Source of the DNA: an uncultured Oscillospiraceae bacterium
GTDB lineage: Bacteria > Bacillota > Clostridia > Oscillospirales > Oscillospiraceae
Length of the DNA: 64,000 nucleotides
Direction: 5' to 3'
NCBI GenBank assembly: GCA_947627735.1
Contig: CANQXG010000004.1
Coordinates: forward strand, 1-64,000
Of this stretch, positions 1 through 64,000 are shown piece by piece. Numbering within the stretch: position 1 is the first letter of the stretch; each line of letters begins with the position of its first letter. The notes beneath the pieces were generated by a model, which saw nothing but the letters and a program-made list of their open reading frames with translations, searched no databases and was not told where the DNA came from. The translations under genes and the position numbers were made by a program.

Positions 1-476
1 ATCACGTCGATCACGTCCGGGTCGTCGCACATGCGCAGGATGTTGTCATAGGTCACCCGGGCCTTCTGCTCGGCGCCCATGTCCTCGGCCAGGTCCGCGA
101 TCGTGTCCCCCTTCACCTGGAAGGCCGCGGCGCTGTAAGGGAAGCCTGCGGCGGCCTGGGCGTACACACCGGCGGTGTGGTCCACGAAGTAGTCCTGGAA
201 GCCGGCCTTCTCCACCTGCTCCACGGACATGTTCCGGGTCAGCTGATGCACCACCGTGCCCACGATCTCCAGGTGCCCCAGCTCCTCCACGCCGATGTCG
301 GTCAGCACCGCCTTCAGCTCGGGATAGGGCATGGAATACCGCTGGCTCAGGTACCGCAGGGACGCCGACAGCTCGCCGTCGGGGCCCCCGTACTGGCTGA
401 TGATATACTTCGCCATGGCGGGGTTCGGGTTCTTGATGCGGACAGGGTACTGGAGCTTCTTTTCATATACGAACAT
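1..476 (-). CDS. cotJC: Spore coat protein CotJC (manganese catalase family), C-terminus outside window
   Basis: The first 158 residues of a manganese-catalase-fold protein are visible. They begin MFVYEKKLQYPVRIK and include an EELGHLEIV ferritin-like metal-binding helix. CotJC is a coat-associated protein of the CotJ complex, made in the mother cell of sporulating Firmicutes. The gene continues past position 1, so the C-terminal metal ligands cannot be checked. Its ATG overlaps the stop of the upstream CotJA-CotJB gene (TAATG, one shared base), so the two are translationally coupled. Family identity is strong; catalase activity is family knowledge only. Confidence 0.93.
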   Translation of the reverse strand, partial: MFVYEKKLQYPVRIKNPNPAMAKYIISQYGGPDGELSASLRYLSQRYSMPYPELKAVLTDIGVEELGHLEIVGTVVHQLTRNMSVEQVEKAGFQDYFVDHTAGVYAQAAAGFPYSAAAFQVKGDTIADLAEDMGAEQKARVTYDNILRMCDDPDVIDV

Positions 477-919
477 TATTTCTTACCCGCCTTTCCGTTG
501 TTCCAGGGCCAGGGGTCCTCGGGCCAGACCCAGGAGTCGAACTGGGCCGTGTCGGCCCGCTTGACCGGGCCGCACATCTCCACATAGCGCTTGCGGCCAT
601 CCTTGGCCAGAGCGGTGAAGCTCTTCCAGGTCTTGAAGGCCTCCTTGTCGTCGGGATGGGTGTCCAGATACAAGGCTAGCTCCTGGCACACGAAGTCCAG
701 GGCCATCAGCTCCGCCAGCGGCGTGTCCTCCACGGGGCCGTTGGCGACATAGTCCATAAAGGGCAGATCCAGCCCCGGGAACAGCGTCCCCTTGGCCAGG
801 GCGTCGGCGCTGTCATAGGCGGGGTCCGCGCTCTGCTGGGCCGCCAGCATGGGCACCGCCAGAGGCGCGCAGGACGGCAGCGGACCTTCCTTGTAGCTGC
901 AGGAATCTTTGTTTGTCAA
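476..919 (-). CDS. CotJA-CotJB fusion spore coat protein
   Basis: This 147-aa protein joins two coat proteins that are normally separate. Residues about 15-55 match CotJA (LAVPMLAAQ, then DALAKGTLFPGLDLPF). Residues about 68-140 match CotJB (LMALDFVCQELALYLDTHP, ending near DPWPWNN). CotJA and CotJB are usually about 80 and 90 residues from adjacent genes. The linker is only about ten residues and contains no stop. The start is TTG at 919, chosen because AAAGGGGG lies about eight bases upstream and no ATG fits. It is the first gene of a cotJ operon and overlaps cotJC by one base. A sequencing error joining two genes is possible, but the short in-frame linker argues for a real fusion. Confidence 0.85.
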   Translation of the reverse strand: MTNKDSCSYKEGPLPSCAPLAVPMLAAQQSADPAYDSADALAKGTLFPGLDLPFMDYVANGPVEDTPLAELMALDFVCQELALYLDTHPDDKEAFKTWKSFTALAKDGRKRYVEMCGPVKRADTAQFDSWVWPEDPWPWNNGKAGKK

Positions 920-942
920 AATGGTTTCCCCCTTTGCATGCC

Positions 943-970
943 ATTCTATGACGGCGCGGACGGGGTTGTT
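943..970 (-). promoter_or_regulatory. Candidate mother-cell (sigma-K/sigma-E type) promoter for the cotJ operon
   Basis: On the minus strand, CATAGAAT (943-950) matches the sigma-E/sigma-K -10 core CATA. AACA lies 16 bases upstream (967-970), as in the sigma-K -35 element. The predicted start falls just before the Shine-Dalgarno of the TTG-initiated first gene. No sigma-E-like ATATT is seen at -35. Known cotJ operons are mother-cell expressed. Confidence 0.4.
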
Positions 971-1041
971 CCGCTCTTGACCGGGCCGGAGGACGGGTGT
1001 AAAATGTCGGTGGAAATTTTCGCCGAGGGGAGGAAAGCCGG

Positions 1042-3042
1042 ATGGAGGAGAAAAAGACCGCGCCGGACCGCGGGCGCGGGACCTTGTCCGCGCTGCTGTT
1101 CCCGGCGGCGCTGGCCTACTATGAGATCGTATTTCGCCTCTTCACCGGCACCGGCGTGTTCCGCTGGGACACCCTCCTGGCCCTGGGCCTGTGCGCCGGC
1201 GTCGGATGCGTCGGCACCGTGCTGGGCACTCTCTGCCGCAGCCGCAGGCGCAACCGGCGCATCACGGCGATCCTGTTGATCCTGACGGCCATCCCCTACG
1301 GCGTGGAGGATTTTCTCCACTGGCAGTTTCAGATCTTCTATGACCTGAACACCATCTTCAACGGCGCCGGCCACATGCTCACCGGCTTCACCGGGGACAT
1401 GTTCCGGCTGCTGTTCAGCCCCGGCGGGCTGCTGCGGCTGGCCCTATATCTGGCGCCGGGGATCGGCTATGCCCTGCTCTCCCCCAGGCCCGGCCCCATC
1501 CCCGCGTCGGGCCGCCGGCGGGCCACGGTGCTGGTGAAGGGCCTGGCGGTGCTGCTCATATGCAGACTTGCGGTGGGCATGGCCCCCGCGCTGCGGCAGA
1601 CCTACGCCGAGCAGTATACCTTCCCCCGGGCGGTGGAGCAGTTCGGCCTGGCCGCCGGCGTGGGCCTGGACGTGCGGGAGCACCTGTTTGGCCGGGCCTC
1701 CTTCCAGGCGGTGGACGCTCTGCCCTCCCCCTCGCCAGCCGGCACCGAGGCGCCGGACGCCACCCCGGAGCCGGATTACGCTCCCAATGTGCTATCCCTT
1801 CCCCTGGACGACACCACCGCCAGCGGGGACATCCAGGCGCTGAACAGCTATGTGGCGAGCCTGACCCCCTCCAGGCAGAACGCCTATACGGGCCTGTTCA
1901 AGGGCAAGAACCTGATCTTCCTCAGCGCGGAGGCCTTCTCTCCCTACTGCATCAGCCCGGAGCTGACACCCACCCTGTACCGGCTGGCCACCAAGGGCAT
2001 CCAATTCACCGACTACATCCAGCCCTCCAGCGCCGGCACCACCGGCGGGGAGTATCAGAACCTGTTCGGCTTGCTGCCCTATGACGGTGGGTCCTCCTTC
2101 CGGGAACTCACGGAGCAGTCCGGCGTGCTCACCATCGCCAACCTCCTCACCCCGGAGGGCTATTACGGCAAGGCATTCCATAACAACGAGTACACGTATT
2201 ATGACCGCCACATCACCCACGTGCGCCTGGGCTACACCGACGGGTACATGGGCTACGGCAACGGCATGGAGGCATACGTCCAGGAGCAGTGGCCCGAGAG
2301 CGACTATGAGATGATCGTCGGCACCATGCCCCAGTACGTGGACCGGCAGCCCTTCAACGTGTACTATATGACCGTCAGCGGCCACGCCGGGTACTCCTAC
2401 CCCGGCAACGCCATGACCCGTCGCCACTGGGACAAGGTCCAGGACCTGCCCTGCTCGGACACGATCAAGGGCTACATCGCCGCCAATCTGGACCTGGAGA
2501 GCGCCATGGCCTGGATGGTGGATTACCTGGAGGAAAAGGGCATCGCCGACGACACGGTCATATGCCTGACGGCGGACCACTTCCCCTACGGCCTGGACGG
2601 GGGCGCCGGTCTGGGCGAGCAGCCCTATCTGGAGGAGCTGTACGGCCACAAGGTGGAAAATGAGTTCGATCGGGACGAGTCCTGCTGGCTGCTGTGGTCA
2701 GGCTGTCTGGAGGACAGCGAACCCATCGTGGTGGACGAACCTACCTGCAGTCTGGACATCCTGCCCACGCTGTGCAACCTGTTCGGCGTCAGCTTCGACT
2801 CCCGGCTCTTGCCCGGGCGGGACGTGTTCTCCGACGCGCCGGCCCTGGCCTTCAACTGGTACAGCTGGAAGACCCCCTACGGCATGTACTTAAACGGCGA
2901 GCAGCAGTTCTACCCCGCTGTGGACGAGGCGGACATCCCCGACGGCTACGTGGAGAACATGTGCGCCGTGGTGGCTAATAAGGTGAACTACTGCAAGGCC
3001 GTGCTGGACACAGACTATTACAGCTACCTGTTCGGCCAGTGA
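1042..3042 (+). CDS. LTA-synthase-like membrane sulfatase / phosphoglycerol transferase
   Basis: This 666-aa protein has hydrophobic membrane segments in its first ~200 residues and an extracellular alkaline-phosphatase/sulfatase-fold domain after about residue 285. The domain opens with NLIFLSAEAFSPY and contains GTTGGEYQNLFGLLP, where the nucleophilic threonine of LtaS-type enzymes sits. It later carries CLTADHFPYG, a metal-binding motif. LtaS-family enzymes move glycerol-phosphate from phosphatidylglycerol onto lipid-anchored polymers at the outer face of the membrane. The ATG at 1042 follows GGGGAGGAAAG. It stands alone, divergent from cotJ and convergent with ligA. The substrate cannot be read from sequence; a general phosphoglycerol or phosphoethanolamine transferase is possible. 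Confidence 0.85.
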   Translation: MEEKKTAPDRGRGTLSALLFPAALAYYEIVFRLFTGTGVFRWDTLLALGLCAGVGCVGTVLGTLCRSRRRNRRITAILLILTAIPYGVEDFLHWQFQIFYDLNTIFNGAGHMLTGFTGDMFRLLFSPGGLLRLALYLAPGIGYALLSPRPGPIPASGRRRATVLVKGLAVLLICRLAVGMAPALRQTYAEQYTFPRAVEQFGLAAGVGLDVREHLFGRASFQAVDALPSPSPAGTEAPDATPEPDYAPNVLSLPLDDTTASGDIQALNSYVASLTPSRQNAYTGLFKGKNLIFLSAEAFSPYCISPELTPTLYRLATKGIQFTDYIQPSSAGTTGGEYQNLFGLLPYDGGSSFRELTEQSGVLTIANLLTPEGYYGKAFHNNEYTYYDRHITHVRLGYTDGYMGYGNGMEAYVQEQWPESDYEMIVGTMPQYVDRQPFNVYYMTVSGHAGYSYPGNAMTRRHWDKVQDLPCSDTIKGYIAANLDLESAMAWMVDYLEEKGIADDTVICLTADHFPYGLDGGAGLGEQPYLEELYGHKVENEFDRDESCWLLWSGCLEDSEPIVVDEPTCSLDILPTLCNLFGVSFDSRLLPGRDVFSDAPALAFNWYSWKTPYGMYLNGEQQFYPAVDEADIPDGYVENMCAVVANKVNYCKAVLDTDYYSYLFGQ

Positions 3043-3051
3043 GAACAAAAC

Positions 3052-3097
3052 AAAAAAACCGCCTGCCCCGGATATCCGGGGCGGGCGACGCTTTTTT
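3052..3097. terminator. Bidirectional intrinsic terminator between the LTA-synthase-like gene and ligA
   Basis: An 11-bp stem (3061-3071 with 3076-3086, one G-T pair, loop ATAT) is flanked by an A-run on the left (3052-3058) and a T-run on the right (3092-3097). It can end transcripts of both convergent genes. Confidence 0.88.
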
Positions 3098-5070
3098 CAT
3101 TCCTCTATGAGCTTTTCAAAGTCCTCCTCCGTGATGACAGGCACCCCCAGGCTCTGGGCCTTGGTGAGCTTGGAGCCGGGATTGGCCCCGGCCAGCACAT
3201 AGGAGGTCTTTTTGGACACCGAGCCGGAGGCCTTGCCGCCGAAGCGCTCGATGATCTCCTCCGCCTGGGAGCGGGTGAAGCGCTCCAGGGTGCCGGTGAG
3301 GACGAATATCTTCCCGGCGAAGCGGCTGTCCGCCAATTCCTCCCGGCTCTCAAAGGACACCCCCGCCATGCGCAGCAGGCGGATCTGATGCTGGCTCTGC
3401 TCCGAGGCGAACCAGTCCGTCAAATACCGGGCGGTGACCGGCCCCACGTCGTCGATCTGGGTCAGCCGCTCCTCCCCCGCCGCAATCAGCTCGTCCAGGT
3501 CCGCGAAGTTCCGGGCCAGCACCTTGGCGGCCTTGGCCCCTACCTGGCGGATGCCGAAGGCGCACAGCAGCCGGGCCAGGCCCCGGCCTTTGCTCTCCTC
3601 CAGATTGGCGATCAGGTTCTCCGCGGATTTCTTGCCCATGCGCTCCACGGCGGCCACGCTCTGGCCGTCCAGGTAGTACAGCTCCGCCGGGGTCTTGATA
3701 AGCCCCGCCTTATCCAGGGCCTCCACCACCGCCGGACCCAGCCCGTCGATGTCCATGGCGTCCTTGGAGGCGAAGTGGACGATGTTCCGCAGCCGCTGGG
3801 CCGGACACTCCGCCCCTGTGCAGCGGATTGCGGCCCCGTCCACGTCCCGGACCACCGGCGCGCCGCAGGCGGGGCAGGTCTCCGGGAAGCGGAAGAAGCC
3901 CTCGCTGTCCTTTTTCACCACCTGCAGCACCTCGGGGATGATCTCCCCCGCTTTCTGCACCAGCACCGTGTCCCCCACGTTCACGCCCAGGTTCTCGATG
4001 AAATCCTGGTTGTGGAGGGTGGCGTTGGTGACGGTGGTGCCCGCCAGGCGGATGGGTTCGATGACCGCTTTGGGGGTGAGCACGCCGGTGCGCCCCACCT
4101 GAATGAGGATGTCCACCACCCGGCTGGGCTTCTTCTCCGGCGGGTATTTATAGGCCACCGCCCAGCGGGGATACTTGGCGGTGCTGCCCAGCACGGTGCG
4201 CTGGGCAAGGCCGTTGAGCTTGATAACGGCCCCGTCGATGTCGAAGGGATATCCCTCCCGGCCCTCGCCGATGGCGGCGATGGCGTCGGTGCACTGCGCC
4301 GCCGTGCGGCACAGTGTGTGGGCCACCACGGGCAGGCCCATGGCCGCCATGGCCTCCAGTGTTTCGTAGTGGGTCTGATACTCGACCCCCTCCGCCAGCT
4401 GGATGTTGAAGAAGATCACGTCCAGCATCCGCTGGGCGCACACAGCCGGGTCCTTCTGCCGCAGGGAGCCGGCGGCGGCGTTGCGGGGGTTGGCCAGCAG
4501 GGGCAGGCCCTCCACCTCGTTGCGGGCGTTGATGGTCTGGAAGGTGTCGTGGGACATGTACACCTCCCCCCGGACGATGAGCCGGGCGGGGGCGTTTTTC
4601 AGCTTCTTGGGAAGGGACCGGATGGTACGCAGATTCTCCGTCACGTCCTCCCCCACCTGGCCGTCGCCCCGGGTGGCGCCCCGGTAAAACTGTCCGTCCC
4701 GGTACTCCACCGCCACGGACAGGCCGTCGATCTTCGGCTCCGCCACGTATTCGTGGGCCTCGGCCACCGCCCCGTCCATCCGCTCCACGAAGGCGGCCAC
4801 CTCTTCAAAGGAGAACACGTCCTGCAGGCTCTCCAGGGGCACCTCATGCTCCACCGGTGCAAAGGCCGCGCTCACGTGCCCGCCCACATGCTGGGTGGGC
4901 GAATCGGGCCGTATCCACTCCGGATGGGCCGCCTCCATGGCCTTGAGCCGGTTGTTCATCCGGTCGTATTCAAAGTCGCTCACCAGGGGCGCGTCGTTGT
5001 CGTAATAGGCCACCGACAGCTCCAGCAGCCGCTCCACAAGGGCGTTGTATTCCTCGATCGTATAGTCCAT
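3097..5070 (-). CDS. ligA: NAD-dependent DNA ligase LigA
   Basis: A complete 657-aa bacterial replicative ligase that seals nicks during replication and repair using NAD+. The adenylated lysine lies in AEPKIDGLSVA (about residue 113). Then follow the OB fold, a four-cysteine zinc finger (CPACG ... CTGAECPAQ, about residues 405-430), helix-hairpin-helix repeats and a C-terminal BRCT domain (KIFVLTGTLERFTRSQA). It is the last gene of the murD-M42-M42-yunB-ligA run. One base separates it from the yunB stop, and a GGGAGAG ribosome site lies inside the yunB end. A hairpin terminator follows. Confidence 0.98.
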   Translation of the reverse strand: MDYTIEEYNALVERLLELSVAYYDNDAPLVSDFEYDRMNNRLKAMEAAHPEWIRPDSPTQHVGGHVSAAFAPVEHEVPLESLQDVFSFEEVAAFVERMDGAVAEAHEYVAEPKIDGLSVAVEYRDGQFYRGATRGDGQVGEDVTENLRTIRSLPKKLKNAPARLIVRGEVYMSHDTFQTINARNEVEGLPLLANPRNAAAGSLRQKDPAVCAQRMLDVIFFNIQLAEGVEYQTHYETLEAMAAMGLPVVAHTLCRTAAQCTDAIAAIGEGREGYPFDIDGAVIKLNGLAQRTVLGSTAKYPRWAVAYKYPPEKKPSRVVDILIQVGRTGVLTPKAVIEPIRLAGTTVTNATLHNQDFIENLGVNVGDTVLVQKAGEIIPEVLQVVKKDSEGFFRFPETCPACGAPVVRDVDGAAIRCTGAECPAQRLRNIVHFASKDAMDIDGLGPAVVEALDKAGLIKTPAELYYLDGQSVAAVERMGKKSAENLIANLEESKGRGLARLLCAFGIRQVGAKAAKVLARNFADLDELIAAGEERLTQIDDVGPVTARYLTDWFASEQSQHQIRLLRMAGVSFESREELADSRFAGKIFVLTGTLERFTRSQAEEIIERFGGKASGSVSKKTSYVLAGANPGSKLTKAQSLGVPVITEEDFEKLIEE

Positions 5071-5071
5071 A

Positions 5072-5731
5072 TCATCTCTCCCAGTTCAGATAGCTGTCCG
5101 GCACCCGGCCCACGATCACCGTTTCGGAGATGAGGATCTCCGTCTGCACGGAGGTGTCCATGCCCCGCCAGGGCAGCAGGAATGAAAGCTGCACGTCCAG
5201 GTCCAGAAACAGCTGATGGCGGGTCTGGTTGATGCCGGCGGCAGATATCTCGCTGCGAAATCCCGCGGAGCTGGACGACAGCATCAGCACGTCCACGTCG
5301 ATGGCCGGTCCCCGGTTCATCAGCAGCGCGCTGCCCAGCAGGTTCGCCAGGGGGATGCTCACCGTCAGCTCCTCCTGCTCCGTGGCACGCACCGCCCGGG
5401 ACAGCACCTCCGCCGCCAGGGTGTTGACCGCGGCCACGTCCGCCGTCACGGCGCTCACGGCGCCGGTGGCGTCCCTCTCCAGGCTGACCAGCGGCCGGTC
5501 GGAAAAGGCCGGGTCCGCCATCACGTCCTTGACGATGGAATTTACCTCCGTCACCACCAGGTCCCGGGCCGCGGAGGCGGCGTATTCCGTCACCATGCTC
5601 CTGAGCACCAGCGCCATGGATACCGCCCCGCCCGCCAGCACGATCGCCGCCAGCAGCAGCGCCGTCCGCCTGGCGGAGGAGCGCACCTCCGGCCGGACAG
5701 CGGAGCGTCGGGGCCAGCGTCTGGCCGCCAT
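5072..5731 (-). CDS. yunB: Sporulation protein YunB
   Basis: A 219-aa protein with one N-terminal membrane segment (about residues 23-45, TALLLAAIVLAGGAVSMALV) and an extracytoplasmic remainder. The YunB-family pattern is clear: ELTVSIPLANLLGS in the middle, then GINQTRHQLFLDL and a C-terminal ETVIVGRVPDSYLN. YunB is a conserved sigma-E-class sporulation protein of Bacilli and Clostridia; its biochemical role is poorly defined. The start follows GGGAGG, although the spacing (3-4 bases) is short. It lies one base upstream of ligA and 52 bases below the M42 peptidase gene, so it is probably read from the upstream promoter as well. Confidence 0.88.
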   Translation of the reverse strand: MAARRWPRRSAVRPEVRSSARRTALLLAAIVLAGGAVSMALVLRSMVTEYAASAARDLVVTEVNSIVKDVMADPAFSDRPLVSLERDATGAVSAVTADVAAVNTLAAEVLSRAVRATEQEELTVSIPLANLLGSALLMNRGPAIDVDVLMLSSSSAGFRSEISAAGINQTRHQLFLDLDVQLSFLLPWRGMDTSVQTEILISETVIVGRVPDSYLNWER

Positions 5732-5783
5732 ATGCCTCCCCCCTCTCAGGGGAGAGTATGCCCGCCGCCGGGCCGGTATGACA

Positions 5784-6803
5784 TTATTTTGCCATTTCCC
5801 GCAAAAACAGCTCCGCCAGCTTCTTCTGGTCCTCGCACTCGCTGATCTTGGCGACGCTGGCCGGCGAGTGGATGTTCCGCACCGCCACGGACACGGCTGC
5901 CACAGCCGCTCCGGTGCCGGAGCGCTGGATGGCGGAGCCGTCGGTTCCGCCGGCGATCATGGTCTTTGTCTGCCAGGGGATGGCGTTTTCATCGGCCAGC
6001 CTGGTCAGCGTCTTCCACAGCTCCCGGTTATAGATGGTGCCCCGGTCCATGAAGGGGATCACCACGCCGCCGCCCACGCGGCACACCTGGTCGGGTCCCA
6101 CGGCGGCGGGGATGTCCGCGGCGGTGGTGCCCTCCAGCACCAGCGCCACCTCCGGCTGTATGCTCCGGGCGGCCACGGTGGCGCCCCGGGTGCCCACCTC
6201 CTCCTGGACGGTGAAGGCGAACCAGCAGTCGCAGGGCAGCTCCCCCTCCAGCAGCTCCACCATCACCGCGCAGCCGGTGCGGTCGTCGATGGCCTTGGCC
6301 TTTATCATGCCGTCGCCGAAGCGGACCACGTTCTCGTCAAAGCTGACCAGGTCCCCGGGGGCGGCCAGCTTTTCCGCCTCCCGGCGGTCGGCGGCGCCGA
6401 TGTCGATGAACATCTGTTTCATCTCCGGCAGGCTCTTGCGCTGCTCGGCGGTGGTCAGGTGCATGGCCTTGACGCCGATGACGCCGGGGAGCCTGTCCGG
6501 CCCGACGGACACCCGCTTTCCCATGAGCACCCGCCGGTCGATGCCGCCGGCCTGGGCAAAGCGCAGGTAGCCCTCGTCGGTGATGGAGGTGACGATCAGC
6601 CCCACCTCGTCCATGTGGGCGCAGAGCATGATCCGCCGGGAGGGGGTCACGGCGCCCTTTTTGAACACCAGCAGGTTGCCCATGGAGTCGGTGCGCACCT
6701 CGTCAGCGTGGGGCATGACCCGCTCCAGGATATAGTCCCGGACCTCATCCTCGCCGCCGGTGACGCCCGCCAGGCAGCACAGTGTTTCCAAAGTATCCAG
6801 CAT
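5784..6803 (-). CDS. M42-family metallo-aminopeptidase (first of two)
   Basis: This 339-aa M42 peptidase (glutamyl aminopeptidase/endoglucanase-M-like) has a di-metal site. Ligands appear in CAHMDEVGL (about residue 62), KAIDDRTGC (about residue 170), QEEVGTRG (about residue 205) and the C-terminal NIHSPASV. Such cytosolic, often dodecameric enzymes trim N-terminal residues from short peptides. The start follows GGAGGGCTGAGCC. Three bases separate it from the stop of a second M42 paralogue. The pair may differ in residue preference, but specificity cannot be read from sequence. Confidence 0.93.
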   Translation of the reverse strand: MLDTLETLCCLAGVTGGEDEVRDYILERVMPHADEVRTDSMGNLLVFKKGAVTPSRRIMLCAHMDEVGLIVTSITDEGYLRFAQAGGIDRRVLMGKRVSVGPDRLPGVIGVKAMHLTTAEQRKSLPEMKQMFIDIGAADRREAEKLAAPGDLVSFDENVVRFGDGMIKAKAIDDRTGCAVMVELLEGELPCDCWFAFTVQEEVGTRGATVAARSIQPEVALVLEGTTAADIPAAVGPDQVCRVGGGVVIPFMDRGTIYNRELWKTLTRLADENAIPWQTKTMIAGGTDGSAIQRSGTGAAVAAVSVAVRNIHSPASVAKISECEDQKKLAELFLREMAK

Positions 6804-6806
6804 GGC

Positions 6807-7829
6807 TCAGCCCTCCAGTCCTTCCACGTAAGCCTCTATCAGCGCCTGTACGGCCTGCATATCCTTTCGGGAGACCACCTCCACCGGGGTGTGCATGTAC
6901 TTCAGCGGCAGGGATATGAGCGCCGTAGCCACGCCCTCCCGGGCGATCTGGATGGCAGCGGCGTTGGTGCCGCTGCGGCCGCCGGGGATCACCTCCACCT
7001 GGAAGGGGATGTTTTTCTCCGCCGCCAGGGCCTTCAGCCGCCGGGCCATGGCCGGGTTCATGTTGGGTCCCACGCCGATGGCCGCGCCTCTGCCGCACTC
7101 ACAGGGCGCCTCCGGCCCGTCGGGGGTGCGCCCGTGGGTCACATCCACTACGATGGCCTCCTCCGGGCCTACGGCGGCGGCAGCCACCGCGGCGCCCCGC
7201 ATGCCCACCTCCTCCTGGGTACTCACCAGGCAGCAAAGGTCCACTTTCAGCTCCCTGGCGCTCAGGGCCTCAAAGGCCTTGAGGATGATGGCGGCGCAGG
7301 CCCGGTCATCCAGGGCCTTGCCCCAGATCTTATCCGGACCCAGCTCCCCGCAGGCGGCGGCGTACACCACCGGCGTGCCGATGGGCACCCGGCTGACCGC
7401 CTCCTCCTGGGTCAGGCCCACGTCGATGCGCAGATTCTTTTTCTCGATGGCCTTGCTCTTGTCCGCCTCCGTCAGCACGTGGGGCGGCATGGTGTCGATC
7501 ACGCCGAACAGGGGCGGGACGGTGAGCACCATCACCTCCTTGGCGGGCAGCATCCGCAGATCCACGCCCCCCAGGGTGTCGATGGACAGAAAGCCCTTCT
7601 CCACGCCGGTGACCACGAAGCCGATCTCGTCCATATGGGCGTCCAGCATCACCGTCCTGGCCCCCGGCTTGCCGCAGCGCTTGACGGCTATGACGTTGCC
7701 CATGACGTCGGTGCGCACCTCGTCGGCGAAGGGGGACAGATAGCTGGCCAGGTACTCCCCCACCGGTCCTTCAAAGCCCGCCGGGCCGGCCAGGCACGAC
7801 AGGGTCATCGTCAGTTCAGTCAGTTCCAT
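6807..7829 (-). CDS. M42-family metallo-aminopeptidase (second of two)
   Basis: A 340-aa paralogue of the neighbouring M42 peptidase. It has DAHMDEIGF (about residue 66), KALDDRACA (about residue 177), QEEVGMRG (about residue 212) and the C-terminal KYMHTPVEV metal ligand. The two proteins share the domain plan but are clearly diverged, so this is an old duplication or a paired acquisition and not a recent tandem copy. The ribosome site GGAGTGAGCC overlaps the murD stop, so the gene is coupled to murD. Its role is likely intracellular peptide turnover. Confidence 0.93.
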   Translation of the reverse strand: MELTELTMTLSCLAGPAGFEGPVGEYLASYLSPFADEVRTDVMGNVIAVKRCGKPGARTVMLDAHMDEIGFVVTGVEKGFLSIDTLGGVDLRMLPAKEVMVLTVPPLFGVIDTMPPHVLTEADKSKAIEKKNLRIDVGLTQEEAVSRVPIGTPVVYAAACGELGPDKIWGKALDDRACAAIILKAFEALSARELKVDLCCLVSTQEEVGMRGAAVAAAAVGPEEAIVVDVTHGRTPDGPEAPCECGRGAAIGVGPNMNPAMARRLKALAAEKNIPFQVEVIPGGRSGTNAAAIQIAREGVATALISLPLKYMHTPVEVVSRKDMQAVQALIEAYVEGLEG

Positions 7830-7833
7830 AGGC

Positions 7834-9222
7834 TCACTCCATTTCCTCGATGATGCGGCGGAAGGCCTCCCCCCGCTGCTCGAAATTCTTGAATCGGTCG
7901 AAGGAGGTGCTGGCAGGACTGAGCAGCACCGTATCCCCCGGCGCCGCGGCCGCCGCCGCGGCCTTCACCGTTTCGGTGAAATCCTCCATGACCTGTATCT
8001 CCGGTGCGCCGGGGCGGTACGCCGGGGCGGCCAGGACCGCCGCGCGGATCTTCTCCGCCGTCAGGCCCGTGAGGAACAGCTTCTTTACGTGCTCGCACAC
8101 CGCCGGCCCCAGCTTGTCGAAGGGCACGCCCTTGTCCTTGCCCCCGGCGATGAGGATGACCTTCTCGGGAAAGCAGGCCAGCCCCGCGATGGTCCTGTCA
8201 GGGCTGGAGGCGATGGAGTCGTTGATGTACCGTACGCTGTTATGGACCCGCACCGTTTCCAGCCGGTGAGGCACGCCGGTAAACTCCCGGGCCACCCGGG
8301 CCATGGCCTCCGGCGGCACCAGATCCCACACTGCTGCCATGGCGCACATCACGTTCTCCACGTTGTGCATCCCGGGGATGCGTATGTCCCCGGCGGCCAT
8401 GACAGCGCGCTCCTCCCCGTCCGGCAGGCGGGCGCGGATGGTCCCGTCCGGGGCCAGATACACCCCGGGGCCGACGGCTTGACGCCTGCTGAACCACCAG
8501 ATCCGGCATTTCGCCTCCCCGGCGCAGGCGGCGGTGACGGCGTTGTCATGGTTCAACACCAGCTTCGCCTCGGGCCGCTGGTTCAGAAAGATCTGCCTTT
8601 TCGCGTCGATGTAATCCTGGTAGTCCCGGTGGATGTCCAGATGGTTGGGGGCGATGTTGGTGATCACCGCCACGTCCGGGGCGCATGTCATGGAGTGCAG
8701 CTGGAACGAACTCAGCTCCAGCACCGCCGCGTCCTCCGGGGCCATATCGTCCACATCCGCCAGCAGGGGCCGGCCTATGTTGCCGCCCAGCCACACCTTC
8801 CGCCCTGCCGCCTCCAGCATCCGGGCGATGAGGGTCGTGGTGGTGGTCTTGCCGTCGGAGCCGGTGACGGCGATCACCGGGCAGGGACACAGGCGCAGGA
8901 ACACCTCCATCTCGCTGGTGACGAGCGCGCCCCAGGCCGCCGCTTTCGCCAGCGCCGGCTGGGTGGGCAGAAAGCTGGGCGTGCGAAAGATCACGTCCCC
9001 GTCCAGGCCGTCCAGGTAATTCTCCCCCAGATGGAAGGTCACCCCCCGGGCGGCGTATTCGCTGTAAAAATCTCCCAGCGAATCGGGCGTGGACCGGTCG
9101 TATACCGCCGTGTCCGCCCCGGTGTCCGCCAGCAGGCCGACCAGGGGCCGGTTGGACACCCCCGCGCCGATCACGGCCACCCGCTTTCCGGCGAGGCTGG
9201 CCATGTATTCCGTCAAAGTCAA
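7834..9222 (-). CDS. murD: UDP-N-acetylmuramoyl-L-alanine--D-glutamate ligase MurD
   Basis: MurD adds D-glutamate to UDP-MurNAc-L-Ala in the cytoplasm during peptidoglycan synthesis. The sequence shows an N-terminal Rossmann region (KRVAVIGAGVSNRPL), the ATP loop VTGSDGKTTTT, the central Mur-ligase domain (NIAPNHLDIH) and the C-terminal domain (INDSIASSPDRTIAGL, AGGKDKG). The reading frame is open to an ATG at 9246. However, that ATG lies at or before the expected transcription start of the promoter at 9249-9277, and no ribosome site precedes it. AAGGAGG sits eight bases before a TTG at 9222, which I take as the start (462 aa). It heads the murD-M42-M42-yunB-ligA operon. Confidence 0.95.
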   Translation of the reverse strand: MTLTEYMASLAGKRVAVIGAGVSNRPLVGLLADTGADTAVYDRSTPDSLGDFYSEYAARGVTFHLGENYLDGLDGDVIFRTPSFLPTQPALAKAAAWGALVTSEMEVFLRLCPCPVIAVTGSDGKTTTTTLIARMLEAAGRKVWLGGNIGRPLLADVDDMAPEDAAVLELSSFQLHSMTCAPDVAVITNIAPNHLDIHRDYQDYIDAKRQIFLNQRPEAKLVLNHDNAVTAACAGEAKCRIWWFSRRQAVGPGVYLAPDGTIRARLPDGEERAVMAAGDIRIPGMHNVENVMCAMAAVWDLVPPEAMARVAREFTGVPHRLETVRVHNSVRYINDSIASSPDRTIAGLACFPEKVILIAGGKDKGVPFDKLGPAVCEHVKKLFLTGLTAEKIRAAVLAAPAYRPGAPEIQVMEDFTETVKAAAAAAAPGDTVLLSPASTSFDRFKNFEQRGEAFRRIIEEME

Positions 9223-9248
9223 GGCGTCGTCCTCCTTTTTGCGCATAC

Positions 9249-9277
9249 AGTATACCGCAACATCTTGTGGTTTACAA
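9249..9277 (-). promoter_or_regulatory. Sigma-A promoter for the murD operon
   Basis: On the minus strand, TTGTAA (9272-9277), 17 bases and TATACT (9249-9254). The predicted start near 9242-9244 leaves a leader of about 20 bases before the TTG at 9222, which helps fix that start codon. Confidence 0.75.
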
Positions 9278-9312
9278 GCAACGAATCACTACAAATCACC
9301 GGACGGGCCATC

Positions 9313-9345
9313 AAAAAAAGACAGGCGAACGACCTGTCTTTTTTT
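9313..9345 (-). terminator. Intrinsic terminator of rnpB
   Basis: The stem GACAGG/CCTGTC lies between an A-run and a T-run. On the minus strand it follows the 3' end of the RNase P RNA immediately and ends in seven Ts. Confidence 0.88.
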
Positions 9346-9349
9346 GATA

Positions 9350-9694
9350 GCGAGCTTTCCTGTAAGCCGGATTCTGTTAAAAATGGCCATCTATCTAGGC
9401 GGAGCGTTGCCGCGCCGCTCAAGCCACCTCCCCGGGGGGACCGGGCCGGTCTGTTCCCCCTCCACGGTGTTGCTCCGGATAGAGTTTACAGCGGCGGTCT
9501 GTCGCCAGGCCGTCGGGCGGTCTCTTACACCGCCTTTCCACCCTTACCGCGCAAAGCACGGCGGTCTATTTCTGTTGCACTTGTCCTGATGTCGCCATCG
9601 GCGGGCGTTACCCGTTATCCTTGCCCTGTGGAGCCCGGACTTTCCTCACGCACGGCCTTTCGGCCTGTGCCCGCGGCCATTTGGAGAACTCGCG
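9350..9694 (-). ncRNA. rnpB: RNase P RNA (M1 RNA), bacterial class A
   Basis: The catalytic RNA that trims 5' leaders from pre-tRNA. Universal core elements are present on the minus strand. GAGGAAAGTCCGGGCTCC (9630-9647) forms the 5' half of P4 with its flanks, and AACAGAATCCGGCTTAC (9362-9378) forms the 3' half. GCGAG at the 5' end pairs with CTCGC at the 3' end to close P1, which sets the boundaries to within a few bases. The length (about 345 nt) suits class A. No clear promoter is visible between it and yebC 28 bases upstream, so it may be transcribed from within the yebC end. A terminator follows. Confidence 0.96.
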
Positions 9695-9721
9695 TGTCTG
9701 CTCTTTTGCCTTAAGAAAGGC

Positions 9722-10459
9722 TCAGTCCATATTCTCCCAGTTGTGCCAGACGTTCTGCACGTCCTCGTTGTCCTCGAACACGTCCAGCATCTTCTGCATG
9801 TTCTTCCTATCGCCCTCTGCGGTGAGGGTGACGTAGGTCTGGGGGACCATCTCCTCCTGGGCTGAGTCCAGCTTATAGCCGTGGGCGGTCATGTAATCCG
9901 CCACGGCGGTCACGTCCTCCGGCTTGGTGTAGAGGGTGAACACGCCCTCCTCCGTTTCCATATCGTCGGCGCCGGCCTCCATGGCGTCCATGAGCACGGT
10001 GTCCTCGTCCAGGTCCCCGTCCTCATTGTCCACCACGATCACGCCCTTGCGGTCGAAGGACCAGCTGACGCAGTTGGTGGGGCCGAGGTTGCCGTTATAT
10101 TTATCAAAGCAGTGGCGTATATCGCTGGCGGTGCGGTTGCGGTTGTCGGTCATAGCCTCCACGATCACCGCCACGCCGCTGGGGCCGTAGCCCTCATAGG
10201 TGACAGACTCGAAGCTGGACGTGTCGCCGCTGCCCAGGGCCTTGTCGATGGTGCGCTTGATGTTGTCGTTGGGCATATTGGCGGCCTTGGCCTTGGTGAT
10301 GACGGCGGCCAGACGCATGTTGTTCTTCGGGTCGCCGCTGCCACCCTCCTTCACCGCCACGATGATCTCGCGGGCGATCTTGGTGAAGGCCTGGGCACGC
10401 TTGGCATCCGCCGCGCCCTTCGTCTTCTGTATGTTGTGCCACTTGGAATGTCCGGACAT
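9722..10459 (-). CDS. yebC: YebC/PmpR-family protein
   Basis: A 245-aa YebC-family protein beginning MSGHSKWHNIQKTKGAADAK, the family signature, followed by GRSGDPKNN-like and PNDNIKRTIDKA segments. Family members have been described as DNA-binding regulators, and more recently as translation factors that help ribosomes through proline-rich stretches; which applies here cannot be told. It is monocistronic, with a clear sigma-A promoter 37-65 bases upstream and CAGGGGGAA as ribosome site. Confidence 0.96.
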   Translation of the reverse strand: MSGHSKWHNIQKTKGAADAKRAQAFTKIAREIIVAVKEGGSGDPKNNMRLAAVITKAKAANMPNDNIKRTIDKALGSGDTSSFESVTYEGYGPSGVAVIVEAMTDNRNRTASDIRHCFDKYNGNLGPTNCVSWSFDRKGVIVVDNEDGDLDEDTVLMDAMEAGADDMETEEGVFTLYTKPEDVTAVADYMTAHGYKLDSAQEEMVPQTYVTLTAEGDRKNMQKMLDVFEDNEDVQNVWHNWENMD

Positions 10460-10495
10460 GGTGAGTATTCCCCCTGTATCTTTACGTTACAGGTC

Positions 10496-10524
10496 ATTGT
10501 AGCACATTTTTCCGGCAATATCAA
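10496..10524 (-). promoter_or_regulatory. Sigma-A promoter for yebC
   Basis: On the minus strand, TTGATA (10519-10524), 17 bases and TACAAT (10496-10501). This is a near-consensus vegetative promoter upstream of the yebC ATG at 10459. Confidence 0.85.
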
Positions 10525-10536
10525 CCGCCAATATGA

Positions 10537-12039
10537 CTATCTGGCCTTGGGGATCAGCAGCAGTCCCGAGCGCTTCTCCCCGTTGGCGGCGGCGATGGCC
10601 TCCACGGTGGACCGGTACCGCTTCGCCACCGCCCACATATCCGCCTCAGGCGCCACCCGCGCCAGGGTGAGAGAGGGCGCCGGGGGCTGGGCGGCGAAGG
10701 CCTCCTGGTCCTCGGTCACCGCCGTGACGGCGGCCAGGCAGGTGCGGGTGACGGCGGTGGCGTCCATCCGCAGGGACGCCCGCACGTCCGCTCCGGACCC
10801 CGCCGGCGCGGCGTACACCTCCGCAGCGGTGACGGTCACGTTGGTCAGCTCCGTATCCGCAGGCAGGTCCGTGGTGAACTCCGCCGTCAGCCGGCACCGG
10901 GCACAGCCGTAGCCGCCCCCCTCCTGGGCGGTGATGAGGCGGATGTTCACCGCCGTTTTCACCGTTTCCGCCTCCACGGTCACGCTGCCCACGGAGGCGG
11001 ACAGGGCCAGTATCTCCCCCGCCCCGCCAAGCAGCTCCGCGCTGCCGGTGACGGTCTGGCGCATGGACACCGGGCGGGCGTCACCGACCAGGGACACCTC
11101 CTCCCGCTGGCCGATCAGGGCGGTGCGGTTGGAGTATATGTCCGCGATATAGCCCACCTCCTCCGTCCGGCGGCAGACGGTCTGGGCCACCAGATGCAGC
11201 TCTGCGCTGACGTGGCCGTCCCCGTCCTGGCGCTCCGGCAGGTCGAAATAGGCGCCGGTGAACTGTACCGCCACCTCCGCCGTCACCTCCGGGTCCTGGA
11301 CGTCCACCTCCATGATCTGGGAAAACTCCGTTTCATACCGCCCTGCGAACACCTGTCCCTCCCGGCCGGCGAAGATGAGGCCGGAGCGGACCCGGCCCCG
11401 GAACACCACCTTGCCGCTGGCGTACTTCACGTCCTCCACGCACGCCTCGGTCCGCTGGCTCAAAAGCCGCTCCACGCCTCCGCAGCCCGGGGGCAGCGGA
11501 TACTCGTCGGTGACCACGAAGGTCTTTTCCCGCACGTCCGCCACCGTCACCATGGGCGCGGTACCCGGCAGGATGTGCACGCACCCGTCCTCCTCCGCCA
11601 GCGCCGAGGGCAGCTCCAGCGTCTTTTTCTGGTACAGCCACACTTCGCACTCCACGTCCGCCCGCACGGACAGCTTCCGGGAGTTCACCGCCCGCCCCTC
11701 CAGGGACCGGACCCGCAGCCTGGCCACCGCCCGGCAGTCCGTGTCCGCCCCGGGCGCGTCGGCCCGCAGCTCCGCCGGCAGCGTCACGTTCAGGCTCTGC
11801 AGAGGCCCGCCCCCTTCCGGCATGTACAGCACCCACACGCTGACCGAGGCGGCCAGGCTGACCGCCCCCGCCTCCGACTCCTTGCTGCGCAGGGTGATAA
11901 CCCCGTCCGCGTCCACCACCGACGCCACGTCCGGCATGGCGTCGGGCACGATGGTCTCGGCGGTGAAGTCCCGGCTGAAGGACCCGGACCACACCGGGGC
12001 CAAATGCTCATATATATCCTTTTTGAAGGCCGTGTCCAT
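10537..12039 (-). CDS. sipL: SipL-type spore morphogenetic protein (DUF3794/SPOCS domains plus LysM)
   Basis: This 500-aa protein begins MDTAFKKDIYEHLAP. It contains tandem DUF3794 (SPOCS) regions (for example TAETIVPDAMPDVASVVDAD near residue 25, and a second region around 170-380). A C-terminal LysM motif covers about the last 40 residues (WAVAKRYRSTVEAIAAANGE). This plan is that of SipL, which in Clostridioides difficile binds SpoIVA through LysM and anchors the coat around the forespore. The frame extends upstream to 12249, but AAGGAG before the ATG at 12039 and a sigma-E-like promoter just above it fix the start. It is apparently monocistronic and mother-cell expressed. Confidence 0.85.
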   Translation of the reverse strand: MDTAFKKDIYEHLAPVWSGSFSRDFTAETIVPDAMPDVASVVDADGVITLRSKESEAGAVSLAASVSVWVLYMPEGGGPLQSLNVTLPAELRADAPGADTDCRAVARLRVRSLEGRAVNSRKLSVRADVECEVWLYQKKTLELPSALAEEDGCVHILPGTAPMVTVADVREKTFVVTDEYPLPPGCGGVERLLSQRTEACVEDVKYASGKVVFRGRVRSGLIFAGREGQVFAGRYETEFSQIMEVDVQDPEVTAEVAVQFTGAYFDLPERQDGDGHVSAELHLVAQTVCRRTEEVGYIADIYSNRTALIGQREEVSLVGDARPVSMRQTVTGSAELLGGAGEILALSASVGSVTVEAETVKTAVNIRLITAQEGGGYGCARCRLTAEFTTDLPADTELTNVTVTAAEVYAAPAGSGADVRASLRMDATAVTRTCLAAVTAVTEDQEAFAAQPPAPSLTLARVAPEADMWAVAKRYRSTVEAIAAANGEKRSGLLLIPKAR

Positions 12040-12072
12040 GATGCTATCGCTCCTTGCATGATTTTCTACGCA

Positions 12073-12100
12073 AGGGTATGCGCCTGAGGGCGTGAATATG
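12073..12100 (-). promoter_or_regulatory. Sigma-E-type promoter for the sipL-like gene
   Basis: On the minus strand, CATATTC (12094-12100), 13 bases and CATACCCT (12073-12080). These fit the sigma-E pattern (ATATT at -35, CATACA.T at -10) well. The predicted leader is about 27 bases. Mother-cell expression agrees with the SipL role. Confidence 0.65.
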
Positions 12101-12104
12101 CCCT

Positions 12105-12245
12105 TCAGCGCATCATGCACGCCCCTCCCCACACCAGCAGCGCCCCGCACACCAGCCACCAGAACCAGGCGGGCAAAATGAGCGCCAGCAATATCACCGA
12201 TCCCAGGGCCACCGCCCACCGACCGCAGCCGCCGTTTCTGCGCAT
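12105..12245 (-). CDS. Small membrane protein (46 aa), function unknown
   Basis: A 46-residue ORF beginning MRRNGGCGRWAVALGS, followed by a hydrophobic, tryptophan-rich stretch that can form one hairpin or two short membrane segments (roughly residues 12-43). It ends ACMMR. The start is supported by GGAGG nine bases upstream. That ribosome site lies in the 3' arm of the hairpin that closes the rsgA operon, so folding of the terminator would hide it. It sits between rsgA and the sipL promoter. I recall similar short Cys/Gly-led hydrophobic proteins in other Clostridia, but no function is known to me. Confidence 0.6.
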   Translation of the reverse strand: MRRNGGCGRWAVALGSVILLALILPAWFWWLVCGALLVWGGACMMR

Positions 12246-12284
12246 ACAAAACCGCCTCCCGTCCATCATACGGACGGAAGGCGG
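12246..12284 (-). terminator. Hairpin terminator after rsgA (contains the next gene's ribosome site)
   Basis: Two stacked 6-bp stems, each arm with a one-base bulge, pair 12252-12264 with 12272-12284. On the minus strand they are followed by TTTT. It ends the long cdaA-rsgA unit. Its 3' arm holds the GGAGG of the small ORF at 12245. Confidence 0.75.
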
Positions 12285-12290
12285 GATGTG

Positions 12291-13184
12291 TTACACGGTT
12301 TCTATCTCCCAGCGGTTCAGCCGGGACGCCTCCTCATACAGCCGCAGGTACGAGCCGTACCGGCTGGGGTCGATCTGCCCATCCTCCACTGCCTGGCGCA
12401 CGGCACATCCCGGCTCGGCGCGGTGGGTGCAGTCGTCGAAGCGGCAGCGGCCCCGGAACGGCTCCATCTCGGGGAACAGCGCCGCCAGCTCCTCCGGCAG
12501 GATGGGCATCTCCCCCTCGTCGGAAAAGGAGGCGAAGCCCGGCGTATCCGCCGCCAGGATGCCCATGCCCAGATCGAACAGTTCCACGTGGCGGGTGGTG
12601 TGCCGGCCCCGGCCCAGCTTTTCGCTCACTTGGGCCGTGGGGATGTCCAGACCTGGCCGCAGGGCGTTGAGAAGGCTGCTCTTGCCCACGCCGGAGTTGC
12701 CGGTGAAGCAGCATATCTTCCCCGCCAGCGCCTCCCGCAGCCGGTCGATGCCCTGGCCGGTGACGGCGCTGACCGGCAGGACCGGATAGGGCGTGGCGGC
12801 GTAGATCTTCCGCAGGGATTCCGCCGGGTCCAGGTCGCACTTGTTGACGGCGATCACCGCGCCGCAGTGATTTTTCTCGCACCGGACGGTGATCCGGTCG
12901 ATGAGGATCGGCTCCGTCACCGGCAGGGCGGCGCTGACGACCATCACCAGGCAGTCCACATTGGCCACCGCAGGCCGGGCAAAGGCGTTTTTCCGGTCCA
13001 TCAGCTCCGTGATGGTGCCGGTGTTCCCGTCGGGCTGGACCTCCGCCGCCGCCCGATCCCCCACCAGAGGGGTCAGGCCCTCCTTCCGGAAGCGGCCCCG
13101 GGCGCGGCACCGGATCAGATGTTCATCCGCCCATAAGTCGTAAAACCCGCTCATGGCCCGGACGATGATCCCCTCGCAGCGCAC
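12291..13184 (-). CDS. rsgA: Ribosome small-subunit GTPase RsgA
   Basis: A 297-aa circularly permuted GTPase that helps 30S maturation. An N-terminal OB fold (about residues 1-70) is followed by the GTPase motifs in permuted order: NKCDL (G4, about 140), the P-loop GNSGVGKSSLLN (about 183-194) and DTPGF (G3, about 235). A C-terminal zinc site follows (CRFDDCTHRAEPGCAV, Cys/His ligands, about 268-283). It is the last gene of the cdaA-rsgA block, two bases after prkC, the usual Firmicute stp-prkC-rsgA order. Confidence 0.97.
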   Translation of the reverse strand: MRCEGIIVRAMSGFYDLWADEHLIRCRARGRFRKEGLTPLVGDRAAAEVQPDGNTGTITELMDRKNAFARPAVANVDCLVMVVSAALPVTEPILIDRITVRCEKNHCGAVIAVNKCDLDPAESLRKIYAATPYPVLPVSAVTGQGIDRLREALAGKICCFTGNSGVGKSSLLNALRPGLDIPTAQVSEKLGRGRHTTRHVELFDLGMGILAADTPGFASFSDEGEMPILPEELAALFPEMEPFRGRCRFDDCTHRAEPGCAVRQAVEDGQIDPSRYGSYLRLYEEASRLNRWEIETV

Positions 13185-13186
13185 CG

Positions 13187-14917
13187 TCAGCCCTGGTTCT
13201 GGCCCATGCTGGGGCCGGTGCCGATCTGCAGGTAGACCGGGGTGCCCATGACGATCTGGGTGCCCGGCTCATAGTTCTGCCACATGACCTTGCCGGATTT
13301 GTCGGCGGAGGAACTGGTGTAGTAGATCTCCGTTTCGCCGCACACCAGGCCCTTGCTCTGCAGGGCCAGAAGGGCGTCCTGCTTGCTCAGGCCCACCAGG
13401 GAGGGCACCTCGGTGTAGGTGGCAGCGGGGCCGGCGCTGACCGTGAGGGTCACGGTGCTGCCGCTGGCCACAGAGGAGCCGGGGGCGGGGTCCACGCTGA
13501 TGATATAGTCCTTGGTGACGGAGGACGACTCCTGCCACGTCAGGATCACGTTCATGCTCAGCTCCTTCATCCGCAGCTGGGCGTCGGCATAGGGCGTGTT
13601 GACGATGTCGTCGGGAATAGTTTCCATCTGCACGCCGGAGCTGATGGTGAGCTTCACCGGGATGCCGTCGGTGGAGGTCATGCGGCTGGCGCCGGCCTCT
13701 GGGTCCTGGGACACGATCCGGCCCTGCTCATAGTTGGCGTTGGGCACGTACGTCACATCGAAGGCGTACAGCTGGCCAAAGGCCTCGTTGTTCACCACCT
13801 CCGCCTCGGTCATGCCCACGAAGGAGTCCACCTCGATCCGCTCCGCGTCCCGGAAGATGTCCTCCAGCCAGTAGTCCCACACGAAGGCGAACAGGCCCAG
13901 GGCGAACACCGCCACCAGGGCGAAGCCCAGGAGCATGCTGATGCTGGCGGCGCGGGAGCGCCGGCGCACATACCCCTCCCGGGACAGCTCCCCGGACTTG
14001 CTGATCCGGGGGACGTTTTTGGTGATAACATGCACCTCGTCCCGCGCGGCGGTCTCCTCCCGGGCGGGGGCGGAGCCGCTCTGCCGGCGGCGGAAATCCT
14101 CCAGATCCGCCAGCATCTCGTCGGCGGAGGGATACCGGTCGTCGGGGTCGGGCTGCATGGCCCGCAGGGTGATCTCCTCCAGTTCCGGGGGCACGTCGCT
14201 GTTGAGGGCGCTGGGCACCTCGGGGATCACGGAATAGTGCTGCATGGCCACCTCCGCCACGGTCTTGCCGTGGAAGGGCAGCGTGCCGGTGAGCATCTCA
14301 TACATGACCACGCCCAGGGAATAGATGTCCGAGCGGGCGTCCACCGCCTCGCCCCGGGCCTGCTCCGGGGAGATATAGTGGATGCTGCCCACCGCCTCCT
14401 CGCTGGAGCCGGAACCCTCCTCGTCCATCTGGGCGATGCCGAAGTCGGCGATCTTCACCGTGCCGTCCTTGGGCAGCATGATGTTCTGGGGCTTGATGTC
14501 CATGTGGATGATGCCCCGCCGGTGGGCGTGGCTCAGCGCCCGGGCCATCTGGGTGGAGAAGTGCAGTACCTCCTGCCAGGACAGCGCGCCCTTCTTCTTC
14601 ATGTACTGCTTCAGGTTGATGCCGTCCACATACTCCATCACGATATACTCCGTATCGCCGGAAACCACCACGTCATAGACCGCCCGGATGTTGGGGTGGC
14701 TCAGCTTCTCCACCGCCTGATACTCCGTGCGGAACTGCCTGCGGCTGTCCGCGTCCATGGACACGTCGTCCCGCAGCACCTTCACGGCCACGTCCCGCTT
14801 TAGCTGCAGGTCGTAGGCCTGATATACCACGGCCATACCGCCCATGCCCACCACGGACAGGATCTCGTAACGGCCGTCCAGTATCTTTCCGAGACGCCAA
14901 TTCACTTTATTCTCCAT
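13187..14917 (-). CDS. prkC: PASTA-domain Ser/Thr protein kinase (PrkC/Stk1)
   Basis: This 576-aa membrane kinase senses muropeptides or lipid II and phosphorylates cell-wall and spore-germination proteins. The kinase domain (about 10-275) has the glycine loop GMGGMAVVYQAYD, VAVKVL, HMDIKPQNIML and IADFGIA. The catalytic loop reads HMD where most relatives have HRD. One membrane segment lies at about 333-352. Three extracellular PASTA repeats follow, the last with TEVPSLVGLSKQDALLAL. It is paired with the phosphatase gene directly upstream (two bases apart) and followed by rsgA, a known PrkC substrate in Firmicutes. Confidence 0.97.
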   Translation of the reverse strand: MENKVNWRLGKILDGRYEILSVVGMGGMAVVYQAYDLQLKRDVAVKVLRDDVSMDADSRRQFRTEYQAVEKLSHPNIRAVYDVVVSGDTEYIVMEYVDGINLKQYMKKKGALSWQEVLHFSTQMARALSHAHRRGIIHMDIKPQNIMLPKDGTVKIADFGIAQMDEEGSGSSEEAVGSIHYISPEQARGEAVDARSDIYSLGVVMYEMLTGTLPFHGKTVAEVAMQHYSVIPEVPSALNSDVPPELEEITLRAMQPDPDDRYPSADEMLADLEDFRRRQSGSAPAREETAARDEVHVITKNVPRISKSGELSREGYVRRRSRAASISMLLGFALVAVFALGLFAFVWDYWLEDIFRDAERIEVDSFVGMTEAEVVNNEAFGQLYAFDVTYVPNANYEQGRIVSQDPEAGASRMTSTDGIPVKLTISSGVQMETIPDDIVNTPYADAQLRMKELSMNVILTWQESSSVTKDYIISVDPAPGSSVASGSTVTLTVSAGPAATYTEVPSLVGLSKQDALLALQSKGLVCGETEIYYTSSSADKSGKVMWQNYEPGTQIVMGTPVYLQIGTGPSMGQNQG

Positions 14918-14919
14918 CC

Positions 14920-15660
14920 TCAGGCGCCTCCTTTCTCAGCGTAGATCACGACGGCGGTCACATTATCTCTGGAGCCGCCGTCCAGGGCCTCCTGTACCAG
15001 CTTCCGGCAGGCCATCTCCGGGTCCTCCTCCGCCAGCAGCACCCGGTGCAGCTCCGCGTCCTCCAGGGCGTTGGTCAGCCCGTCGGTGCACAGCAGGTAC
15101 CGGTCTCCGGGCCGTATAGGCACGGCCAGCTCGTCGCACACCACGAACCGCTCGCTCCCCACCGCCCGGGTGATGATGTTCCGGCGGGGATGGTGCCGGC
15201 CCTGGGCCGGCGTGATCTCGCCCCGGTCGATCATCTCCTGGACGAGGGAGTGGTCGTGGGACAGCTGCACGATGCCGTCCTTGGCGATTCGGTAGGCCCG
15301 GCTGTCCCCCACGTTCACGAAAAAGGCGGTGTCCCCCTGCCAGTAGCCGGCCACCAGGGTGGTGCCCATGCCGGCATATTCCTCCGACTCCCCGGCGAAG
15401 CGGAACACCTTCCGGTTGGCCGCGTCGGTGGCCTGGCGCAGGGCGTCGGCAGGGTCCTCCCCGTCGGAGGCCTCCAGGGCGGCCCGGGCAAAGGCGATGA
15501 ACCGGTCCATGGCCAGATCGCTGGCCATGGTGCCCCCGGCCACGCCGCCCATGCCGTCGCATACCACGGCGAGCACGCCGCCGCCGGCGGAGCACAGGTC
15601 AAAGCAGTCCTGGTTCTCCGCCCGGTATCGCCCTTTGTCGCTCAGTCCGAAGTAGTTCAT
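14920..15660 (-). CDS. stp: PP2C-type Ser/Thr phosphatase Stp (PrpC)
   Basis: A 246-aa cytosolic PP2C phosphatase that reverses PrkC phosphorylation. The metal-binding motifs are intact: VCDGMGGVAGG (about 34-44), GDSRAYR (about 127), LCTDGLTN (about 194) and SRDNVTAV near the C-terminus. It overlaps the rlmN stop by four bases (ATGA) and precedes prkC by two, so kinase and phosphatase are made together. Confidence 0.97.
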   Translation of the reverse strand: MNYFGLSDKGRYRAENQDCFDLCSAGGGVLAVVCDGMGGVAGGTMASDLAMDRFIAFARAALEASDGEDPADALRQATDAANRKVFRFAGESEEYAGMGTTLVAGYWQGDTAFFVNVGDSRAYRIAKDGIVQLSHDHSLVQEMIDRGEITPAQGRHHPRRNIITRAVGSERFVVCDELAVPIRPGDRYLLCTDGLTNALEDAELHRVLLAEEDPEMACRKLVQEALDGGSRDNVTAVVIYAEKGGA

Positions 15661-16703
15661 CTCTTCCTCATCTCGCCCCGGCGCAGCTGGCCGCAGGCGG
15701 CGTCGATGTCGCTGCCCAATCTCCGGCGGACGGTGACGGTGACGCCGCCGTCCGACAGTGTTTTTGTAAAGGCCCGGACCGTCTCCGGCCTGGAGGGCAT
15801 CAGCCCCCGCTCGGACACGTAGTTCAGCCGGATCAGGTTCACATGGGACCCCGTCCCCCGCAGCCGCCTTACAAGCTCCCGGGCGTGCCAGGGCGTGTCG
15901 TTCACGTCCCGCACCAGCGCGTACTCAAAGGAGATGCGCCGGCCTGTGACGGCGAAGTACCGGCGGCAGGCCTCATACAGCTGATCCACCCCGTGGCGGG
16001 CGTTCACCGGCATGAGCTTGGAGCGGGTCTCGTCGTCCGGCGCGTGCAGGGATACGGACAGGGTTAATTGTAAATGCAGCCGGGCCAGTTTGTCAATCTC
16101 CTCCACCAGTCCGCAGGTGGAAAGGGAGATGTGGCGCATGCCGATGCCCGCCCCGGCGGGGTCGTTCACCAGTGCGAGGAACCGCATCACGTTGTCGAAG
16201 TTGTCCAGCGGCTCGCCGATGCCCATGAGCACGATCCCGTCCACACGGGTTCCGGACTCCAGGCCCGTGCGGATCACCTCGTCCAGCATCTCCGACGCGG
16301 TCAGGTCCCGCACCTTTCCCCCGATGGTGCTGGCGCAGAAGGCGCAGCCCATGCGGCAGCCCACCTGGGAGGAGATGCAGGCGGTGCAGCCGTGCTTGTA
16401 ACGCATCAGCACCGTTTCCACGCTCTCCCCGTCCGGCAGACGCCACAGGTACTTCTCCGTGCCGTCCACCTGGGACACCTGCCGCCGCAGCCGGGTCAGG
16501 GCCGTCAGGGTGAAGGCCTCCTCCAGCCGGCTGCGCAGGTCCAGGGACAGGTCCGTCATCTCCCCGAAAGACGCCGCGCCCCGGCCCAGCCACCGGAACA
16601 CCTGCTCCGCCCGGTATCCGGGCAGGCCCATGGCCTGAAAGGCGCCGGCCAGCTCCGCGGGAGTCATGGCCTTTATATCCGCTTTGCCCGATCCATCCGG
16701 CAT
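15657..16703 (-). CDS. rlmN: 23S rRNA/tRNA adenine-C2 methyltransferase RlmN
   Basis: A 348-aa radical-SAM enzyme that methylates A2503 of 23S rRNA and A37 of some tRNAs. The iron-sulfur cluster cysteines are in GCRMGCAFCAST (CxxxCxxC, about residues 112-123), and GIGEPLDN follows. The C-terminal region with RLGSDIDAACGQL contains the cysteine that forms the methyl intermediate. The start at 16703 overlaps rsmB by 31 bases and has only a weak ribosome site. An ATG at 16667 is an alternative that would remove 12 residues. Confidence 0.97.
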   Translation of the reverse strand: MPDGSGKADIKAMTPAELAGAFQAMGLPGYRAEQVFRWLGRGAASFGEMTDLSLDLRSRLEEAFTLTALTRLRRQVSQVDGTEKYLWRLPDGESVETVLMRYKHGCTACISSQVGCRMGCAFCASTIGGKVRDLTASEMLDEVIRTGLESGTRVDGIVLMGIGEPLDNFDNVMRFLALVNDPAGAGIGMRHISLSTCGLVEEIDKLARLHLQLTLSVSLHAPDDETRSKLMPVNARHGVDQLYEACRRYFAVTGRRISFEYALVRDVNDTPWHARELVRRLRGTGSHVNLIRLNYVSERGLMPSRPETVRAFTKTLSDGGVTVTVRRRLGSDIDAACGQLRRGEMRKR

Positions 16704-17920
16704 AGATAAAATCCGTCCGTTCCGTCCCGGTCGGGCCAGAAGGTCCGCTCCAGGGTCTTGGTAAAATCGCCGCGGGCGGCCAAAAACCGGTCCGTCACCG
16801 CCTCATTCTCCTGGGTCCGCCAGGTGCAGGTGGAGTAGATGAGCCGTCCACCCGGCTTCACCGCCGCTGCGGCGCAGGACAAAAGCTCCTCCTGCAGCGC
16901 CGGCAGCTCCGCCAGGCCCTCCGGCGGTCGGTAGCGGATGTCCGGCTTTTTGCGTATGACGCCCATGCCGCTGCAGGGCACGTCGGCGAACACCGCGTCA
17001 TAGTCCCCGCCGTCGATGTCCCGGGCGTCCCCGGGCCGGCACCGGATGCACGTAAGACCCATCCGCTCCGCGCCCCGGGCCACCAGGGCCAGCTTCTTTT
17101 CCAGGATGTCCCGGGCGGTCACCTCGCCCCTATCGCCCATGGCCACCGCCGCTGCAAAGCTCTTGCCCCCCGGCGCGGCGCAGGCGTCCAGCACCCGCAT
17201 CCCGGCGGACAGCTCCGCCGCCTCCACCGCTGCGTGGGCGGCGGGGTCCTGGACGAAGAACATCCCCTTCTTAAATGCCTCCAGCCGGGTGATGTCCCCG
17301 GCCCGGTCCAGCGCCAGACCCGCTTGTGTCCTGTGCACCGGGACCATGGCGGTCAGCTCCTGCTCCTTGGTGCGGCAGGTGTTCACCTGGATATACACCG
17401 GCGGCTCGGTGTTGTCGGCCTGGAGCACAGCCCGGGCGCCCTCATAGCCCCGCAGGTCCATCAGCTCCCGCACCAGCCACACCGGGTGGCTGTACAGCAC
17501 CGACAGATGCTCCGCCGTGCCCTCGCCCGGCACCGGGGGAAGGTTTCCCTTCGCCTCCCCGATCCGCCGCAGCACCGCGTTCACCAGCCCCGCCGCCCGG
17601 GCATAGCCCAGGCTCCGGCACTGGCGCACCGCCTCATCCACCGCCGCCCGGGGCGGGATCTTGTCCATCCACAGCAGCTGATACGTCCCCAGCCGCAGGA
17701 TGTCCCGCACCTTGGGTTCCAGCTTGCCCTTTGCATAGCAGCCGATATAGAAGTCGCACAGGGCCATGTTCTGCAGCACGCCGTAGAACAGCCGCGCCGC
17801 CAGGGCCGTGTCCCGGTCCGACAGGCGGTGCTTCTCCGCCAGGGCGGCCATCACCTGCCGGCTCCAGGCGGAGTCCCGCCGGAAGCGCTCCAGGGCCTCC
17901 AGGGCCGTGTTCCTGGGCAT
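16673..17920 (-). CDS. rsmB: 16S rRNA cytosine-C5 methyltransferase RsmB
   Basis: A 415-aa protein with an N-terminal NusB-like RNA-binding domain (about 1-140) and a SAM methyltransferase domain. The SAM motif is LDACAAPGGKSFA (about 240). The catalytic cysteine pair appears in DVPCSGMGVIRKKPD and YSTCTW. It methylates C967 of 16S rRNA. It lies two bases after fmt, as in most Firmicutes, and its 3' end overlaps rlmN. Confidence 0.96.
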   Translation of the reverse strand: MPRNTALEALERFRRDSAWSRQVMAALAEKHRLSDRDTALAARLFYGVLQNMALCDFYIGCYAKGKLEPKVRDILRLGTYQLLWMDKIPPRAAVDEAVRQCRSLGYARAAGLVNAVLRRIGEAKGNLPPVPGEGTAEHLSVLYSHPVWLVRELMDLRGYEGARAVLQADNTEPPVYIQVNTCRTKEQELTAMVPVHRTQAGLALDRAGDITRLEAFKKGMFFVQDPAAHAAVEAAELSAGMRVLDACAAPGGKSFAAAVAMGDRGEVTARDILEKKLALVARGAERMGLTCIRCRPGDARDIDGGDYDAVFADVPCSGMGVIRKKPDIRYRPPEGLAELPALQEELLSCAAAAVKPGGRLIYSTCTWRTQENEAVTDRFLAARGDFTKTLERTFWPDRDGTDGFYLCRMDRAKRI

Positions 17921-17922
17921 GG

Positions 17923-18840
17923 TCAGACCTCCATGGGGTGGCCAAGCAGATACGCCCCTGCGGCCATGCGCTTGCCGCCGGCGGCCTGCAGCTCGGTGAT
18001 GAGCACGCTCTCCCCATCCCCGCAGGCGACCCGCAGTCCCGCCTTCCCGGCGGACAGGACCGTACCTGGGGCCTTTCCCCCGGCGCTGCCGGCAGGTTCG
18101 GCGGCGAACAGCTTGAATACCGTGCCGCCCAGCTGGGCAGTAGCACAGGGCCAGGGCTGCATGCCGTAGATATGCTTCAGCACCGCGCCCGCCGGTCGGG
18201 ACCAGTCCACGGGGGACTCCTCCCGGCTGAGGGGCGGCGCGTAGGTGGCCTGGGACGCATCCTGGGGCGCGCGGGGGGCCGTGCCCGCCTCGATGGCCCG
18301 CAGTGTCTTTACAAGCAGCGCCGCGCCCATGGGCGCCAGGCGGTCGAACAGCTCGCCGCTGGTCTCCCGCGCGCCGATGGGGGTGCTCTCGGAGAAGATC
18401 ACGTCCCCCTCATCCATCCCGGCGGAGAGGAACATGGTGCTGACGCCGGTGATCTCCTCCCCGGCCAGCACCGCCCGCTGGATGGGGGCGCTGCCCCGGT
18501 ATTTGGGCAGCAGCGAGCCGTGGACGTTCACGCAGCCGTACTTCGGCAGGTCCAGGATGTCCTGGGGCAGGATGCGCCCGTAGGCCACCACGGCGATCAC
18601 CTCCGGGTCCAGCTGCCGCAGGATGGCCAGGGCCTGGCCGTCCCGGAGCTTTTCCGGTTGGTACACCGGGATGCCCGCCGCCATGGCCGTCTGCTTCACG
18701 GCGCAGGGCACCAGCTTATGGCCCCGGTCCCGGGGCTTATCCGGCTGGCAGAACACCCCCGCCACGTCGAACCCCGCGTCCAGCAGCCCCTGCAGGGAGC
18801 AGGCCGCGAAATCCGGCGTGCCCATGAACACGACCCTCAT
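17923..18840 (-). CDS. fmt: Methionyl-tRNA formyltransferase Fmt
   Basis: A 305-aa enzyme that formylates initiator Met-tRNA with 10-formyl-THF. It begins MRVVFMGTPDFAACSL and has the catalytic VNVHGSLLPKYRGSAPIQ (about 104-122) and MDEGDV. A C-terminal OB-like tRNA-binding domain follows. The frame continues upstream through def, but the ATG at 18840 overlaps the def stop (ATGA) and gives the family start. Deformylase and formylase genes are coupled, as is usual. Confidence 0.97.
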   Translation of the reverse strand: MRVVFMGTPDFAACSLQGLLDAGFDVAGVFCQPDKPRDRGHKLVPCAVKQTAMAAGIPVYQPEKLRDGQALAILRQLDPEVIAVVAYGRILPQDILDLPKYGCVNVHGSLLPKYRGSAPIQRAVLAGEEITGVSTMFLSAGMDEGDVIFSESTPIGARETSGELFDRLAPMGAALLVKTLRAIEAGTAPRAPQDASQATYAPPLSREESPVDWSRPAGAVLKHIYGMQPWPCATAQLGGTVFKLFAAEPAGSAGGKAPGTVLSAGKAGLRVACGDGESVLITELQAAGGKRMAAGAYLLGHPMEV

Positions 18841-19346
18841 TGGTCCTCTCCGCGGCTGTGATAGGCCGACAGCTCCTCGTCGGTGAGGATGTGGTCGCAC
18901 AGCTCCGTGAACATGTGCCCGTCCAGGTGGTCGCACTCATGGCAGAAGGCCCGGGCAGTCAGCCCCTCGCCCTCCAGCTCGAAGAAGTTGCCGTTGCGGT
19001 CCTGGGCGCGTACCTTCACGTGCATGGGCCGCCTCACCAGGCCGTAGGACCCGGGTACGGACAGGCACCCCTCCGGCCCCTCCTGCTCCCCGTCGGCGTC
19101 GATGATCTGGGGGTTCACCAGCTCGATGACATATTCCTCCCCCTCGGGGGTATTGGTCTCCAGCACCACCACCGCCCGGCGCAGGATGCCCACCTGGGGG
19201 GCGGCCAGGCCCACGCCGTCGGCCTGACGCATGGTCTCGGCCATGTCGTCCAGCAGCGTGTGCAGCCGGTCATTGAATTCGGTCACGGGACGGCAGCGCT
19301 TGGTGAGCGTTTCGTCCCCCTGTTTGAGGATGTTCCGCAGAGCCAT
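18837..19346 (-). CDS. def: Peptide deformylase Def
   Basis: A 169-aa metal-dependent hydrolase that removes the formyl group from nascent proteins. All three motifs are present: GVGLAAPQ (about 46), EGCLSVPG (about 91) and HECDHLDGH (about 136), which supply the Cys and two His metal ligands and the catalytic Glu. The frame is open further upstream, but MALRNILKQGDETL is the family start, preceded by GGAGAGG. It lies 23 bases after priA. Confidence 0.97.
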   Translation of the reverse strand: MALRNILKQGDETLTKRCRPVTEFNDRLHTLLDDMAETMRQADGVGLAAPQVGILRRAVVVLETNTPEGEEYVIELVNPQIIDADGEQEGPEGCLSVPGSYGLVRRPMHVKVRAQDRNGNFFELEGEGLTARAFCHECDHLDGHMFTELCDHILTDEELSAYHSRGEDQ

Positions 19347-19369
19347 AGATAGAGGTCCTCTCCTGTCTT

Positions 19370-21832
19370 TTAATCCAGCGGACCGAAGTCCGCGTATACG
19401 CTCACGCCGCGAAAGCGCTTCGTGTCGTTGGCCAGCAAAAGGGTCTGCCCCACCGCGGCGCGTATCTGCCGGCACTCGGGGCAGCTCACCGTCACCCGGT
19501 AGCGCCACGCGCCCATCACCTTCGCCACCGGCAGGGGCGCCGGACCCAGCACCCGTGCCTGGGGCAGGTCCGAAGTCATCGCCAAAAGCTGCTGCCTGAT
19601 AAAGGCGCAGCACCGGCGCACCGCGTCCTCGTCCGCCCCGGAGGCGGTGAGCACATACAGCTCCCCGAAGGGGGGCGAGCCGGTCAGCTGCCGCAGGCCG
19701 ATCTCCCCGGCGTAAAAGCCGTCATAGTCCTGGCGGGCGGCCTGGAGGATGATCTGGTTGTCCGGGGTGAAAGTCTGTATCACCGCCCGGCCGGGCTTTT
19801 CGAACCGGCCGCTGCGGCCGATGACCTGGGTGATGAGAGAGAACGTCCGCTCCCCCGCCCGGTAGTCGCTGGCGTACAGGCTCTGGTCGGCGCTGAGCAC
19901 GCCCACCAGCGTCACGTTCTCGAAGTTCAGCCCCTTGGTGACCATCTGGGTGCCCACCAAAATGGGGATGCGCTGGGCGCGGAACTGCTCGAACAGCGCC
20001 CGATGGCTCCCCACAGGGGCCACGGAGTCGGTGTCCATGCGCAGCACCGGCGTACCGGGAAACAGCTCGTCCAGCTCCTGGACCACTTTCTGGGTGCCGG
20101 CGCCGATGAAGGTGAGCTTTCCCCCGCACTGGGGGCAGACGCTGTCCAGCCGCCGGGTGTGACCGCAGTAGTGGCACATCAGCCGGTTGCCCACGCTGTG
20201 GTAGGTCAGCGCCGCGGTGCAGTTGGGGCACTTATAAGTATACCCGCACACGCCGCAGGTCACCAGCTTGTTGGCGCCCCGCCGGTTGATGAACAGGATG
20301 GACTGCTCCCCCCGGCGGAGGTTCTCCTCCAGCTCGTCCCGGAGCACGGAGGATATGGTGCCGCCGTTGCCGGCGGCCAGCTCCCGCTTCATGTCCGCCA
20401 CCCGCACCTGGGGCAGGTGCATGGCGTTGTAGCGGTGCGGCAGGGCGAAAAAGTGGTACCGGCCCGTCTGGGCGTGATACCGGGAGCACACGTCCGGCGT
20501 GGCGCTGCCCAGCACCAGGGCCGCGTTGGCCCGGGCGCACAGGAACTTCGCCACGTCCCGGGCGTGATAGCGGGGACTGGTCTCGGATTTATAGGTGTCC
20601 TCCTGCTCCTCGTCCAGTATGATGATACCCAGATCGGTCGCCGGCGCAAACACCGCGCTGCGGGTGCCGATGACCACCTTCGCGTCTCCGGCGCGGATGC
20701 GCTTCCACTCGTCGTACCGCTCCCCCATGGAGAGGGACGAGTGGAGCACCGCGATGCTGTCGCCGAAGTAGGAGGAGAAGGTCTGGAGCATCTGGGGCGT
20801 CAGGGCGATCTCCGGCACCAGGAAGATGGCGCTCTTGCCCCGGCGGAGCATCCGGTCGATCAGGTGGATATAGATGGTGGTCTTGCCGGAGCCGGTGACG
20901 CCGAACAGCAGCGACGCCTGGGCGCTCTTGCCGTCCGCCAGGGCCAATATGCCCTCGAAGGCGGCGCGCTGCTCGTCATTAAGTTCCGGCAGGGGCTTTT
21001 TCCGCCCCGCGTCGAAAGCTGGCCGCCGGTATATCTCCCGGCGGGACAGGGTCACCAGGCCCATCTCCTCCAGCCGCTTCACCGTTTCCCGGCCGGCGCC
21101 GGTGAAGTAGCACAAGTCCGCCACGCTGGCGCTGCCCAGCTGGGCCAGCACCCGCAGCACCGCCGCCTGGCGCACGGCACGGCTGGACTTCTCCGCCCGC
21201 TCCACGGCCTGCTGGGGCGTCACGGCCAGGGTTGCCTGGAGGATGGTCTTGTCCGACGTGCGGCGGGACGCGCCCGCGTCGGCGGCCAGCACGCCCTTTT
21301 TCACCAAGCTCGCCAGGGCCGGCCCGGGATTCTTGCCGGAGAACACGGCCTCGATATCCGCCAGCTCGCACCGGCCTCCGTGTCCCAGCACCGCGTCCAG
21401 CACCAGCTTCTCCGCCCGGGAGGACCCGGCGGCGGCATAGGCGCTGTCCCGGTCCGTGCCGTCCGCCAGCCGGTACACGGGCCAGACCCGGTACCAAAGC
21501 CCCGCCGGGAGCATGGCCCGCACGGCGTCCATCACCGTGCAGAAGAACCGCTCATGCATCCACATGGCCAGCCGCAGCTGGGTGTCCGTCAGAAGCGGCT
21601 CGTCGTCCAGCACCTCCAGCACCGCCTTCAGCCGCCGGTCGGTGTCCCCGCCCATGGCCAGCACCACCCCCTCCCGGGGACGGCTGCCGCCGAAGGGCAC
21701 GGCCACCCGCACGCCGGGCTTCACCCGGTCCGCCAGGTGGTCCGGCACGGCATAGGTATAGGGCCGGTCCACCCAGTAGGTGACGCCGGCCACGGCCACC
21801 CGGACCGTCAGGGCGGCGTCGTGATCCCGCAT
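19370..21832 (-). CDS. priA: Primosomal helicase PriA
   Basis: An 820-aa 3'-5' helicase that restarts stalled forks. It has an N-terminal DNA-binding domain (YAVPDHLADRVKPGVRVAVPFG), the Walker A FGVTGSGKTTIYI (about 313) and a DEEQ box where many PriA proteins have DEEH. A zinc domain follows (CGVCGYTYKCPNC ... CHYCGHTRR ... CPQCGG, eight cysteines, about 545-585), then helicase motifs V and VI (QVIGRSGRFEKPGR). The start at 21832 lacks an obvious ribosome site, so the true start could be slightly downstream. It lies 15 bases from rpoZ. Confidence 0.97.
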   Translation of the reverse strand: MRDHDAALTVRVAVAGVTYWVDRPYTYAVPDHLADRVKPGVRVAVPFGGSRPREGVVLAMGGDTDRRLKAVLEVLDDEPLLTDTQLRLAMWMHERFFCTVMDAVRAMLPAGLWYRVWPVYRLADGTDRDSAYAAAGSSRAEKLVLDAVLGHGGRCELADIEAVFSGKNPGPALASLVKKGVLAADAGASRRTSDKTILQATLAVTPQQAVERAEKSSRAVRQAAVLRVLAQLGSASVADLCYFTGAGRETVKRLEEMGLVTLSRREIYRRPAFDAGRKKPLPELNDEQRAAFEGILALADGKSAQASLLFGVTGSGKTTIYIHLIDRMLRRGKSAIFLVPEIALTPQMLQTFSSYFGDSIAVLHSSLSMGERYDEWKRIRAGDAKVVIGTRSAVFAPATDLGIIILDEEQEDTYKSETSPRYHARDVAKFLCARANAALVLGSATPDVCSRYHAQTGRYHFFALPHRYNAMHLPQVRVADMKRELAAGNGGTISSVLRDELEENLRRGEQSILFINRRGANKLVTCGVCGYTYKCPNCTAALTYHSVGNRLMCHYCGHTRRLDSVCPQCGGKLTFIGAGTQKVVQELDELFPGTPVLRMDTDSVAPVGSHRALFEQFRAQRIPILVGTQMVTKGLNFENVTLVGVLSADQSLYASDYRAGERTFSLITQVIGRSGRFEKPGRAVIQTFTPDNQIILQAARQDYDGFYAGEIGLRQLTGSPPFGELYVLTASGADEDAVRRCCAFIRQQLLAMTSDLPQARVLGPAPLPVAKVMGAWRYRVTVSCPECRQIRAAVGQTLLLANDTKRFRGVSVYADFGPLD

Positions 21833-21847
21833 CGGCCGTGATGAAGA

Positions 21848-22063
21848 TCAGCGGGCGGGGCCTTCGGCCTCGTCGCTGTTGACGGTGAGCTTGCCGGTAT
21901 ATACCTCGTCGATGGCGGCGGACACAGGCTTTTTCGCCAAAGGCTCGCCGGTGCTCTCCGCCTCGGCGGAGATGGCGCGGGCCCGCTTGGCCACCAGATT
22001 GATAAGGGCGTAACGGCTGCCGACCTTGTCCACCAGGTCGGCCACAGGGGGATAGAGCATCAT
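21848..22063 (-). CDS. rpoZ: RNA polymerase omega subunit RpoZ
   Basis: A 71-aa omega subunit: MMLYPPVADLVDKVGSRYALINLVAKRAR, with the conserved KPVSAAIDEVYTGKL tail. It helps assemble and stabilise RNA polymerase. AAGGAG lies about eight bases before the start, with two ATGs in tandem. It sits between gmk and priA as in most Firmicutes. Confidence 0.95.
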   Translation of the reverse strand: MMLYPPVADLVDKVGSRYALINLVAKRARAISAEAESTGEPLAKKPVSAAIDEVYTGKLTVNSDEAEGPAR

Positions 22064-22097
22064 TGTGTTTCGATCTCCTTCCGAAATGTTCGTGATA

Positions 22098-22679
22098 TCA
22101 TCGTCTGTCGCTGCGGCACAGCTCCGCCGTCAGGATGGCGTCCAGCTGCCGTGCGGCCTCGTTCGCGTCGTCGTTGACGACGGTGTAGGTGTATTTGTCT
22201 GCCTGGGCCAGCTCCCGCCGGGCGGCCTCCAGCCGCCGGGCGATGCGCTCGTCGTCGTCGGTGCCCCGGCCGCGCAGGCGCTTTTCCAGCTCCTCCAGGC
22301 TGGGCGGGGCCAGAAAGACGCTTACCGCGTCAGGCCGCTTCGCCATCACCTGGGCCGCGCCCTGGACCTCGATGTCCAGCAGCACGTGAAAGCCGGCGCG
22401 CATGTTCTCCTCCACCGGCGCGGCGGGGGTGCCGTAGAAGTTGCCCACATACTCCGCGTGCTCCAAAAAGGCATCCCGTCCGATCATGTCCAGGAACTCC
22501 TCGCGGCTTATGAAGTAATAGTCCCGGCCGTCCTGCTCCCCGGGCCGGGGGGCGCGGGTGGTGGCGGAAACGGAGAAGCGTATGTCGTCCCGCAGGCCCA
22601 TCAGGCCGGCGATGACGGTGCTCTTGCCGGTGCCCGACGGCCCGGACAGGACCAGCAGCAGTCCCTTTTTACCGTTCAT
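22098..22679 (-). CDS. gmk: Guanylate kinase Gmk
   Basis: A 193-aa enzyme that converts GMP to GDP. It has the P-loop [16 protein letters not shown] (about 12-27) and the GMP-binding region ([21 protein letters not shown]). It overlaps the end of remA by 11 bases and precedes rpoZ by 34. In the stringent response its activity is a (p)ppGpp target in Firmicutes. Confidence 0.97.
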
Positions 22680-22926
22680 CGCTCTCTCCTTCCGCCCGGT
22701 CGATGCGGCCCGCCAGCTCCTCCGGCCCCACGGGGCAGAGGATCACGGCGCCGTTGTCCATGATGAGCACGGCCTCCGTGCGGCGGCCATAGGTGGCGTC
22801 CACCAGCTTTCCGCTCTCCCGGGCCTGGGTGATGACCCGCTTTATGGGGTTGGACTCCGGCTCCACCGCGGCGATCACCCGCCCGGCGGAAACGTAGCTG
22901 CCGAATCCGATGGGGATCAGCTTCAT
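22669..22926 (-). CDS. remA: RemA-like DUF370 DNA-binding protein
   Basis: An 85-aa protein: [23 protein letters not shown], then [14 protein letters not shown], the DUF370 signature. In Bacillus, RemA activates biofilm-matrix genes and forms a ring-shaped DNA-binding oligomer. The ATG at 22926 is preferred over an upstream GTG at 22935 because GAGGTG lies about seven bases before it. It sits between yicC and gmk, the usual order. Confidence 0.92.
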
Positions 22927-22936
22927 CCGGCGCACC

Positions 22937-23815
22937 TCACTCTATGTTCTGGATCTGCTCGCGGATCTTCTCCAGCTCCGCCTTCATATCGATCACCGTG
23001 CGGGCGATGTCCCCGTCGGCGCACTTGGAGCCGGTGGTGTTGGCCTCCCGGTTCATCTCCTGGACCATGAAGTCCAGCTTCCGCCCCGCCGGGCTGCCCG
23101 CGGCCAGCAGGTGCCTAAACTGGGCGATGTGGCTGCGCAGGCGCACCGTTTCCTCGTCCACGGCGACTTTATCGGCGTAGATGGCGGCTTCCTGGAGGAT
23201 ACGGCTTTCGTCCACGGTGCTGTCCGCCAGCACCTCCCGCATCCGCCCCAGCAGCTTCTCCCGGTACTCGGCCACTGTCTGGGGGGAGCGCTCCTCCACC
23301 TTCGACACCATGGCCTCCAGGCCCTTGAGCTTGGCCTCTATGTTCTGGGCCAGGCGCTCGCCCTCCCGCTCACGCATGGCGTCGAAGTCCGCCAGGGCCT
23401 CCGCCAGCACGGCGGTCAGCGCCCCGGTCACCGCCTCCCGGTCGGCGTCGGACTTCTCCTGGACCATCACGTCAGGCATGCGCACCAACTGCAGGGCGCT
23501 GATACCGGCGTCCAGGCCGTATGTGGCCGCCGCGGTGTGCACCGCCTGCAGATAGGCCGCCGCCAGATCGTCGTCCACACGGACGACGGTCTTCACGGCG
23601 GCGGAAGTGTCCACGGTGATGAACACGTCCACCTTGCCCCGGCTGATGTGCTCCGCCACCGCACTGCGCACGGCCTCCTCGGCGAACAGGCAGCTCTTGG
23701 GCAGGCGCACAGACACGTCCAGGTAGCGGTTGTTCACGCTCTTCAGCTCCGCCGTCACGGCGATGGCGTTCTGCTCGCCCTTGGCGCCGCCGTAGCCGGT
23801 CATGCTCTTTATCAT
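22937..23815 (-). CDS. yicC: YicC-family endoribonuclease
   Basis: A 292-aa YicC-like protein starting [20 protein letters not shown], with [12 protein letters not shown]. The C-terminal DUF1732 segment includes [17 protein letters not shown]. Family members act as RNases that cleave structured RNAs. It overlaps the upstream membrane-protein gene by four bases and is followed by remA and gmk. Confidence 0.95.
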
Positions 23816-24318
23816 CGGTCAAAATACCTCGCGATCCTCACGATGTAAAAACGGATCAGTCCCGAATAGGCCCTGTCATACAGCCAGAACACCGCCGCTC
23901 CCAGGATCAGCAGCACGAACCAGGGCAGCTCCTTTCCCGTGAAGGAAAACAGGGCTTTTGCCATGGTCCAGTACACCGCGAAGGCCGCCAGATACAGGGC
24001 GTACTTGCATCCCCACTCCGCCCAGGGGCTGTGCAGCCGCTCAAAAAAGCTCTTCGCGATGGGATAAAACCCAAAAAAGGCGATGTACATGATAGCCGCC
24101 GCCCCGGGATATATGAGCGCCCCCAGCAGGGCCGTCAGGGCGAACACCCCCACGGACCACTTGGCCCCGTACATCATCAGCGCCACGCACACCGGCAGGC
24201 TCGCCAGCGCCACCAGCGCCAGCCGCCCCGCCGGGAGCACCGCTCCCAGCAGCAGCAATACCGTGCCCAGGGCCGTCATGATCGCCAGCCGGGCCAGACG
24301 CCTCGTCCGCTCGTTCAT
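23812..24318 (-). CDS. Integral membrane protein, function unknown
   Basis: A 168-aa protein with about five hydrophobic segments (near 13-30, 33-50, 53-72, 107-125 and 132-148). Its opening RLARLAIMTALGTVLLLLG and the ALIYPGAAAIMYIAFFGFYPI region resemble substrate-binding (S) subunits of ECF transporters or DUF2232-type proteins, but I do not recognise a specific family. It starts after GGTGAG and is coupled to yicC (ATGA overlap) and to the J-domain gene (four bases). Confidence 0.7.
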   Translation of the reverse strand: MNERTRRLARLAIMTALGTVLLLLGAVLPAGRLALVALASLPVCVALMMYGAKWSVGVFALTALLGALIYPGAAAIMYIAFFGFYPIAKSFFERLHSPWAEWGCKYALYLAAFAVYWTMAKALFSFTGKELPWFVLLILGAAVFWLYDRAYSGLIRFYIVRIARYFDR

Positions 24319-24322
24319 GCTC

Positions 24323-24970
24323 TCACCGGCAGCCCAGGCAGGGGATCAGGTTGCCGCCCATCATCTCGCAGCAGCAGTCGGCGCAGATCAGGTTCTGGCA
24401 CATGTTGCAGGCCATATCTCCCCCCATCATGTCGCCGGCGCCGGCGGGCCGGTAGGCCTGGCCGCCCTGGTTCATGTACTGCACCGCGTTGCGGTACTCG
24501 ATGTTCCCCGGCTCCATGGTGGCGGCGGTGCGGAAAAACTGCCCTGCCTGGTCCATCCAGCCCTTGCGCCAGTACACGCTTCCCATCAGGTAATACCACT
24601 CCGCGTCATGGGTGGGGATGGCGTTGAGCATGGCCGCGGCCTGGGACAGGTTGTTGGCGTTGATGAGGTTGCGGATCTGGACATACTGGGCGTTGGAGCC
24701 GGCGGTGCTCTGCCGGGGGCCGGACTGGGTCTGATAGGCCGCCCCGCCGCCGTAGCCGTAGGAGGAGTAGCCTCCGCCCTGCTCCCGGCTCTTGGTGATG
24801 GTGTCGTAGGCCTCGTTGATCTCCTTCATCTTCTCGGAGGCCAGATCCGCCAGGGGGTTGTCGTGGTAGTTGTCCGGATGGTATTTCCGGGCCAGGTCCC
24901 GATAGGCCCGCTTCACCTCTTCGTCGGTGGCCTGGGGGGATACGCCCAGGACGCTGTAGGGATCGTTCAT
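24323..24970 (-). CDS. J-domain protein with cysteine-rich C-terminus
   Basis: A 215-aa protein. Residues 4-70 are a J domain (PYSVLGVSPQATDEEVKRAY, with the HPD triad in ARKYHPDN). A Gly/Tyr/Gln-rich linker follows, then a TPR-like helical stretch (about 95-165). The C-terminal tail has eight cysteines (CNMCQNLICADCCCEMM ... CLGC), probably a zinc site. It lacks the DnaJ substrate domains, so it is a specialised Hsp70 co-chaperone and not DnaJ itself. It overlaps the DUF5685 gene by four bases; clostridial genomes often pair these two. Confidence 0.9.
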   Translation of the reverse strand: MNDPYSVLGVSPQATDEEVKRAYRDLARKYHPDNYHDNPLADLASEKMKEINEAYDTITKSREQGGGYSSYGYGGGAAYQTQSGPRQSTAGSNAQYVQIRNLINANNLSQAAAMLNAIPTHDAEWYYLMGSVYWRKGWMDQAGQFFRTAATMEPGNIEYRNAVQYMNQGGQAYRPAGAGDMMGGDMACNMCQNLICADCCCEMMGGNLIPCLGCR

Positions 24971-25854
24971 AGGTCTCTCCGTTCTCTTTGTAGTGTGGCC
25001 GGCTTGTTCCAGGTGCCTGCGAATACGGCCTGGGCCGCCGCCGGAAGGCCCAGATAGACGGTGTTGGAAAGGATGCCGGAATAGTCGTTCTCCCCCAGCA
25101 GGGCGAAGGCCCCCGCCAGGGCGTTGTGGCTCAGCTGCAGTCCCGCCCGGAGGGTGTGTTCATCCTCCGCCGAGAGCTTCCCCTCCCCGGCGTCGAACCG
25201 GTACCGCAGGGGGTTGTATGCGCCGGAGCGGGTGTCCTCCGCCAGGTCGTCCGCCGCATCCAGGATGTACACGATCCGGCCCAGGTGATAGAGAAGCTCC
25301 TCCAGCACCCGCCGCCGGTCCCTGTCCGGCTCCCCCTCCGCGACGGACCGGAGGATCAGGGCGAAGGTGTCCGCCGTTTCGTCCACGCTGGGGCACCGCT
25401 CCGCCTCCAGGCGGTGCAGCCGCGCCAGGTTGTCCTCCACAGAATGGGCGAAGGCGCTCTGCCGTGCCGCCGCCTTTTGATAGGCGCGGCGCAGGGCAAA
25501 CTTGGCCAGCTTCCAGGCCAGGGCCTTGGCCCCGGCGGTATCCGCCGCGCTGTCGGCGATCTTCCACCAGCCCAGGACCACGGTCATATCCGCCGCCGTG
25601 GAGAGGCTGGAGCAGGACCCCAGGCACCGCACAGGCCGCAGGGGATGGACGGGACAGCGCCGGGGGCATGTCTGCTTCCCGGTCCCGTCCGCCAGGAGCA
25701 TGGCAAGAAAGGTGAAGTCGTAGTTTACCAGAAACCGGCTCAGAAAGCCGTACCGCCGGGCCAGCTCATGGCACAGCCCGCAGTACACGCCCCGGAACAG
25801 CTCGTATTCCCGGACCTTCAGCTCCCCCTTTGCCGGGCGGACATAGCCGTACAT
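24967..25854 (-). CDS. DUF5685-family protein
   Basis: A 295-aa protein starting MYGYVRPAKGELKVREYELF, then YCGLCHELARRYG, which is the DUF5685 pattern. Cysteines cluster near 25-28 and 63-80 (CPRRCPVHPLRPVRC), suggesting metal binding. The C-terminal two-thirds are alpha-helical. Function is unknown. It is coupled upstream to the rseC-like gene (TGATG) and downstream to the J-domain gene (ATGA), so the three probably act together. Confidence 0.85.
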   Translation of the reverse strand: MYGYVRPAKGELKVREYELFRGVYCGLCHELARRYGFLSRFLVNYDFTFLAMLLADGTGKQTCPRRCPVHPLRPVRCLGSCSSLSTAADMTVVLGWWKIADSAADTAGAKALAWKLAKFALRRAYQKAAARQSAFAHSVEDNLARLHRLEAERCPSVDETADTFALILRSVAEGEPDRDRRRVLEELLYHLGRIVYILDAADDLAEDTRSGAYNPLRYRFDAGEGKLSAEDEHTLRAGLQLSHNALAGAFALLGENDYSGILSNTVYLGLPAAAQAVFAGTWNKPATLQRERRDL

Positions 25855-26252
25855 CAGCGCTTATAGCCGGTGATGAAGTAGTCGATCTTCTTAAACCGCT
25901 TGCCCAGGTAGGTGCTCAGAAGCGCCCCCGCCCCCAGGCCCAGCGCGCTGGTGATGATGCACTTTTCCTGGCCGAGGCCCAGCAGCGCCCCCGCGGCGTA
26001 GCCCAGAAACAGCCCCGCCACCGGCAGCATATAGATGAGCACCGTCACCTGCAGGATGGTCTTCGTTTCGCTCTCCAGCACCACCCTCTCCCCCGGCTGG
26101 GCATAGATGCGGTTGATCGCCGGCACCAGGATCTCCTTGCCGTAGATGCACTCCCCGCAGCCGGAGCAGTGGGCGCAGGCGGTGACCCGTTCCACGGATA
26201 CCTCCGCCATGCCCCCGTCCAGCAGCCTCTTCACGATGCCGGTCTGGGTCAT
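25854..26252 (-). CDS. RseC/SoxR-reducing system family membrane protein
   Basis: A 132-aa protein: MTQTGIVKRLLDGGMAEVSV, then the cysteine motif CAHCSGCGEC (about 26-35). A GERVVLES segment and two C-terminal membrane helices (about 72-90 and 97-115) follow. This is the RseC plan, tied in other bacteria to redox control and Rnf-type electron transport; no rnf genes are in the window. The ATG at 26252 overlaps the cdaR stop by four bases. The frame is open further upstream, but this start has the family N-terminus. Confidence 0.85.
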   Translation of the reverse strand: MTQTGIVKRLLDGGMAEVSVERVTACAHCSGCGECIYGKEILVPAINRIYAQPGERVVLESETKTILQVTVLIYMLPVAGLFLGYAAGALLGLGQEKCIITSALGLGAGALLSTYLGKRFKKIDYFITGYKR

Positions 26253-27511
26253 TGGTTCTCCTCCATTCGGATATACAACGGATATGTGCCCACCGCGCCG
26301 GCGCTCTCGAAGCCGTCCACATACACGGTGGTAGGCACCCGGCTGGTGGTGGTGACGCCCGACAGGTCCGCCACGATGCGTATGTTGTTCACGGCGATCT
26401 GGGAGAACACATCCGCCGGGGCGCGGACGGTGACCACCTTGTTGGCGTCCATGACGCTGGCGGTATAGCCGTCGGGGACATTGATATAGCTCAGGTTGGT
26501 GACGGTGAACAGGCCGTACTCCAGGCCCACGAACTCCATCTCCACCGTGGCGGTGGTCTCCCCGGACAGGCACTCCACGCCGTTGGGCAGCACGATGTTA
26601 TAGGTCGCCGGCTCAAAGGTGAGGTAGTTGGCCAGGGGGATGTTGGCCACGGAGATCACGTTCAGCGCATCCAGGGTGGCCGCGTCGCCGGCCACGGTGA
26701 TGGTCTCGGGCTTGACGTGATAGATCACGTTGGCCTCGGTGGCGCCGCCGCCGGGGATCAACGTCACGTCCAGGTCCACATCCTTCACCGTGCTCACCGG
26801 CACGTTCACCGACACGGTCTCCACGTCCGCCTGCACGTCCTCGAACTCCAGGGGCTGATCCTCGTCGTCCAGGAACACGTAGTTGCCCACGGCGGTGAAG
26901 GCGGCGCTGACCTCGTCCCGGGCCACCGTCACCTGGACCTTGGCGATCTGATTCAGCTCGTCCTCCGGCCCCGTGACGGTCACAGCCGCCGGGTCGAAGG
27001 TCATCTCCGCGGCGTCCACCATATATCCCTCCGCGGTGCTGCCCTCGAACGCGCCGGTGACCGGGAAGCTGCGGGTGGCCAGCTTGCTGATCTGCAGGCC
27101 GATGGTGGAGGGGCTTTTGGCGCCCTCGCGGATGCTGGCCTGGTTCACGCTGGTGTCATAGCTGAGGGTATAGCTCATGGTCCGGTAGCCGGGCATGGTG
27201 ATGTTGGACAGGTTCACCACCGCCTTGATGTCGTCGCTGGTGATGCCGGACAGGTCACGCCGGCTGCCGGAGAGGGTCACGTTCACCGTGGACACGTCCT
27301 GGTCGGACACCACCAGGCTCAGGGTGTCCCGCATGGCCTCCTGGCCGGTGAAGGTGACCTCCACCCCATAGAGGGTCTTTGTTTCCGCCACGCTGTAGTT
27401 AGAGGTATAGTATACCCATATCATCACGGCCGCACACAGGCTCAGCAGCGCCCACAGAAGGCGGCTGTCCCTCAGGCGACCCGGGCGCTTGGCGCCGGTA
27501 TCATTCTTCAT
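26249..27511 (-). CDS. cdaR: CdaR/YbbR-domain regulator of c-di-AMP synthesis
   Basis: A 420-aa protein with one N-terminal membrane segment (LLWALLSLCAAVMIWVYYT, about 19-37) and four extracellular YbbR repeats, seen as recurring blocks such as TVTGPEDELNQIAKVQV and TVRAPADVFSQIAVNNI. CdaR sits outside the cell membrane and modulates the diadenylate cyclase CdaA. The two genes overlap by 11 bases here, in the standard cdaA-cdaR order; glmM, the usual third gene, is not next. Confidence 0.93.
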   Translation of the reverse strand: MKNDTGAKRPGRLRDSRLLWALLSLCAAVMIWVYYTSNYSVAETKTLYGVEVTFTGQEAMRDTLSLVVSDQDVSTVNVTLSGSRRDLSGITSDDIKAVVNLSNITMPGYRTMSYTLSYDTSVNQASIREGAKSPSTIGLQISKLATRSFPVTGAFEGSTAEGYMVDAAEMTFDPAAVTVTGPEDELNQIAKVQVTVARDEVSAAFTAVGNYVFLDDEDQPLEFEDVQADVETVSVNVPVSTVKDVDLDVTLIPGGGATEANVIYHVKPETITVAGDAATLDALNVISVANIPLANYLTFEPATYNIVLPNGVECLSGETTATVEMEFVGLEYGLFTVTNLSYINVPDGYTASVMDANKVVTVRAPADVFSQIAVNNIRIVADLSGVTTTSRVPTTVYVDGFESAGAVGTYPLYIRMEENQ

Positions 27512-28361
27512 TGCCGTTTCCTTTCGCCCGCTTCAGGCGGTCCAGCCAGCTGCCGGCCTCCTGCTGCTGGGGCAGCAGCTCCTGCCGCAGCAGGGACTCG
27601 AACGTGTCCGCGGTGAGATGGCGCTTCAGCAGCCCGTCCTGGGCCACGCTGATGGCGCCGGTCTCCTCCGATACGATGACCACCACCGCGTCGGAGCGCT
27701 CGCTCATGCCGATGCCGGCCCGGTGGCGCATGCCCAGATCCTTGCTCAGGTTGGAGCTGTCGGACAGGGGCAGCACGCATCCCGCCGCCGCCAGCCGGCC
27801 GTCCCGGATGATCACGGCCCCGTCGTGGAGGGGGGATTTGTTGAAAAATATGTTCTTCAAAAGCTCCGCCGTCACCAGCGCGTCCACAGGCGTGCCGGAG
27901 ACCATGGCCTCGTTCAGGTGGTTGGTCCGTTCAAACACGATCAGCGCTCCCGTGCGGCTGCGGGACATGTCCTGGCAGGCGTTGACCGTCTGCATGATGG
28001 CCTTGTCCACCGCCTGTCCGCCCACGCTGCGGCCGAACAGGGAGAAGATCCTGTAAGACCCCACACGCTCCAAAGCCCGGCGGATCTCCGGCTGGAACAG
28101 GATCACCACCGCCAGCACGCCGATCTCGAACACCTGCCGCAGCAGAAAGCTGGTCAGCGTCAGCTGGGCGAGGCTGCTCAGCCACAGCAGCACCAGCAGC
28201 AGCAGGATGCCCTGGGCGAACCGGGCGGAGTTGGTCTTGCGGATGAAGCTGATAACGGCGTATATGGCCACCGCCACGATCAGCACGTCCACCACGTCGG
28301 CGAAGCTCATGGAGAGTATGAGGTTGATGGAATCGGTCACGCGGCTCGTCAGATTGTTCAT
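27501..28361 (-). CDS. cdaA: Diadenylate cyclase CdaA
   Basis: A 286-aa membrane enzyme that makes cyclic di-AMP from two ATP. Three N-terminal membrane helices (about 15-95) precede the DAC domain. The catalytic motifs are DGAVIIRDGRL (about 195) and GMRHRAGIGMSE (about 227). The signal controls potassium uptake, osmolytes and cell-wall integrity. It is the first gene of the 18-gene block, about 50 bases after a strong promoter. The ribosome site before its ATG is weak. Confidence 0.96.
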   Translation of the reverse strand: MNNLTSRVTDSINLILSMSFADVVDVLIVAVAIYAVISFIRKTNSARFAQGILLLLVLLWLSSLAQLTLTSFLLRQVFEIGVLAVVILFQPEIRRALERVGSYRIFSLFGRSVGGQAVDKAIMQTVNACQDMSRSRTGALIVFERTNHLNEAMVSGTPVDALVTAELLKNIFFNKSPLHDGAVIIRDGRLAAAGCVLPLSDSSNLSKDLGMRHRAGIGMSERSDAVVVIVSEETGAISVAQDGLLKRHLTADTFESLLRQELLPQQQEAGSWLDRLKRAKGNGNEE

Positions 28362-28417
28362 TGTGCGGCACCATTCATCCTCTCGTGCAGTGAAAAAACA
28401 TGCTATGTCAACTTAGT

Positions 28418-28446
28418 ATTATATAACAGTTTCCTGTCTTTGGCAA
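28418..28446 (-). promoter_or_regulatory. Sigma-A promoter for the cdaA-to-rsgA block
   Basis: On the minus strand, TTGCCA (28441-28446), 17 bases and TATAAT (28418-28423). It is the only clear promoter I see for the 16-kb run of co-oriented genes down to 12291. Confidence 0.85.
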
Positions 28447-28470
28447 CAGGTTTTCTTCGTCCCGCTTAAA

Positions 28471-28504
28471 GGAAAGGCGGCCCCCTGCCGTCAGGGGGCC
28501 GCCC
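28471..28504 (-). terminator. Terminator of the amino-acid ABC operon
   Basis: A 12-bp perfect GC-rich stem (28476-28487 with 28492-28503 approximately; GGCGGCCCCCTG and its complement). On the minus strand TTTCCTTT follows. It lies directly after the solute-binding-protein stop. Confidence 0.8.
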
Positions 28505-28509
28505 GGGTA

Positions 28510-29325
28510 TCATCCGTTATCGGTGATGTCGCCGCCGAAGTATTTGGTGCTCAGCTTCGAGAGCGTCCCGTCCTCCCGCATGGCCGCGATGGCATCGTTC
28601 ACTGCCTGGCGCAGGGCGGCGGTATCCTCCCCCTTGCGCATGGGGATGGCGATCTCGTTGGCGTCGGGGGTATAGGCCACGATCTTCAGCTCGGACTCCG
28701 GGTGCTGGGAGAAGTAGTCCAGGATGGACTGCTCCGCGTTCAGCGTGGCCTCCACCCTGCCGGACTCCACCATCTGCATGGTCTCACCCAGAGAGTCCAC
28801 GCCCTCGCAGGTGGCGCCGTACTGCTCCGCCAGCTCCATGTAGGTGCTGCCGATGCTGTTGGAGGTGGTCCTGCCCTTCAAATCCTCAAAGGAGGTGATG
28901 TCCTCGTTGTCGGAGCGGACTACCAGGGCGGTGCGTATGTAGGCGTAGGGGTCGGAGAAGTCGTATTTCTCGCTGCGGTCCTCGGTCACGTCCACGCCGT
29001 TGATGACCAGGTCGTACCGGCCGGAGTCCATACCGGCGAACAGGCCGTCCCAGGGGATCTCCACGAACTCGGCCTCCACGCCCAGGTACTCGGCGATGTA
29101 CTGCCCCACCTCCACGTCGAAGCCCACCAGCTCGTCGGTGTTCTCGTCGTGGTAGGTCCAGGGGGACCAGGTGCCCTCCATGGCGATGGTGATGGAACCC
29201 TTGCTCTTGATCTGCTCCAGCTGGTCGCTGCCGGCGCTCTCTTCGCTGCTGCTGCCCCCGCCGCAGCCCGCCAGCGCACCCACGCACAGCAGGGCCGCCA
29301 GGGCCAGGGCGATGATCTTTTTCAT
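28510..29325 (-). CDS. Amino-acid ABC transporter, solute-binding lipoprotein
   Basis: A 271-aa family-3 solute-binding protein. The signal peptide ends in a lipobox (GALAGC, Cys about 21), followed by a Gly/Ser linker. The mature part has SITIAMEGTWSPWTY, DVEVGQYIAEYLG and YDLVINGVDVTEDR, typical of polar or cystine-type binders. The start ATG overlaps the ATPase stop (TGATG); a GTG one codon earlier is possible. It is the third gene of a permease-ATPase-binding protein operon. The exact amino acid is not readable. Confidence 0.93.
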   Translation of the reverse strand: MKKIIALALAALLCVGALAGCGGGSSSEESAGSDQLEQIKSKGSITIAMEGTWSPWTYHDENTDELVGFDVEVGQYIAEYLGVEAEFVEIPWDGLFAGMDSGRYDLVINGVDVTEDRSEKYDFSDPYAYIRTALVVRSDNEDITSFEDLKGRTTSNSIGSTYMELAEQYGATCEGVDSLGETMQMVESGRVEATLNAEQSILDYFSQHPESELKIVAYTPDANEIAIPMRKGEDTAALRQAVNDAIAAMREDGTLSKLSTKYFGGDITDNG

Positions 29326-30071
29326 CACTTGTCATCCTTTCTTTCCAAAGAGCGGAGAAATGTCTGTATCCGCTCCAGATTTTGCTCTCCGAAAAAGGCC
29401 GCCGTGTCCTGGCAGACCAGGGCCGCGCCGTTTTCCATGAACAGCACCCGGTCGGACACCCGCCGGGCGAAGTTCACCTCGTGGGTGACCACCACCATGG
29501 TCATGCCGTCCTCGGCCAGGGCCTGTATCACGTCCAGCACCCCGCCGATCAGCTCCGGGTCCAGGGCGCTGGTGGGCTCGTCGAAGAAAATCACGTCCGG
29601 CGACCCGGCCACGGCCCGGGCGATGGCCACCCGCTGCTGCTGGCCGCCGGACAGCTGACTGGGATAGGCGTCCCGCCGGTCCGCCAGGCCCACCCGTTCC
29701 AGGGCCTCCATGCCCCGCTTCTCCGCCTCGGAGCGGGCCATCTTCCGCGCCACGATCAGCCCCTCGGTGACGTTTTGCAGGGCGGTCTTGTTGGAAAACA
29801 GGTTGAAGTTCTGGAACACAAAGGCGGTGTGCCGCCGGTAATCGGCGATCTCCCGCCGGGTCATGGCAGGCATATCCATCTTCCGGCCCTGGAAGATCAT
29901 GGTGCCGGCGTCCGCCCGCTCCAGATAGTTCATGCACCGCAGCAGCGTGGTCTTTCCCCCGCCGGAGGGGCCAAGCACCGCCAGCACGTCACCCTGCCGG
30001 ATGGACAGGTCCACCTCCCGGAGGATAGGCGCGCCGTCAAAGGACTTGCGCAGTCCGACGATCTCAAGCAT
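29325..30071 (-). CDS. Amino-acid ABC transporter ATPase
   Basis: A 248-aa ATPase of the GlnQ/HisP type. It has Walker [10 protein letters not shown] (about 34-42), Q-loop VFQNFNLF, signature [14 protein letters not shown] (about 137) and Walker [15 protein letters not shown]. It energises uptake through the permease encoded just upstream, whose 3' end overlaps by eight bases, and works with the lipoprotein encoded just downstream. Confidence 0.95.
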
Positions 30072-30753
30072 GGATCACGTCGCCTCCGTTCATGGCGTTG
30101 AGCCGCCGCTCCCCCATCCGCTGCAGCCAGGTGATCACCGTGCAGAACAGCAGATAGATGACCGCCACCTCGCTGTACAGCGCCAGGTGCTCATAGGTCC
30201 TGCCAGCCACCCGCTGGGTCTCCATGAACATCTCCATCACCGTGATATTGGCAGCCAGGGAGGTGTCCTTCACCATGCTGATAAGGGAGTTTGACAGTGG
30301 CGGGAAGGCGGTGCGGAAGGCCTGGGGCAGCACGATCCGGGCCATGATCTGCACGTAGCTCATGCCCACGCAGTACCCGGCCTCCATCTGGCCCCGGGGC
30401 ACCGCCTCGATGCTGGCCCGCACCGTTTCGGCGCAGTAGGCGCCCTCGTTCAGGGCAAACACCGCCACCGCGCAGGGAAAGGCCGGCAGCATGATCCCCA
30501 GATCCGGCAGCCCGAAATACACCAGGTACAGCTGCACCAGAAGGGGCGTGCCCCGTATGATCCATATGTAGAACCGCACCAGCTGCTTCAGTCCCCGGAT
30601 GTCTGCGATCTGGATCATGGCGCAGATCACCGCGATGATCAGCGCCAGTACAAAGGATATCACTGTCAGCGGGATGGTGACCAGGATGCCCTGCCCCAGG
30701 ATGCGGGGGAAGGACGTGACCAGGATGTCCACCAGCCGTTCGCTCAATGCCAT
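30064..30753 (-). CDS. Amino-acid ABC transporter permease (HisM/GlnP family)
   Basis: A 229-aa permease with about five membrane helices and the family motif [17 protein letters not shown] (about 61). The EAA loop is [20 protein letters not shown]. The frame continues upstream through the tRNA-Ser gene, but the ATG at 30753 ([11 protein letters not shown]) with GGAG upstream gives the family N-terminus. The gene begins only 57 bases below the tRNA-Ser 3' end and has no obvious promoter of its own. Confidence 0.92.
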
Positions 30754-30775
30754 CACGCTCCATAGATCAGATGTA

Positions 30776-30808
30776 CAAAAACCGTGGCCGCGAGCATTTC
30801 GCGGCCAC
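30776..30808 (-). terminator. Terminator after tRNA-Ser(GCT)
   Basis: The stem GTGGCCGCGA/TCGCGGCCAC (30784-30808, five-base loop) is followed on the minus strand by GG then TTTTT. It lies between the tRNA-Ser gene and the amino-acid permease gene. Confidence 0.82.
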
Positions 30809-30809
30809 G

Positions 30810-30901
30810 TGGCGGAGAAGGCGGGATTTGAACCCGCGCTGCGCTCATCACGCACTACTCCCTTAGCAGGGGAGCCCCTTCGGCCACTTGGGTACTTCTC
30901 C
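30810..30901 (-). tRNA. tRNA-Ser (anticodon GCT)
   Basis: Acceptor GGAGAAG pairs with CTTCTCC; the discriminator is G and CCA is encoded. The anticodon stem CTCCC/GGGAG encloses CTGCTAA, anticodon GCT (30865-30867), reading AGC/AGU. A long variable arm and the T-arm GGTTCAAATCC are present. It lies about 50 bases below a second serine tRNA and is probably cotranscribed with it. Confidence 0.97.
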
Positions 30902-30952
30902 AAGCCGAAGTCATATATTCACTCGGGACCGGACCCGGGACCGTCATAAAAA

Positions 30953-31041
30953 TGGCGGAGAGAGAGGGATTCGAACCCCCGGCCCCTTGCGGAGTCACTG
31001 GTTTTCAAGACCAGCTCCATAAACCACTCGGACATCTCTCC
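30953..31041 (-). tRNA. tRNA-Ser (anticodon TGA)
   Basis: Acceptor GGAGAGA pairs with TCTCTCC; the discriminator is G and CCA is encoded. The anticodon stem CTGGT/ACCAG encloses CTTGAAA, anticodon TGA (31005-31007), reading UCN codons. A long variable arm and the T-arm GGTTCGAATCC are present. A promoter lies 14-42 bases upstream. Confidence 0.97.
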
Positions 31042-31054
31042 GCATGGCCCGATT

Positions 31055-31083
31055 ATATTAGCACATAAAATGTGGCCTGTCAA
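31055..31083 (-). promoter_or_regulatory. Sigma-A promoter for the tRNA-Ser pair
   Basis: On the minus strand, TTGACA (31078-31083), 17 bases and TAATAT (31055-31060). A TATAAT overlaps three bases further down but would need a 20-base spacer. Confidence 0.75.
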
Positions 31084-31134
31084 TTATCTGCCCGGGAATT
31101 TTTTCCCCAGGGGCTAGGAACGGCGGGAAAAATA

Positions 31135-31143
31135 TGGTATGAT
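31135..31143 (+). promoter_or_regulatory. Extended -10 promoter for the ABC-F gene
   Basis: TGGTATGAT (TG at 31135, TATGAT at 31138-31143) lies about 29 bases before the ATG at 31172. No convincing -35 is seen, as is common for extended -10 promoters. Confidence 0.5.
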
Positions 31144-31171
31144 GGCCCCATCCATTTTCGGAGGTATGCGC

Positions 31172-32782
31172 ATGATAACCGTTGAAGATCTCTCCCTGCA
31201 GTACGGCAGCCAGGTGCTCTTTACCGGCGTGGACCTGCAGTTCACCGCCGGCAACTGCTACGGCATCATCGGCGCCAACGGCGCGGGCAAGTCCACCTTC
31301 CTGAAGCTGCTGTCCGGTCGGGAGGAACCCACCCGGGGCCACATATACGTGGACCCCAAGTGCCGCATGAGCGTCCTGCGCCAGGACCAGAACATGTTCG
31401 ACGCCTACGGCGTGCTGGAAACGGTCATCATGGGCAACGAGCGGCTCTACCAGTGCGGCAAGGAAAAGGACGCCATCTATGAAAAGCCGGACTTCTCCGA
31501 CGCCGACGGCATCCGGGCCGCGGAGCTGGAGGAGGAGTACGCCGAGCTGGGCGGCTGGGAGGCGGAGTCCGACGCCGGAAGGCTGCTCCAGGGACTGGGC
31601 ATCCCCCCTGCCCTCCACGGCCATCAGATGAGCGAGCTGGAGGGCCGGCAGAAGGTGAAGGTCCTGCTGGCCCAGGCCCTGTTCGGCCACCCGGACATCA
31701 TATTGCTGGACGAGCCTACAAACAACCTGGACCTGGCCTCCACCGTGTGGCTGGAGGACTTCCTCATGGACTACGCCGGCACCGTGCTGGTGGTCAGCCA
31801 CGACCGGTACTTCCTCAACAACATCTGCACCCACATCGTGGACATCGACTACGGCAAGATCCGCATGTACGTGGGCAACTACGACTTCTGGTATGAGTCC
31901 AGCCAACTGATGCAAAAGCTGGTCAAGGACCAGAACAAAAAGGCCGAGCAGAAGATCCAGGAGCTGCAGACCTTCATCGCCCGCTTCTCCGCCAACAAAT
32001 CCAAGTCCCGCCAGGCCACCAGCCGCCGGAAGCTGCTGGAGAAGATCACCGTGGAGCAGATGCCCGCCTCCTCCCGCCGCTATCCCTGGGTGGGCTTCAA
32101 GGCGGAGCGGGAGCCGGGCAAGGACCGGCTGTTCGTCACTAACCTGTCCAAGACCGTGGACGGGGTGAAGCTGATCAACAACATCTCCTTCATCATGGGC
32201 AAGGAGGACAAGATCGCCGTCATCGGCGCCAATGAAAACGCCATCACCTGTCTTTTCCAGCTGCTGGCCGGCGAGATCGAGCCGGACGAGGGGGAGATCA
32301 AGTGGGGCGTGTCCACCACCCAGTCCTACTTCCCCCGGGACTTCAGCCGGTATTTTGACGGCTGCGAGCTGGAGCTGATGGACTGGATGCGCCAGTTCTC
32401 AGTGGATAAGCGGGAGAGCTACCTGCGCACCTTCCTGGGCCGGATGCTCTTCTCCGGCGACGACGTATATAAGAAGGTGTCCGTCCTCTCCGGCGGGGAG
32501 AAGATGCGCTGCATGATCTCCAAGACCATGCTGGAGGGGGCCAACGTGCTCATGTTCGACCAGCCCACAAACCACCTGGACCTGGAGAGCATCGCCGCGC
32601 TGAACAACGGCATGGCCGCCTTCCCCTTCAACATCCTCTTTTACAGCCACGACCACCAGCTGACCCAGACCGTGGCCAACCGGATCATCGAGCTGACGGA
32701 GGACGGCTGCATCGACAGGATGTGTACCTACGACGAGTATATGCACGCCATGGGCCGGGACCACAACGAGATCCAGGAGTGA
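31172..32782 (+). CDS. ABC-F family ATPase (YkpA/YbiT-like)
   Basis: A 536-aa cytosolic protein with two ABC domains and no membrane domain; ABC-F proteins act on ribosomes. Domain 1 has a normal P-loop (GANGAGKSTF, about 33) and LLDEPTNNLDL. Its signature reads MSELEGRQ where most ABC proteins have LSGGQ. A charged linker (about 245-300) follows. Domain 2 has a degenerate P-loop, IGANENAITCLF, lacking GK(S/T), but a standard LSGGEK signature and Walker B DQPTNHLDL. I recall similar changes in the YkpA subgroup. The start ATG at 31172 has GGAGG seven bases upstream; the frame is open 33 bases further up. Confidence 0.93.
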   Translation: MITVEDLSLQYGSQVLFTGVDLQFTAGNCYGIIGANGAGKSTFLKLLSGREEPTRGHIYVDPKCRMSVLRQDQNMFDAYGVLETVIMGNERLYQCGKEKDAIYEKPDFSDADGIRAAELEEEYAELGGWEAESDAGRLLQGLGIPPALHGHQMSELEGRQKVKVLLAQALFGHPDIILLDEPTNNLDLASTVWLEDFLMDYAGTVLVVSHDRYFLNNICTHIVDIDYGKIRMYVGNYDFWYESSQLMQKLVKDQNKKAEQKIQELQTFIARFSANKSKSRQATSRRKLLEKITVEQMPASSRRYPWVGFKAEREPGKDRLFVTNLSKTVDGVKLINNISFIMGKEDKIAVIGANENAITCLFQLLAGEIEPDEGEIKWGVSTTQSYFPRDFSRYFDGCELELMDWMRQFSVDKRESYLRTFLGRMLFSGDDVYKKVSVLSGGEKMRCMISKTMLEGANVLMFDQPTNHLDLESIAALNNGMAAFPFNILFYSHDHQLTQTVANRIIELTEDGCIDRMCTYDEYMHAMGRDHNEIQE

Positions 32783-32797
32783 GCGAAAAACATACGG

Positions 32798-32825
32798 GCG
32801 GGAGCGTTCTGCTCCCGCCTTTTTG
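32798..32825 (+). terminator. Terminator of the ABC-F gene
   Basis: The stem GCGGGAGC/GCTCCCGC (32798-32819) is followed by six Ts at 32820-32825 on the plus strand. The next ~85 bases (32826-32913) are AT-rich with no gene I can support. Confidence 0.85.
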
Positions 32826-32913
32826 ATGTATTACGAATATTCTAAGAATACTATTTCGCCGATTTTCCTGATTATACGCTATTATTCTACGTCTATTCCA
32901 TATTTATGCGCTG

Positions 32914-33495
32914 TTATGCATCATTCATGGGTATCATGCGCCCGGTGTTGTCCGTGTCGTATTCCCCCGGCAGCAGCAGCTCCGACACCGGCACGATCCG
33001 ATAGCCCTCGCTGAGCAGATACTCTATGACGCCCGGCAGCGCCTCGGGGGTGTACTTGCCCGCGTTATGGAACAGCACGATGCTCCCCGAGGACACCTTC
33101 GTCTTGACCCGCTGCAATATCTCGGAGGCGTTCAGGTCCTTCCAGTCCAGAGAGTCCACGTCCCACTGGATGGGATACATCCCCATGTTCCGCAGCGTGG
33201 TGATCACCCCGTCGTTATACTCCCCGTAGGGACAGCGGAAAACCTTCGGCGCCTGGCCGGTGATCGCCTCGATCTTGCCCGAGCACAGGCTCACCTGGTC
33301 GATGATCTGCTTCTCCGACAGCTCCGCCATGTGAGGGTGGCTGTCGGAGTGGTTGCCGATCTCCATGCCCGCGTCGACCAGGGCTTTCACGCTCTCGGGG
33401 TATTTGTCCACCCACTGGCCCACCAGGAAGAAGGTGGCCTTCACCCCATACTTATTCAGTGTATCGATGAGCGTCTGCGTATCCTCGTTTCCCCA
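32914..33495 (-). CDS. PdaB-like polysaccharide deacetylase, 3' part of an interrupted gene
   Basis: This part encodes the C-terminal 191 residues of a NodB (CE4) deacetylase. It has NHSDSHPHM (metal-binding HxxxH), RCPYGEYND, DVDSLDWK and IVLFHNAG, which are motifs 2-5. Motif 1 with the catalytic aspartate is missing; the frame enters directly at WGNEDTQTL. The ORF stays open to a GTG at 33540, but those first residues come from the inserted element and resemble nothing. The missing 5' part is at 56576-56775 on the same strand. Joining the two at CCCCA gives 777 nt in frame (258 aa). Such enzymes modify spore or cell-wall peptidoglycan; PdaB is a sporulation protein in Bacillus. Confidence 0.9.
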   Translation of the reverse strand, partial: WGNEDTQTLIDTLNKYGVKATFFLVGQWVDKYPESVKALVDAGMEIGNHSDSHPHMAELSEKQIIDQVSLCSGKIEAITGQAPKVFRCPYGEYNDGVITTLRNMGMYPIQWDVDSLDWKDLNASEILQRVKTKVSSGSIVLFHNAGKYTPEALPGVIEYLLSEGYRIVPVSELLLPGEYDTDNTGRMIPMNDA

Positions 33496-33516
33496 GGGTG
33501 ATGTGCGAATGGGGCA
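33491..33516. repeat. attL: CCCCA core plus left inverted repeat of the element
   Basis: Core CCCCA at 33491-33495 is identical to 56576-56580. The element's left end, 33496-33516 (starting GGGTGATGTG), matches the reverse complement of 56558-56578 at 19 of 21 positions. To its left lies the 3' part of the split deacetylase. Confidence 0.85.
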
Positions 33517-33539
33517 GGGCGTCCGTCCGCCCTGCCCCA
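33510..33539 (-). terminator. Strong hairpin at the left end of the element
   Basis: A perfect 12-bp stem (33510-33521 with 33528-33539, loop TCCGTC) overlaps the inner part of the left inverted repeat and lies just after the MATE stop codon. It has no T-run, so it may pause transcription or protect the 3' end and not fully terminate. It would keep MATE transcripts out of the deacetylase half. Confidence 0.6.
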
Positions 33540-33561
33540 CTGTATCGATTCTGCGCTCCGG

Positions 33562-34944
33562 TCAGCTCGTCGTCTGCGCCTTCTTCCGCCAGGCGCCCCG
33601 GCGGTAGGCGATGAAGGTCAGCAGCGCGCCCATGGCCCAGGAGATGAGAAGCGAGCCGAACAGCGCCTGGGGCTGGCCCTTGGGGTAGGCCTCTGTGCGG
33701 GTGAGCCAGGCCAGGCCGTAGGCGATGGGGACGCGCAGCACGATGGTGCTCACCATGGTGATCCACATGGGCGTGGCCGTATCCCCCGCGCCCCGCATCA
33801 CGCCGCCTAGCACCTGGGTCACGGCCACGCATATGTAACCCACCGCCAGGATGCGCATCATGCGCACCGCCATGTCCATCAGCGCCGGGGTGTCCGTGAA
33901 CAGGTCGAACAGATACCGGCCGGCAAACAGCAGTATCGCCGTGATGGTGGCGGAGGTGGCCAGGGCCATGATACCACCCTGCTTCGTCCCCTGCTCCACC
34001 CGGTCCAGACGGCCTGCGCCCACGTTCTGGCCGGCAAAGACACTCATGGCCTGGCCGAAGCTCATGTTGGGCATCATGGCAAAGCCATCCACCCGCATGA
34101 TGATAACGTTGCAGGCCATCACCATCTCCCCCATGCTGTTGGTCAGCGACTGCACCACCAGCATGGCCACGGACATGATGCCCTGGGTGATGCCGGAGGG
34201 CACCCCCAGCTTCACGATCCGCCAGGCCGTGTCTTTGCGCATGCGCAGGGTGCCCAGGTTCAGGTCGAACACCTCCCGCATGTGCATCAGCTTCAAAAAG
34301 CACATGGCCGCGGAGATGGCCTGGGCGATGATGGTGGCCAGGGCCACCCCTGGCACACCCAGCCCGAAGCTGGCCACGAACCACACGTCCAGGAAGATGT
34401 TCAGCACCGTCGCCAGCAGCAGAAATCCCAGCGCGGAGAAGGAGTCCCCCAGGCCCCTGAGGATGCCGGAGAGGATGTTGTAGTATGTAAAGCCCGCCGC
34501 GCCCAGGAAGAATATCTTCAGATACTGGGCGCACCAGTCGAAGACAGAGTCGGGCGTGCTCAGCATCCGCAGCAGCGGCTCGGTGATGAGCGTGCCGATG
34601 AGCATGGTGGCCACCGTGGTGATGGCCGCCAGGGTGATGCAGTTGCCGATGGCCTTGGACAGGCCCTCCCGGTCATTGGCGCCGAAGCGCTGGCTTATCA
34701 CGATGCCCGCGCCGGTGGACACGCCCACGAACACGGCCAGCAGCAGGTTGAATATGGGCATACAGGTGCCCACCGCCGCCAGGGCGTTGTCGCCCACGTA
34801 TTTTCCCACGACGATGGAGTCCACCGTGTTATACAGCTGCTGGGCCAGATTGCCGATGAGCATGGGCACGGCAAATTCCATGATCCGCTTCCAGGGCGCC
34901 CCCTCGGTCATGTCCCTGGCCGTAAATAGCTGGCGAAGCTTCAT
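33562..34944 (-). CDS. MATE-family efflux transporter
   Basis: A 460-aa, twelve-helix exporter of the MATE family. Its start is MKLRQLFTARDMTEGAPWKRI, and repeated motifs such as LYNTVDSIVVGKYVG and PNMSFGQAMSVFAGQNVGAG are typical of the NorM/DinF-like branch. It exports drugs or metabolites using an ion gradient. The ATG at 34944 follows GGAAGGA; the longer frame to 35085 lacks a ribosome site and covers the promoter. It is the leftmost gene of the element, monocistronic, and has its own promoter and a leader with attenuator-like folding. Confidence 0.93.
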   Translation of the reverse strand: MKLRQLFTARDMTEGAPWKRIMEFAVPMLIGNLAQQLYNTVDSIVVGKYVGDNALAAVGTCMPIFNLLLAVFVGVSTGAGIVISQRFGANDREGLSKAIGNCITLAAITTVATMLIGTLITEPLLRMLSTPDSVFDWCAQYLKIFFLGAAGFTYYNILSGILRGLGDSFSALGFLLLATVLNIFLDVWFVASFGLGVPGVALATIIAQAISAAMCFLKLMHMREVFDLNLGTLRMRKDTAWRIVKLGVPSGITQGIMSVAMLVVQSLTNSMGEMVMACNVIIMRVDGFAMMPNMSFGQAMSVFAGQNVGAGRLDRVEQGTKQGGIMALATSATITAILLFAGRYLFDLFTDTPALMDMAVRMMRILAVGYICVAVTQVLGGVMRGAGDTATPMWITMVSTIVLRVPIAYGLAWLTRTEAYPKGQPQALFGSLLISWAMGALLTFIAYRRGAWRKKAQTTS

Positions 34945-34977
34945 GGTATCCTTCCCTTCCTTTGGGGTATGTCTGTC

Positions 34978-35050
34978 AAAAAGCGGGATAGCGCAGCTGT
35001 CAAGCCTGACGCTATCCCACCATGATAGGCGGTGCCGGGAATGCCCGGCG
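34978..35050 (-). promoter_or_regulatory. Structured leader with attenuator-like hairpin upstream of the MATE gene
   Basis: In the ~106-nt leader, GGGATAGCG (35010-35018) pairs with CGCTATCCC (34985-34993) and TTTTT follows (34978-34982), forming a terminator 34 bases before the start codon. An upstream CTATC can instead pair with the GATAG of the terminator arm. A CCGGG/CCCGG hairpin lies at 35035-35048. This suggests a riboswitch or attenuator; no known aptamer was recognised. Confidence 0.5.
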
Positions 35051-35056
35051 CACACC

Positions 35057-35085
35057 ATAATACCAAACCGATCGAGTGAAATCAA
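35057..35085 (-). promoter_or_regulatory. Sigma-A promoter for the MATE gene
   Basis: On the minus strand, TTGATT (35080-35085), 17 bases and TATTAT (35057-35062). The predicted start is near 35050. Confidence 0.75.
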
Positions 35086-35130
35086 GAGGTTTTGCCAAAT
35101 ATATCATATTTTGCCCCCGCCGGCGCCAGG

Positions 35131-35158
35131 CATGTTTCCCCGCTGGCCTTCATAGGAA
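35131..35158 (+). promoter_or_regulatory. Candidate sigma-E-type promoter for the recombinase pair
   Basis: CATGTTT (35131-35137), 13 bases and CATAGGAA (35151-35158). This has the same spacing and CATA core as the sipL promoter in this window (CATATTC, 13 bases, CATACCCT). The predicted leader is about 25 bases, again as for sipL. The -35 has G in place of A in ATATT, and the -10 matches only the CATA core well. Confidence 0.4.
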
Positions 35159-35187
35159 TGAACATCCATTCTCTTTGGAGGTCTGCT

Positions 35188-35328
35188 ATGGCTAAGGACA
35201 AGTCCCCTTCCCCCGCGCCCAGAAAGGCGCCCGCTCCCCCCTGGCGCGTGGAGCGCCGCTTCGACGGAAAACGAACAGCGGACCAGGTGGCGGCGGATCT
35301 CATCAAGGTACATACGCCCCAGCCGTGA
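35188..35328 (+). CDS. 46-aa protein coupled to the recombinase (candidate directionality factor)
   Basis: This small basic protein begins MAKDKSPSPAPRKAPAPPW, a disordered Pro/Lys-rich head. A likely folded tail follows (VERRFDGKRTADQVAADLIKVH). GGAGG lies six bases before the ATG. Its TGA overlaps the GTG start of the large serine recombinase (GTGA), so the two proteins are made together. I do not recognise the family. Size and position suit a recombination directionality factor, the partner that switches large serine recombinases to excision (compare SprB of SP-beta, about 58 aa), but this is inference. Confidence 0.65.
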   Translation: MAKDKSPSPAPRKAPAPPWRVERRFDGKRTADQVAADLIKVHTPQP

Positions 35329-36890
35329 CGAGCGCGAAGGCGAGATACTCCGTCGCCCGCTATGCCCGCCTGTCCCGGGAGGACGGGGACAAGCCGGAGA
35401 GCGACAGCATCGCCAATCAGCTCCGCCTGATCGGGGACTTCTGCGCCCTCCACCCGGAGCTGACCGTCGCCGGCGACTATGTGGACGACGGCTACACCGG
35501 TACCAGCTTCGACCGGCCCGACTTCCGGCGGATGCTGGCGGACATCGACGCGGGCCGGGTCGACTGTGTGATCGTGAAGGACCTGTCCCGCTTCGGCCGG
35601 GACTACATCGACATGGGCTATTACCTGGAGCGCTGGCTCCCTGCCCGGGACGTGCGGTTCATCGCCGTCGGCGACGGCGTGGACAGCCTCCGGGGGCCAT
35701 ACGACATGCTCCTGCCGCTGAAAAACGTCTTTAACACCCAGTATGCCCGGGACATCTCCGCCAAGGTCCGCGGCTCCCTGGCCGCCAAGCAGCGGCGGGG
35801 CCAGTTCGTGGGCGCGTTCGCCGCCTACGGCTATGTGAAGGACCCGGAGGACAAAAACCACCTCATCGTCGATCCTGTGGCCGCCCGGGTGGTGGAGCGA
35901 ATATTCACCCTGGCCGCCGCCGGCGTGGGACAGATACGCATCGCCAAGCTGCTCAACGACGAGCGCGTGCCCTGCCCCAGCGAGTACAAGCGCCTCATGG
36001 GCCAGCGGTACACCAATGGCCGCCGGCTGGACGCCACCCGCTACTGGACCTACGCCACCGTCCACCGCATCCTCCGCAGCCCGGTCTACACCGGCGCGGT
36101 GGTGTCCGGCCGCTCGGTCCGGCCCTCCATGCACGCCAAGGCCAAGGCCGCCCCCGCGGCGGACTGGATCGTCGTGGAGGGCATGCATGAACCCATCGTG
36201 TCCCGGGCGTTGTGGGACGCTGCCCAGGCCCAGGTGGGAGCCAATGCCCGGCCCATCGGCTTTACGGGCAGCGTGAGCCTGTTCGCGGGGCTGCTCCGGT
36301 GCGGCGAGTGTGGCCGCGCCCTGTGCAAGACCACCTGGAACGGCCGCGTCACCTATGCCTGCGGGTCCTATCACCGCTACGGCCCCGCCGTCTGCTCCCC
36401 CCATTACATCGGCGAGGACGCCCTCGCCGCCGTCATCCTGGCGGACTTAAACCGCCTTCTCCGGTCCGTACACGACCTGCAAAGCCTGGCGGCGCGGCAG
36501 AGGGCCGCCTGCTCCGCTCAGCCCTGGGAACGGGAGCTTGCCCATCTGCAGGGAGCGCTGGAGCGCGTCCGGCGGCTGAAGCAGAGCGCCTATGAGGACT
36601 ACCGGGACGGGCTGCTCACCCGGGAGGAATTTGCCCGGTATAAGGCGGACTACGACCGGCAGGAGGACGCCCTGGCCCGCCAGATCGCCGCCGCAGAGCA
36701 GGCGCAGCCCGACGCGCCGCCGGACAGCCCCTGGACGGAACAGCTCCTCCGGACCGGCGGGCTGTCCTCCCTGGACCGGGCCACCCTGGCCCAGACCGTA
36801 AAGTCTGTCCGCGTCTTTGCGGACCGGCACCTGGAGATCACCTACCTGTTCTCCGACGAGGTAAGTGACGCGCTGGAAAAGACGGACTAA
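35325..36890 (+). CDS. Large serine recombinase (site-specific integrase/excisionase)
   Basis: A 521-aa recombinase of the SpoIVCA/TnpX/phiC31 class. The N-terminal resolvase domain (about 5-150) has the nucleophile serine in YARLSREDGD and later DLSRFGRDYIDMG. Then come the Recombinase domain (about 165-290), a zinc ribbon (CGECGRALCKTTW ... CGSYHRYGPAVC, about 325-362), and a coiled coil (about 400-450, HLQGALERVRRLKQ ...) of the type that controls integration versus excision. The GTG start overlaps the small upstream ORF. Its 3' end overlaps the stop codon of the convergent AlgX-like gene by four bases. It is the only recombinase in the element and so the obvious catalyst of its insertion. 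Confidence 0.95.
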   Translation: MTSAKARYSVARYARLSREDGDKPESDSIANQLRLIGDFCALHPELTVAGDYVDDGYTGTSFDRPDFRRMLADIDAGRVDCVIVKDLSRFGRDYIDMGYYLERWLPARDVRFIAVGDGVDSLRGPYDMLLPLKNVFNTQYARDISAKVRGSLAAKQRRGQFVGAFAAYGYVKDPEDKNHLIVDPVAARVVERIFTLAAAGVGQIRIAKLLNDERVPCPSEYKRLMGQRYTNGRRLDATRYWTYATVHRILRSPVYTGAVVSGRSVRPSMHAKAKAAPAADWIVVEGMHEPIVSRALWDAAQAQVGANARPIGFTGSVSLFAGLLRCGECGRALCKTTWNGRVTYACGSYHRYGPAVCSPHYIGEDALAAVILADLNRLLRSVHDLQSLAARQRAACSAQPWERELAHLQGALERVRRLKQSAYEDYRDGLLTREEFARYKADYDRQEDALARQIAAAEQAQPDAPPDSPWTEQLLRTGGLSSLDRATLAQTVKSVRVFADRHLEITYLFSDEVSDALEKTD

Positions 36891-38473
36891 TCCACGATGA
36901 GCTTATATGTGACCGGCTCGTAGAGATATTCCCCATTGGCGTCAACGCCGATGAAGCTGATCTCAGAGGCGCCCTCAAACATCGACGCGGGCAGTTTCTC
37001 GTCAAACCCCACGTCGTTCAGCGCTTCGTTTTCATATGCTTCGCCCACATCTGCGCGTCTTTGCCCATAGTTGAGCCTCACCACCGCGTCGCCCACCTGC
37101 AGATACAGCGCCTGGAAGGGGGCGTTGTTCTTAAAGTCCGCCGCCCAGCCGTGCAGCTCGACATACCGCGTGGAGCTGTCCAGCGCAACTTCCGGGCTGT
37201 TACGCACCGTCACGCCGTTGAACCTGTCCAGGCATACGCCCTGTCTGCCGACGCCGGCGCCGTACTCCTCCGCTGTTATCATCGCCGTCTGCGGCAGCTC
37301 CGGCAGCTCCTCGCCCGTATCGACGATAAACGGTTCTCTTTTCAAAATAAAATCGATCTGCCGTTCCCCCACGCCAAATATGACCACATCCGGCTTTACC
37401 AGCTCGTCGAACTCCATGTCCACCGCTCTTAGCCCCATGAACATGACCGTTCTAAAGCTTTCCGCAAACATCTGCGGAAGTTTGTGATACTGCGTCCATT
37501 GGGAATCACCATAGATTAAGAGCGTACCGTTTTCGGCGTTGGCGTTTTCAAAAATAGCAAAGCCCAGTCCGCGGGCCTCATTATCCGCCTGTTGGAATAC
37601 CCGGCTCTGCTCATACAGCGGTCCGTCCGTTATCATCGTGCTGCTCACAGGCCATTGTGCTGTCGGTATGATCTCGTTTCCCAGACTGTGGGAATAGCCC
37701 ATCATATCGGAAAGATCCCCATTCTCCTTCTGCTCGTCCAAAAAGGTGACTGAAAGATCATCCATTGCTATTCCCAGTTGCTCCAGCTTCTCCGCCACTG
37801 TCTGATATATCACATACGAGCCAAGGTCCGTTGCATGGGTGTCATGCTGATAATACAGCTTCCCCTTATCCTTGTTTGCCAGCATTGCGGTCTTCGCGTT
37901 CACGACCTGCACCGTCGTGTTCTCCTCCAGATACCTCTCCAGCTGGTCGCACACCGTTTCCTGTACGGCATAATCTCCGGAGGCGATATATTCCGGGTAG
38001 ATGGACGGTTTTCCGGGGTCCATCACCAAAAGATACGGTATCCCCTGCTGGGCGTACCAGTCGCTGATCCTCTGCTGCCGCTGGGCGATGTCCTGCAAAA
38101 GTTCCTCCGACAGCTTATACTTTCCCGCCCCGATCTCCACATTGTGATCGCCGGTGAAATAATACCACCCATCCCGTCCAACCTCCACCCGATCGCTGAT
38201 GGACTGTGGAAAGAGCTTCAGTCTTATTCCTGCCGCCAGTTTCACAAATACGGAGCGAAAGCCCAGGTTGTCCCCCAGCCAGCTCTCAAATCCGCTTTTC
38301 AGGCCGTCGGACAGGTGACCTTCCCCGTCAAATACATCCGGGAACGTCGCCAGATACCGGTTTTCCGCCTCCGACACGACCCCCGGTATGCGGTTTATCG
38401 TCAACAGAGGCAGGACCAATACGGCCGCGAAACAGATGACCCCGGCGAGCAGCGCCGCTTTTTTCCCTCTCAT
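36887..38473 (-). CDS. AlgX/AlgJ-like SGNH-family protein (glycan acyltransferase partner)
   Basis: A 528-aa protein with one N-terminal membrane segment (AALLAGVICFAAVLVLPLL) and an extracytoplasmic SGNH-hydrolase-like domain. It has DTHAT (about 212, the D-x-H pair of AlgX/AlgJ), and IYGDSQWT (about 322) supplies the serine nucleophile. A C-terminal beta-rich region follows. In alginate, cellulose and Dlt-like systems, such proteins take an acyl group from an MBOAT protein and place it on a polymer outside the membrane. The MBOAT gene is directly upstream. The ATG at 38473 follows GAGGTG; a GTG at 38482 is less likely. Confidence 0.85.
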   Translation of the reverse strand: MRGKKAALLAGVICFAAVLVLPLLTINRIPGVVSEAENRYLATFPDVFDGEGHLSDGLKSGFESWLGDNLGFRSVFVKLAAGIRLKLFPQSISDRVEVGRDGWYYFTGDHNVEIGAGKYKLSEELLQDIAQRQQRISDWYAQQGIPYLLVMDPGKPSIYPEYIASGDYAVQETVCDQLERYLEENTTVQVVNAKTAMLANKDKGKLYYQHDTHATDLGSYVIYQTVAEKLEQLGIAMDDLSVTFLDEQKENGDLSDMMGYSHSLGNEIIPTAQWPVSSTMITDGPLYEQSRVFQQADNEARGLGFAIFENANAENGTLLIYGDSQWTQYHKLPQMFAESFRTVMFMGLRAVDMEFDELVKPDVVIFGVGERQIDFILKREPFIVDTGEELPELPQTAMITAEEYGAGVGRQGVCLDRFNGVTVRNSPEVALDSSTRYVELHGWAADFKNNAPFQALYLQVGDAVVRLNYGQRRADVGEAYENEALNDVGFDEKLPASMFEGASEISFIGVDANGEYLYEPVTYKLIVD

Positions 38474-38483
38474 GTCCTGCACC

Positions 38484-40037
38484 TCAGAAATTGAAATAGA
38501 TGAACGGATTGTATGTGCTGGTGACGGTGAACGCCACGGCGACGATAAACACCGCCCCGTAGGCCGCGCCGGACAGGATGCTGCATGCCGCCAGCCGTTT
38601 TCCTGTCTGCCCGCTCATTTTTTCCCGCAGCCAGGGGATGACCGGCATGGAGAGCACCGCCGACAGCAGGAACAGGACCGCGCCCTTGCCCACCAGGAAC
38701 GTACTGGCCCCATCGGACAGGCTGTTGCCCATCAGCCCGAACAGGCTCCCCAGATACCGGAACGCGCCGCCCATGCTGTCGCTGCGGAACACCACGTCCG
38801 CCAGCAGCGCGAGAAACAGCGTCCGCCCGGTCTGGAATACCCGGAACCACCGCGCCTTTCGGTCGATGCCCAGCTTCTTCGTCCACTTTTTGAGCAGCGG
38901 ACCGAAAACGGCGTCCAGGGAAAGGAGAACGCCATAGTAACAGCCAAAGATGATATAGGTCCAGTTCGCGCCGTGCCAGATACCGTTGCAGAGCCAGACG
39001 ACCATAAGGGGCACGACCGTCCGGACGACCTCCTTGCCCCGGCTCCCCCAGCGCTCCTTCGCCCGGGCGCACAGCTTCCGCAGCCAGCCGGCGCCGGAAA
39101 CGGGCACGAACAGGTAATCCCGAAACCAGCTGCCCAGGGAGATATGCCAGCGCCGCCAGAACTCGCCCACGGTTTTCGATATATACGGGTAATTGAAATT
39201 CTCCTTGAAATGGAACCCGAACATCAGCCCTAGGCCGATGGCCATATCCGAATACCCGCTGAAATCGAAGTAGACCTGCAACATATAGCTCGCCGCGCCG
39301 AACCACGCCAGCAGCACCGTCAGCTGCGAGTAGTCCGTGTATCCAAAGGCCCGGTCCACGATGACCGCCAGGGTGTTGGCCAGGATGGCCTTCTTCCCCA
39401 TCCCGATGATGAACCGTTTGATCCCCTGGGCGAAGTCCTCCAGGGTCTCCTTCCGGCCTGTGATCTCCTCCGCCACCGTTTCATACCGGACGATGGGTCC
39501 CGCGATGAGCTGGGGAAACAGGGCCACGTACAGCATGGTGTTCAGCGGGTTCTTCTGCACCTTGCCCCGGCCATAGTACACGTCGAACACGTAGCTCATG
39601 GCCTGGAAGGTGAAAAAGGAGATGCCGATGGGCAGGGCGATGTTCCGAAGCGGGATGGGCCTGGCCCCGAACAGGGACGTCACCGCGTTGATGTTGGTGA
39701 TGGTGAAGTCCAGGTATTTATACACGAAAAACAGCGACAGGTTGAACACGACCATCAGCACAAGGCAGCTTTTTGCCTTGTGCTGATAGCTTTTCGCCGT
39801 GGAAGCCTTTCCCAGCTCCCTTGCCCGGGTGTTGCACCTGTCTATCTGCCAGGCGAGAACATGGTTGACCAGGATCGAGCCGATCATCACGAATACGAAT
39901 GTCGGCTCGCCCCAGGCGTAGAACAGCAGCGACGCCGCCAGCAGGAAATAGTTCTTGAGCTTTGGGTTCAGCAGATAGTACCCCGCCAGCGTCACCGGCA
40001 GGAACGCAAATAAAAATATCGTAGATGAAAAGACCAT
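38484..40037 (-). CDS. MBOAT-family membrane O-acyltransferase (DltB/AlgI-like)
   Basis: A 517-aa multi-helix protein: MVFSSTIFLFAFLPVTLAGYY, YAWGEPTFVFVMIGS, then SYVFDVYYGRG. The MBOAT active-site histidine lies in NGIWHGANWTYIIFG (about 318). It moves an activated acyl or aminoacyl group across the membrane. Encoded next to it are a carrier protein (upstream) and an AlgX-like extracellular protein (downstream), the DltC-DltB-DltD arrangement. GAGGT lies before the ATG. Confidence 0.95.
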   Translation of the reverse strand: MVFSSTIFLFAFLPVTLAGYYLLNPKLKNYFLLAASLLFYAWGEPTFVFVMIGSILVNHVLAWQIDRCNTRARELGKASTAKSYQHKAKSCLVLMVVFNLSLFFVYKYLDFTITNINAVTSLFGARPIPLRNIALPIGISFFTFQAMSYVFDVYYGRGKVQKNPLNTMLYVALFPQLIAGPIVRYETVAEEITGRKETLEDFAQGIKRFIIGMGKKAILANTLAVIVDRAFGYTDYSQLTVLLAWFGAASYMLQVYFDFSGYSDMAIGLGLMFGFHFKENFNYPYISKTVGEFWRRWHISLGSWFRDYLFVPVSGAGWLRKLCARAKERWGSRGKEVVRTVVPLMVVWLCNGIWHGANWTYIIFGCYYGVLLSLDAVFGPLLKKWTKKLGIDRKARWFRVFQTGRTLFLALLADVVFRSDSMGGAFRYLGSLFGLMGNSLSDGASTFLVGKGAVLFLLSAVLSMPVIPWLREKMSGQTGKRLAACSILSGAAYGAVFIVAVAFTVTSTYNPFIYFNF

Positions 40038-40058
40038 GACGACCTCATAACCCCACGG

Positions 40059-40286
40059 TCATTTGACCATTTTCTTTATCAGCTCGATGATGCAGTCCTT
40101 GTTCCCAAAGTTCTCCGCGGTCACATCGCCCGCGTCGATCTCGATGTCAAATTCATCCTCCAGGCGGCTGACCAGCGCTATCAGCTCGAACGAGTCGATG
40201 ATCTCGTCGTCCACCATATTGGGGCCGGTGTAGGTCAGCAGCTCGTCGTTCACCCCGGCCAGGATATCAAGTATTCTCTGTTCCAT
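40059..40286 (-). CDS. Acyl carrier protein (DltC-like)
   Basis: A 75-aa carrier protein. The phosphopantetheine attachment serine is in VDDEIIDSFELIALVSR (the DSFEL motif, about residue 32), and the fold ends FGNKDCIIELIKKM. AAGGAG precedes the ATG at 40286. The gene overlaps the end of the formyltransferase gene by 20 bases. It would carry the amino acid or acid activated by the ligase (41202-42728) and hand it to the MBOAT protein. Confidence 0.92.
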   Translation of the reverse strand: MEQRILDILAGVNDELLTYTGPNMVDDEIIDSFELIALVSRLEDEFDIEIDAGDVTAENFGNKDCIIELIKKMVK

Positions 40287-41187
40287 GCTCTGTTTCTCCT
40301 TTTGTATCCAGATTGAATTTGATCGCCAATTCATATCCCCCGCCCATGGCGAGGTATAGCCTGTTATTTTCCCTGTCCAGCACCGTTTGCCGTCCGTCCA
40401 GGTGTTCCGCCGGCGCTTTTTTATAGCGCGTCACCTCGGCCTCGTGCCCGTCCGGCAGCCTTATCCGGGCCGGCGGGAAGATGTCGCTCCGGCCATAATC
40501 CATGGCCCGCAGCATCCGGTAGATGTCCTCCGCCGGATCGGACGCGGAGCAGACGCCGCCGCCCGGCACCTCCCAGGAATAGTACATTTTCCGCCCGCCC
40601 TCCTCAAGCCGCTGGGGCCGGCCATCGATATGCCGGACGAGAAGCTCCTCATAGAAATCCTCAAACGCCGCCGACGCCTCTTTCATGATGTCCCGCGTCA
40701 GCTCATAGGCCTTGACGTCCGCCGGGATGGGCACCTCCCGCTGGGCGATGATCGCGCCCGTGTCTACAGCGGCCTGCATATAGTGCCACGTGGCCCCGGT
40801 GACCTTCTCGCCCTCGTAGATCGCCCAGCTCTGGGTGTTCCGCCCCGGGAACTTGGGCAGCAGCGCGCTGTGGAAATTGATGATCTCCAGATTGGGCTTT
40901 TCAATGATCCGCTTCGGAAAGAGGAACGTATTCCCCGCGCTGATCACCAGCGCCGGCGCGGCGATGGCCTCCAGCGTTTCGGCCACCGCTTGCTTATCGG
41001 TGATCCGCGCGTAGTCCGCGCCGGTCTCCTCGCAGAGCGCGCGCATCTTTGATATGCCGTGGACCTCATACTCGATGCACAGCGTTCTATATCCATATTT
41101 CCCCTGGCGCTGCGCCGCGGACCGGAGCACGTCGCCCGCCGTCTTTCCCCAGCCGATCACAACGACAAGATCAAATCTGCTCTTCAT
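40267..41187 (-). CDS. Formyltransferase-family protein (Fmt/ArnA-like fold)
   Basis: A 306-aa protein distinct from the housekeeping Fmt. The catalytic region reads INFHSALLPKFPGRNTQSW (about 105-123), followed by ATWHYMQAAVDTGAII, holding the His and Asp typical of 10-formyl-THF formyltransferases. The N-terminal part is Rossmann-like (LVVVIGWGKTAGDVL). It is unlikely to act on Met-tRNA. Because it sits between the adenylating ligase and the carrier protein, it may formylate an aminoacyl group or an amino sugar. The ATG at 41187 has AGGAGG upstream; a further upstream frame is ignored. Confidence 0.85.
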   Translation of the reverse strand: MKSRFDLVVVIGWGKTAGDVLRSAAQRQGKYGYRTLCIEYEVHGISKMRALCEETGADYARITDKQAVAETLEAIAAPALVISAGNTFLFPKRIIEKPNLEIINFHSALLPKFPGRNTQSWAIYEGEKVTGATWHYMQAAVDTGAIIAQREVPIPADVKAYELTRDIMKEASAAFEDFYEELLVRHIDGRPQRLEEGGRKMYYSWEVPGGGVCSASDPAEDIYRMLRAMDYGRSDIFPPARIRLPDGHEAEVTRYKKAPAEHLDGRQTVLDRENNRLYLAMGGGYELAIKFNLDTKGETEHGTENT

Positions 41188-41201
41188 GCCCTTTCCTCCT
41201 C

Positions 41202-42728
41202 TCACCCGATGTACTCCTGCCGCAGGGCAACCCGGTCGATCTTTCCGTTGGCGTTCAGGGGCAGCTTGTCCACGCAGATCACCTTCCCCGGCAGCATGTA
41301 GTCCGGGAGCAGGTCCCGCAGACGCCGGTTGATCTCGCTGCGGCTCATCTCCTGCTCCAAAAACAGCACGATCTTGCTGCGCTTGTCGTCATACAGGCAG
41401 CAACACATGGATATCTCCTCCAGGGACGACACCGCCGTCTCGATCTCTCCCAACTCGATCCGATGGCCCAGATGCTTGATTTGGAAGTCCTTCCGGGACA
41501 GGTAGATAATCTCATGACGCTCGTTGTACTTCACCAAGTCGCCGGTGCGGTAGATCTTCTCCTCATAGGCCGTCTGCAGCGGATTCTGCACGAAGGCCGC
41601 CGCTGTCTTTTCCGGGTTGTTGTAATACCCCACCGCCAGGGACGACCCCCGCACGCACAGCTCGCCCACCTGCTCCGGCTCCGTCACCAGCCTGTCCTGC
41701 TCGTCCAGCACCAGGATCTCCGTATTGCGCATGGGCTTACCGATAGGCAGCGGTTCGTCGTCGTTAAATTCCCGGTCTACAATGTAATACGTACAGGCAT
41801 ATGTGATCTCGGTCGGACCGTAGAAATTGGTATACTGTACATTCGGCAGATACTTCCTCCACACGTTCAAGTGTTTTGTCGGCATAACTTCACCGCAGAG
41901 AAGGACCCTCTTCAAGGTATCAGACAGATCAACCTTTGGCAGCGCTTTTAGTGCAGAAACCATTATCATGGCCGACGGTACCCAGCTAATGGAGGTGATC
42001 CGCTTGTCCTGCAAATACTGCAACAGTTTTACAGGCTGCGAAAACAGCACCTCCGGGATCACATAGAGGGCCGCCCCGGTTTTGACAGCCAGAAAAACAC
42101 CGGGAACAGAATTATCAAAATAAAACGGTGATTGATTTCCGAAAGAGTCGTTTTCCGTGATGGAGTATTCTTCCGCCTCCCAGTCGATGAGATCAATAAT
42201 GCTCCGGTGGGTGATGGCCACGCCCTTGGGCGTACCGGTGGAGCCGGAGGTGAACAGCACGTACAGAAGGTCCGTGTCCAGGATGCGGTCCGCATATTCC
42301 CGGGCCTTTTCATCGCTCACGTCGTCCCTGGTGATATCCTCAAAGCATAAGACCTTGCCGTTATAGTCCACGCTCTTCCCTGCTCCGATCCTCTCGCTCA
42401 GCGCACGTGTCGTGATGAACAGAGCTGAATGGAGTGTTTCCACGATTTTTTTTGCTCTGACCGCCGGCATATCTATGGCGATGGGGCTGTAAAAATTGCC
42501 GCTGTAGGCCACGCCCATATAAACCGCCAGCATATCGGCAGAGGTTTCCATATATATGCCGATCGGCTGTTTCCGGTCGGGCATCGCCGCCTCGATATGG
42601 GCGGCGATGGACAGCGCCGTCCGCCGCAGCTCCGCCCAGGTATAGCGCCGGTTTTCATCCGCGTATGCCGTTCTCTCCGGGAATTTTCGGGCCGTCTGCT
42701 CCAGCCACTGTACTACGCTGTTTTGCAT
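41202..42728 (-). CDS. AMP-forming amino-acid/acyl ligase (DltA/NRPS A-domain-like)
   Basis: A 508-aa adenylate-forming enzyme. It has the core motifs VLFTSGSTGTPKG (A3), NFYGPTEITYA (A5), YRTGDLVKY (A7) and NANGKIDRVAL (A10 lysine). It activates a carboxylate as acyl-AMP and loads it on a carrier protein, here the ACP two genes downstream. DltA activates D-alanine, but the substrate pocket was not decoded, so another amino acid is possible. AAGGAGG precedes the ATG at 42728. It heads the five-gene ligase-formyltransferase-ACP-MBOAT-AlgX cassette. Confidence 0.9.
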   Translation of the reverse strand: MQNSVVQWLEQTARKFPERTAYADENRRYTWAELRRTALSIAAHIEAAMPDRKQPIGIYMETSADMLAVYMGVAYSGNFYSPIAIDMPAVRAKKIVETLHSALFITTRALSERIGAGKSVDYNGKVLCFEDITRDDVSDEKAREYADRILDTDLLYVLFTSGSTGTPKGVAITHRSIIDLIDWEAEEYSITENDSFGNQSPFYFDNSVPGVFLAVKTGAALYVIPEVLFSQPVKLLQYLQDKRITSISWVPSAMIMVSALKALPKVDLSDTLKRVLLCGEVMPTKHLNVWRKYLPNVQYTNFYGPTEITYACTYYIVDREFNDDEPLPIGKPMRNTEILVLDEQDRLVTEPEQVGELCVRGSSLAVGYYNNPEKTAAAFVQNPLQTAYEEKIYRTGDLVKYNERHEIIYLSRKDFQIKHLGHRIELGEIETAVSSLEEISMCCCLYDDKRSKIVLFLEQEMSRSEINRRLRDLLPDYMLPGKVICVDKLPLNANGKIDRVALRQEYIG

Positions 42729-42758
42729 GTCTTCCTCCTTGCTATACCGAACTGTCAT

Positions 42759-42802
42759 TATGCTGCTACACAGTAGCAGCATAAACAGGGATATCCCTGT
42801 TT
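42759..42802. other. Two perfect palindromes between exporter and ligase genes
   Basis: TATGCTGCTAC pairs perfectly with GTAGCAGCATA (42759-42783, 3-base loop). The 20-base palindrome AAACAGGG-ATAT-CCCTGTTT follows at 42783-42802. They separate the Wzt stop from the ligase ribosome site. They could be a weak terminator, an RNA-processing site or an operator. Confidence 0.55.
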
Positions 42803-42813
42803 GCGGTCTTGTT

Positions 42814-43587
42814 TTACGGCGCCAGATTCTCCCTGGCCTGGTCTAGGGTGATGGTCTTGTCCAGATACTGCTGATAGAGGTCGCACAAAATGGCCGTGTC
42901 ACCGCAGGCGATCTGCTCCCCATGCTCCAGCCACAGCACCTTCGTGCACAGCTCCTCTACCTGGCTCAGAGAGTGGGACACCAGGATCGTGGCCGCGCCG
43001 CCGGCTATGATCTCCTTCATCTTCGCCTCGCTCTTTTTCTTGAACGCCCCGTCGCCTACGGAGAGCACCTCGTCCAATATAAGGATGTCCGGCTGTACCA
43101 TGCTGGCGATGGCGAAAGCCAGACGGCTCTTCATGCCCGAGGACAGCTGCTTGAAGGGCCGGTCCTGGAATCTTTCCAATTCCGCGAAGGCGATGATCTC
43201 GTCATATGTTTCATCCATGAACTTCCGGGTATACCCCAGCATGGCCCCCCGGAGATAGGCGTTTTCACGTACCGTCAGATCCCCGTCGAAGCCGCTGGCC
43301 AGCTCCAGCAGCGCCGCCACGTTCCCCTGGCGCGTCACCCAGCCCTCCGTTGGCTCCATAATGCCCGCCACCGCCTTCAGGAGCGTGGACTTGCCCGCAC
43401 CGTTGGAGCCGATGATGCCCAGCATCTCCCCCTTTTCCAGGGTGAAGCTCACGTGCCTGTCCGCCCAGAACTCGCTCACATGATAATTGCGGGTCAGCTT
43501 CCGCATCACATATTCCTTGAGGCCGATCTCCTTGAAATCCCCGGTCAAATACCGGATGGAAACGTTGTTAACCTCCAAGATACTCAT
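42814..43587 (-). CDS. Polysaccharide ABC exporter ATPase (Wzt/TagH type)
   Basis: A 257-aa ATPase. It has Walker A GSNGAGKSTLL (about 57), signature QLSSGMKSRLAFA (about 150) and Walker B DILILDEVLSVGDGAF, the last typical of polysaccharide and teichoic-acid exporters. It lacks the long C-terminal carbohydrate-binding domain of many Wzt proteins. It pairs with the permease directly upstream to export an undecaprenyl-linked glycan. The ATG at 43587 (MSILEVNNV) follows TGAGG. Confidence 0.93.
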   Translation of the reverse strand: MSILEVNNVSIRYLTGDFKEIGLKEYVMRKLTRNYHVSEFWADRHVSFTLEKGEMLGIIGSNGAGKSTLLKAVAGIMEPTEGWVTRQGNVAALLELASGFDGDLTVRENAYLRGAMLGYTRKFMDETYDEIIAFAELERFQDRPFKQLSSGMKSRLAFAIASMVQPDILILDEVLSVGDGAFKKKSEAKMKEIIAGGAATILVSHSLSQVEELCTKVLWLEHGEQIACGDTAILCDLYQQYLDKTITLDQARENLAP

Positions 43588-43595
43588 AGCCGGCC

Positions 43596-44384
43596 TCACA
43601 CATAGTACAGGAATTTCGTGTTGTATTTCTTATACATGAAACAGCCCAGTCCCAGCGCGATTACCACGTCTGCCGCCATGAGCAGGTGGAACCAGATCGT
43701 CGGTATGGTCGCCTCGATGACGATCTTCCGGAAATAGCGGATGAACAGATACACCGGGTTGAGCAGGAACAGCTTCCTCGTCGTTTCGCTGTAGGTGTCG
43801 ATGGTGTAGAAGATAGCGGATAGGTACATCAGCAGCATGGTGAACACGTCATATAAATACTGGATGTCCCGGAAGAACACGAACAGTGCCGACAGGATCA
43901 TGCCGATGCCGATGTTGAACAGGATAAGACACCCTACGGGGTAGGCCAGGCACAGGAATTTCCACGTGAACGGCAGGCCGTCGAAGGCCACAAAGACGAA
44001 GAACACCACCAATATAAGCCCGAAGTTGATGAGCGCCTGGACGTTCCGGCTCAAGAGGAATAGATACTTGGGCACGTTCACCTTGGTGAAGATGCCGGCG
44101 TTGCCCATGATGGTGCTCATGCCGCCCTTGGTGGCGTCGGAGAAGAAGGAGAACACCAAGGTCCCGCAAAAGATGTAGATCATGTAATGGGGCGTGGTCC
44201 GGCCAAAGAACTTGGTGAACACCAGCGTCATGACCGCCAGCTGCAGCAGGGGCGACAGGATGCTCCAGGCCATGCCCAGCACGGTCCGCTTATATTTCTT
44301 TTTGAAGTCCCGCTTCACCAGTTCCTCAAACAGGAACTGGTAGTGTAATGCTCTTGCGAATACAGAATTTACTTTGTTTTCCAT
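43596..44384 (-). CDS. Polysaccharide ABC exporter permease (Wzm/TagG type)
   Basis: A 262-aa, six-helix ABC-2 permease. The N-terminus is ELVKRDFKKKYKRTVLGMAWSILSPLLQL, and FYTIDTYSETTRKLFLLNPVYLFI is a conserved late segment. With the Wzt-like ATPase encoded eight bases downstream it forms the exporter for the element's glycan. That makes the locus an ABC-dependent rather than a Wzx/Wzy-dependent pathway. Confidence 0.94.
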   Translation of the reverse strand: MENKVNSVFARALHYQFLFEELVKRDFKKKYKRTVLGMAWSILSPLLQLAVMTLVFTKFFGRTTPHYMIYIFCGTLVFSFFSDATKGGMSTIMGNAGIFTKVNVPKYLFLLSRNVQALINFGLILVVFFVFVAFDGLPFTWKFLCLAYPVGCLILFNIGIGMILSALFVFFRDIQYLYDVFTMLLMYLSAIFYTIDTYSETTRKLFLLNPVYLFIRYFRKIVIEATIPTIWFHLLMAADVVIALGLGCFMYKKYNTKFLYYV

Positions 44385-44403
44385 CTTTTCCTTGAGAGCG
44401 TCG

Positions 44404-45591
44404 TTATTGCCCCGTCTTTTCCGCCAGCAAGTCCTTCACCGCGTCCAGCAGGGTGTAGCTGTCCGTCACCAGCACGCCCCGGCAGTCTGCCCGTGTCGCC
44501 GCCTCGATGTCCCGCTCGTCGTCCCCGAACAGCACGCAGTCCTTCGGTATATTCAGGTCATACTCCCGCTGGGCCTCATACAGCATCCCCGGCTGGGGCT
44601 TGCGGCAGAAGCAGCCGTCGTCCCAGTTGTGGGGGCACATGTAGATCCTGTCTATCCGCGCCCCGGCCCGGCGCAGGTCCGCCTCCATCTTCTCATGGAT
44701 GGCCGCCAGGGTATCCTCCGTCAGCCGGCCCCGGGCCAGCCCCGGCTGGTTCGTCACCAGCAGCACCAGGTACCCCGCCTCGTTGAGCAGCCGCACCGCC
44801 TCCTTAGCCCCCGGCAGCCACACGAAGTCCTCCGGCCGCTCGATGTAGCACGCCCGGGGCGGCCGCTCGTTCAGCGTCCCGTCCCGGTCCAGGAACACCG
44901 CCTTCCGCCCGGAGAAAAACCGCTCCGTCAGCGGCATCCGGGCATAGGACCCGATGGAATAGTACCGGTGCTCCGTCACGGTGGCGTAAAGCCGTCCCTG
45001 CTCCAGTGCACGGGCGTAGGCGAAGCGCTCGAAGCTGATGTTCTCCTCCGGCAGCCAGTCCAGCACCTCCCTGGCGATCAGCGCGTAGCCGATGTCCACC
45101 CCGTTGAGGCCCGGCGTCTGTCGGGCCTTGTCGTATACCTTCACCTTCTCGTTTTCGATGAGCAGGTTGTTTTTCGTATACCCGTCCCGGTTGGCATAGG
45201 CCGTCATCTGCACCAGGGCGTGATTTTCCCGGAACGCCGCCAGGTGCTTTGCGAAGCTGATGGGGCAGTAGTTGTCGCAGTACATCAGCAGGAAGTCGCC
45301 GTGGATAAGTCCTGCCGCCGCACGCAGCCGCGCGCCGGTCTCATACTCCACCGGCGTGACGCTGTACTGGACTGTGAGTCCCTCGATGGGTTCCGTCGCC
45401 AGATAGTCGATGATCTTCTCCGCCTTGTAGCCCAGCAGCAGCACCGCCTCCGATATGCCGAAGTCACGCACCTGCTCCAGCAAGTGCGCCATATAGGGCC
45501 GGCCCTGTATGGGATACATGGGCTTCGGGTTTTCCAGGGTGAACGGCTGCAGCCGCGTCCCCTGGCCCCCCGCCAATATCACTGCCTGCAT
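44404..45591 (-). CDS. Bifunctional heptose nucleotidyltransferase / heptose-bisphosphate phosphatase (HddC-GmhB fusion)
   Basis: A 395-aa fusion. Residues 1-230 are a sugar-phosphate nucleotidyltransferase (ILAGGQGTRLQPFTLENPKPM, MYCDNYCPI). Residues about 235-395 are a HAD-IIIA phosphatase (VFLDRDGTLNE; CPHNWDDGCFCRKPQPGM, the zinc loop of GmhB; FGDDERDIEAA). Together with gmhA and hddA just upstream it would complete the four-step route to GDP-D-glycero-alpha-D-manno-heptose. GAGGGA precedes the ATG. GDP rather than another nucleotide is inferred from the neighbouring GMD-like enzyme. Confidence 0.88.
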   Translation of the reverse strand: MQAVILAGGQGTRLQPFTLENPKPMYPIQGRPYMAHLLEQVRDFGISEAVLLLGYKAEKIIDYLATEPIEGLTVQYSVTPVEYETGARLRAAAGLIHGDFLLMYCDNYCPISFAKHLAAFRENHALVQMTAYANRDGYTKNNLLIENEKVKVYDKARQTPGLNGVDIGYALIAREVLDWLPEENISFERFAYARALEQGRLYATVTEHRYYSIGSYARMPLTERFFSGRKAVFLDRDGTLNERPPRACYIERPEDFVWLPGAKEAVRLLNEAGYLVLLVTNQPGLARGRLTEDTLAAIHEKMEADLRRAGARIDRIYMCPHNWDDGCFCRKPQPGMLYEAQREYDLNIPKDCVLFGDDERDIEAATRADCRGVLVTDSYTLLDAVKDLLAEKTGQ

Positions 45592-45603
45592 GGTCTATCC
45601 CTC

Positions 45604-46188
45604 TCACCTATCCTTCAGCATCTCACAGAACAGGCGCATCATCATGTGGTTGAAGATGAGATGCACGTCCTCCGTCACCTGCATATCTTCTATGGGCGCG
45701 TGCATGCTGTGGTCCGCCAGTCGGCGCAGCTTCCCGCCGTCATAGCCGGTGACGCCGATCACCGCGCAGCCCTGGGCCTTGGCATACTCCACCGCACGGA
45801 TGATGTTGGCCGAGTTGCCGCTGCCGGAGATGGCCACCACCACGTCCCCCGCCCGCAGCCGGCCTTCCAGCTGGGCGGCGAACACGTTCTCATACCCCAG
45901 GTCGTTGGAGATCGCCGTCACCATCGCGATGTTGTCGTTCAGGCAGTGGAAGCGGAACTTCTTTCCCAGCCCCTCGCTGATCCCCTTGTTGAAGTCGTTC
46001 AGCATGTGGGTGGCCGTGGATGCGCTGCCCCCGTTTCCGAAACAATACACATCCGCGCCTCGATCGTAGGCGTCCAGCAGCACGTTCATCGCCCTGCTGA
46101 CCGCCGTAGTGTCCACCGCGTCCAATGTGCTCTTCACGTCGGCAAAATAATCCGTTATCAGTTTTTTGAAGTCTATGTATCTGTCCAT
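45604..46188 (-). CDS. gmhA: Sedoheptulose-7-phosphate isomerase GmhA
   Basis: A 194-aa SIS-domain protein. It has CFGNGGSASTATHMLNDFNKG (about 50), VVAISGSGNSANII (about 113) and LIFNHMMMRLFCEM near the end. GmhA turns sedoheptulose-7-phosphate into D-glycero-D-manno-heptose-7-phosphate, the first step of nucleotide-heptose synthesis. It lies between hddA (13 bases) and the HddC-GmhB fusion (12 bases). Confidence 0.9.
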   Translation of the reverse strand: MDRYIDFKKLITDYFADVKSTLDAVDTTAVSRAMNVLLDAYDRGADVYCFGNGGSASTATHMLNDFNKGISEGLGKKFRFHCLNDNIAMVTAISNDLGYENVFAAQLEGRLRAGDVVVAISGSGNSANIIRAVEYAKAQGCAVIGVTGYDGGKLRRLADHSMHAPIEDMQVTEDVHLIFNHMMMRLFCEMLKDR

Positions 46189-46201
46189 GTCCCTGGCTCT
46201 C

Positions 46202-47188
46202 TCAGTCGTAAAAGATGATCTGGGACCCGGCAGGCTCGAACCGGAAGTCGATCTGCCGGTAACCGCTCAGCGCCTGCCGCACCGCCTCCTGCCGCTCCGC
46301 CGGGACGTACAGCAGCAGAAATCCGCCGCCGCCCGCGCCCAGGATCTTCCCGCCGGTAGCCCCGGCTGCCCGCGCCGCGGCATACATCCCGTCTATGGCA
46401 GGGTTGGACACCCCGGAGGCATACTGCCGCTTCTTCTGCCACGCCGCGTCCAGCGCGGGACCCCAGCTGTCCGGGTCACCTTCCCGCAGCGAACGGTATA
46501 CCCGCTCTGCGTCCTCCACCATGGAGTCCAGCAGTGCCATCTTCACCTCGATGGTGTCCGTCTGCTCCCGCATGATCTTGGACGAGTCCCGGGTCAGGCC
46601 CGTGTAAAACAGCATCAGCGAAGTCTTTAACCGCTCCATGGCCGGCGCCGGCACCATGATAGGCTCCGCGCTCACTGCCCCGTCCGCATAGAACTTATAC
46701 CGCCGGAAGCCGCCGTAGGCCACCGCGTACTGGTCCTGGATGCCGATGGGGTTGCCCAGCCGTTCTATCTCCAGCTCACAGGCCATCCGCGCCAGCCGCT
46801 CCGGCGGGGCATACTCCCCCTTGAAGGCCAGCAGCGCGTTCAGCGTCCCCACTGCGATGGCGCTGGAGGACGCCAGGCCCACCCCCGCCGTGGCCAGCGG
46901 CAGGTCCGCCGAGTAGATGATCTCCACGCCCTTCTCGATGCCCGTCATCTTCAGCGCCTCGCGGATGATGTTGTGCTTCACCTCATCCACCTGGTCCACG
47001 ACCTCGTTCTGGGAATAGCAGACCCGGATCTGGTCGTCGAACTTCTTCAGCACCGTGATATACACGTACATATCCAGCGCCGTGCTCAATACTGTGCCGT
47101 AGCCAAAGCGGCTGTGCTCAAAATAGCCGTGAAAATCCGTTCCCCCTCCGAAAAACGACGCGCGGAGGGGCGTCTTTGAAATAACCAA
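46202..47188 (-). CDS. hddA: D-glycero-alpha-D-manno-heptose-7-phosphate kinase HddA
   Basis: A 328-aa GHMP kinase: KTPLRASFFGGGTDFHGYFE at the N-terminus, ATP loop ATAGVGLASSSAIAVG (about 98) and GGKILGAGGGGFLLLY near the end. HddA phosphorylates heptose-7-phosphate at C1 (alpha). The start is TTG at 47188, set by GGGAGAG eight bases upstream. It is cotranscribed with gmhA. A fucose-kinase-like role is possible for the family, but the neighbours favour heptose. Confidence 0.9.
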   Translation of the reverse strand: MVISKTPLRASFFGGGTDFHGYFEHSRFGYGTVLSTALDMYVYITVLKKFDDQIRVCYSQNEVVDQVDEVKHNIIREALKMTGIEKGVEIIYSADLPLATAGVGLASSSAIAVGTLNALLAFKGEYAPPERLARMACELEIERLGNPIGIQDQYAVAYGGFRRYKFYADGAVSAEPIMVPAPAMERLKTSLMLFYTGLTRDSSKIMREQTDTIEVKMALLDSMVEDAERVYRSLREGDPDSWGPALDAAWQKKRQYASGVSNPAIDGMYAAARAAGATGGKILGAGGGGFLLLYVPAERQEAVRQALSGYRQIDFRFEPAGSQIIFYD

Positions 47189-47211
47189 CGTCTATCTCTC
47201 CCGTTTCTTTG

Positions 47212-48183
47212 TCAGACTCTCTCCCGCCAGTAGTTCAGCGTGTCGGACAGGATCTGCTCGAACCCGATCTCCGGCCGCCAGCCCGTGATCTGCCGGAACT
47301 TCTCCGTGTCCCCGATGAGGTAGGGCACCTTCGTCGGCCGCACGAACGCAGGCTCCGTCACCCACTTGATGTCCTTCACCGTGGACATGGCGATGAGCCG
47401 CTCCAGCGTCTCCTGGAAGGTATAGACCTTGTCCTCCTCGTCCGACCCCACCAGATACAGCTCACCCGGCTCGCACTTGTGCACCGCCAGCCAATAGGCC
47501 CGCACGATGTCCTTCACGTGGGTGAAGTTGCGCTTGTCACCCGTGTCGCCGATGCGCACCACCGGCTCCTGCAGCCCCTTCTCGATGCGGGCGATCTGAT
47601 AAGCGTAGGACGGCAGGCCGAACACGTTCTCACGCCGAGGCCCCTCGTGGTTGAAGGTCCGGGTCCGGTACACCTGCACGCCGTAGGACCGGAAGTAAAC
47701 GTACCCGATCAGATCCTGGGCCACCTTCGTCACCGCGTAGGGGTTCACAGGCCGCAGCACGGTGAACTCGTTGATGGGCAGCTCGTCCGGGTGGATGTCG
47801 CCGTACTCCTCCCCGGAGCCGGGGATGTGGAACTTGGTGTCCGGCTTGATGTCCCGGATGGCGTCCAGGAAGTTCACGGTGCCCAGGTAGTTGGTGTCCA
47901 TATACTCCCGGGGGTTGTCCCAGGAGGGGCTGACGAAGCTCTCGGAGGCCATGTGGAAGATGATGTCCGGCTGGACCTCCTTCACCACCCGGCGCACGCC
48001 GGTGGCGTCCAGGATGTTGCAGTCGTGCCAGATGATCTTGTCCGCGAAGCCCGCCACGTGGTCCATCCGGGACAGGTGCCAGCGCTTCGTGCCGTGCACC
48101 TCCACGTCCGGCATGGTCAGCAGATACTCCGCCAGGTGGGAACCCACGAATCCGGTAACGCCTGTGATCAGTACTTTTTCCAT
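47212..48183 (-). CDS. GDP-sugar 4,6-dehydratase (GMD family; GDP-heptose 4,6-dehydratase likely)
   Basis: A 323-aa SDR dehydratase. It has NAD motif GVTGFVGSHLAEYL (about 8), HMASESFVSPSWDNP, the catalytic YAVTK (about 150) and TRTFNHEGPRR. It forms a 4-keto-6-deoxy GDP-sugar. Because the locus makes GDP-manno-heptose, the substrate is probably GDP-heptose, as for WcbK/DmhA in Campylobacter and Yersinia; GDP-mannose is the alternative. It lies 18 bases after the RmlC-like gene. Confidence 0.88.
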   Translation of the reverse strand: MEKVLITGVTGFVGSHLAEYLLTMPDVEVHGTKRWHLSRMDHVAGFADKIIWHDCNILDATGVRRVVKEVQPDIIFHMASESFVSPSWDNPREYMDTNYLGTVNFLDAIRDIKPDTKFHIPGSGEEYGDIHPDELPINEFTVLRPVNPYAVTKVAQDLIGYVYFRSYGVQVYRTRTFNHEGPRRENVFGLPSYAYQIARIEKGLQEPVVRIGDTGDKRNFTHVKDIVRAYWLAVHKCEPGELYLVGSDEEDKVYTFQETLERLIAMSTVKDIKWVTEPAFVRPTKVPYLIGDTEKFRQITGWRPEIGFEQILSDTLNYWRERV

Positions 48184-48201
48184 TGTTCTTCTCCTAACTT
48201 T

Positions 48202-48780
48202 TTAGTGCTGTCCGCGCATGCCCTTCACGCGCTCAACGTATTGTTTGAAGCTCTGGTGGTGCTTATCCCGCTGGGAGATGATGACGTTCTCCACTTTGTC
48301 CAGGGGCCAGTCGATGGCCAGGTCCGGGTCGTCCCACTGCACGCCGTCCTCATACGCAGGGCTGTACTTGTCCGTGCACTTGTATGTAAACACCGTGTGA
48401 TCCCGCAGGGCCAGGAAGGCAGAGCCGAAGCCCTCCGGCAGGTACAGCATCCGCTTGTTCTCCTCGCTCAGCTCAAAGGCCTGCCACTTGCCCAGGGTGG
48501 GCGAGTCGATGCGCAGGTCCACCGCCACCTCGTATACCGCGCCGCTGCTGACCCGCACCAGCTTCCCCTGGGGGTACTCGTACTGGAAGTGGATGCCCCG
48601 CAGCGTGCCCTTGCAGGACAGGCTCTCGTTGTCCTCTCCGAAGGTAACGGGCAGGCCACGCTTCAGAAACTCCTGCTTCTCAAAGGACTTGAGAAAATAC
48701 CCCCGCTCGTCCGGGAAATACCGGGGCATGATCTCCATGAGCCCCTCGATGGACGTCTTTTTGAATTCAAAATCCGGCAT
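48202..48780 (-). CDS. RmlC-like sugar 3,5-epimerase (possibly acting on GDP-4-keto-deoxyheptose)
   Basis: A 192-aa cupin epimerase. It has the base His in LRGIHFQYEYPQGKLVRV (about 65), the acid Tyr in TVFTYKCTDKYSP (about 135) and PEGFGSAFLAL. The element holds a second RmlC protein (55715-56269) next to rmlD and diverged from this one. This copy sits within the heptose genes and may act like MlghB of Campylobacter, which epimerises GDP-6-deoxy-4-keto-heptose. That assignment rests on context. Confidence 0.83.
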   Translation of the reverse strand: MPDFEFKKTSIEGLMEIMPRYFPDERGYFLKSFEKQEFLKRGLPVTFGEDNESLSCKGTLRGIHFQYEYPQGKLVRVSSGAVYEVAVDLRIDSPTLGKWQAFELSEENKRMLYLPEGFGSAFLALRDHTVFTYKCTDKYSPAYEDGVQWDDPDLAIDWPLDKVENVIISQRDKHHQSFKQYVERVKGMRGQH

Positions 48781-48812
48781 GTCTGTTTCTCCTTATAATT
48801 TATTATTGTTAT

Positions 48813-49691
48813 TTAACGGTCCGTTTGGACGCTGTCGATGTAATCCCGGATCGAACGGGCAAGTTCGATCTGCGGCTCCCAGCCCGTCGCCTGCCGGATC
48901 TTCGTGATATCCGCGCAGAAGCTGATCCTGTCCTCATGATGCTGAAAGCAAGGCTCCTCTTCCAGGCCAAAGGCGCGCATGGCCTCTCCGGCGACCGACC
49001 AGATGGGCGTCGCGCGGCCTGACCCGATGTTCAAGATCTGCTGCTCCGGATCGCATTCCGCGACGCGGAGGATCGCTTTTGACAGATCCCGCACATCGAT
49101 GAAATCGTTCTCGTTGTACGCGGTGCGAAGGGCCGGCTTTTGTCCGTTTTTCAAGCACTTCACCACGTAGGGGATCACAGAATTAGCCCTCTGATTTGGC
49201 CCAATCACATAAAAGGGCCTCACCCAATGGAAGTCCAGCTGTCTTTCGAGGCAATACTGCCTTGCCATCCCCAGCAGCCCCGTCTTTGCCGCTGTAAAAG
49301 CATCCGTGTTCCTTATCGGCCACTCCTCCGGGATCGCTCCCTTGGGATCGAGATACTCAAAGCAGCTTCCCGTGAAGATAAAGTGTTTGATCCCCGCCCT
49401 GTAACCCTCCTCCAGGAGGTTGAAACTGTTTCGCACGCTGTTCCAGCTGTTTTCATAGGAATAGTCCGGTATCCCTATCCAGGCCAGATGGATGCAGCAA
49501 TCGATCTGCTTTGCCTGCAACACGCTGTTCAGGTGGGCGGGGTCCCCAAGGTCGCACTGCAGATACTCGTCACATTTTGATGCCGGCTCTCTCCTGCTGC
49601 CCAGCGCGTAAACAAAATGTCCGGCCCGCGCTGCGTCGGCGCACACATTTTTCCCGATAAAGCCGTTTGCGCCCGTTATCAGTAGCCTCAT
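48813..49691 (-). CDS. SDR-family nucleotide-sugar epimerase/reductase with atypical active site
   Basis: A 292-aa extended SDR. It has Rossmann motif LLITGANGFIGKNV (about 3) and HLAWIGIPDYSYENSWN. The usual catalytic YxxxK is FTAAK here (about 139), with phenylalanine in place of tyrosine, followed by RPFYVIGPNQR. In this position it could be the C4 reductase that finishes the GDP-deoxyheptose, but loss of the tyrosine argues for altered chemistry. It is part of the minus-strand run between the RmlC-like gene and the methyltransferase-kinase. Confidence 0.8.
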   Translation of the reverse strand: MRLLITGANGFIGKNVCADAARAGHFVYALGSRREPASKCDEYLQCDLGDPAHLNSVLQAKQIDCCIHLAWIGIPDYSYENSWNSVRNSFNLLEEGYRAGIKHFIFTGSCFEYLDPKGAIPEEWPIRNTDAFTAAKTGLLGMARQYCLERQLDFHWVRPFYVIGPNQRANSVIPYVVKCLKNGQKPALRTAYNENDFIDVRDLSKAILRVAECDPEQQILNIGSGRATPIWSVAGEAMRAFGLEEEPCFQHHEDRISFCADITKIRQATGWEPQIELARSIRDYIDSVQTDR

Positions 49692-49703
49692 TTCAACACT
49701 CCT

Positions 49704-51752
49704 TCATTTTGCCGTACTGTCCGGCATTTCCGGCCCGGGAAGCTCCATGGCCATATTCAGGCGTATCTTCCTCGTCCCCAGCATGCCGCGGCCGTCTATG
49801 ATGATCTGCGGGTCCGTTGTCTTGAAAAGAAAGTTCCCGTTTCCGAGGCGGACCCCATTGGTCCGATATGGCACGTTCCTTCCCCGTTCATCCGTGACGG
49901 AGCGGACCTTCACAAGACAGCACTGGCTGCACAGGACCGTCCTCACGGTCTTCATCTCCGCGGGAAACTCCAGCTCGACCTCTACGCCCCTGGACGGGGG
50001 CAGGTCGTTCGCCAGGCGGTAAACGACTTCGTTCGCCGCGCCCTGGCCGCGGCTTTTGCTGATATGTACGGGCTGGCATACAAGGGCCTTATGCCCGACG
50101 GCAGGATACTGATCGATGCGTTTTCCCGAATAGCCAAACCGCGCAAACGACCGCTCCATTTTCAAAAAGACCGTCCGCAGCTCTTCGTCTATCCCATAGC
50201 GCTCATAGAGAAACCCGGCGTCGTCCTCGGAGAACTGGAACTGATACATGATGCCCCGCCAGAGGATGAACAGAATCGGGACGCTGAAAGGGAGCGTCCA
50301 CTCGTAATCGATCACGTGCCAGCGCCCGTCCTCCGTCACGATGATGTTCTGGGGGATCATGTCCACATTGCTCACCGCGGGCGCGCGGAGGGAAAGAAGC
50401 CGCGGATCGGCGGCGCCGAAGGTCTCCCGGAAATCCCGCGTCGGCACGAAATACTGCGCCTTCTCGGAGAGGATATCCAGCAGTCTGTCGTACTCTGCCA
50501 TTACCCGCCCATAGTCCTTGGCCACGAGGCAGTCGTTTATGACCGACGACAGATTCCTCCCTTCCAGATATTCAAACTCGACCCCGTCCCCCCGCATGGC
50601 GCAGCGGTCGAAGCTGACTCCACACTCCCCATAGGCGGCGGTCAGACGCCGGTAGCTCTCGCAGATGTTCGCCGCATGCTGTCTGCCGTACCAGGAGCGG
50701 GGCGTCTTCCGGACGAGCCGCTGCCCGTCCCTGGAGAGGATGCTGGTGCGCATGTCATATATTGGCCGCCGGCCGGGATTGAATCGCACGTATTGGATCG
50801 GGTCCAGCTCGCTGTCGGGACCGGGCCGGACGGAGGCGACGACCAGATAAGAGTTTGTAAACTCGCTGAACGTCCCGTCCTCGGCCATGGTGTAGAACGC
50901 CTCTTTCTCCGCGCCCTCGTTCAGCAGATTTTCCCGGTCGTATTCCCACGTATAGCAGTGACTTGCCAGCTCTCCTCTGCGAGGCGCGTAATCGTCGGAG
51001 TAAAGATTCTGCATGAACCTGTATTCCGGCAGAGGGTAAAAGAACTTGCTGCGGCCGAATCCGGCGGCGCTCATATAGTCCTTCAGCTCACGCAGGCTGA
51101 AATACCGATGCTGGGGCATGGACGTGACGCCGGTCAGAGAGGCGCCGCCATGCTCCTCCCCCAATATCCTGCTGCCGTTAAAGGATTTGAACCCGTACTT
51201 GTTGTCCGCGGCCAGGACGACCCTGCCCCTGTCTGACAGGCGCTCCCGTGCCCAGGCCAGCATGTCCCTCTGGGGGTCGTCGCTTTGAGGAAAGTAAAGC
51301 GCCGCCTCGGAGAATGCCTCCGCCATCACGATGTAATCAAACTTCCGGTCCTCCAGCTGTGCCTCCAGACCGCTGAGGCCGCTGTAGGCGCAGTAGGTGA
51401 TATTCGTATGGTCCTTGTTCCGCACAGTGCTGATATATGTCCTGACCAGGTCAAGATCAAAACAGCACACATGGCCCGCCTTGGCGGCCAGCGCCCCGGT
51501 GAGCTGACCGTAATCCGACCCCAGCTCCAGGACACTGTCGTCCTTCCGTATAGGCAGCCAATCCACGCAGTTCTTTCTCAGCTTCGACAGCACGGCGGTG
51601 TATTCCGGGAGCAGCTCCGCCGCGGAAACGGTCCTGTAATTGCTGTCATCCAATATCTCCAGCACGGCTGCGTCGAACCCGGTCAGCTCGGTGTTGCCGT
51701 CGGGGACGATATCGGTACATATCCCCCCGACAGGCAGTTCTGAAACAAACAT
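49704..51752 (-). CDS. Methyltransferase fused to a kinase-like phosphotransferase domain
   Basis: A 682-aa protein with two enzymatic parts. About residues 60-260 form a class I SAM methyltransferase (VLELGSDYGQLTGALAAKAG, then YIVMAEAFSEA). About 330-560 resemble aminoglycoside/LPS-kinase folds: LVRKTPRSWYG, the catalytic NVDMIPQNIIV (normally HxDxxxxN) and the metal motif VIDYEWT. A C-terminal beta-rich region follows. Similar methyltransferase-kinase proteins cap or modify the growing end of O-antigen chains (WbdD type), which here would suit an ABC-exported glycan. Chain-end modification is inference. Confidence 0.82.
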   Translation of the reverse strand: MFVSELPVGGICTDIVPDGNTELTGFDAAVLEILDDSNYRTVSAAELLPEYTAVLSKLRKNCVDWLPIRKDDSVLELGSDYGQLTGALAAKAGHVCCFDLDLVRTYISTVRNKDHTNITYCAYSGLSGLEAQLEDRKFDYIVMAEAFSEAALYFPQSDDPQRDMLAWARERLSDRGRVVLAADNKYGFKSFNGSRILGEEHGGASLTGVTSMPQHRYFSLRELKDYMSAAGFGRSKFFYPLPEYRFMQNLYSDDYAPRRGELASHCYTWEYDRENLLNEGAEKEAFYTMAEDGTFSEFTNSYLVVASVRPGPDSELDPIQYVRFNPGRRPIYDMRTSILSRDGQRLVRKTPRSWYGRQHAANICESYRRLTAAYGECGVSFDRCAMRGDGVEFEYLEGRNLSSVINDCLVAKDYGRVMAEYDRLLDILSEKAQYFVPTRDFRETFGAADPRLLSLRAPAVSNVDMIPQNIIVTEDGRWHVIDYEWTLPFSVPILFILWRGIMYQFQFSEDDAGFLYERYGIDEELRTVFLKMERSFARFGYSGKRIDQYPAVGHKALVCQPVHISKSRGQGAANEVVYRLANDLPPSRGVEVELEFPAEMKTVRTVLCSQCCLVKVRSVTDERGRNVPYRTNGVRLGNGNFLFKTTDPQIIIDGRGMLGTRKIRLNMAMELPGPEMPDSTAK

Positions 51753-51763
51753 GACTTATGCCC

Positions 51764-53809
51764 TCACATCCTCACGATCTTCCGCACGAACCGTCCTATG
51801 GGCCGCGGCGCCCGCTCGCTCGCCCACAGGAACAGCGCCCCCCTTACGCCCACATCGTTTGAAACCGTGGCGTCCGCGGGGACCTTCAGCACCCGCCTCA
51901 GGCCGCGGGAAAGCCCTTGGGGCAGCTTCTTGTCCGCATACAGCAGCAGCGAATGGCGCAGCTGGTATTTCTGATACGACATACACGGGCCGCTCACAGG
52001 ACCGGGGCGCGAGCGCCTGAACTCGGCCACCGCGCCTCGAAGTGACCGGATCAGCGCCGCGTGGGTGCTGAACTGCACCCGGGGCATCCCCCGCAGGGCG
52101 TCCAAGGTGTCCCAGTGCATCGTCCTGAAATTGGTCAGCTCGCTGGCGGCATACTGTGGGTTGAGCACATACTCCGAGTAATAGCCGTTGTACTGGGCCA
52201 CGTACGGAAGCAATCTCTCCAAGGCATGGCCCAGTGTTCCATCCCCCGCCGCCGGCTCTCTGGGGAAATCCTGGTAGGTCCATTCATGCATAAAGAGCGT
52301 TTTCAGCGCGTCCGTCCGCGCCCAAAAAAACGTGCCAGTAGAAAAAGCCCCCTTTTTCTTATCCATCGGGACCGTCATCCCCAGCGAATAGGCTACTTCG
52401 ACCGATTTCTCGTAACAAAGCGTCCAGGTGTTCAGCCAGCCCAAAAAATACGACCCGTGGTAGACGACGGGCGGCACCTGCATCCCCAGGCATGGGTGCT
52501 CCTCGAACCGGTTGAGGATGTTGCTCACGTACCCCGGGCTGAAGAGCGTGTTCTCCCACAGCAGGTCCCGGAAGGACGGACCGACGGCCGTATTCTCCTT
52601 CTGGGAAGATTTCTTGTCGTGGACAAAGCAGACATACTCATACTGCATGAGGTAGTCATGGCACCCCACCAGCAACGCGCTGATATCCCTGCCTCTCTGC
52701 TCCACCTTGACGAAGATCAGGCGGTTTTTCAGGGCTTTACCGAATTTTTCGCGGAGCGTTTCGATCTGTCCGTCGTCCCGGTTCGTGAGGATGATATCCA
52801 CCTCCGGCGGCAGATTCCGCAGGAATCGCAGATCATAGTCGAACAGCTCGGGATAGCTGGTGTGGAGGACCAGAGCGATCTTCTTCCCCTGATAGAGCTT
52901 CTTTCCCCCGTAAACATCCACGTCCGGCACGATGGCCGTCAGGTTGAGGCTTTGGTGGATGTCGTTCAGGTCATACTTGCGCAGGAGGTATTTGTAGATC
53001 AGGGATGTGTCATAGTCCGTCTCCCGCTCCACATACTCCATGGTCTTCTTCAGGTCGTTGCCGTAGTTATACCGCAGCGTCTCGGACTTGGGCGTGATAA
53101 AAGCCTTGCGCTTCAGGACCGGGAACCGGCGGTTCGCCACCATCTCATAGATGTTGAAGGTATGGTTGGAGATATTCTTCGTTATGTCCTCAGACTCCAG
53201 ATCCGCCGTGTCGGAATAGACCCCCAGCCGGAAACCGGCGTCCTCGAACCTCTTCGTAAAGGCGGGGCCGAAGTTTGCCGCTGCCTCGGAAACGTTCTTA
53301 TACTCCTGCAGGGTGCTCCAGAACTCCTGGAACACCTGTGAGACCATGAGTCTTTTCCTGAACGCCACAAAATAGGTCTGAAGATACCTGTACCGGTGGT
53401 CGTAGGGCGATGACACATTGGGTATGTTCGGTACGGCGCCGTGGGCCGAAAGGCCCCAGAAATCCACCTCCGTGCGGCTGTCCATCTCGTCAAAGACCTC
53501 TTTGAACGGATAGAGCGGACCGAAAAAGGAGTCGTTGAAAAGCACCAGCTCGTCATACTTTTCCAGCTCATTCAACCCCAGCAGGAACAGCCCGCTCTTA
53601 AAGCCGCTTATGTCAAAGCCCACGTCCGGCCGCACCGAGATCTCCTGGGAATATTTTGAAAGTACCCGGCGGCCCTCCTCCGACAGGCACCCGTTGCAGA
53701 CGATGATAAGCCTGTCCAGGTTCTGGCTCATATCGTCCAGGAGATACTCGACATACTTGTCCACATATCCCTCGTCGTCAAAAAAGGCAAATATCCCTGC
53801 TCTTCTCAT
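51764..53809 (-). CDS. RgpF-type rhamnan synthesis glycosyltransferase
   Basis: A 681-aa protein. The N-terminal half is typical RgpF (GIFAFFDDEGYVDKYVEYLL, VGFDISGFKSGLF, LFNDSFFGPLY). The second region (about 315-520) reads KKIALVLHTSYPELFDYDL ... FVHDKKSSQKEN ... AFSTGTFFWARTDAL. RgpF proteins build rhamnose-containing wall polysaccharides. A basic C-terminal tail follows. It lies 11 bases before the methyltransferase-kinase gene and 87 bases after rmlD. Confidence 0.9.
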   Translation of the reverse strand: MRRAGIFAFFDDEGYVDKYVEYLLDDMSQNLDRLIIVCNGCLSEEGRRVLSKYSQEISVRPDVGFDISGFKSGLFLLGLNELEKYDELVLFNDSFFGPLYPFKEVFDEMDSRTEVDFWGLSAHGAVPNIPNVSSPYDHRYRYLQTYFVAFRKRLMVSQVFQEFWSTLQEYKNVSEAAANFGPAFTKRFEDAGFRLGVYSDTADLESEDITKNISNHTFNIYEMVANRRFPVLKRKAFITPKSETLRYNYGNDLKKTMEYVERETDYDTSLIYKYLLRKYDLNDIHQSLNLTAIVPDVDVYGGKKLYQGKKIALVLHTSYPELFDYDLRFLRNLPPEVDIILTNRDDGQIETLREKFGKALKNRLIFVKVEQRGRDISALLVGCHDYLMQYEYVCFVHDKKSSQKENTAVGPSFRDLLWENTLFSPGYVSNILNRFEEHPCLGMQVPPVVYHGSYFLGWLNTWTLCYEKSVEVAYSLGMTVPMDKKKGAFSTGTFFWARTDALKTLFMHEWTYQDFPREPAAGDGTLGHALERLLPYVAQYNGYYSEYVLNPQYAASELTNFRTMHWDTLDALRGMPRVQFSTHAALIRSLRGAVAEFRRSRPGPVSGPCMSYQKYQLRHSLLLYADKKLPQGLSRGLRRVLKVPADATVSNDVGVRGALFLWASERAPRPIGRFVRKIVRM

Positions 53810-53896
53810 CTTCTAAGTTGACCTTTCTGCCGCCCCGCCGCCATAGGCGCGGGGGTTATGATGATCCTTCTTTTCGCGCGACCGTCCGCCGCGTGC

Positions 53897-54748
53897 TCAG
53901 CGCCGGTCGTCTGCCTCTATGTACCTGCGCAGTGCGTCATGCCAATCGGGCAGTCGGCGGAATCCGGCCTCGTCCAGACTTTTCTTGCTCAGCCGGGAGT
54001 TCAGCGGACGCGCTGCCTTCGCGGGATACTCGGCCGTTGCGATCGGGTCCACTCTGACGCGCTTCCCCGCCAGCCGGAATATCTCCCGGGCAAACTCCGC
54101 CCAGGAGCATACGCCCTCGTTGGTGGCGTGATATACGCCGTATTTGTCCGTTGTGACCATGTCACACAGAAGCGGCGCCAGGTCCGCCGTATAGGTGGGG
54201 CTGCCGATCTGGTCGGATACCACCCGCACCTCGTCCCGGTCCCCTGCCAGGCGGAGCATCGTCCTGACGAAATTGCCGCCATTGGCGCCGAATACCCAGG
54301 AAGTGCGGACGATGAAATAACGGTCCAGCAGCTCTTTGACCGCCCGCTCCCCGCCCAGCTTTGTGGTCCCGTACACATTGACCGGTCCGGTGGGGTCGTC
54401 CGGCTCATAGGGCATCTCCCCCGTCCCGGGAAACACATAGTCCGTGGAGAGATACAGCATTTTCGCCCCCGTTTCCCGGCAGGCCCGGGCGATGTTCCCC
54501 GTCCCGTCCACATTGACCGCCCGGCACTTTTCCGCCTCCTCCTCCGCCCGGTCCACCTTCGTGTAGGCCGCGCAGTGGATCACGGCGTCAGGACGGTAGC
54601 GCCGCACCGCCTCCATCACGGCTGCGGCATCGGTGACATCCAGCTCCGCGGACGACGTGCCCATATGCTCTATGCCGCGCCGGCCAAGCTCTCCGCACAC
54701 GTCATATCCCAGCTGTCCGCCAAAGCCTGTAACAAACACTTTCATCAT
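53897..54748 (-). CDS. rfbD: dTDP-4-dehydrorhamnose reductase RmlD
   Basis: A 283-aa SDR: KVFVTGFGGQLGYDV (about 3-17), VIHCAAYTKVDRAEEE, STDYVFPG and the catalytic YGTTK (about 129). It reduces dTDP-4-keto-L-rhamnose to dTDP-L-rhamnose. The start is at 54748 or the next ATG at 54745. It is encoded with an rmlC (55715-56269), but rmlA and rmlB are absent from the element, so those steps must come from elsewhere in the genome. Confidence 0.94.
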   Translation of the reverse strand: MMKVFVTGFGGQLGYDVCGELGRRGIEHMGTSSAELDVTDAAAVMEAVRRYRPDAVIHCAAYTKVDRAEEEAEKCRAVNVDGTGNIARACRETGAKMLYLSTDYVFPGTGEMPYEPDDPTGPVNVYGTTKLGGERAVKELLDRYFIVRTSWVFGANGGNFVRTMLRLAGDRDEVRVVSDQIGSPTYTADLAPLLCDMVTTDKYGVYHATNEGVCSWAEFAREIFRLAGKRVRVDPIATAEYPAKAARPLNSRLSKKSLDEAGFRRLPDWHDALRRYIEADDRR

Positions 54749-54755
54749 AAGACCG

Positions 54756-55721
54756 TCATATCAGATTCTTTTTGCCGGCCCACAGCAGCAGCTGAAACAC
54801 AGGCTCCGGCACCCATCCGGCAAGCACCTCGAATACCGACGGCAGCGGACTGAACCGCCGGTACTTCCACACGGCCCTCTTGCCGCCCCGATGGGACCAG
54901 TTGTCCCTTCTGGCACCGGCCCAGGAAACAGCCTCGTCCAGCTCCGGCAAGTCCGGGAGATTCTCCCGCAGCCAAAGGAGCCGGTCGAACATAGCGTCTA
55001 TCCTGACCTTCCCATAGCTGGCCTTGTCCTGTACGCCCGCCAAGAGGCCCGTCTGGTTCCCGCCGTGGATGCGGTAGCGTATCAATTTATCCGGCAGGGA
55101 GATGATCTTCCCCTTTGTCGCCGCGTACAGCGCCAGATAGTGGTCATGGACCATGTAAGGGCAAAAGGGCATGGCCGCTTTGGCCGTTTCCGCCCGGAGC
55201 AGCATCGTACAGCCGGTAACGAAGTTGCTTATGAGAAGTTCCCTTGCCAGCCCCTCCCCGGAGCGGAACACATGGTGCCGGCGCACCTTTGTGATGCTGT
55301 CCGCCGTCTGGCGCCCGTTTCCGTCTATGATGACCATATCCGAACACACCAGCTCCGCGCGCTGCGCCTCTATGGTTTCCTGCAAAACCGCCAGCTTCTC
55401 CGGCAGCCAGATGTCGTCCTGATCGCAGTAGGCAAAATATTCGCCTTCAGCCTCCGCCGTCAAAAGCGCGAAGGTGCCGTTGGAACCCAGGTTCTTCTCG
55501 TTGCGCCGTATCTCATAGGGGAAGGAGCGGATATGCTTTTTCACCAGCGCCTGTGTCGCTTCAAAGGGCGCCGTGGGCGAGCAGTCGTCCCGTATGTACA
55601 GCCGCAGATTGGGATAGCTCTGCTCCTCCAGGGACTTGAGCTGCTCCTCCAGCCAGTCCATGCGCGGCTCATATACCGCCATGAGGATGGCGATGAGCGG
55701 CCTATTTGCTTTCTTCACCAC
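54756..55721 (-). CDS. Family 2 glycosyltransferase (rhamnosyltransferase-like)
   Basis: A 321-aa GT-A transferase. It has IAILMAVYEPRMDWLEEQL (about 9), RDDCSPTAPFEAT with the DD nucleotide site, and AYCDQDDIWLPEKL (DQDD metal motif, about 96). The region HDHYLALYAATKGKI follows. This is the WbbL/RgpB-like group that often transfers rhamnose. The start is GTG at 55721 or 55718, overlapping the rmlC stop. Confidence 0.9.
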   Translation of the reverse strand: MVKKANRPLIAILMAVYEPRMDWLEEQLKSLEEQSYPNLRLYIRDDCSPTAPFEATQALVKKHIRSFPYEIRRNEKNLGSNGTFALLTAEAEGEYFAYCDQDDIWLPEKLAVLQETIEAQRAELVCSDMVIIDGNGRQTADSITKVRRHHVFRSGEGLARELLISNFVTGCTMLLRAETAKAAMPFCPYMVHDHYLALYAATKGKIISLPDKLIRYRIHGGNQTGLLAGVQDKASYGKVRIDAMFDRLLWLRENLPDLPELDEAVSWAGARRDNWSHRGGKRAVWKYRRFSPLPSVFEVLAGWVPEPVFQLLLWAGKKNLI

Positions 55722-56269
55722 GTTTCAAAGCCCGTCACCGCGTCCTTCAGGAAGGGCGCTTTTTTGTCCTTTTCCGACAGGATAGGCATCTCTATCCCCC
55801 ATTCCACGCCGATCTCCGGGTCGTTCCAGCGTATGCCCCCATCCGCCTCCGGGGCATAGGGGTTGTCCGCCTTATAGAGAAATTCCACCTCGTCGGTCAG
55901 GGTCAGGAACCCATGGCCAAATCCCCGGGGGATCACGACCTGGCGCTTGTTGGCCTCACTCAGCTCCACTGCCGCCCACTTCTTATAGGTAGGGCTGCTG
56001 GGCCGCAGGTCCACCGCCACGTCCAGCACCGCCCCACGGATGCATTGCACCAGCTTTGCCTGGGCCTTGTCCCCCCGTTGGAAGTGGATGCCCCGCAGGG
56101 TCCCCTTCACCGCGGATGCCGAGAGGTTATCCTGGACGAAGTCATAATGGAATCCGCTGGCCTCGAACTCCCTCTTAGACCAGCTCTCCATGAAAAAACC
56201 CCGATCATCGTAAAATACCCGGGGTTCGAGAATGTATACGCCTGCCAGCGCTGTCTTCGTATATTTCAT
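55715..56269 (-). CDS. rfbC: dTDP-4-dehydrorhamnose 3,5-epimerase RmlC
   Basis: A 184-aa cupin epimerase: GVYILEPRVFYDDRGFFMESW, catalytic His in LRGIHFQRGDKAQAKLVQ (about 60), and Tyr in EVEFLYKADNPYAP. It makes the L-configuration of rhamnose for rmlD. It is the promoter-proximal gene of the whole polysaccharide run, about 108 bases below the predicted transcription start. The ribosome site is weak (GGTGAAATCGCG). Confidence 0.94.
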   Translation of the reverse strand: MKYTKTALAGVYILEPRVFYDDRGFFMESWSKREFEASGFHYDFVQDNLSASAVKGTLRGIHFQRGDKAQAKLVQCIRGAVLDVAVDLRPSSPTYKKWAAVELSEANKRQVVIPRGFGHGFLTLTDEVEFLYKADNPYAPEADGGIRWNDPEIGVEWGIEMPILSEKDKKAPFLKDAVTGFETW

Positions 56270-56383
56270 CGCGATTTCACCATGGGCGTGTCCGCCTCAT
56301 TCAGCTTCCGTCCGCCTGCTCAAGATCAGCCGCGCCACGATCAAAACATGTCTTATGACCGTGCGCACATACAACGTCATTAG

Positions 56384-56413
56384 ATTATAGCACATCCTAA
56401 CTATATATGACAA
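56384..56413 (-). promoter_or_regulatory. Sigma-A promoter for the polysaccharide locus
   Basis: On the minus strand, TTGTCA (56408-56413), 18 bases and TATAAT (56384-56389). It is the only strong vegetative promoter seen for the glycan genes (56269 down to 36887) and gives a leader of about 108 nt. Confidence 0.75.
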
Positions 56414-56470
56414 GTAACAATAAGTGTTATTTCAACACTCTGCGCGTGGCAGGAGCGGTCATCTGCGCAT

Positions 56471-56524
56471 AAAAAAATCCCCCGTTTCGTGCAGCGGTTT
56501 CACACTGCACAAAACGGGGGGATT
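56471..56524 (-). terminator. Terminator just inside the right end of the element
   Basis: A long stem pairs AATCCCCCGTTT with AAACGGGGGGATTT and GTGCAG with CTGCAC. On the minus strand it is followed by a 7-T run (56471-56477). It would stop transcripts that enter from the deacetylase promoter and insulate the glycan promoter. Confidence 0.85.
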
Positions 56525-56557
56525 TGCGTCCACGATATGGCCGGGTCATGTTCCAGT

Positions 56558-56580
56558 TGCCCCACTCACACATCACCCCA
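56558..56580. repeat. attR: right inverted repeat plus CCCCA core
   Basis: 56558-56578 is the 21-bp right inverted repeat (reverse complement starts GGGTGATGTG). It ends in CCCCA (56576-56580), shared with attL. Joined to the left end it gives a 44-bp near-palindrome centred on CA, the predicted attP. To its right lies the 5' part of the deacetylase gene. Confidence 0.85.
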
Positions 56581-56775
56581 CGCGGCGTCGAAGGTGAGGC
56601 TCACGGTCTTGTCCTCGCGCTGGACACAGTAGATGGGCAGTTCCTTGGCGGAGGCGGACACGCCCACCACCGCCGGACTGTTCACCACCCAGAATATGGC
56701 GGCCACCGCCAGCACCAGGGCAGCAGGCCCCAGTATCCGGCGGTGTTTCATCAGCATGGTTCGGATCTTTCCCAC
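56566..56775 (-). CDS. PdaB-like polysaccharide deacetylase, 5' part of an interrupted gene
   Basis: The N-terminal 67 residues are host-derived. A membrane/signal segment (GPAALVLAVAAIFWVVNSP, about 16-34) is followed by ELPIYCVQREDKTVSLTFDAAWG, which carries NodB motif 1 with the catalytic Asp. The frame then runs into the element and stops (DV, TGA at 56566). The rest is at 32914-33490. Continuing from TGG-GG at 56576 into 33490 reads TFDAAWGNEDTQ without a frame change. The start is GTG at 56775 with GGAGGT seven bases upstream. A sigma-E-like promoter lies just above. As it stands the gene cannot make an active enzyme. Confidence 0.9.
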   Translation of the reverse strand: MGKIRTMLMKHRRILGPAALVLAVAAIFWVVNSPAVVGVSASAKELPIYCVQREDKTVSLTFDAAWGDV

Positions 56776-56824
56776 ATCATATACCTCCGGGTCGATTTTG
56801 GTACATCCTATGTGCCATCCCGGC

Positions 56825-56851
56825 GGATTATGAGGGGCTGTCAGCTATATG
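56825..56851 (-). promoter_or_regulatory. Candidate sigma-E-type promoter for the split deacetylase
   Basis: On the minus strand, CATATAG (56845-56851), 12 bases and CATAATCC (56825-56832). The predicted leader is about 43 bases before the GTG at 56775. The spacing is one base shorter than in the sipL promoter. The -10 matches CATA and little more. Confidence 0.35.
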
Positions 56852-56856
56852 CAAAG

Positions 56857-56885
56857 CGGCCCGGGCGGCAGAGCCGTCCGGGCCG
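56857..56885 (-). terminator. Hairpin after the oppF-linked small membrane gene
   Basis: A 12-bp stem with one G-T pair joins 56857-56868 and 56874-56885. On the minus strand only CTTT follows, so it is a weak intrinsic terminator at the end of the opp operon, just before the deacetylase promoter. Confidence 0.6.
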
Positions 56886-56894
56886 TTCGTCATT

Positions 56895-57095
56895 TTATAT
56901 CGCCCCGAAGAGCCACAGGACCAGCAGGCCGAAGCCTACGATCACCAGCACGGCGGGGAGCACCAGCACCAGGTACGCGGAGAATACCATGGCGAACTTA
57001 TCCTTCCAGGAAAGATGGGTGTTCTCCATGCCCTCCCGCAGCTGTCGCTCCTTCTCCGGGTCCGGATTCGACCGGAGGCGGCCCAATACAGACAT
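56895..57095 (-). CDS. Small membrane protein (66 aa), end of the opp operon
   Basis: A 66-residue protein with a charged N-terminus (SVLGRLRSNPDPEKERQL) and one or two hydrophobic segments (about 34-64, FAMVFSAYLVLVLPAVLVIV then LLVLWLFGAI). The AGGCGG site overlaps the oppF end, and the genes are four bases apart, so it is coupled to the peptide transporter. I do not recognise the family. It may be a small accessory subunit. Confidence 0.75.
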   Translation of the reverse strand: MSVLGRLRSNPDPEKERQLREGMENTHLSWKDKFAMVFSAYLVLVLPAVLVIVGFGLLVLWLFGAI

Positions 57096-58675
57096 GGGAT
57101 CAGTCCGCCTCGGCCGTGTCCTCGGTATGCCGGGACACGTTCACCATCTTCGGCAGCTCGAACAGGTACGAGCCGTCCTCCGCCAGCTTCTTCTGGGGGA
57201 AGTGGCAGGCCAGATAGTGGCCCGGCTCCACCTCCGTCAGCTCCGGCGGCACGGTCTTGCACTTGTCGCAGGCCATATAGCACCGGGTATGGAACTTGCA
57301 CCCGGAGGGCGGCTTGATGGGGCTGGGGATGTTGCCCTCCAGCAGGATGCGGTCCCTCTTCAGGGAGTCCAGGTCGGTGGTGGGGATGGCGGACAGCAGC
57401 GCCACCGTATAGGGGTGGCGGGGGTCCTTGAAGATGGTTTCGCTGTCGCCCAGCTCCACCACGTTGCCCAGGTACATCACGCAGATACGATCGGAGATAT
57501 ACCGGACCACGGACAGGTCATGGCTGATGAACATGTACGTCAGGTGCTGCTTTTCCTTCAGCTCCTGCAGCAGGTTGATGATCTGGGACTGGATGGACAC
57601 GTCCAGCGCGGACACGCACTCGTCGCAGACGATGAACTTCGGCTGCACCGCCAATGCCCGGGCGATGGCCACGCGCTGACGCTGGCCGCCGGAGAACTGG
57701 TGGGGATACCGATGGAGCATATACTCCTGCAGGCCGCACATCTCCATGGTCCGGACGATGTGCTGGCGCATTTTATCGGTGCCGTGCTTGTAGAAGTTGT
57801 GGGTCAGCAGGCCCTCCTCGATGATCTGACCGATGGTCATACGGGGGTTTAGGCTGGAATAGGGGTCCTGGAAGATGATCTGCAGGTCCTTGCGGAACAG
57901 GCGCATCTCGTTGTACTTCAGCCGGGACAGGTCGATGCCGGTGTCCCGCATGGCCTCGTACTTGTCGAACTCCTCATTGCCGGCGTACTTCGCCCGCAGC
58001 TGGTCCAGCTGCTCGTCCACCGCCTTCACGGCGGCGTCGCAGGCGTCGTATTCCTTCTGGGCCGCGTCCAGCTTGTTCTTGGCGGAACCCGCCTGGCCGG
58101 CGCTCTTGGGGTCGTCCATCAGGCTGTCATAGTCCAGCCGGGCCTTCACCAGGGCCTCCCGGGCCTTGCGGCGCTTGAGCTGCTCGCCGTGCTGCTTCAG
58201 CAGCAGGTCACGGCCGGCGTTGCCCTCGTCCACAGCGAAGAAGCCGCCCATGATCTTGACGATGTTCATCAGACAGGTCTGCTCCTCGCAGCGGGCCAGG
58301 TTCTGCTCCTGGAGGGTGTAGAAGTCGGCGTTGTCCTTGCCGCCCAGCTGCTCCACCTTTTTGTCCAGCTCCTCGGTCTTGCTGTGGGCCTTGCTGAGCT
58401 TTTCCTTGAACTTGTGCAACTCCTTGAGGGTCTTTTCCACGTACTCAGGGGCCATATCCTCCAAGGTGGAGCCATAATACATGGTGGTACCGGCGGTCTG
58501 GGGATACAGCTGCAGCAGCACACGGCCCAGGGTGGACTTGCCGCATCCGGACTCGCCCACCACGCCCAGGGTCTCGCCCTCGTAGATGTCCAGGGAGATG
58601 TCCTCGTTGGCGCGCACATACAGCTGCTCCCGCTGGAACAGGCTGCTCTTGGCCACGGGGAAATACTTTTTCAGG

Positions 58676-59689
<1,014 letters not shown>

Positions 59690-59701
59690 GTGTGTCCCTC
59701 C

Positions 59702-61657
59702 TCACTTTTCAACGCTGGACTTGGGGTCCAGAACGTCGCGCAGGGCGTCGCCCACGATGTTGATGCAGACGGTGGTCACCGCCAGGAAGATAGAGGTGAA
59801 CACCCACTGCCACCAGTACGCGTTGATGATGGTCTCGTTGTTGGCGCCGTTGAGCATATTGCCCCAGGTCGGCCGGGGATATGCCACGCCGAAGCCCAGG
59901 TAGCTCAAGGAGGACTCGGTCAGCATGCAGGTGCCGAAGTCCAGCATCAGGCTCACCAGGATGACGCTCATCACGTTGGGGAGGATATGCTTGAAGGCGA
60001 TGACGCTCTCCTTCACGCCCATGGACTGGGCGGCCACCACGTACTCGCTCTCGCGGACCACCAGGATCTGGCCGCGGACCAGACGGGCCAGGCCCGGCCA
60101 GGTCAGCACGCCCAGGATGCACATGATGATGAAGATACGCATGGTCTCGCTCAGCACCATACGGCTCATGACCGCCGAAAGGATCATGGCGAAGGGCAAA
60201 AACGGGATGGCGGAGAAGATCTCCGCGATACGCATCAGCAGCACGTCCACCTTCCCGCCGAAGTAGCCGGAAAGGCAGCCGATGATGATGCCGATGATGG
60301 TGGAGATGATGACGGCCACCGCGCCCACGGTCATGGTCATCTTGCCGCCGTTGATGATGCGCTGGAAGATGTCGGCGCCCCGGTTATCGGTGCCGAACAG
60401 GTACCCCTTCAGGCCCCACTTGGCGCACAGGTCGCCGTTGGCGTCCTTGGCGTAGGTCTGGAACGCGCCGGCAAAGATCTCGCTGGCGCCGTTGGCCTCC
60501 TCGGGCACCTGGCACTGGTTCAGCGCGTCGCCGCCCCAGGAGTACACGTGGCCCTTATTGGTCAGGCCGGAGTAGTGATACGAGCCGCTGACGATCTGCA
60601 CATAGTCCTCGTCCTCGGGCAGCTCCGGCGCCGCCACCACGTCCAGCGGGAAGTCGCCGGTGAAGCACACGGACCCGTCGCTCAGCAGCAGGCACAGGTT
60701 GCTGTTGGTGGCGGTGATGGCCTCGATGGTCCGGCCGTCCAGGTACTCGCCGATGGCCACGGCCTTGCTGTTCATGTTGCTGCGCACCATGTTGAACAGG
60801 TCGCGGGAGCCGGTATACACGCTGTTGTGCCGGCCGTTCAGGCCCACGATGTAGTTCAGGGTGAAGTCGATGTCGTCGGCCATGCCCAGGTTCAGGAACA
60901 GATCCATGTTGGCATAGGTCAGCTTGTTGCCCCACAGATACAGCTTCCCGTCGTCCATCAGGATGGCGCTGACCTGGTAGCCGCATGTCAGCTTCTTGAT
61001 GTGGCTGACGTCCACGCCGTTATCCGCCAGCTCCTGGGGGAAGTAGGCGATGTTGGGGTTGACCTCCTTGCCGGCGGCCACGGTCTCGGCCTCGGTGCCG
61101 TACTGGCCCAGGGTCTTGGCGCCCCAGCAATAAATCTTGCCGGACTCGCTGATGGCCACCACGTGGTCGATGCCCGCCGCCACCATGGCGATCTTGTCGT
61201 TGAGGACCTCCTCAGGGATCTGGCTGATATCCACGCCCGTGGTGCCGATCTGGGTGGAACCCCAGATATACACCTTGCCGGCGTTGGACAGGCCCACGGT
61301 GAAGGAGCCGTAGCTGTCGATCATCTTGATATCGTTCTCCAGCTCCTTGGGCACCTTCATCAGGCTCATATTGGGCGCCATGCTCTGCTGGGTGACCTCG
61401 GTATAGGCGTCCTTATATTTTGGCATGAACAGCGGCCCGACGAACACGGTGATGAACATGCAGATAAGCAATATCAGCGCGCCCACGGCCAGCTTCCTCT
61501 CCAGGAAGTTGTTGACCACCTGCCGCATAGGGCTGACGATGGCCTCTGCGTCGGCGGCCTTCGCCGCGTCCATCTCGTCCGCCAGGGTATTGCTGCCGCC
61601 CCGGAACAGGCGTCCCAGCCAGGAGGCATGCTTCTGGGAAGAATCTTTCTTGCTCAT
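59702..61657 (-). CDS. Oligopeptide ABC permease OppC with RCC1-like beta-propeller insertion
   Basis: A 651-aa permease; OppC is normally about 300. The first helix is at about 56-76. Residues about 115-410 form an extracellular insert with at least five RCC1-like repeats: FTVGLSNAGKVYIWG, VVAISESGKIYCWG, SAILMDDGKLYLWG, LCLLLSDGSVCFTG, YSGLTNKGHVYSWGG. The normal OppC part then resumes at GTDNRGADIFQRII (about 421), with five helices and the EAA loop (EYVVAAQSMGVKESVIAFKH). An RCC1 propeller in the outer loop could form a docking surface for the binding protein or the wall. It lies 17 bases after oppB. Confidence 0.92.
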   Translation of the reverse strand: MSKKDSSQKHASWLGRLFRGGSNTLADEMDAAKAADAEAIVSPMRQVVNNFLERKLAVGALILLICMFITVFVGPLFMPKYKDAYTEVTQQSMAPNMSLMKVPKELENDIKMIDSYGSFTVGLSNAGKVYIWGSTQIGTTGVDISQIPEEVLNDKIAMVAAGIDHVVAISESGKIYCWGAKTLGQYGTEAETVAAGKEVNPNIAYFPQELADNGVDVSHIKKLTCGYQVSAILMDDGKLYLWGNKLTYANMDLFLNLGMADDIDFTLNYIVGLNGRHNSVYTGSRDLFNMVRSNMNSKAVAIGEYLDGRTIEAITATNSNLCLLLSDGSVCFTGDFPLDVVAAPELPEDEDYVQIVSGSYHYSGLTNKGHVYSWGGDALNQCQVPEEANGASEIFAGAFQTYAKDANGDLCAKWGLKGYLFGTDNRGADIFQRIINGGKMTMTVGAVAVIISTIIGIIIGCLSGYFGGKVDVLLMRIAEIFSAIPFLPFAMILSAVMSRMVLSETMRIFIIMCILGVLTWPGLARLVRGQILVVRESEYVVAAQSMGVKESVIAFKHILPNVMSVILVSLMLDFGTCMLTESSLSYLGFGVAYPRPTWGNMLNGANNETIINAYWWQWVFTSIFLAVTTVCINIVGDALRDVLDPKSSVEK

Positions 61658-61673
61658 AACTCTGCCTCCCCTC

Positions 61674-62717
61674 TCACTTATTGACCCGGACCCGCGGGTC
61701 GACCAGGCCGTACACCAGGTCGATCACCAGCGTGCCGATCAGGCTCGTGGCGATGTAGAACATCTGCATCAGCAGCACCAGGTCATAGTCCGCGTCACGC
61801 AGCGCCGTCAGCATGATACGGCCCATGCCGTTCCAGCCGAAGATGTTCTCGATGACGATGGACCCGCCGAAGATGCCCAAAAACCAGCCCACCACCAGCG
61901 TGACGATGGGGATCAGGGCGTTGCGCCAGGCGTGGGAGTAGATGACCACCTTTTCCTTCAGGCCCTTGGCCCGGGCGGTCTTGATGCAGTCCATGCTCAG
62001 CGCCTCGATCATGGACGCCCGCACGTAACGGGTCATGCCGCCCAGGGAGCAGAAAACCTCCGTGATCAGCGGCAGGGCCATGTAGTACATCTCGTCCTTG
62101 AACCGGGCGAAGCCCACATAGCTGGACCCGGGCGTCTTCATCCCGCTGGGCGGGAAGATGTGCAGCTTCGAGCAGAAGATCCAGATGAACAGTATCGCCA
62201 CCAGGAAGGTGGGCAGAGAGTAGCCCAAAATGGTGAACACCTGCACGGCCTGGTCCGTCTTGCTGCCCCGCCGCACCGCGCAGTGGATGCCCAGGGGGAT
62301 GGTGATACCAAGCGCCAGGATGGTGACGAATATGTTCAGCTTGATGGTGTTGATCATGGGCTGCGCCACCACGTCCACCACCGGCTTTTTATAGTCGTAC
62401 GAATAGCCCAGGTTGCCCTCGAGCAGTCCGTCGTAGCTTCCGTCGTAAAGGGGGTATACCCCGATCCAGCGCAGGTACCGGATCACTTTATTATTTGTGT
62501 CCGTGCCGTACATGCGTTGGTATTTCAAAAGGAGCCTGTCGAAGAATTCCTGTTCCTGCCCCTTGGGAACGGAGTTCTTCAGCGCCTTCAATTCCGCCTG
62601 AGCGTCGGTATAGGCTCGGTTGGCGGGCACCAGACTGTAGATCATAAACAGTATGAACGACAGCAGCACCAGCACCACCAGCATATACCCGACCCTCTTG
62701 AGAACGTATCTTCCCAT
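61674..62717 (-). CDS. Oligopeptide ABC permease OppB
   Basis: A 347-aa permease, slightly long for OppB (about 306). The first helix (YMLVVLVLLSFILFMIYSLVP) is followed by a polar stretch (about 33-105) longer than usual, with AYTDAQAELKALKNSVPKG and YRYLRWIGVYPLYDG-like features. The EAA loop is in YVRASMIEALSMDCIKTARAKG. It ends with YGLVDPRVRVNK. It forms the channel with OppC. About 150 bases and a terminator-like hairpin separate it from the binding-protein gene. Confidence 0.94.
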   Translation of the reverse strand: MGRYVLKRVGYMLVVLVLLSFILFMIYSLVPANRAYTDAQAELKALKNSVPKGQEQEFFDRLLLKYQRMYGTDTNNKVIRYLRWIGVYPLYDGSYDGLLEGNLGYSYDYKKPVVDVVAQPMINTIKLNIFVTILALGITIPLGIHCAVRRGSKTDQAVQVFTILGYSLPTFLVAILFIWIFCSKLHIFPPSGMKTPGSSYVGFARFKDEMYYMALPLITEVFCSLGGMTRYVRASMIEALSMDCIKTARAKGLKEKVVIYSHAWRNALIPIVTLVVGWFLGIFGGSIVIENIFGWNGMGRIMLTALRDADYDLVLLMQMFYIATSLIGTLVIDLVYGLVDPRVRVNK

Positions 62718-62784
62718 ATCATTTCCTCGCTCTCTTCCGGAGCACGCGCCGCGGACACATGTTCACGCCAAGCGCACACTCTGT

Positions 62785-62831
62785 TAAAATAAAACGCCGC
62801 GGAGCGGGGGGCGCGCCCCCGGTCCGCGGCG
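62785..62831 (-). terminator. Terminator-like hairpin between the binding protein and oppB
   Basis: A very GC-rich stem (62796-62831, outer CGCCGCGGA with TCCGCGGCG) is followed on the minus strand by GTTTTATTTT. It probably gives partial termination, so that the binding protein is made in excess over the permeases. Confidence 0.8.
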
Positions 62832-62869
62832 CAGGGTCTTATGCTATTTCGGGTCTATGCGTCTGCTTC

Positions 62870-64000
62870 TCAGCCCAGCAGGTACACGTCTGCCATATCC
62901 TTGATGTAGCAGACGGAGTTGTTCTCGAACCAGTAGGGATCGAGACGCCAGTTCCAGCTGTAGTCATAGGCAGCGGAGGTGAAACCGGTGGCGAAGTTGA
63001 AGCAGTTGTAGGTGGGAGTGCCGCTGTAGCTGACGCCCAGAGCGCCCTGATACAGCTCGTCGAGCATCGGGTTGAACTCGCCGATGGTCTGCTGCACCAC
63101 GAAGCCGGCGGCCTTGATGTTGTCGTTCTCCATGAAGCCGGTCACCAGCAGGTCGGTGAACTCGTTATCGGAGGTGCCGTACCAGTTGAGGGCCAGAGGC
63201 ATGTAGTAATCGTCGCCCACCTGGGTCACGGTGTAAGCGCCGTCAACGGAGGCGTAGGTGATGTCGTAGTCATACATCTCGGCAGCGGGGATCTTCTTGT
63301 AGCGGACACCCTCGCCGGAGTAATCGGTACCGTCAGCGTTGTACACCCAGCCGCCGGCCTCCAGCACAGCGATGGCCTGGTCGACAGAGGTGTTGTAGGA
63401 GTTCAGCAGCATGCCGTCGGCCAGAGCCGCCTGATACTGCCAAGCGCCGGTGTAGTACGGGCCGTCGGTGACGCCGCCGTAGCCGCCGGTGAAGTCCTTC
63501 GCGAAGGTGGCGCGGTCAAGGCAGTAAGCGATGGCCTCACGGACCTCCTTGAACTGGGCCGGGCCCAGATCGCCACGGAAGCCCAGCTTGCCGTAGCCGG
63601 CGCGGCTGTAGTGGGTGGCGACGTACTTGTCGGGGTTGTCGTTGACCAGCTTGATGGCCTCGTCGGTGGCGTCGCCGCCGGTCACGCCGGACAGGACATC
63701 CACGCCGCCGGCCTGGAAGTCAGCCAGCTGGGTCTCGGAGATGATGCGCTTGTAGACGACCTTCTCGATCTGGGGAACGGTGCCCTCGTAGTTGCCCTTG
63801 AACTCAGGGTTCTTCACCAGGGTGACGGAGTGGTCCGCCTCGTCCCACTCTTCGATCATGTAGGGGCCGGAGTAGGGATAATCCTGAGAGTGATCCCACA
63901 CAGCGTCGCTGATCTGCTGCGCGTGGGTGTAAACGCCCTCGCCGTCCATCTCATAGAAGCTGTCGGACAGGTAGATGCCGTCGCCGTCATCCATGATGTC
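62870..64000 (-). CDS. Oligopeptide ABC transporter solute-binding protein (family 5), N-terminus outside window
   Basis: The C-terminal ~376 residues of an OppA/DppA-type binding protein. It has the family-5 pattern PYSGPYMIEEWDEADHSVTLVKNPEF near the visible start (read in two pieces: PYSGPYMIEEWD and SVTLVKNPEF). It continues with CLDRATFAKDFTGGYG, DGPYYTGAWQ and a late LDPYWFENNS. The protein captures peptides outside the cell for the OppBCDF transporter. The true start lies beyond position 64000, so a lipobox cannot be checked. Confidence 0.93.
   Translation of the reverse strand, partial: DIMDDGDGIYLSDSFYEMDGEGVYTHAQQISDAVWDHSQDYPYSGPYMIEEWDEADHSVTLVKNPEFKGNYEGTVPQIEKVVYKRIISETQLADFQAGGVDVLSGVTGGDATDEAIKLVNDNPDKYVATHYSRAGYGKLGFRGDLGPAQFKEVREAIAYCLDRATFAKDFTGGYGGVTDGPYYTGAWQYQAALADGMLLNSYNTSVDQAIAVLEAGGWVYNADGTDYSGEGVRYKKIPAAEMYDYDITYASVDGAYTVTQVGDDYYMPLALNWYGTSDNEFTDLLVTGFMENDNIKAAGFVVQQTIGEFNPMLDELYQGALGVSYSGTPTYNCFNFATGFTSAAYDYSWNWRLDPYWFENNSVCYIKDMADVYLLG

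Follow-up and report, generated by a model that had tools for sequence, protein, structure and literature searches.

A serine recombinase element splitting a PdaB-like deacetylase gene in an uncultured Oscillospiraceae bacterium, with predicted excision during sporulation

The window analysed here (the whole stretch of 64,000 nucleotides, from an uncultured Oscillospiraceae bacterium) holds the two halves of a NodB-type deacetylase gene, similar to one for a deacetylase that builds the spore coat, at opposite ends of a long element (Table 1), and both halves are still open reading frames. This raises the question: has the gene been lost to an insertion, or is it restored by removal of the element at some stage of the life of the cell? 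We consider it probable, at roughly 75%, that a large serine recombinase (LSR) element occupies a PdaB-like gene, always at one codon, and that excision by its own LSR in the sporulating mother cell would rejoin and activate the gene.

The split gene and the borders of the element

The head of the gene (56775-56576, minus strand) translates without stops and ends in ...LTFDAAW, and the tail is open on the same strand from 33489 to the stop at 32914. Both halves contain TGGGG, the complement of the plus-strand CCCCA core found at each junction, and joining them there gives 777 nt (258 codons plus the stop) with the cut at codons 66-67. The joined protein aligns with the intact gene of the sister locus L041 over 258 residues with 84.9% identity and no gap, which confirms the in-frame rejoining proposed in an earlier sequence-only reading. 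The tail interval given there (32914-33490) holds from 33489 but is out of frame if read from 33490, which is the last base of codon 67 in the joined gene. Without excision the head ORF terminates after 69 codons. The label PdaB-like reflects similarity, PdaB being the top NCBIfam model for the intact L041 orthologue with 208.4 bits, below the TIGR02764 equivalog cut-off of 237.4, and a role of the gene in sporulation is suggested by this same resemblance; SigE and SpoIVA are present. The absence of a second intact copy is borne out in the genome's own assembly, a draft of 72 contigs and 86% completeness in which the split gene is the sole Polysacc_deac_1 match.

Table 1. Features of the split locus, in window coordinates
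Feature	Position	Strand	Remarks
PdaB-like NodB deacetylase gene, 3' part (codons 66/67 to 258 and stop)	32914..33495	-	includes shared TGGGG; PF01522
att junction at 3' part	33491..33516	.	core CCCCA 33491-33495, inward arm 33496-33516
Intervening element	33491..56575	.	23,085 bp, one 5-bp core copy included
MATE-family transporter gene (cargo)	33562..35085	-	
Predicted SigE-like motif upstream of small ORF	35130..35159	+	GCATGTTT-N13-CATAGGAAT
46-aa ORF, candidate recombination directionality factor	35188..35328	+	4-base overlap with LSR start; no Pfam family
Large serine recombinase (LSR), 521 aa	35325..36890	+	PF00239, PF07508, PF13408
Predicted surface-glycan operon (cargo)	36887..56269	-	
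att junction at 5' part	56558..56580	.	inverted arm 56558-56578 overlapping core CCCCA 56576-56580
PdaB-like NodB deacetylase gene, 5' part (codons 1 to 66/67)	56576..56775	-	includes shared TGGGG
Predicted SigE-like motif upstream of deacetylase gene	56805..56833	-	TCATAA-N15-CATAGGAT

The element is bordered at both ends by the inverted 21-mer GGGTGATGTGnGAnTGGGGCA with 0 mismatches, and these are its only two occurrences in the whole draft genome. Since 0.03 matches are expected by chance in the window (up to 3 mismatches allowed), the borders are not fortuitous. The arms are palindromic about the dinucleotide TG, which reads CA on the plus strand, and a short direct repeat lies inside inverted-repeat att arms (5-bp core, 21-bp arms) as in elements of the skin and gin kind. 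Another genome (G307) has a palindromic attP of this form that is uninterrupted, and empty sites, which the earlier reading had proposed to look for in relatives, exist with both flanks kept at two sister loci. Neither an excised junction nor a circle was observed, and the attP core had 0 matches in viral contigs. Serine integration accounts better than a transposon with terminal repeats, which was also considered, for the LSR, for the palindromic attP and for a core of two bases.

Recombinase, small ORF and cargo

The LSR encoded inside the element has Resolvase, Recombinase and zinc-ribbon domains, all above cut-off, and resembles the transposon recombinases TnpX and TndX. Assignment to the CcrA/B/C recombinases of SCCmec failed, the best score being 104.3 bits (CcrB) against NCBIfam cut-offs of 700-900. 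No relatives at 60% or more were found in plasmids (477 records, best 36% among the matches listed) or phages (551 records, best 37% among the matches listed), and relatives in viral contigs (23 loci, best 45%) fall outside the LSR clade described below. A recombinase acting in trans was rejected, the LSR being encoded on the plus strand of the element itself, as was an antisense ORF (35082-36404, 440 aa) as a gene, which has no family and lies opposite the recombinase. The LSR does not figure in the sequence-only reading.

Of 31 close LSRs, 30 have a small ORF ahead of them, with a single weak match among 32 other LSRs, and the 46-aa ORF of the window is a candidate directionality factor. Additionally, a predicted SigE-like motif, modelled on the SigE consensus, is located upstream of both the small ORF and the deacetylase gene. 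This motif was picked after inspection and counted over sequences related to each other; with that reading, it was found upstream of the small ORF in 16/29 cases (13/29 were without it), and in 1/34 outgroup LSRs and 4/218 other ORFs used as controls; of 76 deacetylase genes, 55 had it in the upstream region. There was no match at three LSRs of a second cut site (site B, see below), and the spoIVA gene of the same genome, included as a positive control, had no exact match. Production of the recombinase and the small ORF in the mother cell is predicted from the promoter motif.

The predicted glycan operon comprises genes for AlgX-like, DltB-like MBOAT, acyl-carrier-like, formyltransferase and AMP-binding proteins, an ABC exporter, sugar enzymes of the heptose and rhamnose types, a methyltransferase-like protein, RgpF, GT2 and RmlC. 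Twenty ORFs of the element were scanned and include neither phage families, so that it does not class as prophage-like, nor replication genes. Cargo varies from carrier to carrier, and some elements include mobilisation genes (MobA/MobL and a T4SS coupling protein, each found in a single ORF of the 54 scanned).

The mechanism may be pictured as follows. SigE (or SigK) RNA polymerase would transcribe the interrupted gene together with the operon of the small ORF and the LSR; the 46-aa protein would shift the LSR towards excision; and the LSR would cut the element, with the glycan operon as cargo, out of mother-cell DNA, thereby rejoining the deacetylase gene and switching it on. The forespore would retain the element and so ensure its inheritance, and the loss would fall on the mother cell, which is dying anyway.

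Distribution, descent and competing explanations

Close LSRs were found in 29 of 400 family genomes, covering 15 of 106 genera, and a cut at the same codon in 8 of 80 loci of named genomes (two of these 8 records recur as G193 and G216). A clade of 36 LSRs (support 1.0) includes 25 that share a contig with a deacetylase gene cut at the same codon, 5 that adjoin collagen-like sequence, 5 that could not be placed and one (G369) beside a whole deacetylase gene. Joining in frame succeeded in 8 of the 8 other genomes tried, namely those for which both head and tail were available and site B was intact. In eight genomes the gene is in three pieces, site B being cut too. The pair G039/G342, in which the LSR lies at opposite ends, counts against the preferred reading. 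Excision at spore formation is made likely by the occurrence of related recombinases that target this codon in many other gut species.

The most serious alternative is that a mobile island whose recombinase resembles TnpX inactivated a conserved but dispensable gene by inserting there and leaves only on transfer. The likeness to TnpX and TndX and the mobilisation genes of some elements fit such an island, and LSRs elsewhere are known to share single conserved target genes with no developmental link described (PMC10083194). Recent spread is also evident in L056, L057 and G216, where LSR dS is about 0.1 against gene dS of 0.4-0.7; a test of vertical descent failed for these three, whose insertions are recent transfers, so that intact halves need not signal selection. 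However, no decay was found in 27 of 27 split genes (neither stops nor loss of metal-binding motifs, codons 70-174), in line with the earlier claim that the gene is not decaying, and in two congeneric pairs LSR and split gene are equally diverged with purifying selection (dN/dS 0.21 and 0.076; the pair G180/G305 was left out because its LSR dS was saturated). The SigE-like motif ahead of the recombinase operon, the sister LSRs at collagen-like genes and the lack of a second deacetylase copy in the assembly also speak against a plain island, which we regard as unlikely but deserving of some weight. A phase switch, in which the element would flip in and out in growing populations independently of the mother cell and so vary both the surface glycan and traits of the spore, would suit the predicted surface-glycan cargo and the coexistence of circular and integrated forms of yin in yabG (PMC10747680). 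Nevertheless, the cargo differs among carriers, the operon would be lost on excision unless the circle can replicate (for which no gene was found among the 20 ORFs scanned), and the promoter motif points to sporulation, making this explanation highly improbable. As for an assembly artefact joining unrelated contigs, which the draft state of the genome might invite, the att arms stand at both ends and the same split arrangement is found in the one-contig genomes G078 and G206 and in named genomes; it is very unlikely because independent genomes agree, and we give it hardly any credence.

The skin-type element in a sporulation NodB gene envisaged by the sequence-only reading is thus supported as the best reading, short of proof, because of the element-encoded serine recombinase, the palindromic att arms, the same-codon relatives and the SigE-like motifs. 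More broadly, and at slightly better than even odds, a lineage of LSRs in gut Clostridia may have specialised on mother-cell genes, namely the deacetylase gene at one codon and collagen-like Gly-X-Y repeats, with a distant LSR group at another deacetylase codon. Three-piece genes would then need two programmed excisions, as if containing two DNA introns, and a shared SigE-type promoter class would let excision time itself. If the predicted excision is real, programmed DNA excision in sporulation has more than one origin and is a common feature of gut bacteria, and annotation pipelines would miscall such spore genes as broken when the sporulation ability of gut species is scored. The LSR, the small protein and the att sites would also be natural candidates for one-way DNA tools.

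Relation to known elements

In Bacillus and clostridia, sporulation gene-intervening elements are known in sigK, spsM, spoVFB, gerE and yabG; among the matches listed from the open-access literature, none named a pdaB-like gene as the site of one. The closest parallel is gin, in gerE of Bacillus cereus ATCC10987, likewise a non-phage element that splits a sporulation gene with in-frame rejoining, has a serine recombinase (GirC) and att inverted repeats around a dinucleotide, and encodes GirX, a very small partner protein (42 aa with no motif, compared to 46 aa here). Target gene and host group differ, the single LSR studied here has its small ORF directly upstream and overlapping, and excision was demonstrated experimentally in gin whereas here it is predicted from sequence (PMC5595907). 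The skin element in sigK of C. difficile is also an LSR element in a mother-cell gene, and its excision requires CD1234, a directionality factor of 72 aa that is expressed under SigE control. Unlike the present case, skin is prophage-like, and its recombinase is SigA-driven with the factor alone under SigE, whereas the overlapping ORFs described here would share a promoter (PMC5025042). Insertion in a sporulation gene is shared with yin, in yabG of Clostridium botulinum, for which an excised circle is described, as is a putative directionality factor whose gene has a putative SigK promoter; yin is prophage-like, has another target and is reported as unique to one isolate, in contrast to a family present in many genera (PMC10747680). 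Diverse LSRs are also known to share one target gene, such as that of prolyl isomerase or Mg chelatase, and resemble the present family in that many of them use one conserved intragenic site; the main text of that study does not contain the word deacetylase, and its passages on these LSRs name no developmental excision (PMC10083194). To these systems the present element adds a new target gene and a new host group, the mostly uncultured gut Oscillospiraceae, together with an LSR clade largely at the deacetylase gene, a small protein that is a candidate directionality factor, a predicted promoter class common to gene and recombinase, and twice-cut genes.

A split PdaB-like deacetylase gene and its intervening element

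A NodB-type deacetylase gene in the window is split into a head (5' part) and a tail (3' part), which have the core TGGGG (plus-strand CCCCA) in common. The sequence-only reading, by which the two halves rejoin in frame, is borne out, since joining them at TGGGG gives 777 nt (258 codons plus the stop codon) and the product aligns with the intact gene of a related locus, L041, at 84.9% identity over 258 residues with 0 gaps. Among NCBIfam models, PdaB scores highest on the intact orthologue, with 208.4 bits, which is below the cut-off of 237.4, and the name is therefore taken no further than 'PdaB-like'. A second intact copy was sought in the window's own genome (72 draft contigs, 86% completeness) and the split gene was the sole PF01522 match; SigE and SpoIVA are both encoded there, over their cut-offs. 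Relatives of the deacetylase in named collections belong to gut Oscillospiraceae, the closest being mostly rabbit-gut MAGs.

Coordinates of the principal features (in the window unless a locus is named)
Feature	Coordinates	Strand	Description
Deacetylase head	56775-56576	-	NodB-type gene, free of stops
Deacetylase tail	33495-32914	-	NodB-type gene, PF01522 match
Intervening element	33491-56575		23,085 bp
Large serine recombinase (LSR)	35325-36890	+	521 aa; Resolvase, Recombinase, zinc-ribbon domains
Small ORF	35188-35328	+	46 aa; four-base overlap with recombinase start
Collagen-like gene parts, genome G158	L220:2-385 and 9466-10329		contig 15; PF01391

Both element ends bear GGGTGATGTGnGAnTGGGGCA, inward from the core and perfect at the specified bases (0.03 expected in the window), and these are its only two copies genome-wide with <=3 mismatches allowed. 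When the two ends are abutted, they make a palindrome centred on CA (TG on the coding strand); PMC5595907 describes a palindrome around a dinucleotide as the form that attP sites of serine recombinases generally take. Among solved structures, TnpX is the closest to the recombinase. Hairpins lie just inside each end (33510-33539 and 56474-56525), possibly as terminators insulating the element from the interrupted gene.

The element's cargo is a MATE gene plus a minus-strand operon with a predicted role in the synthesis and export of an acyl-modified surface glycan, and no phage families were found in the 20 ORFs scanned. Across eight elements at the same cut (54 of 64 called ORFs scanned), most families were seen once each (first 25 of 57 families listed), examples being MobA/MobL, a T4SS coupling protein, a viral-type recombinase domain (YqaJ), a sortase and metabolic enzymes; the element family as a whole thus does not share the glycan operon. 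Size ranges from ~4 kb (G132) to 29 kb among ten such elements with both ends fetched. Elsewhere in the window, 59702-61657 (-) encodes an OppC-type oligopeptide-permease protein (651 aa) in which inserted RCC1-like repeats separate the N-terminal domain from the permease domain.

Distribution, recombinase clade and second cut site

The cut at codons 66-67 (site A) recurs at the same base in 8 of 80 named-genome loci (L056, L057, L068, L070, L073, L094, L112 and L113; L094 and L112 are, judged by length, the same contigs as in family genomes G193 and G216), and two one-contig genomes, G078 and G206, also have the split arrangement. A close LSR (E<=1e-130) is found in 29 of 400 family genomes and 15 of 106 genera. 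The intact protein is matched (E<=1e-38) in 96 of 150 surveyed family genomes, and by matched range the gene is cut at site A in 5 of these and at a second site (B) in 8; another six rows are ambiguous as to cut, several at contig ends. TGGGG stands at the tail-side junction in 29/29 rows (27 distinct) and at the head-side junction in 11/13, with TGGGC in the other two, and the junctions have in common, with variation, the arm form GCCGCAnTnnnACATCACC. In G307 an unbroken palindrome of that form, GCCGCAATTTCACATCACCC-CA-GGGTGATGTGAAATTGCGGC, lies ~4 kb past the tail on a contig shared with a second LSR of the closely related set, so that the deduced attP exists there as actual sequence. This 42-bp site (L218:5084-5125; contig 2, ~164083-164124) is chromosomal and outside the interrupted gene.

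Empty sites, which the sequence-only reading had proposed to seek in related genomes, exist: among 25 loci compared, L040 and L041, with near-identical genes, keep both window flanks over kilobases around an uninterrupted gene without cargo (for L041, 3.8 kb at 83.8% and 3.7 kb at 82.6%), the remainder having one flank in common or little of either. Eight other genomes of the window's genus were searched; the gene is whole in five (G095, G163, G294, G327, G358), interrupted at site B in G384 and at two places in G216, and no match to it was obtained in G257.

Thirty-six LSRs form one clade (support 1.0, FastTree, 44 sequences). By contig position, 25 share a contig with a deacetylase gene cut at site A, 5 adjoin collagen-like sequence, 1 has the unbroken attP in its vicinity, and the last 5 could not be placed. 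The LSR of G158 lies inside a gene with a PF01391 (Collagen) match in each of its two parts, which have GGACCCACCGG in common; in G080 (L216 near 8466) and G380 (L217 near 54) a single part with Gly-X-Y repeats is visible, the short G080 piece having no Pfam match. Collagen-like genes of the BclA type act at the spore surface. C. difficile bclA1 is listed in the SigK set, its promoter marked with a query (PMC3789822).

Site B falls at the WDVDS motif, and the three elements examined there have another LSR (26-28% identity to the window's). Among 36 genomes picked because they carry an LSR or belong to the window's genus (34 gave a match), eight (G150, G182, G200, G214, G216, G246, G271, G344) have the gene in three pieces (codons ~1-70, 48/66-180/185 and 170/177-254), colinear on one contig in G150 and G214. 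The site-B element of G216, from the window's genus, carries a glycan operon with five GT2 members, two WsaF, rhamnose-type genes and an ABC exporter (22 of 26 ORFs scanned); a Spo0A C-terminal domain protein adjoins its LSR (L185:10846-11286 and 11814-13277, contig 9). On contig 42 of G039, a whole 3' part (codons 63-252; 98503-99072) is followed 14 kb on by a fragment (174-252; 112677-112913), which is how it might look had another element left behind, or carried in, a copy of the gene end.

Selection and putative promoters

The absence of stops noted in the two halves extends to other carriers: codons 70-174 are open in 27/27 split genes (two identical), the paired histidines are kept, and the R-P-Y-G pattern is present in 25, the other two having RLPYG and RFPYG. 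Median dN/dS to the nearest intact gene is 0.109 for split genes (dS saturated in two of 27) versus 0.083 for 49 intact ones (p=0.17). Lack of decay is partly explained by recent insertion in some cases, because LSR dS is ~0.1 and gene dS 0.4-0.7 for L056, L057 and G216. LSR and gene have diverged about equally in G193/G344 (dS 0.51 and 0.47; gene dN/dS 0.21) and G039/G342 (0.72 and 0.67; 0.076, head 0.26), as would be expected from these sequences if the gene was split in ancestors and is still functional; the latter pair is not clean because its LSRs are at opposite ends.

The small ORF, a candidate directionality factor, precedes 30 of 31 LSRs of >=46% identity to the window's (the miss is L070; two matches are weak, E 0.01-0.03, and one is without a clear start), 17 of 18 once the 13 used for model building are dropped, and 1 of 32 at <=38% identity, by a weak match. 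NNATR-N14-17-CATA, which resembles the SigE consensus, occurs within 80 bases 5' of it in 16/29 cases (mean 0.78, maximum 5 in 300 shuffles), in 1/34 outgroup LSRs and in 4/218 long ORFs of the same loci; a stricter form gives 4/29 (shuffle mean 0.04). With duplicates and four loci without an identified start codon dropped, the motif is present in 55 of 76 distinct sequences upstream of the deacetylase gene, the window's among them (mean 2.7, maximum 7 in 200 shuffles), and CATA alone in 74; across the window the motif has a frequency of 0.017 per 80 bases. Because the pattern was picked with the upstreams already in view, and because the sequences are related, the shuffles make the case look stronger than it is. 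The genome's own spoIVA has no exact match upstream; TCATAA with CGTATGTT at similar spacing is seen there by eye. For C. difficile, PMC3789822 gives a -10 form common to SigE and SigK and places the polysaccharide deacetylases CD3257, CD3248 and CD1319 under SigE control.

Proposed excision and comparison with known elements

Programmed mother-cell excision by the element's recombinase is likely, judging from anatomy and by analogy with skin, gin and yin (in sigK, gerE and yabG), as these are portrayed in PMC5025042, PMC5595907 and PMC10747680, respectively. During sporulation, mother-cell SigE would turn on the interrupted gene together with the operon of small ORF and recombinase; the small protein would switch the direction of the recombinase, which would then recombine the two junctions, releasing a circle and restoring the gene, and the element would be retained in the forespore. 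Among the open-access papers listed for the topic, none named an element in a pdaB-like gene, in keeping with the sequence-only reading, which knew of none. The mechanism itself is already of a known kind; the novelty lies in which gene is targeted and in which group of hosts, in the recombinase clade and the small protein that accompanies it, and in the second site of cutting and the genes in three pieces.
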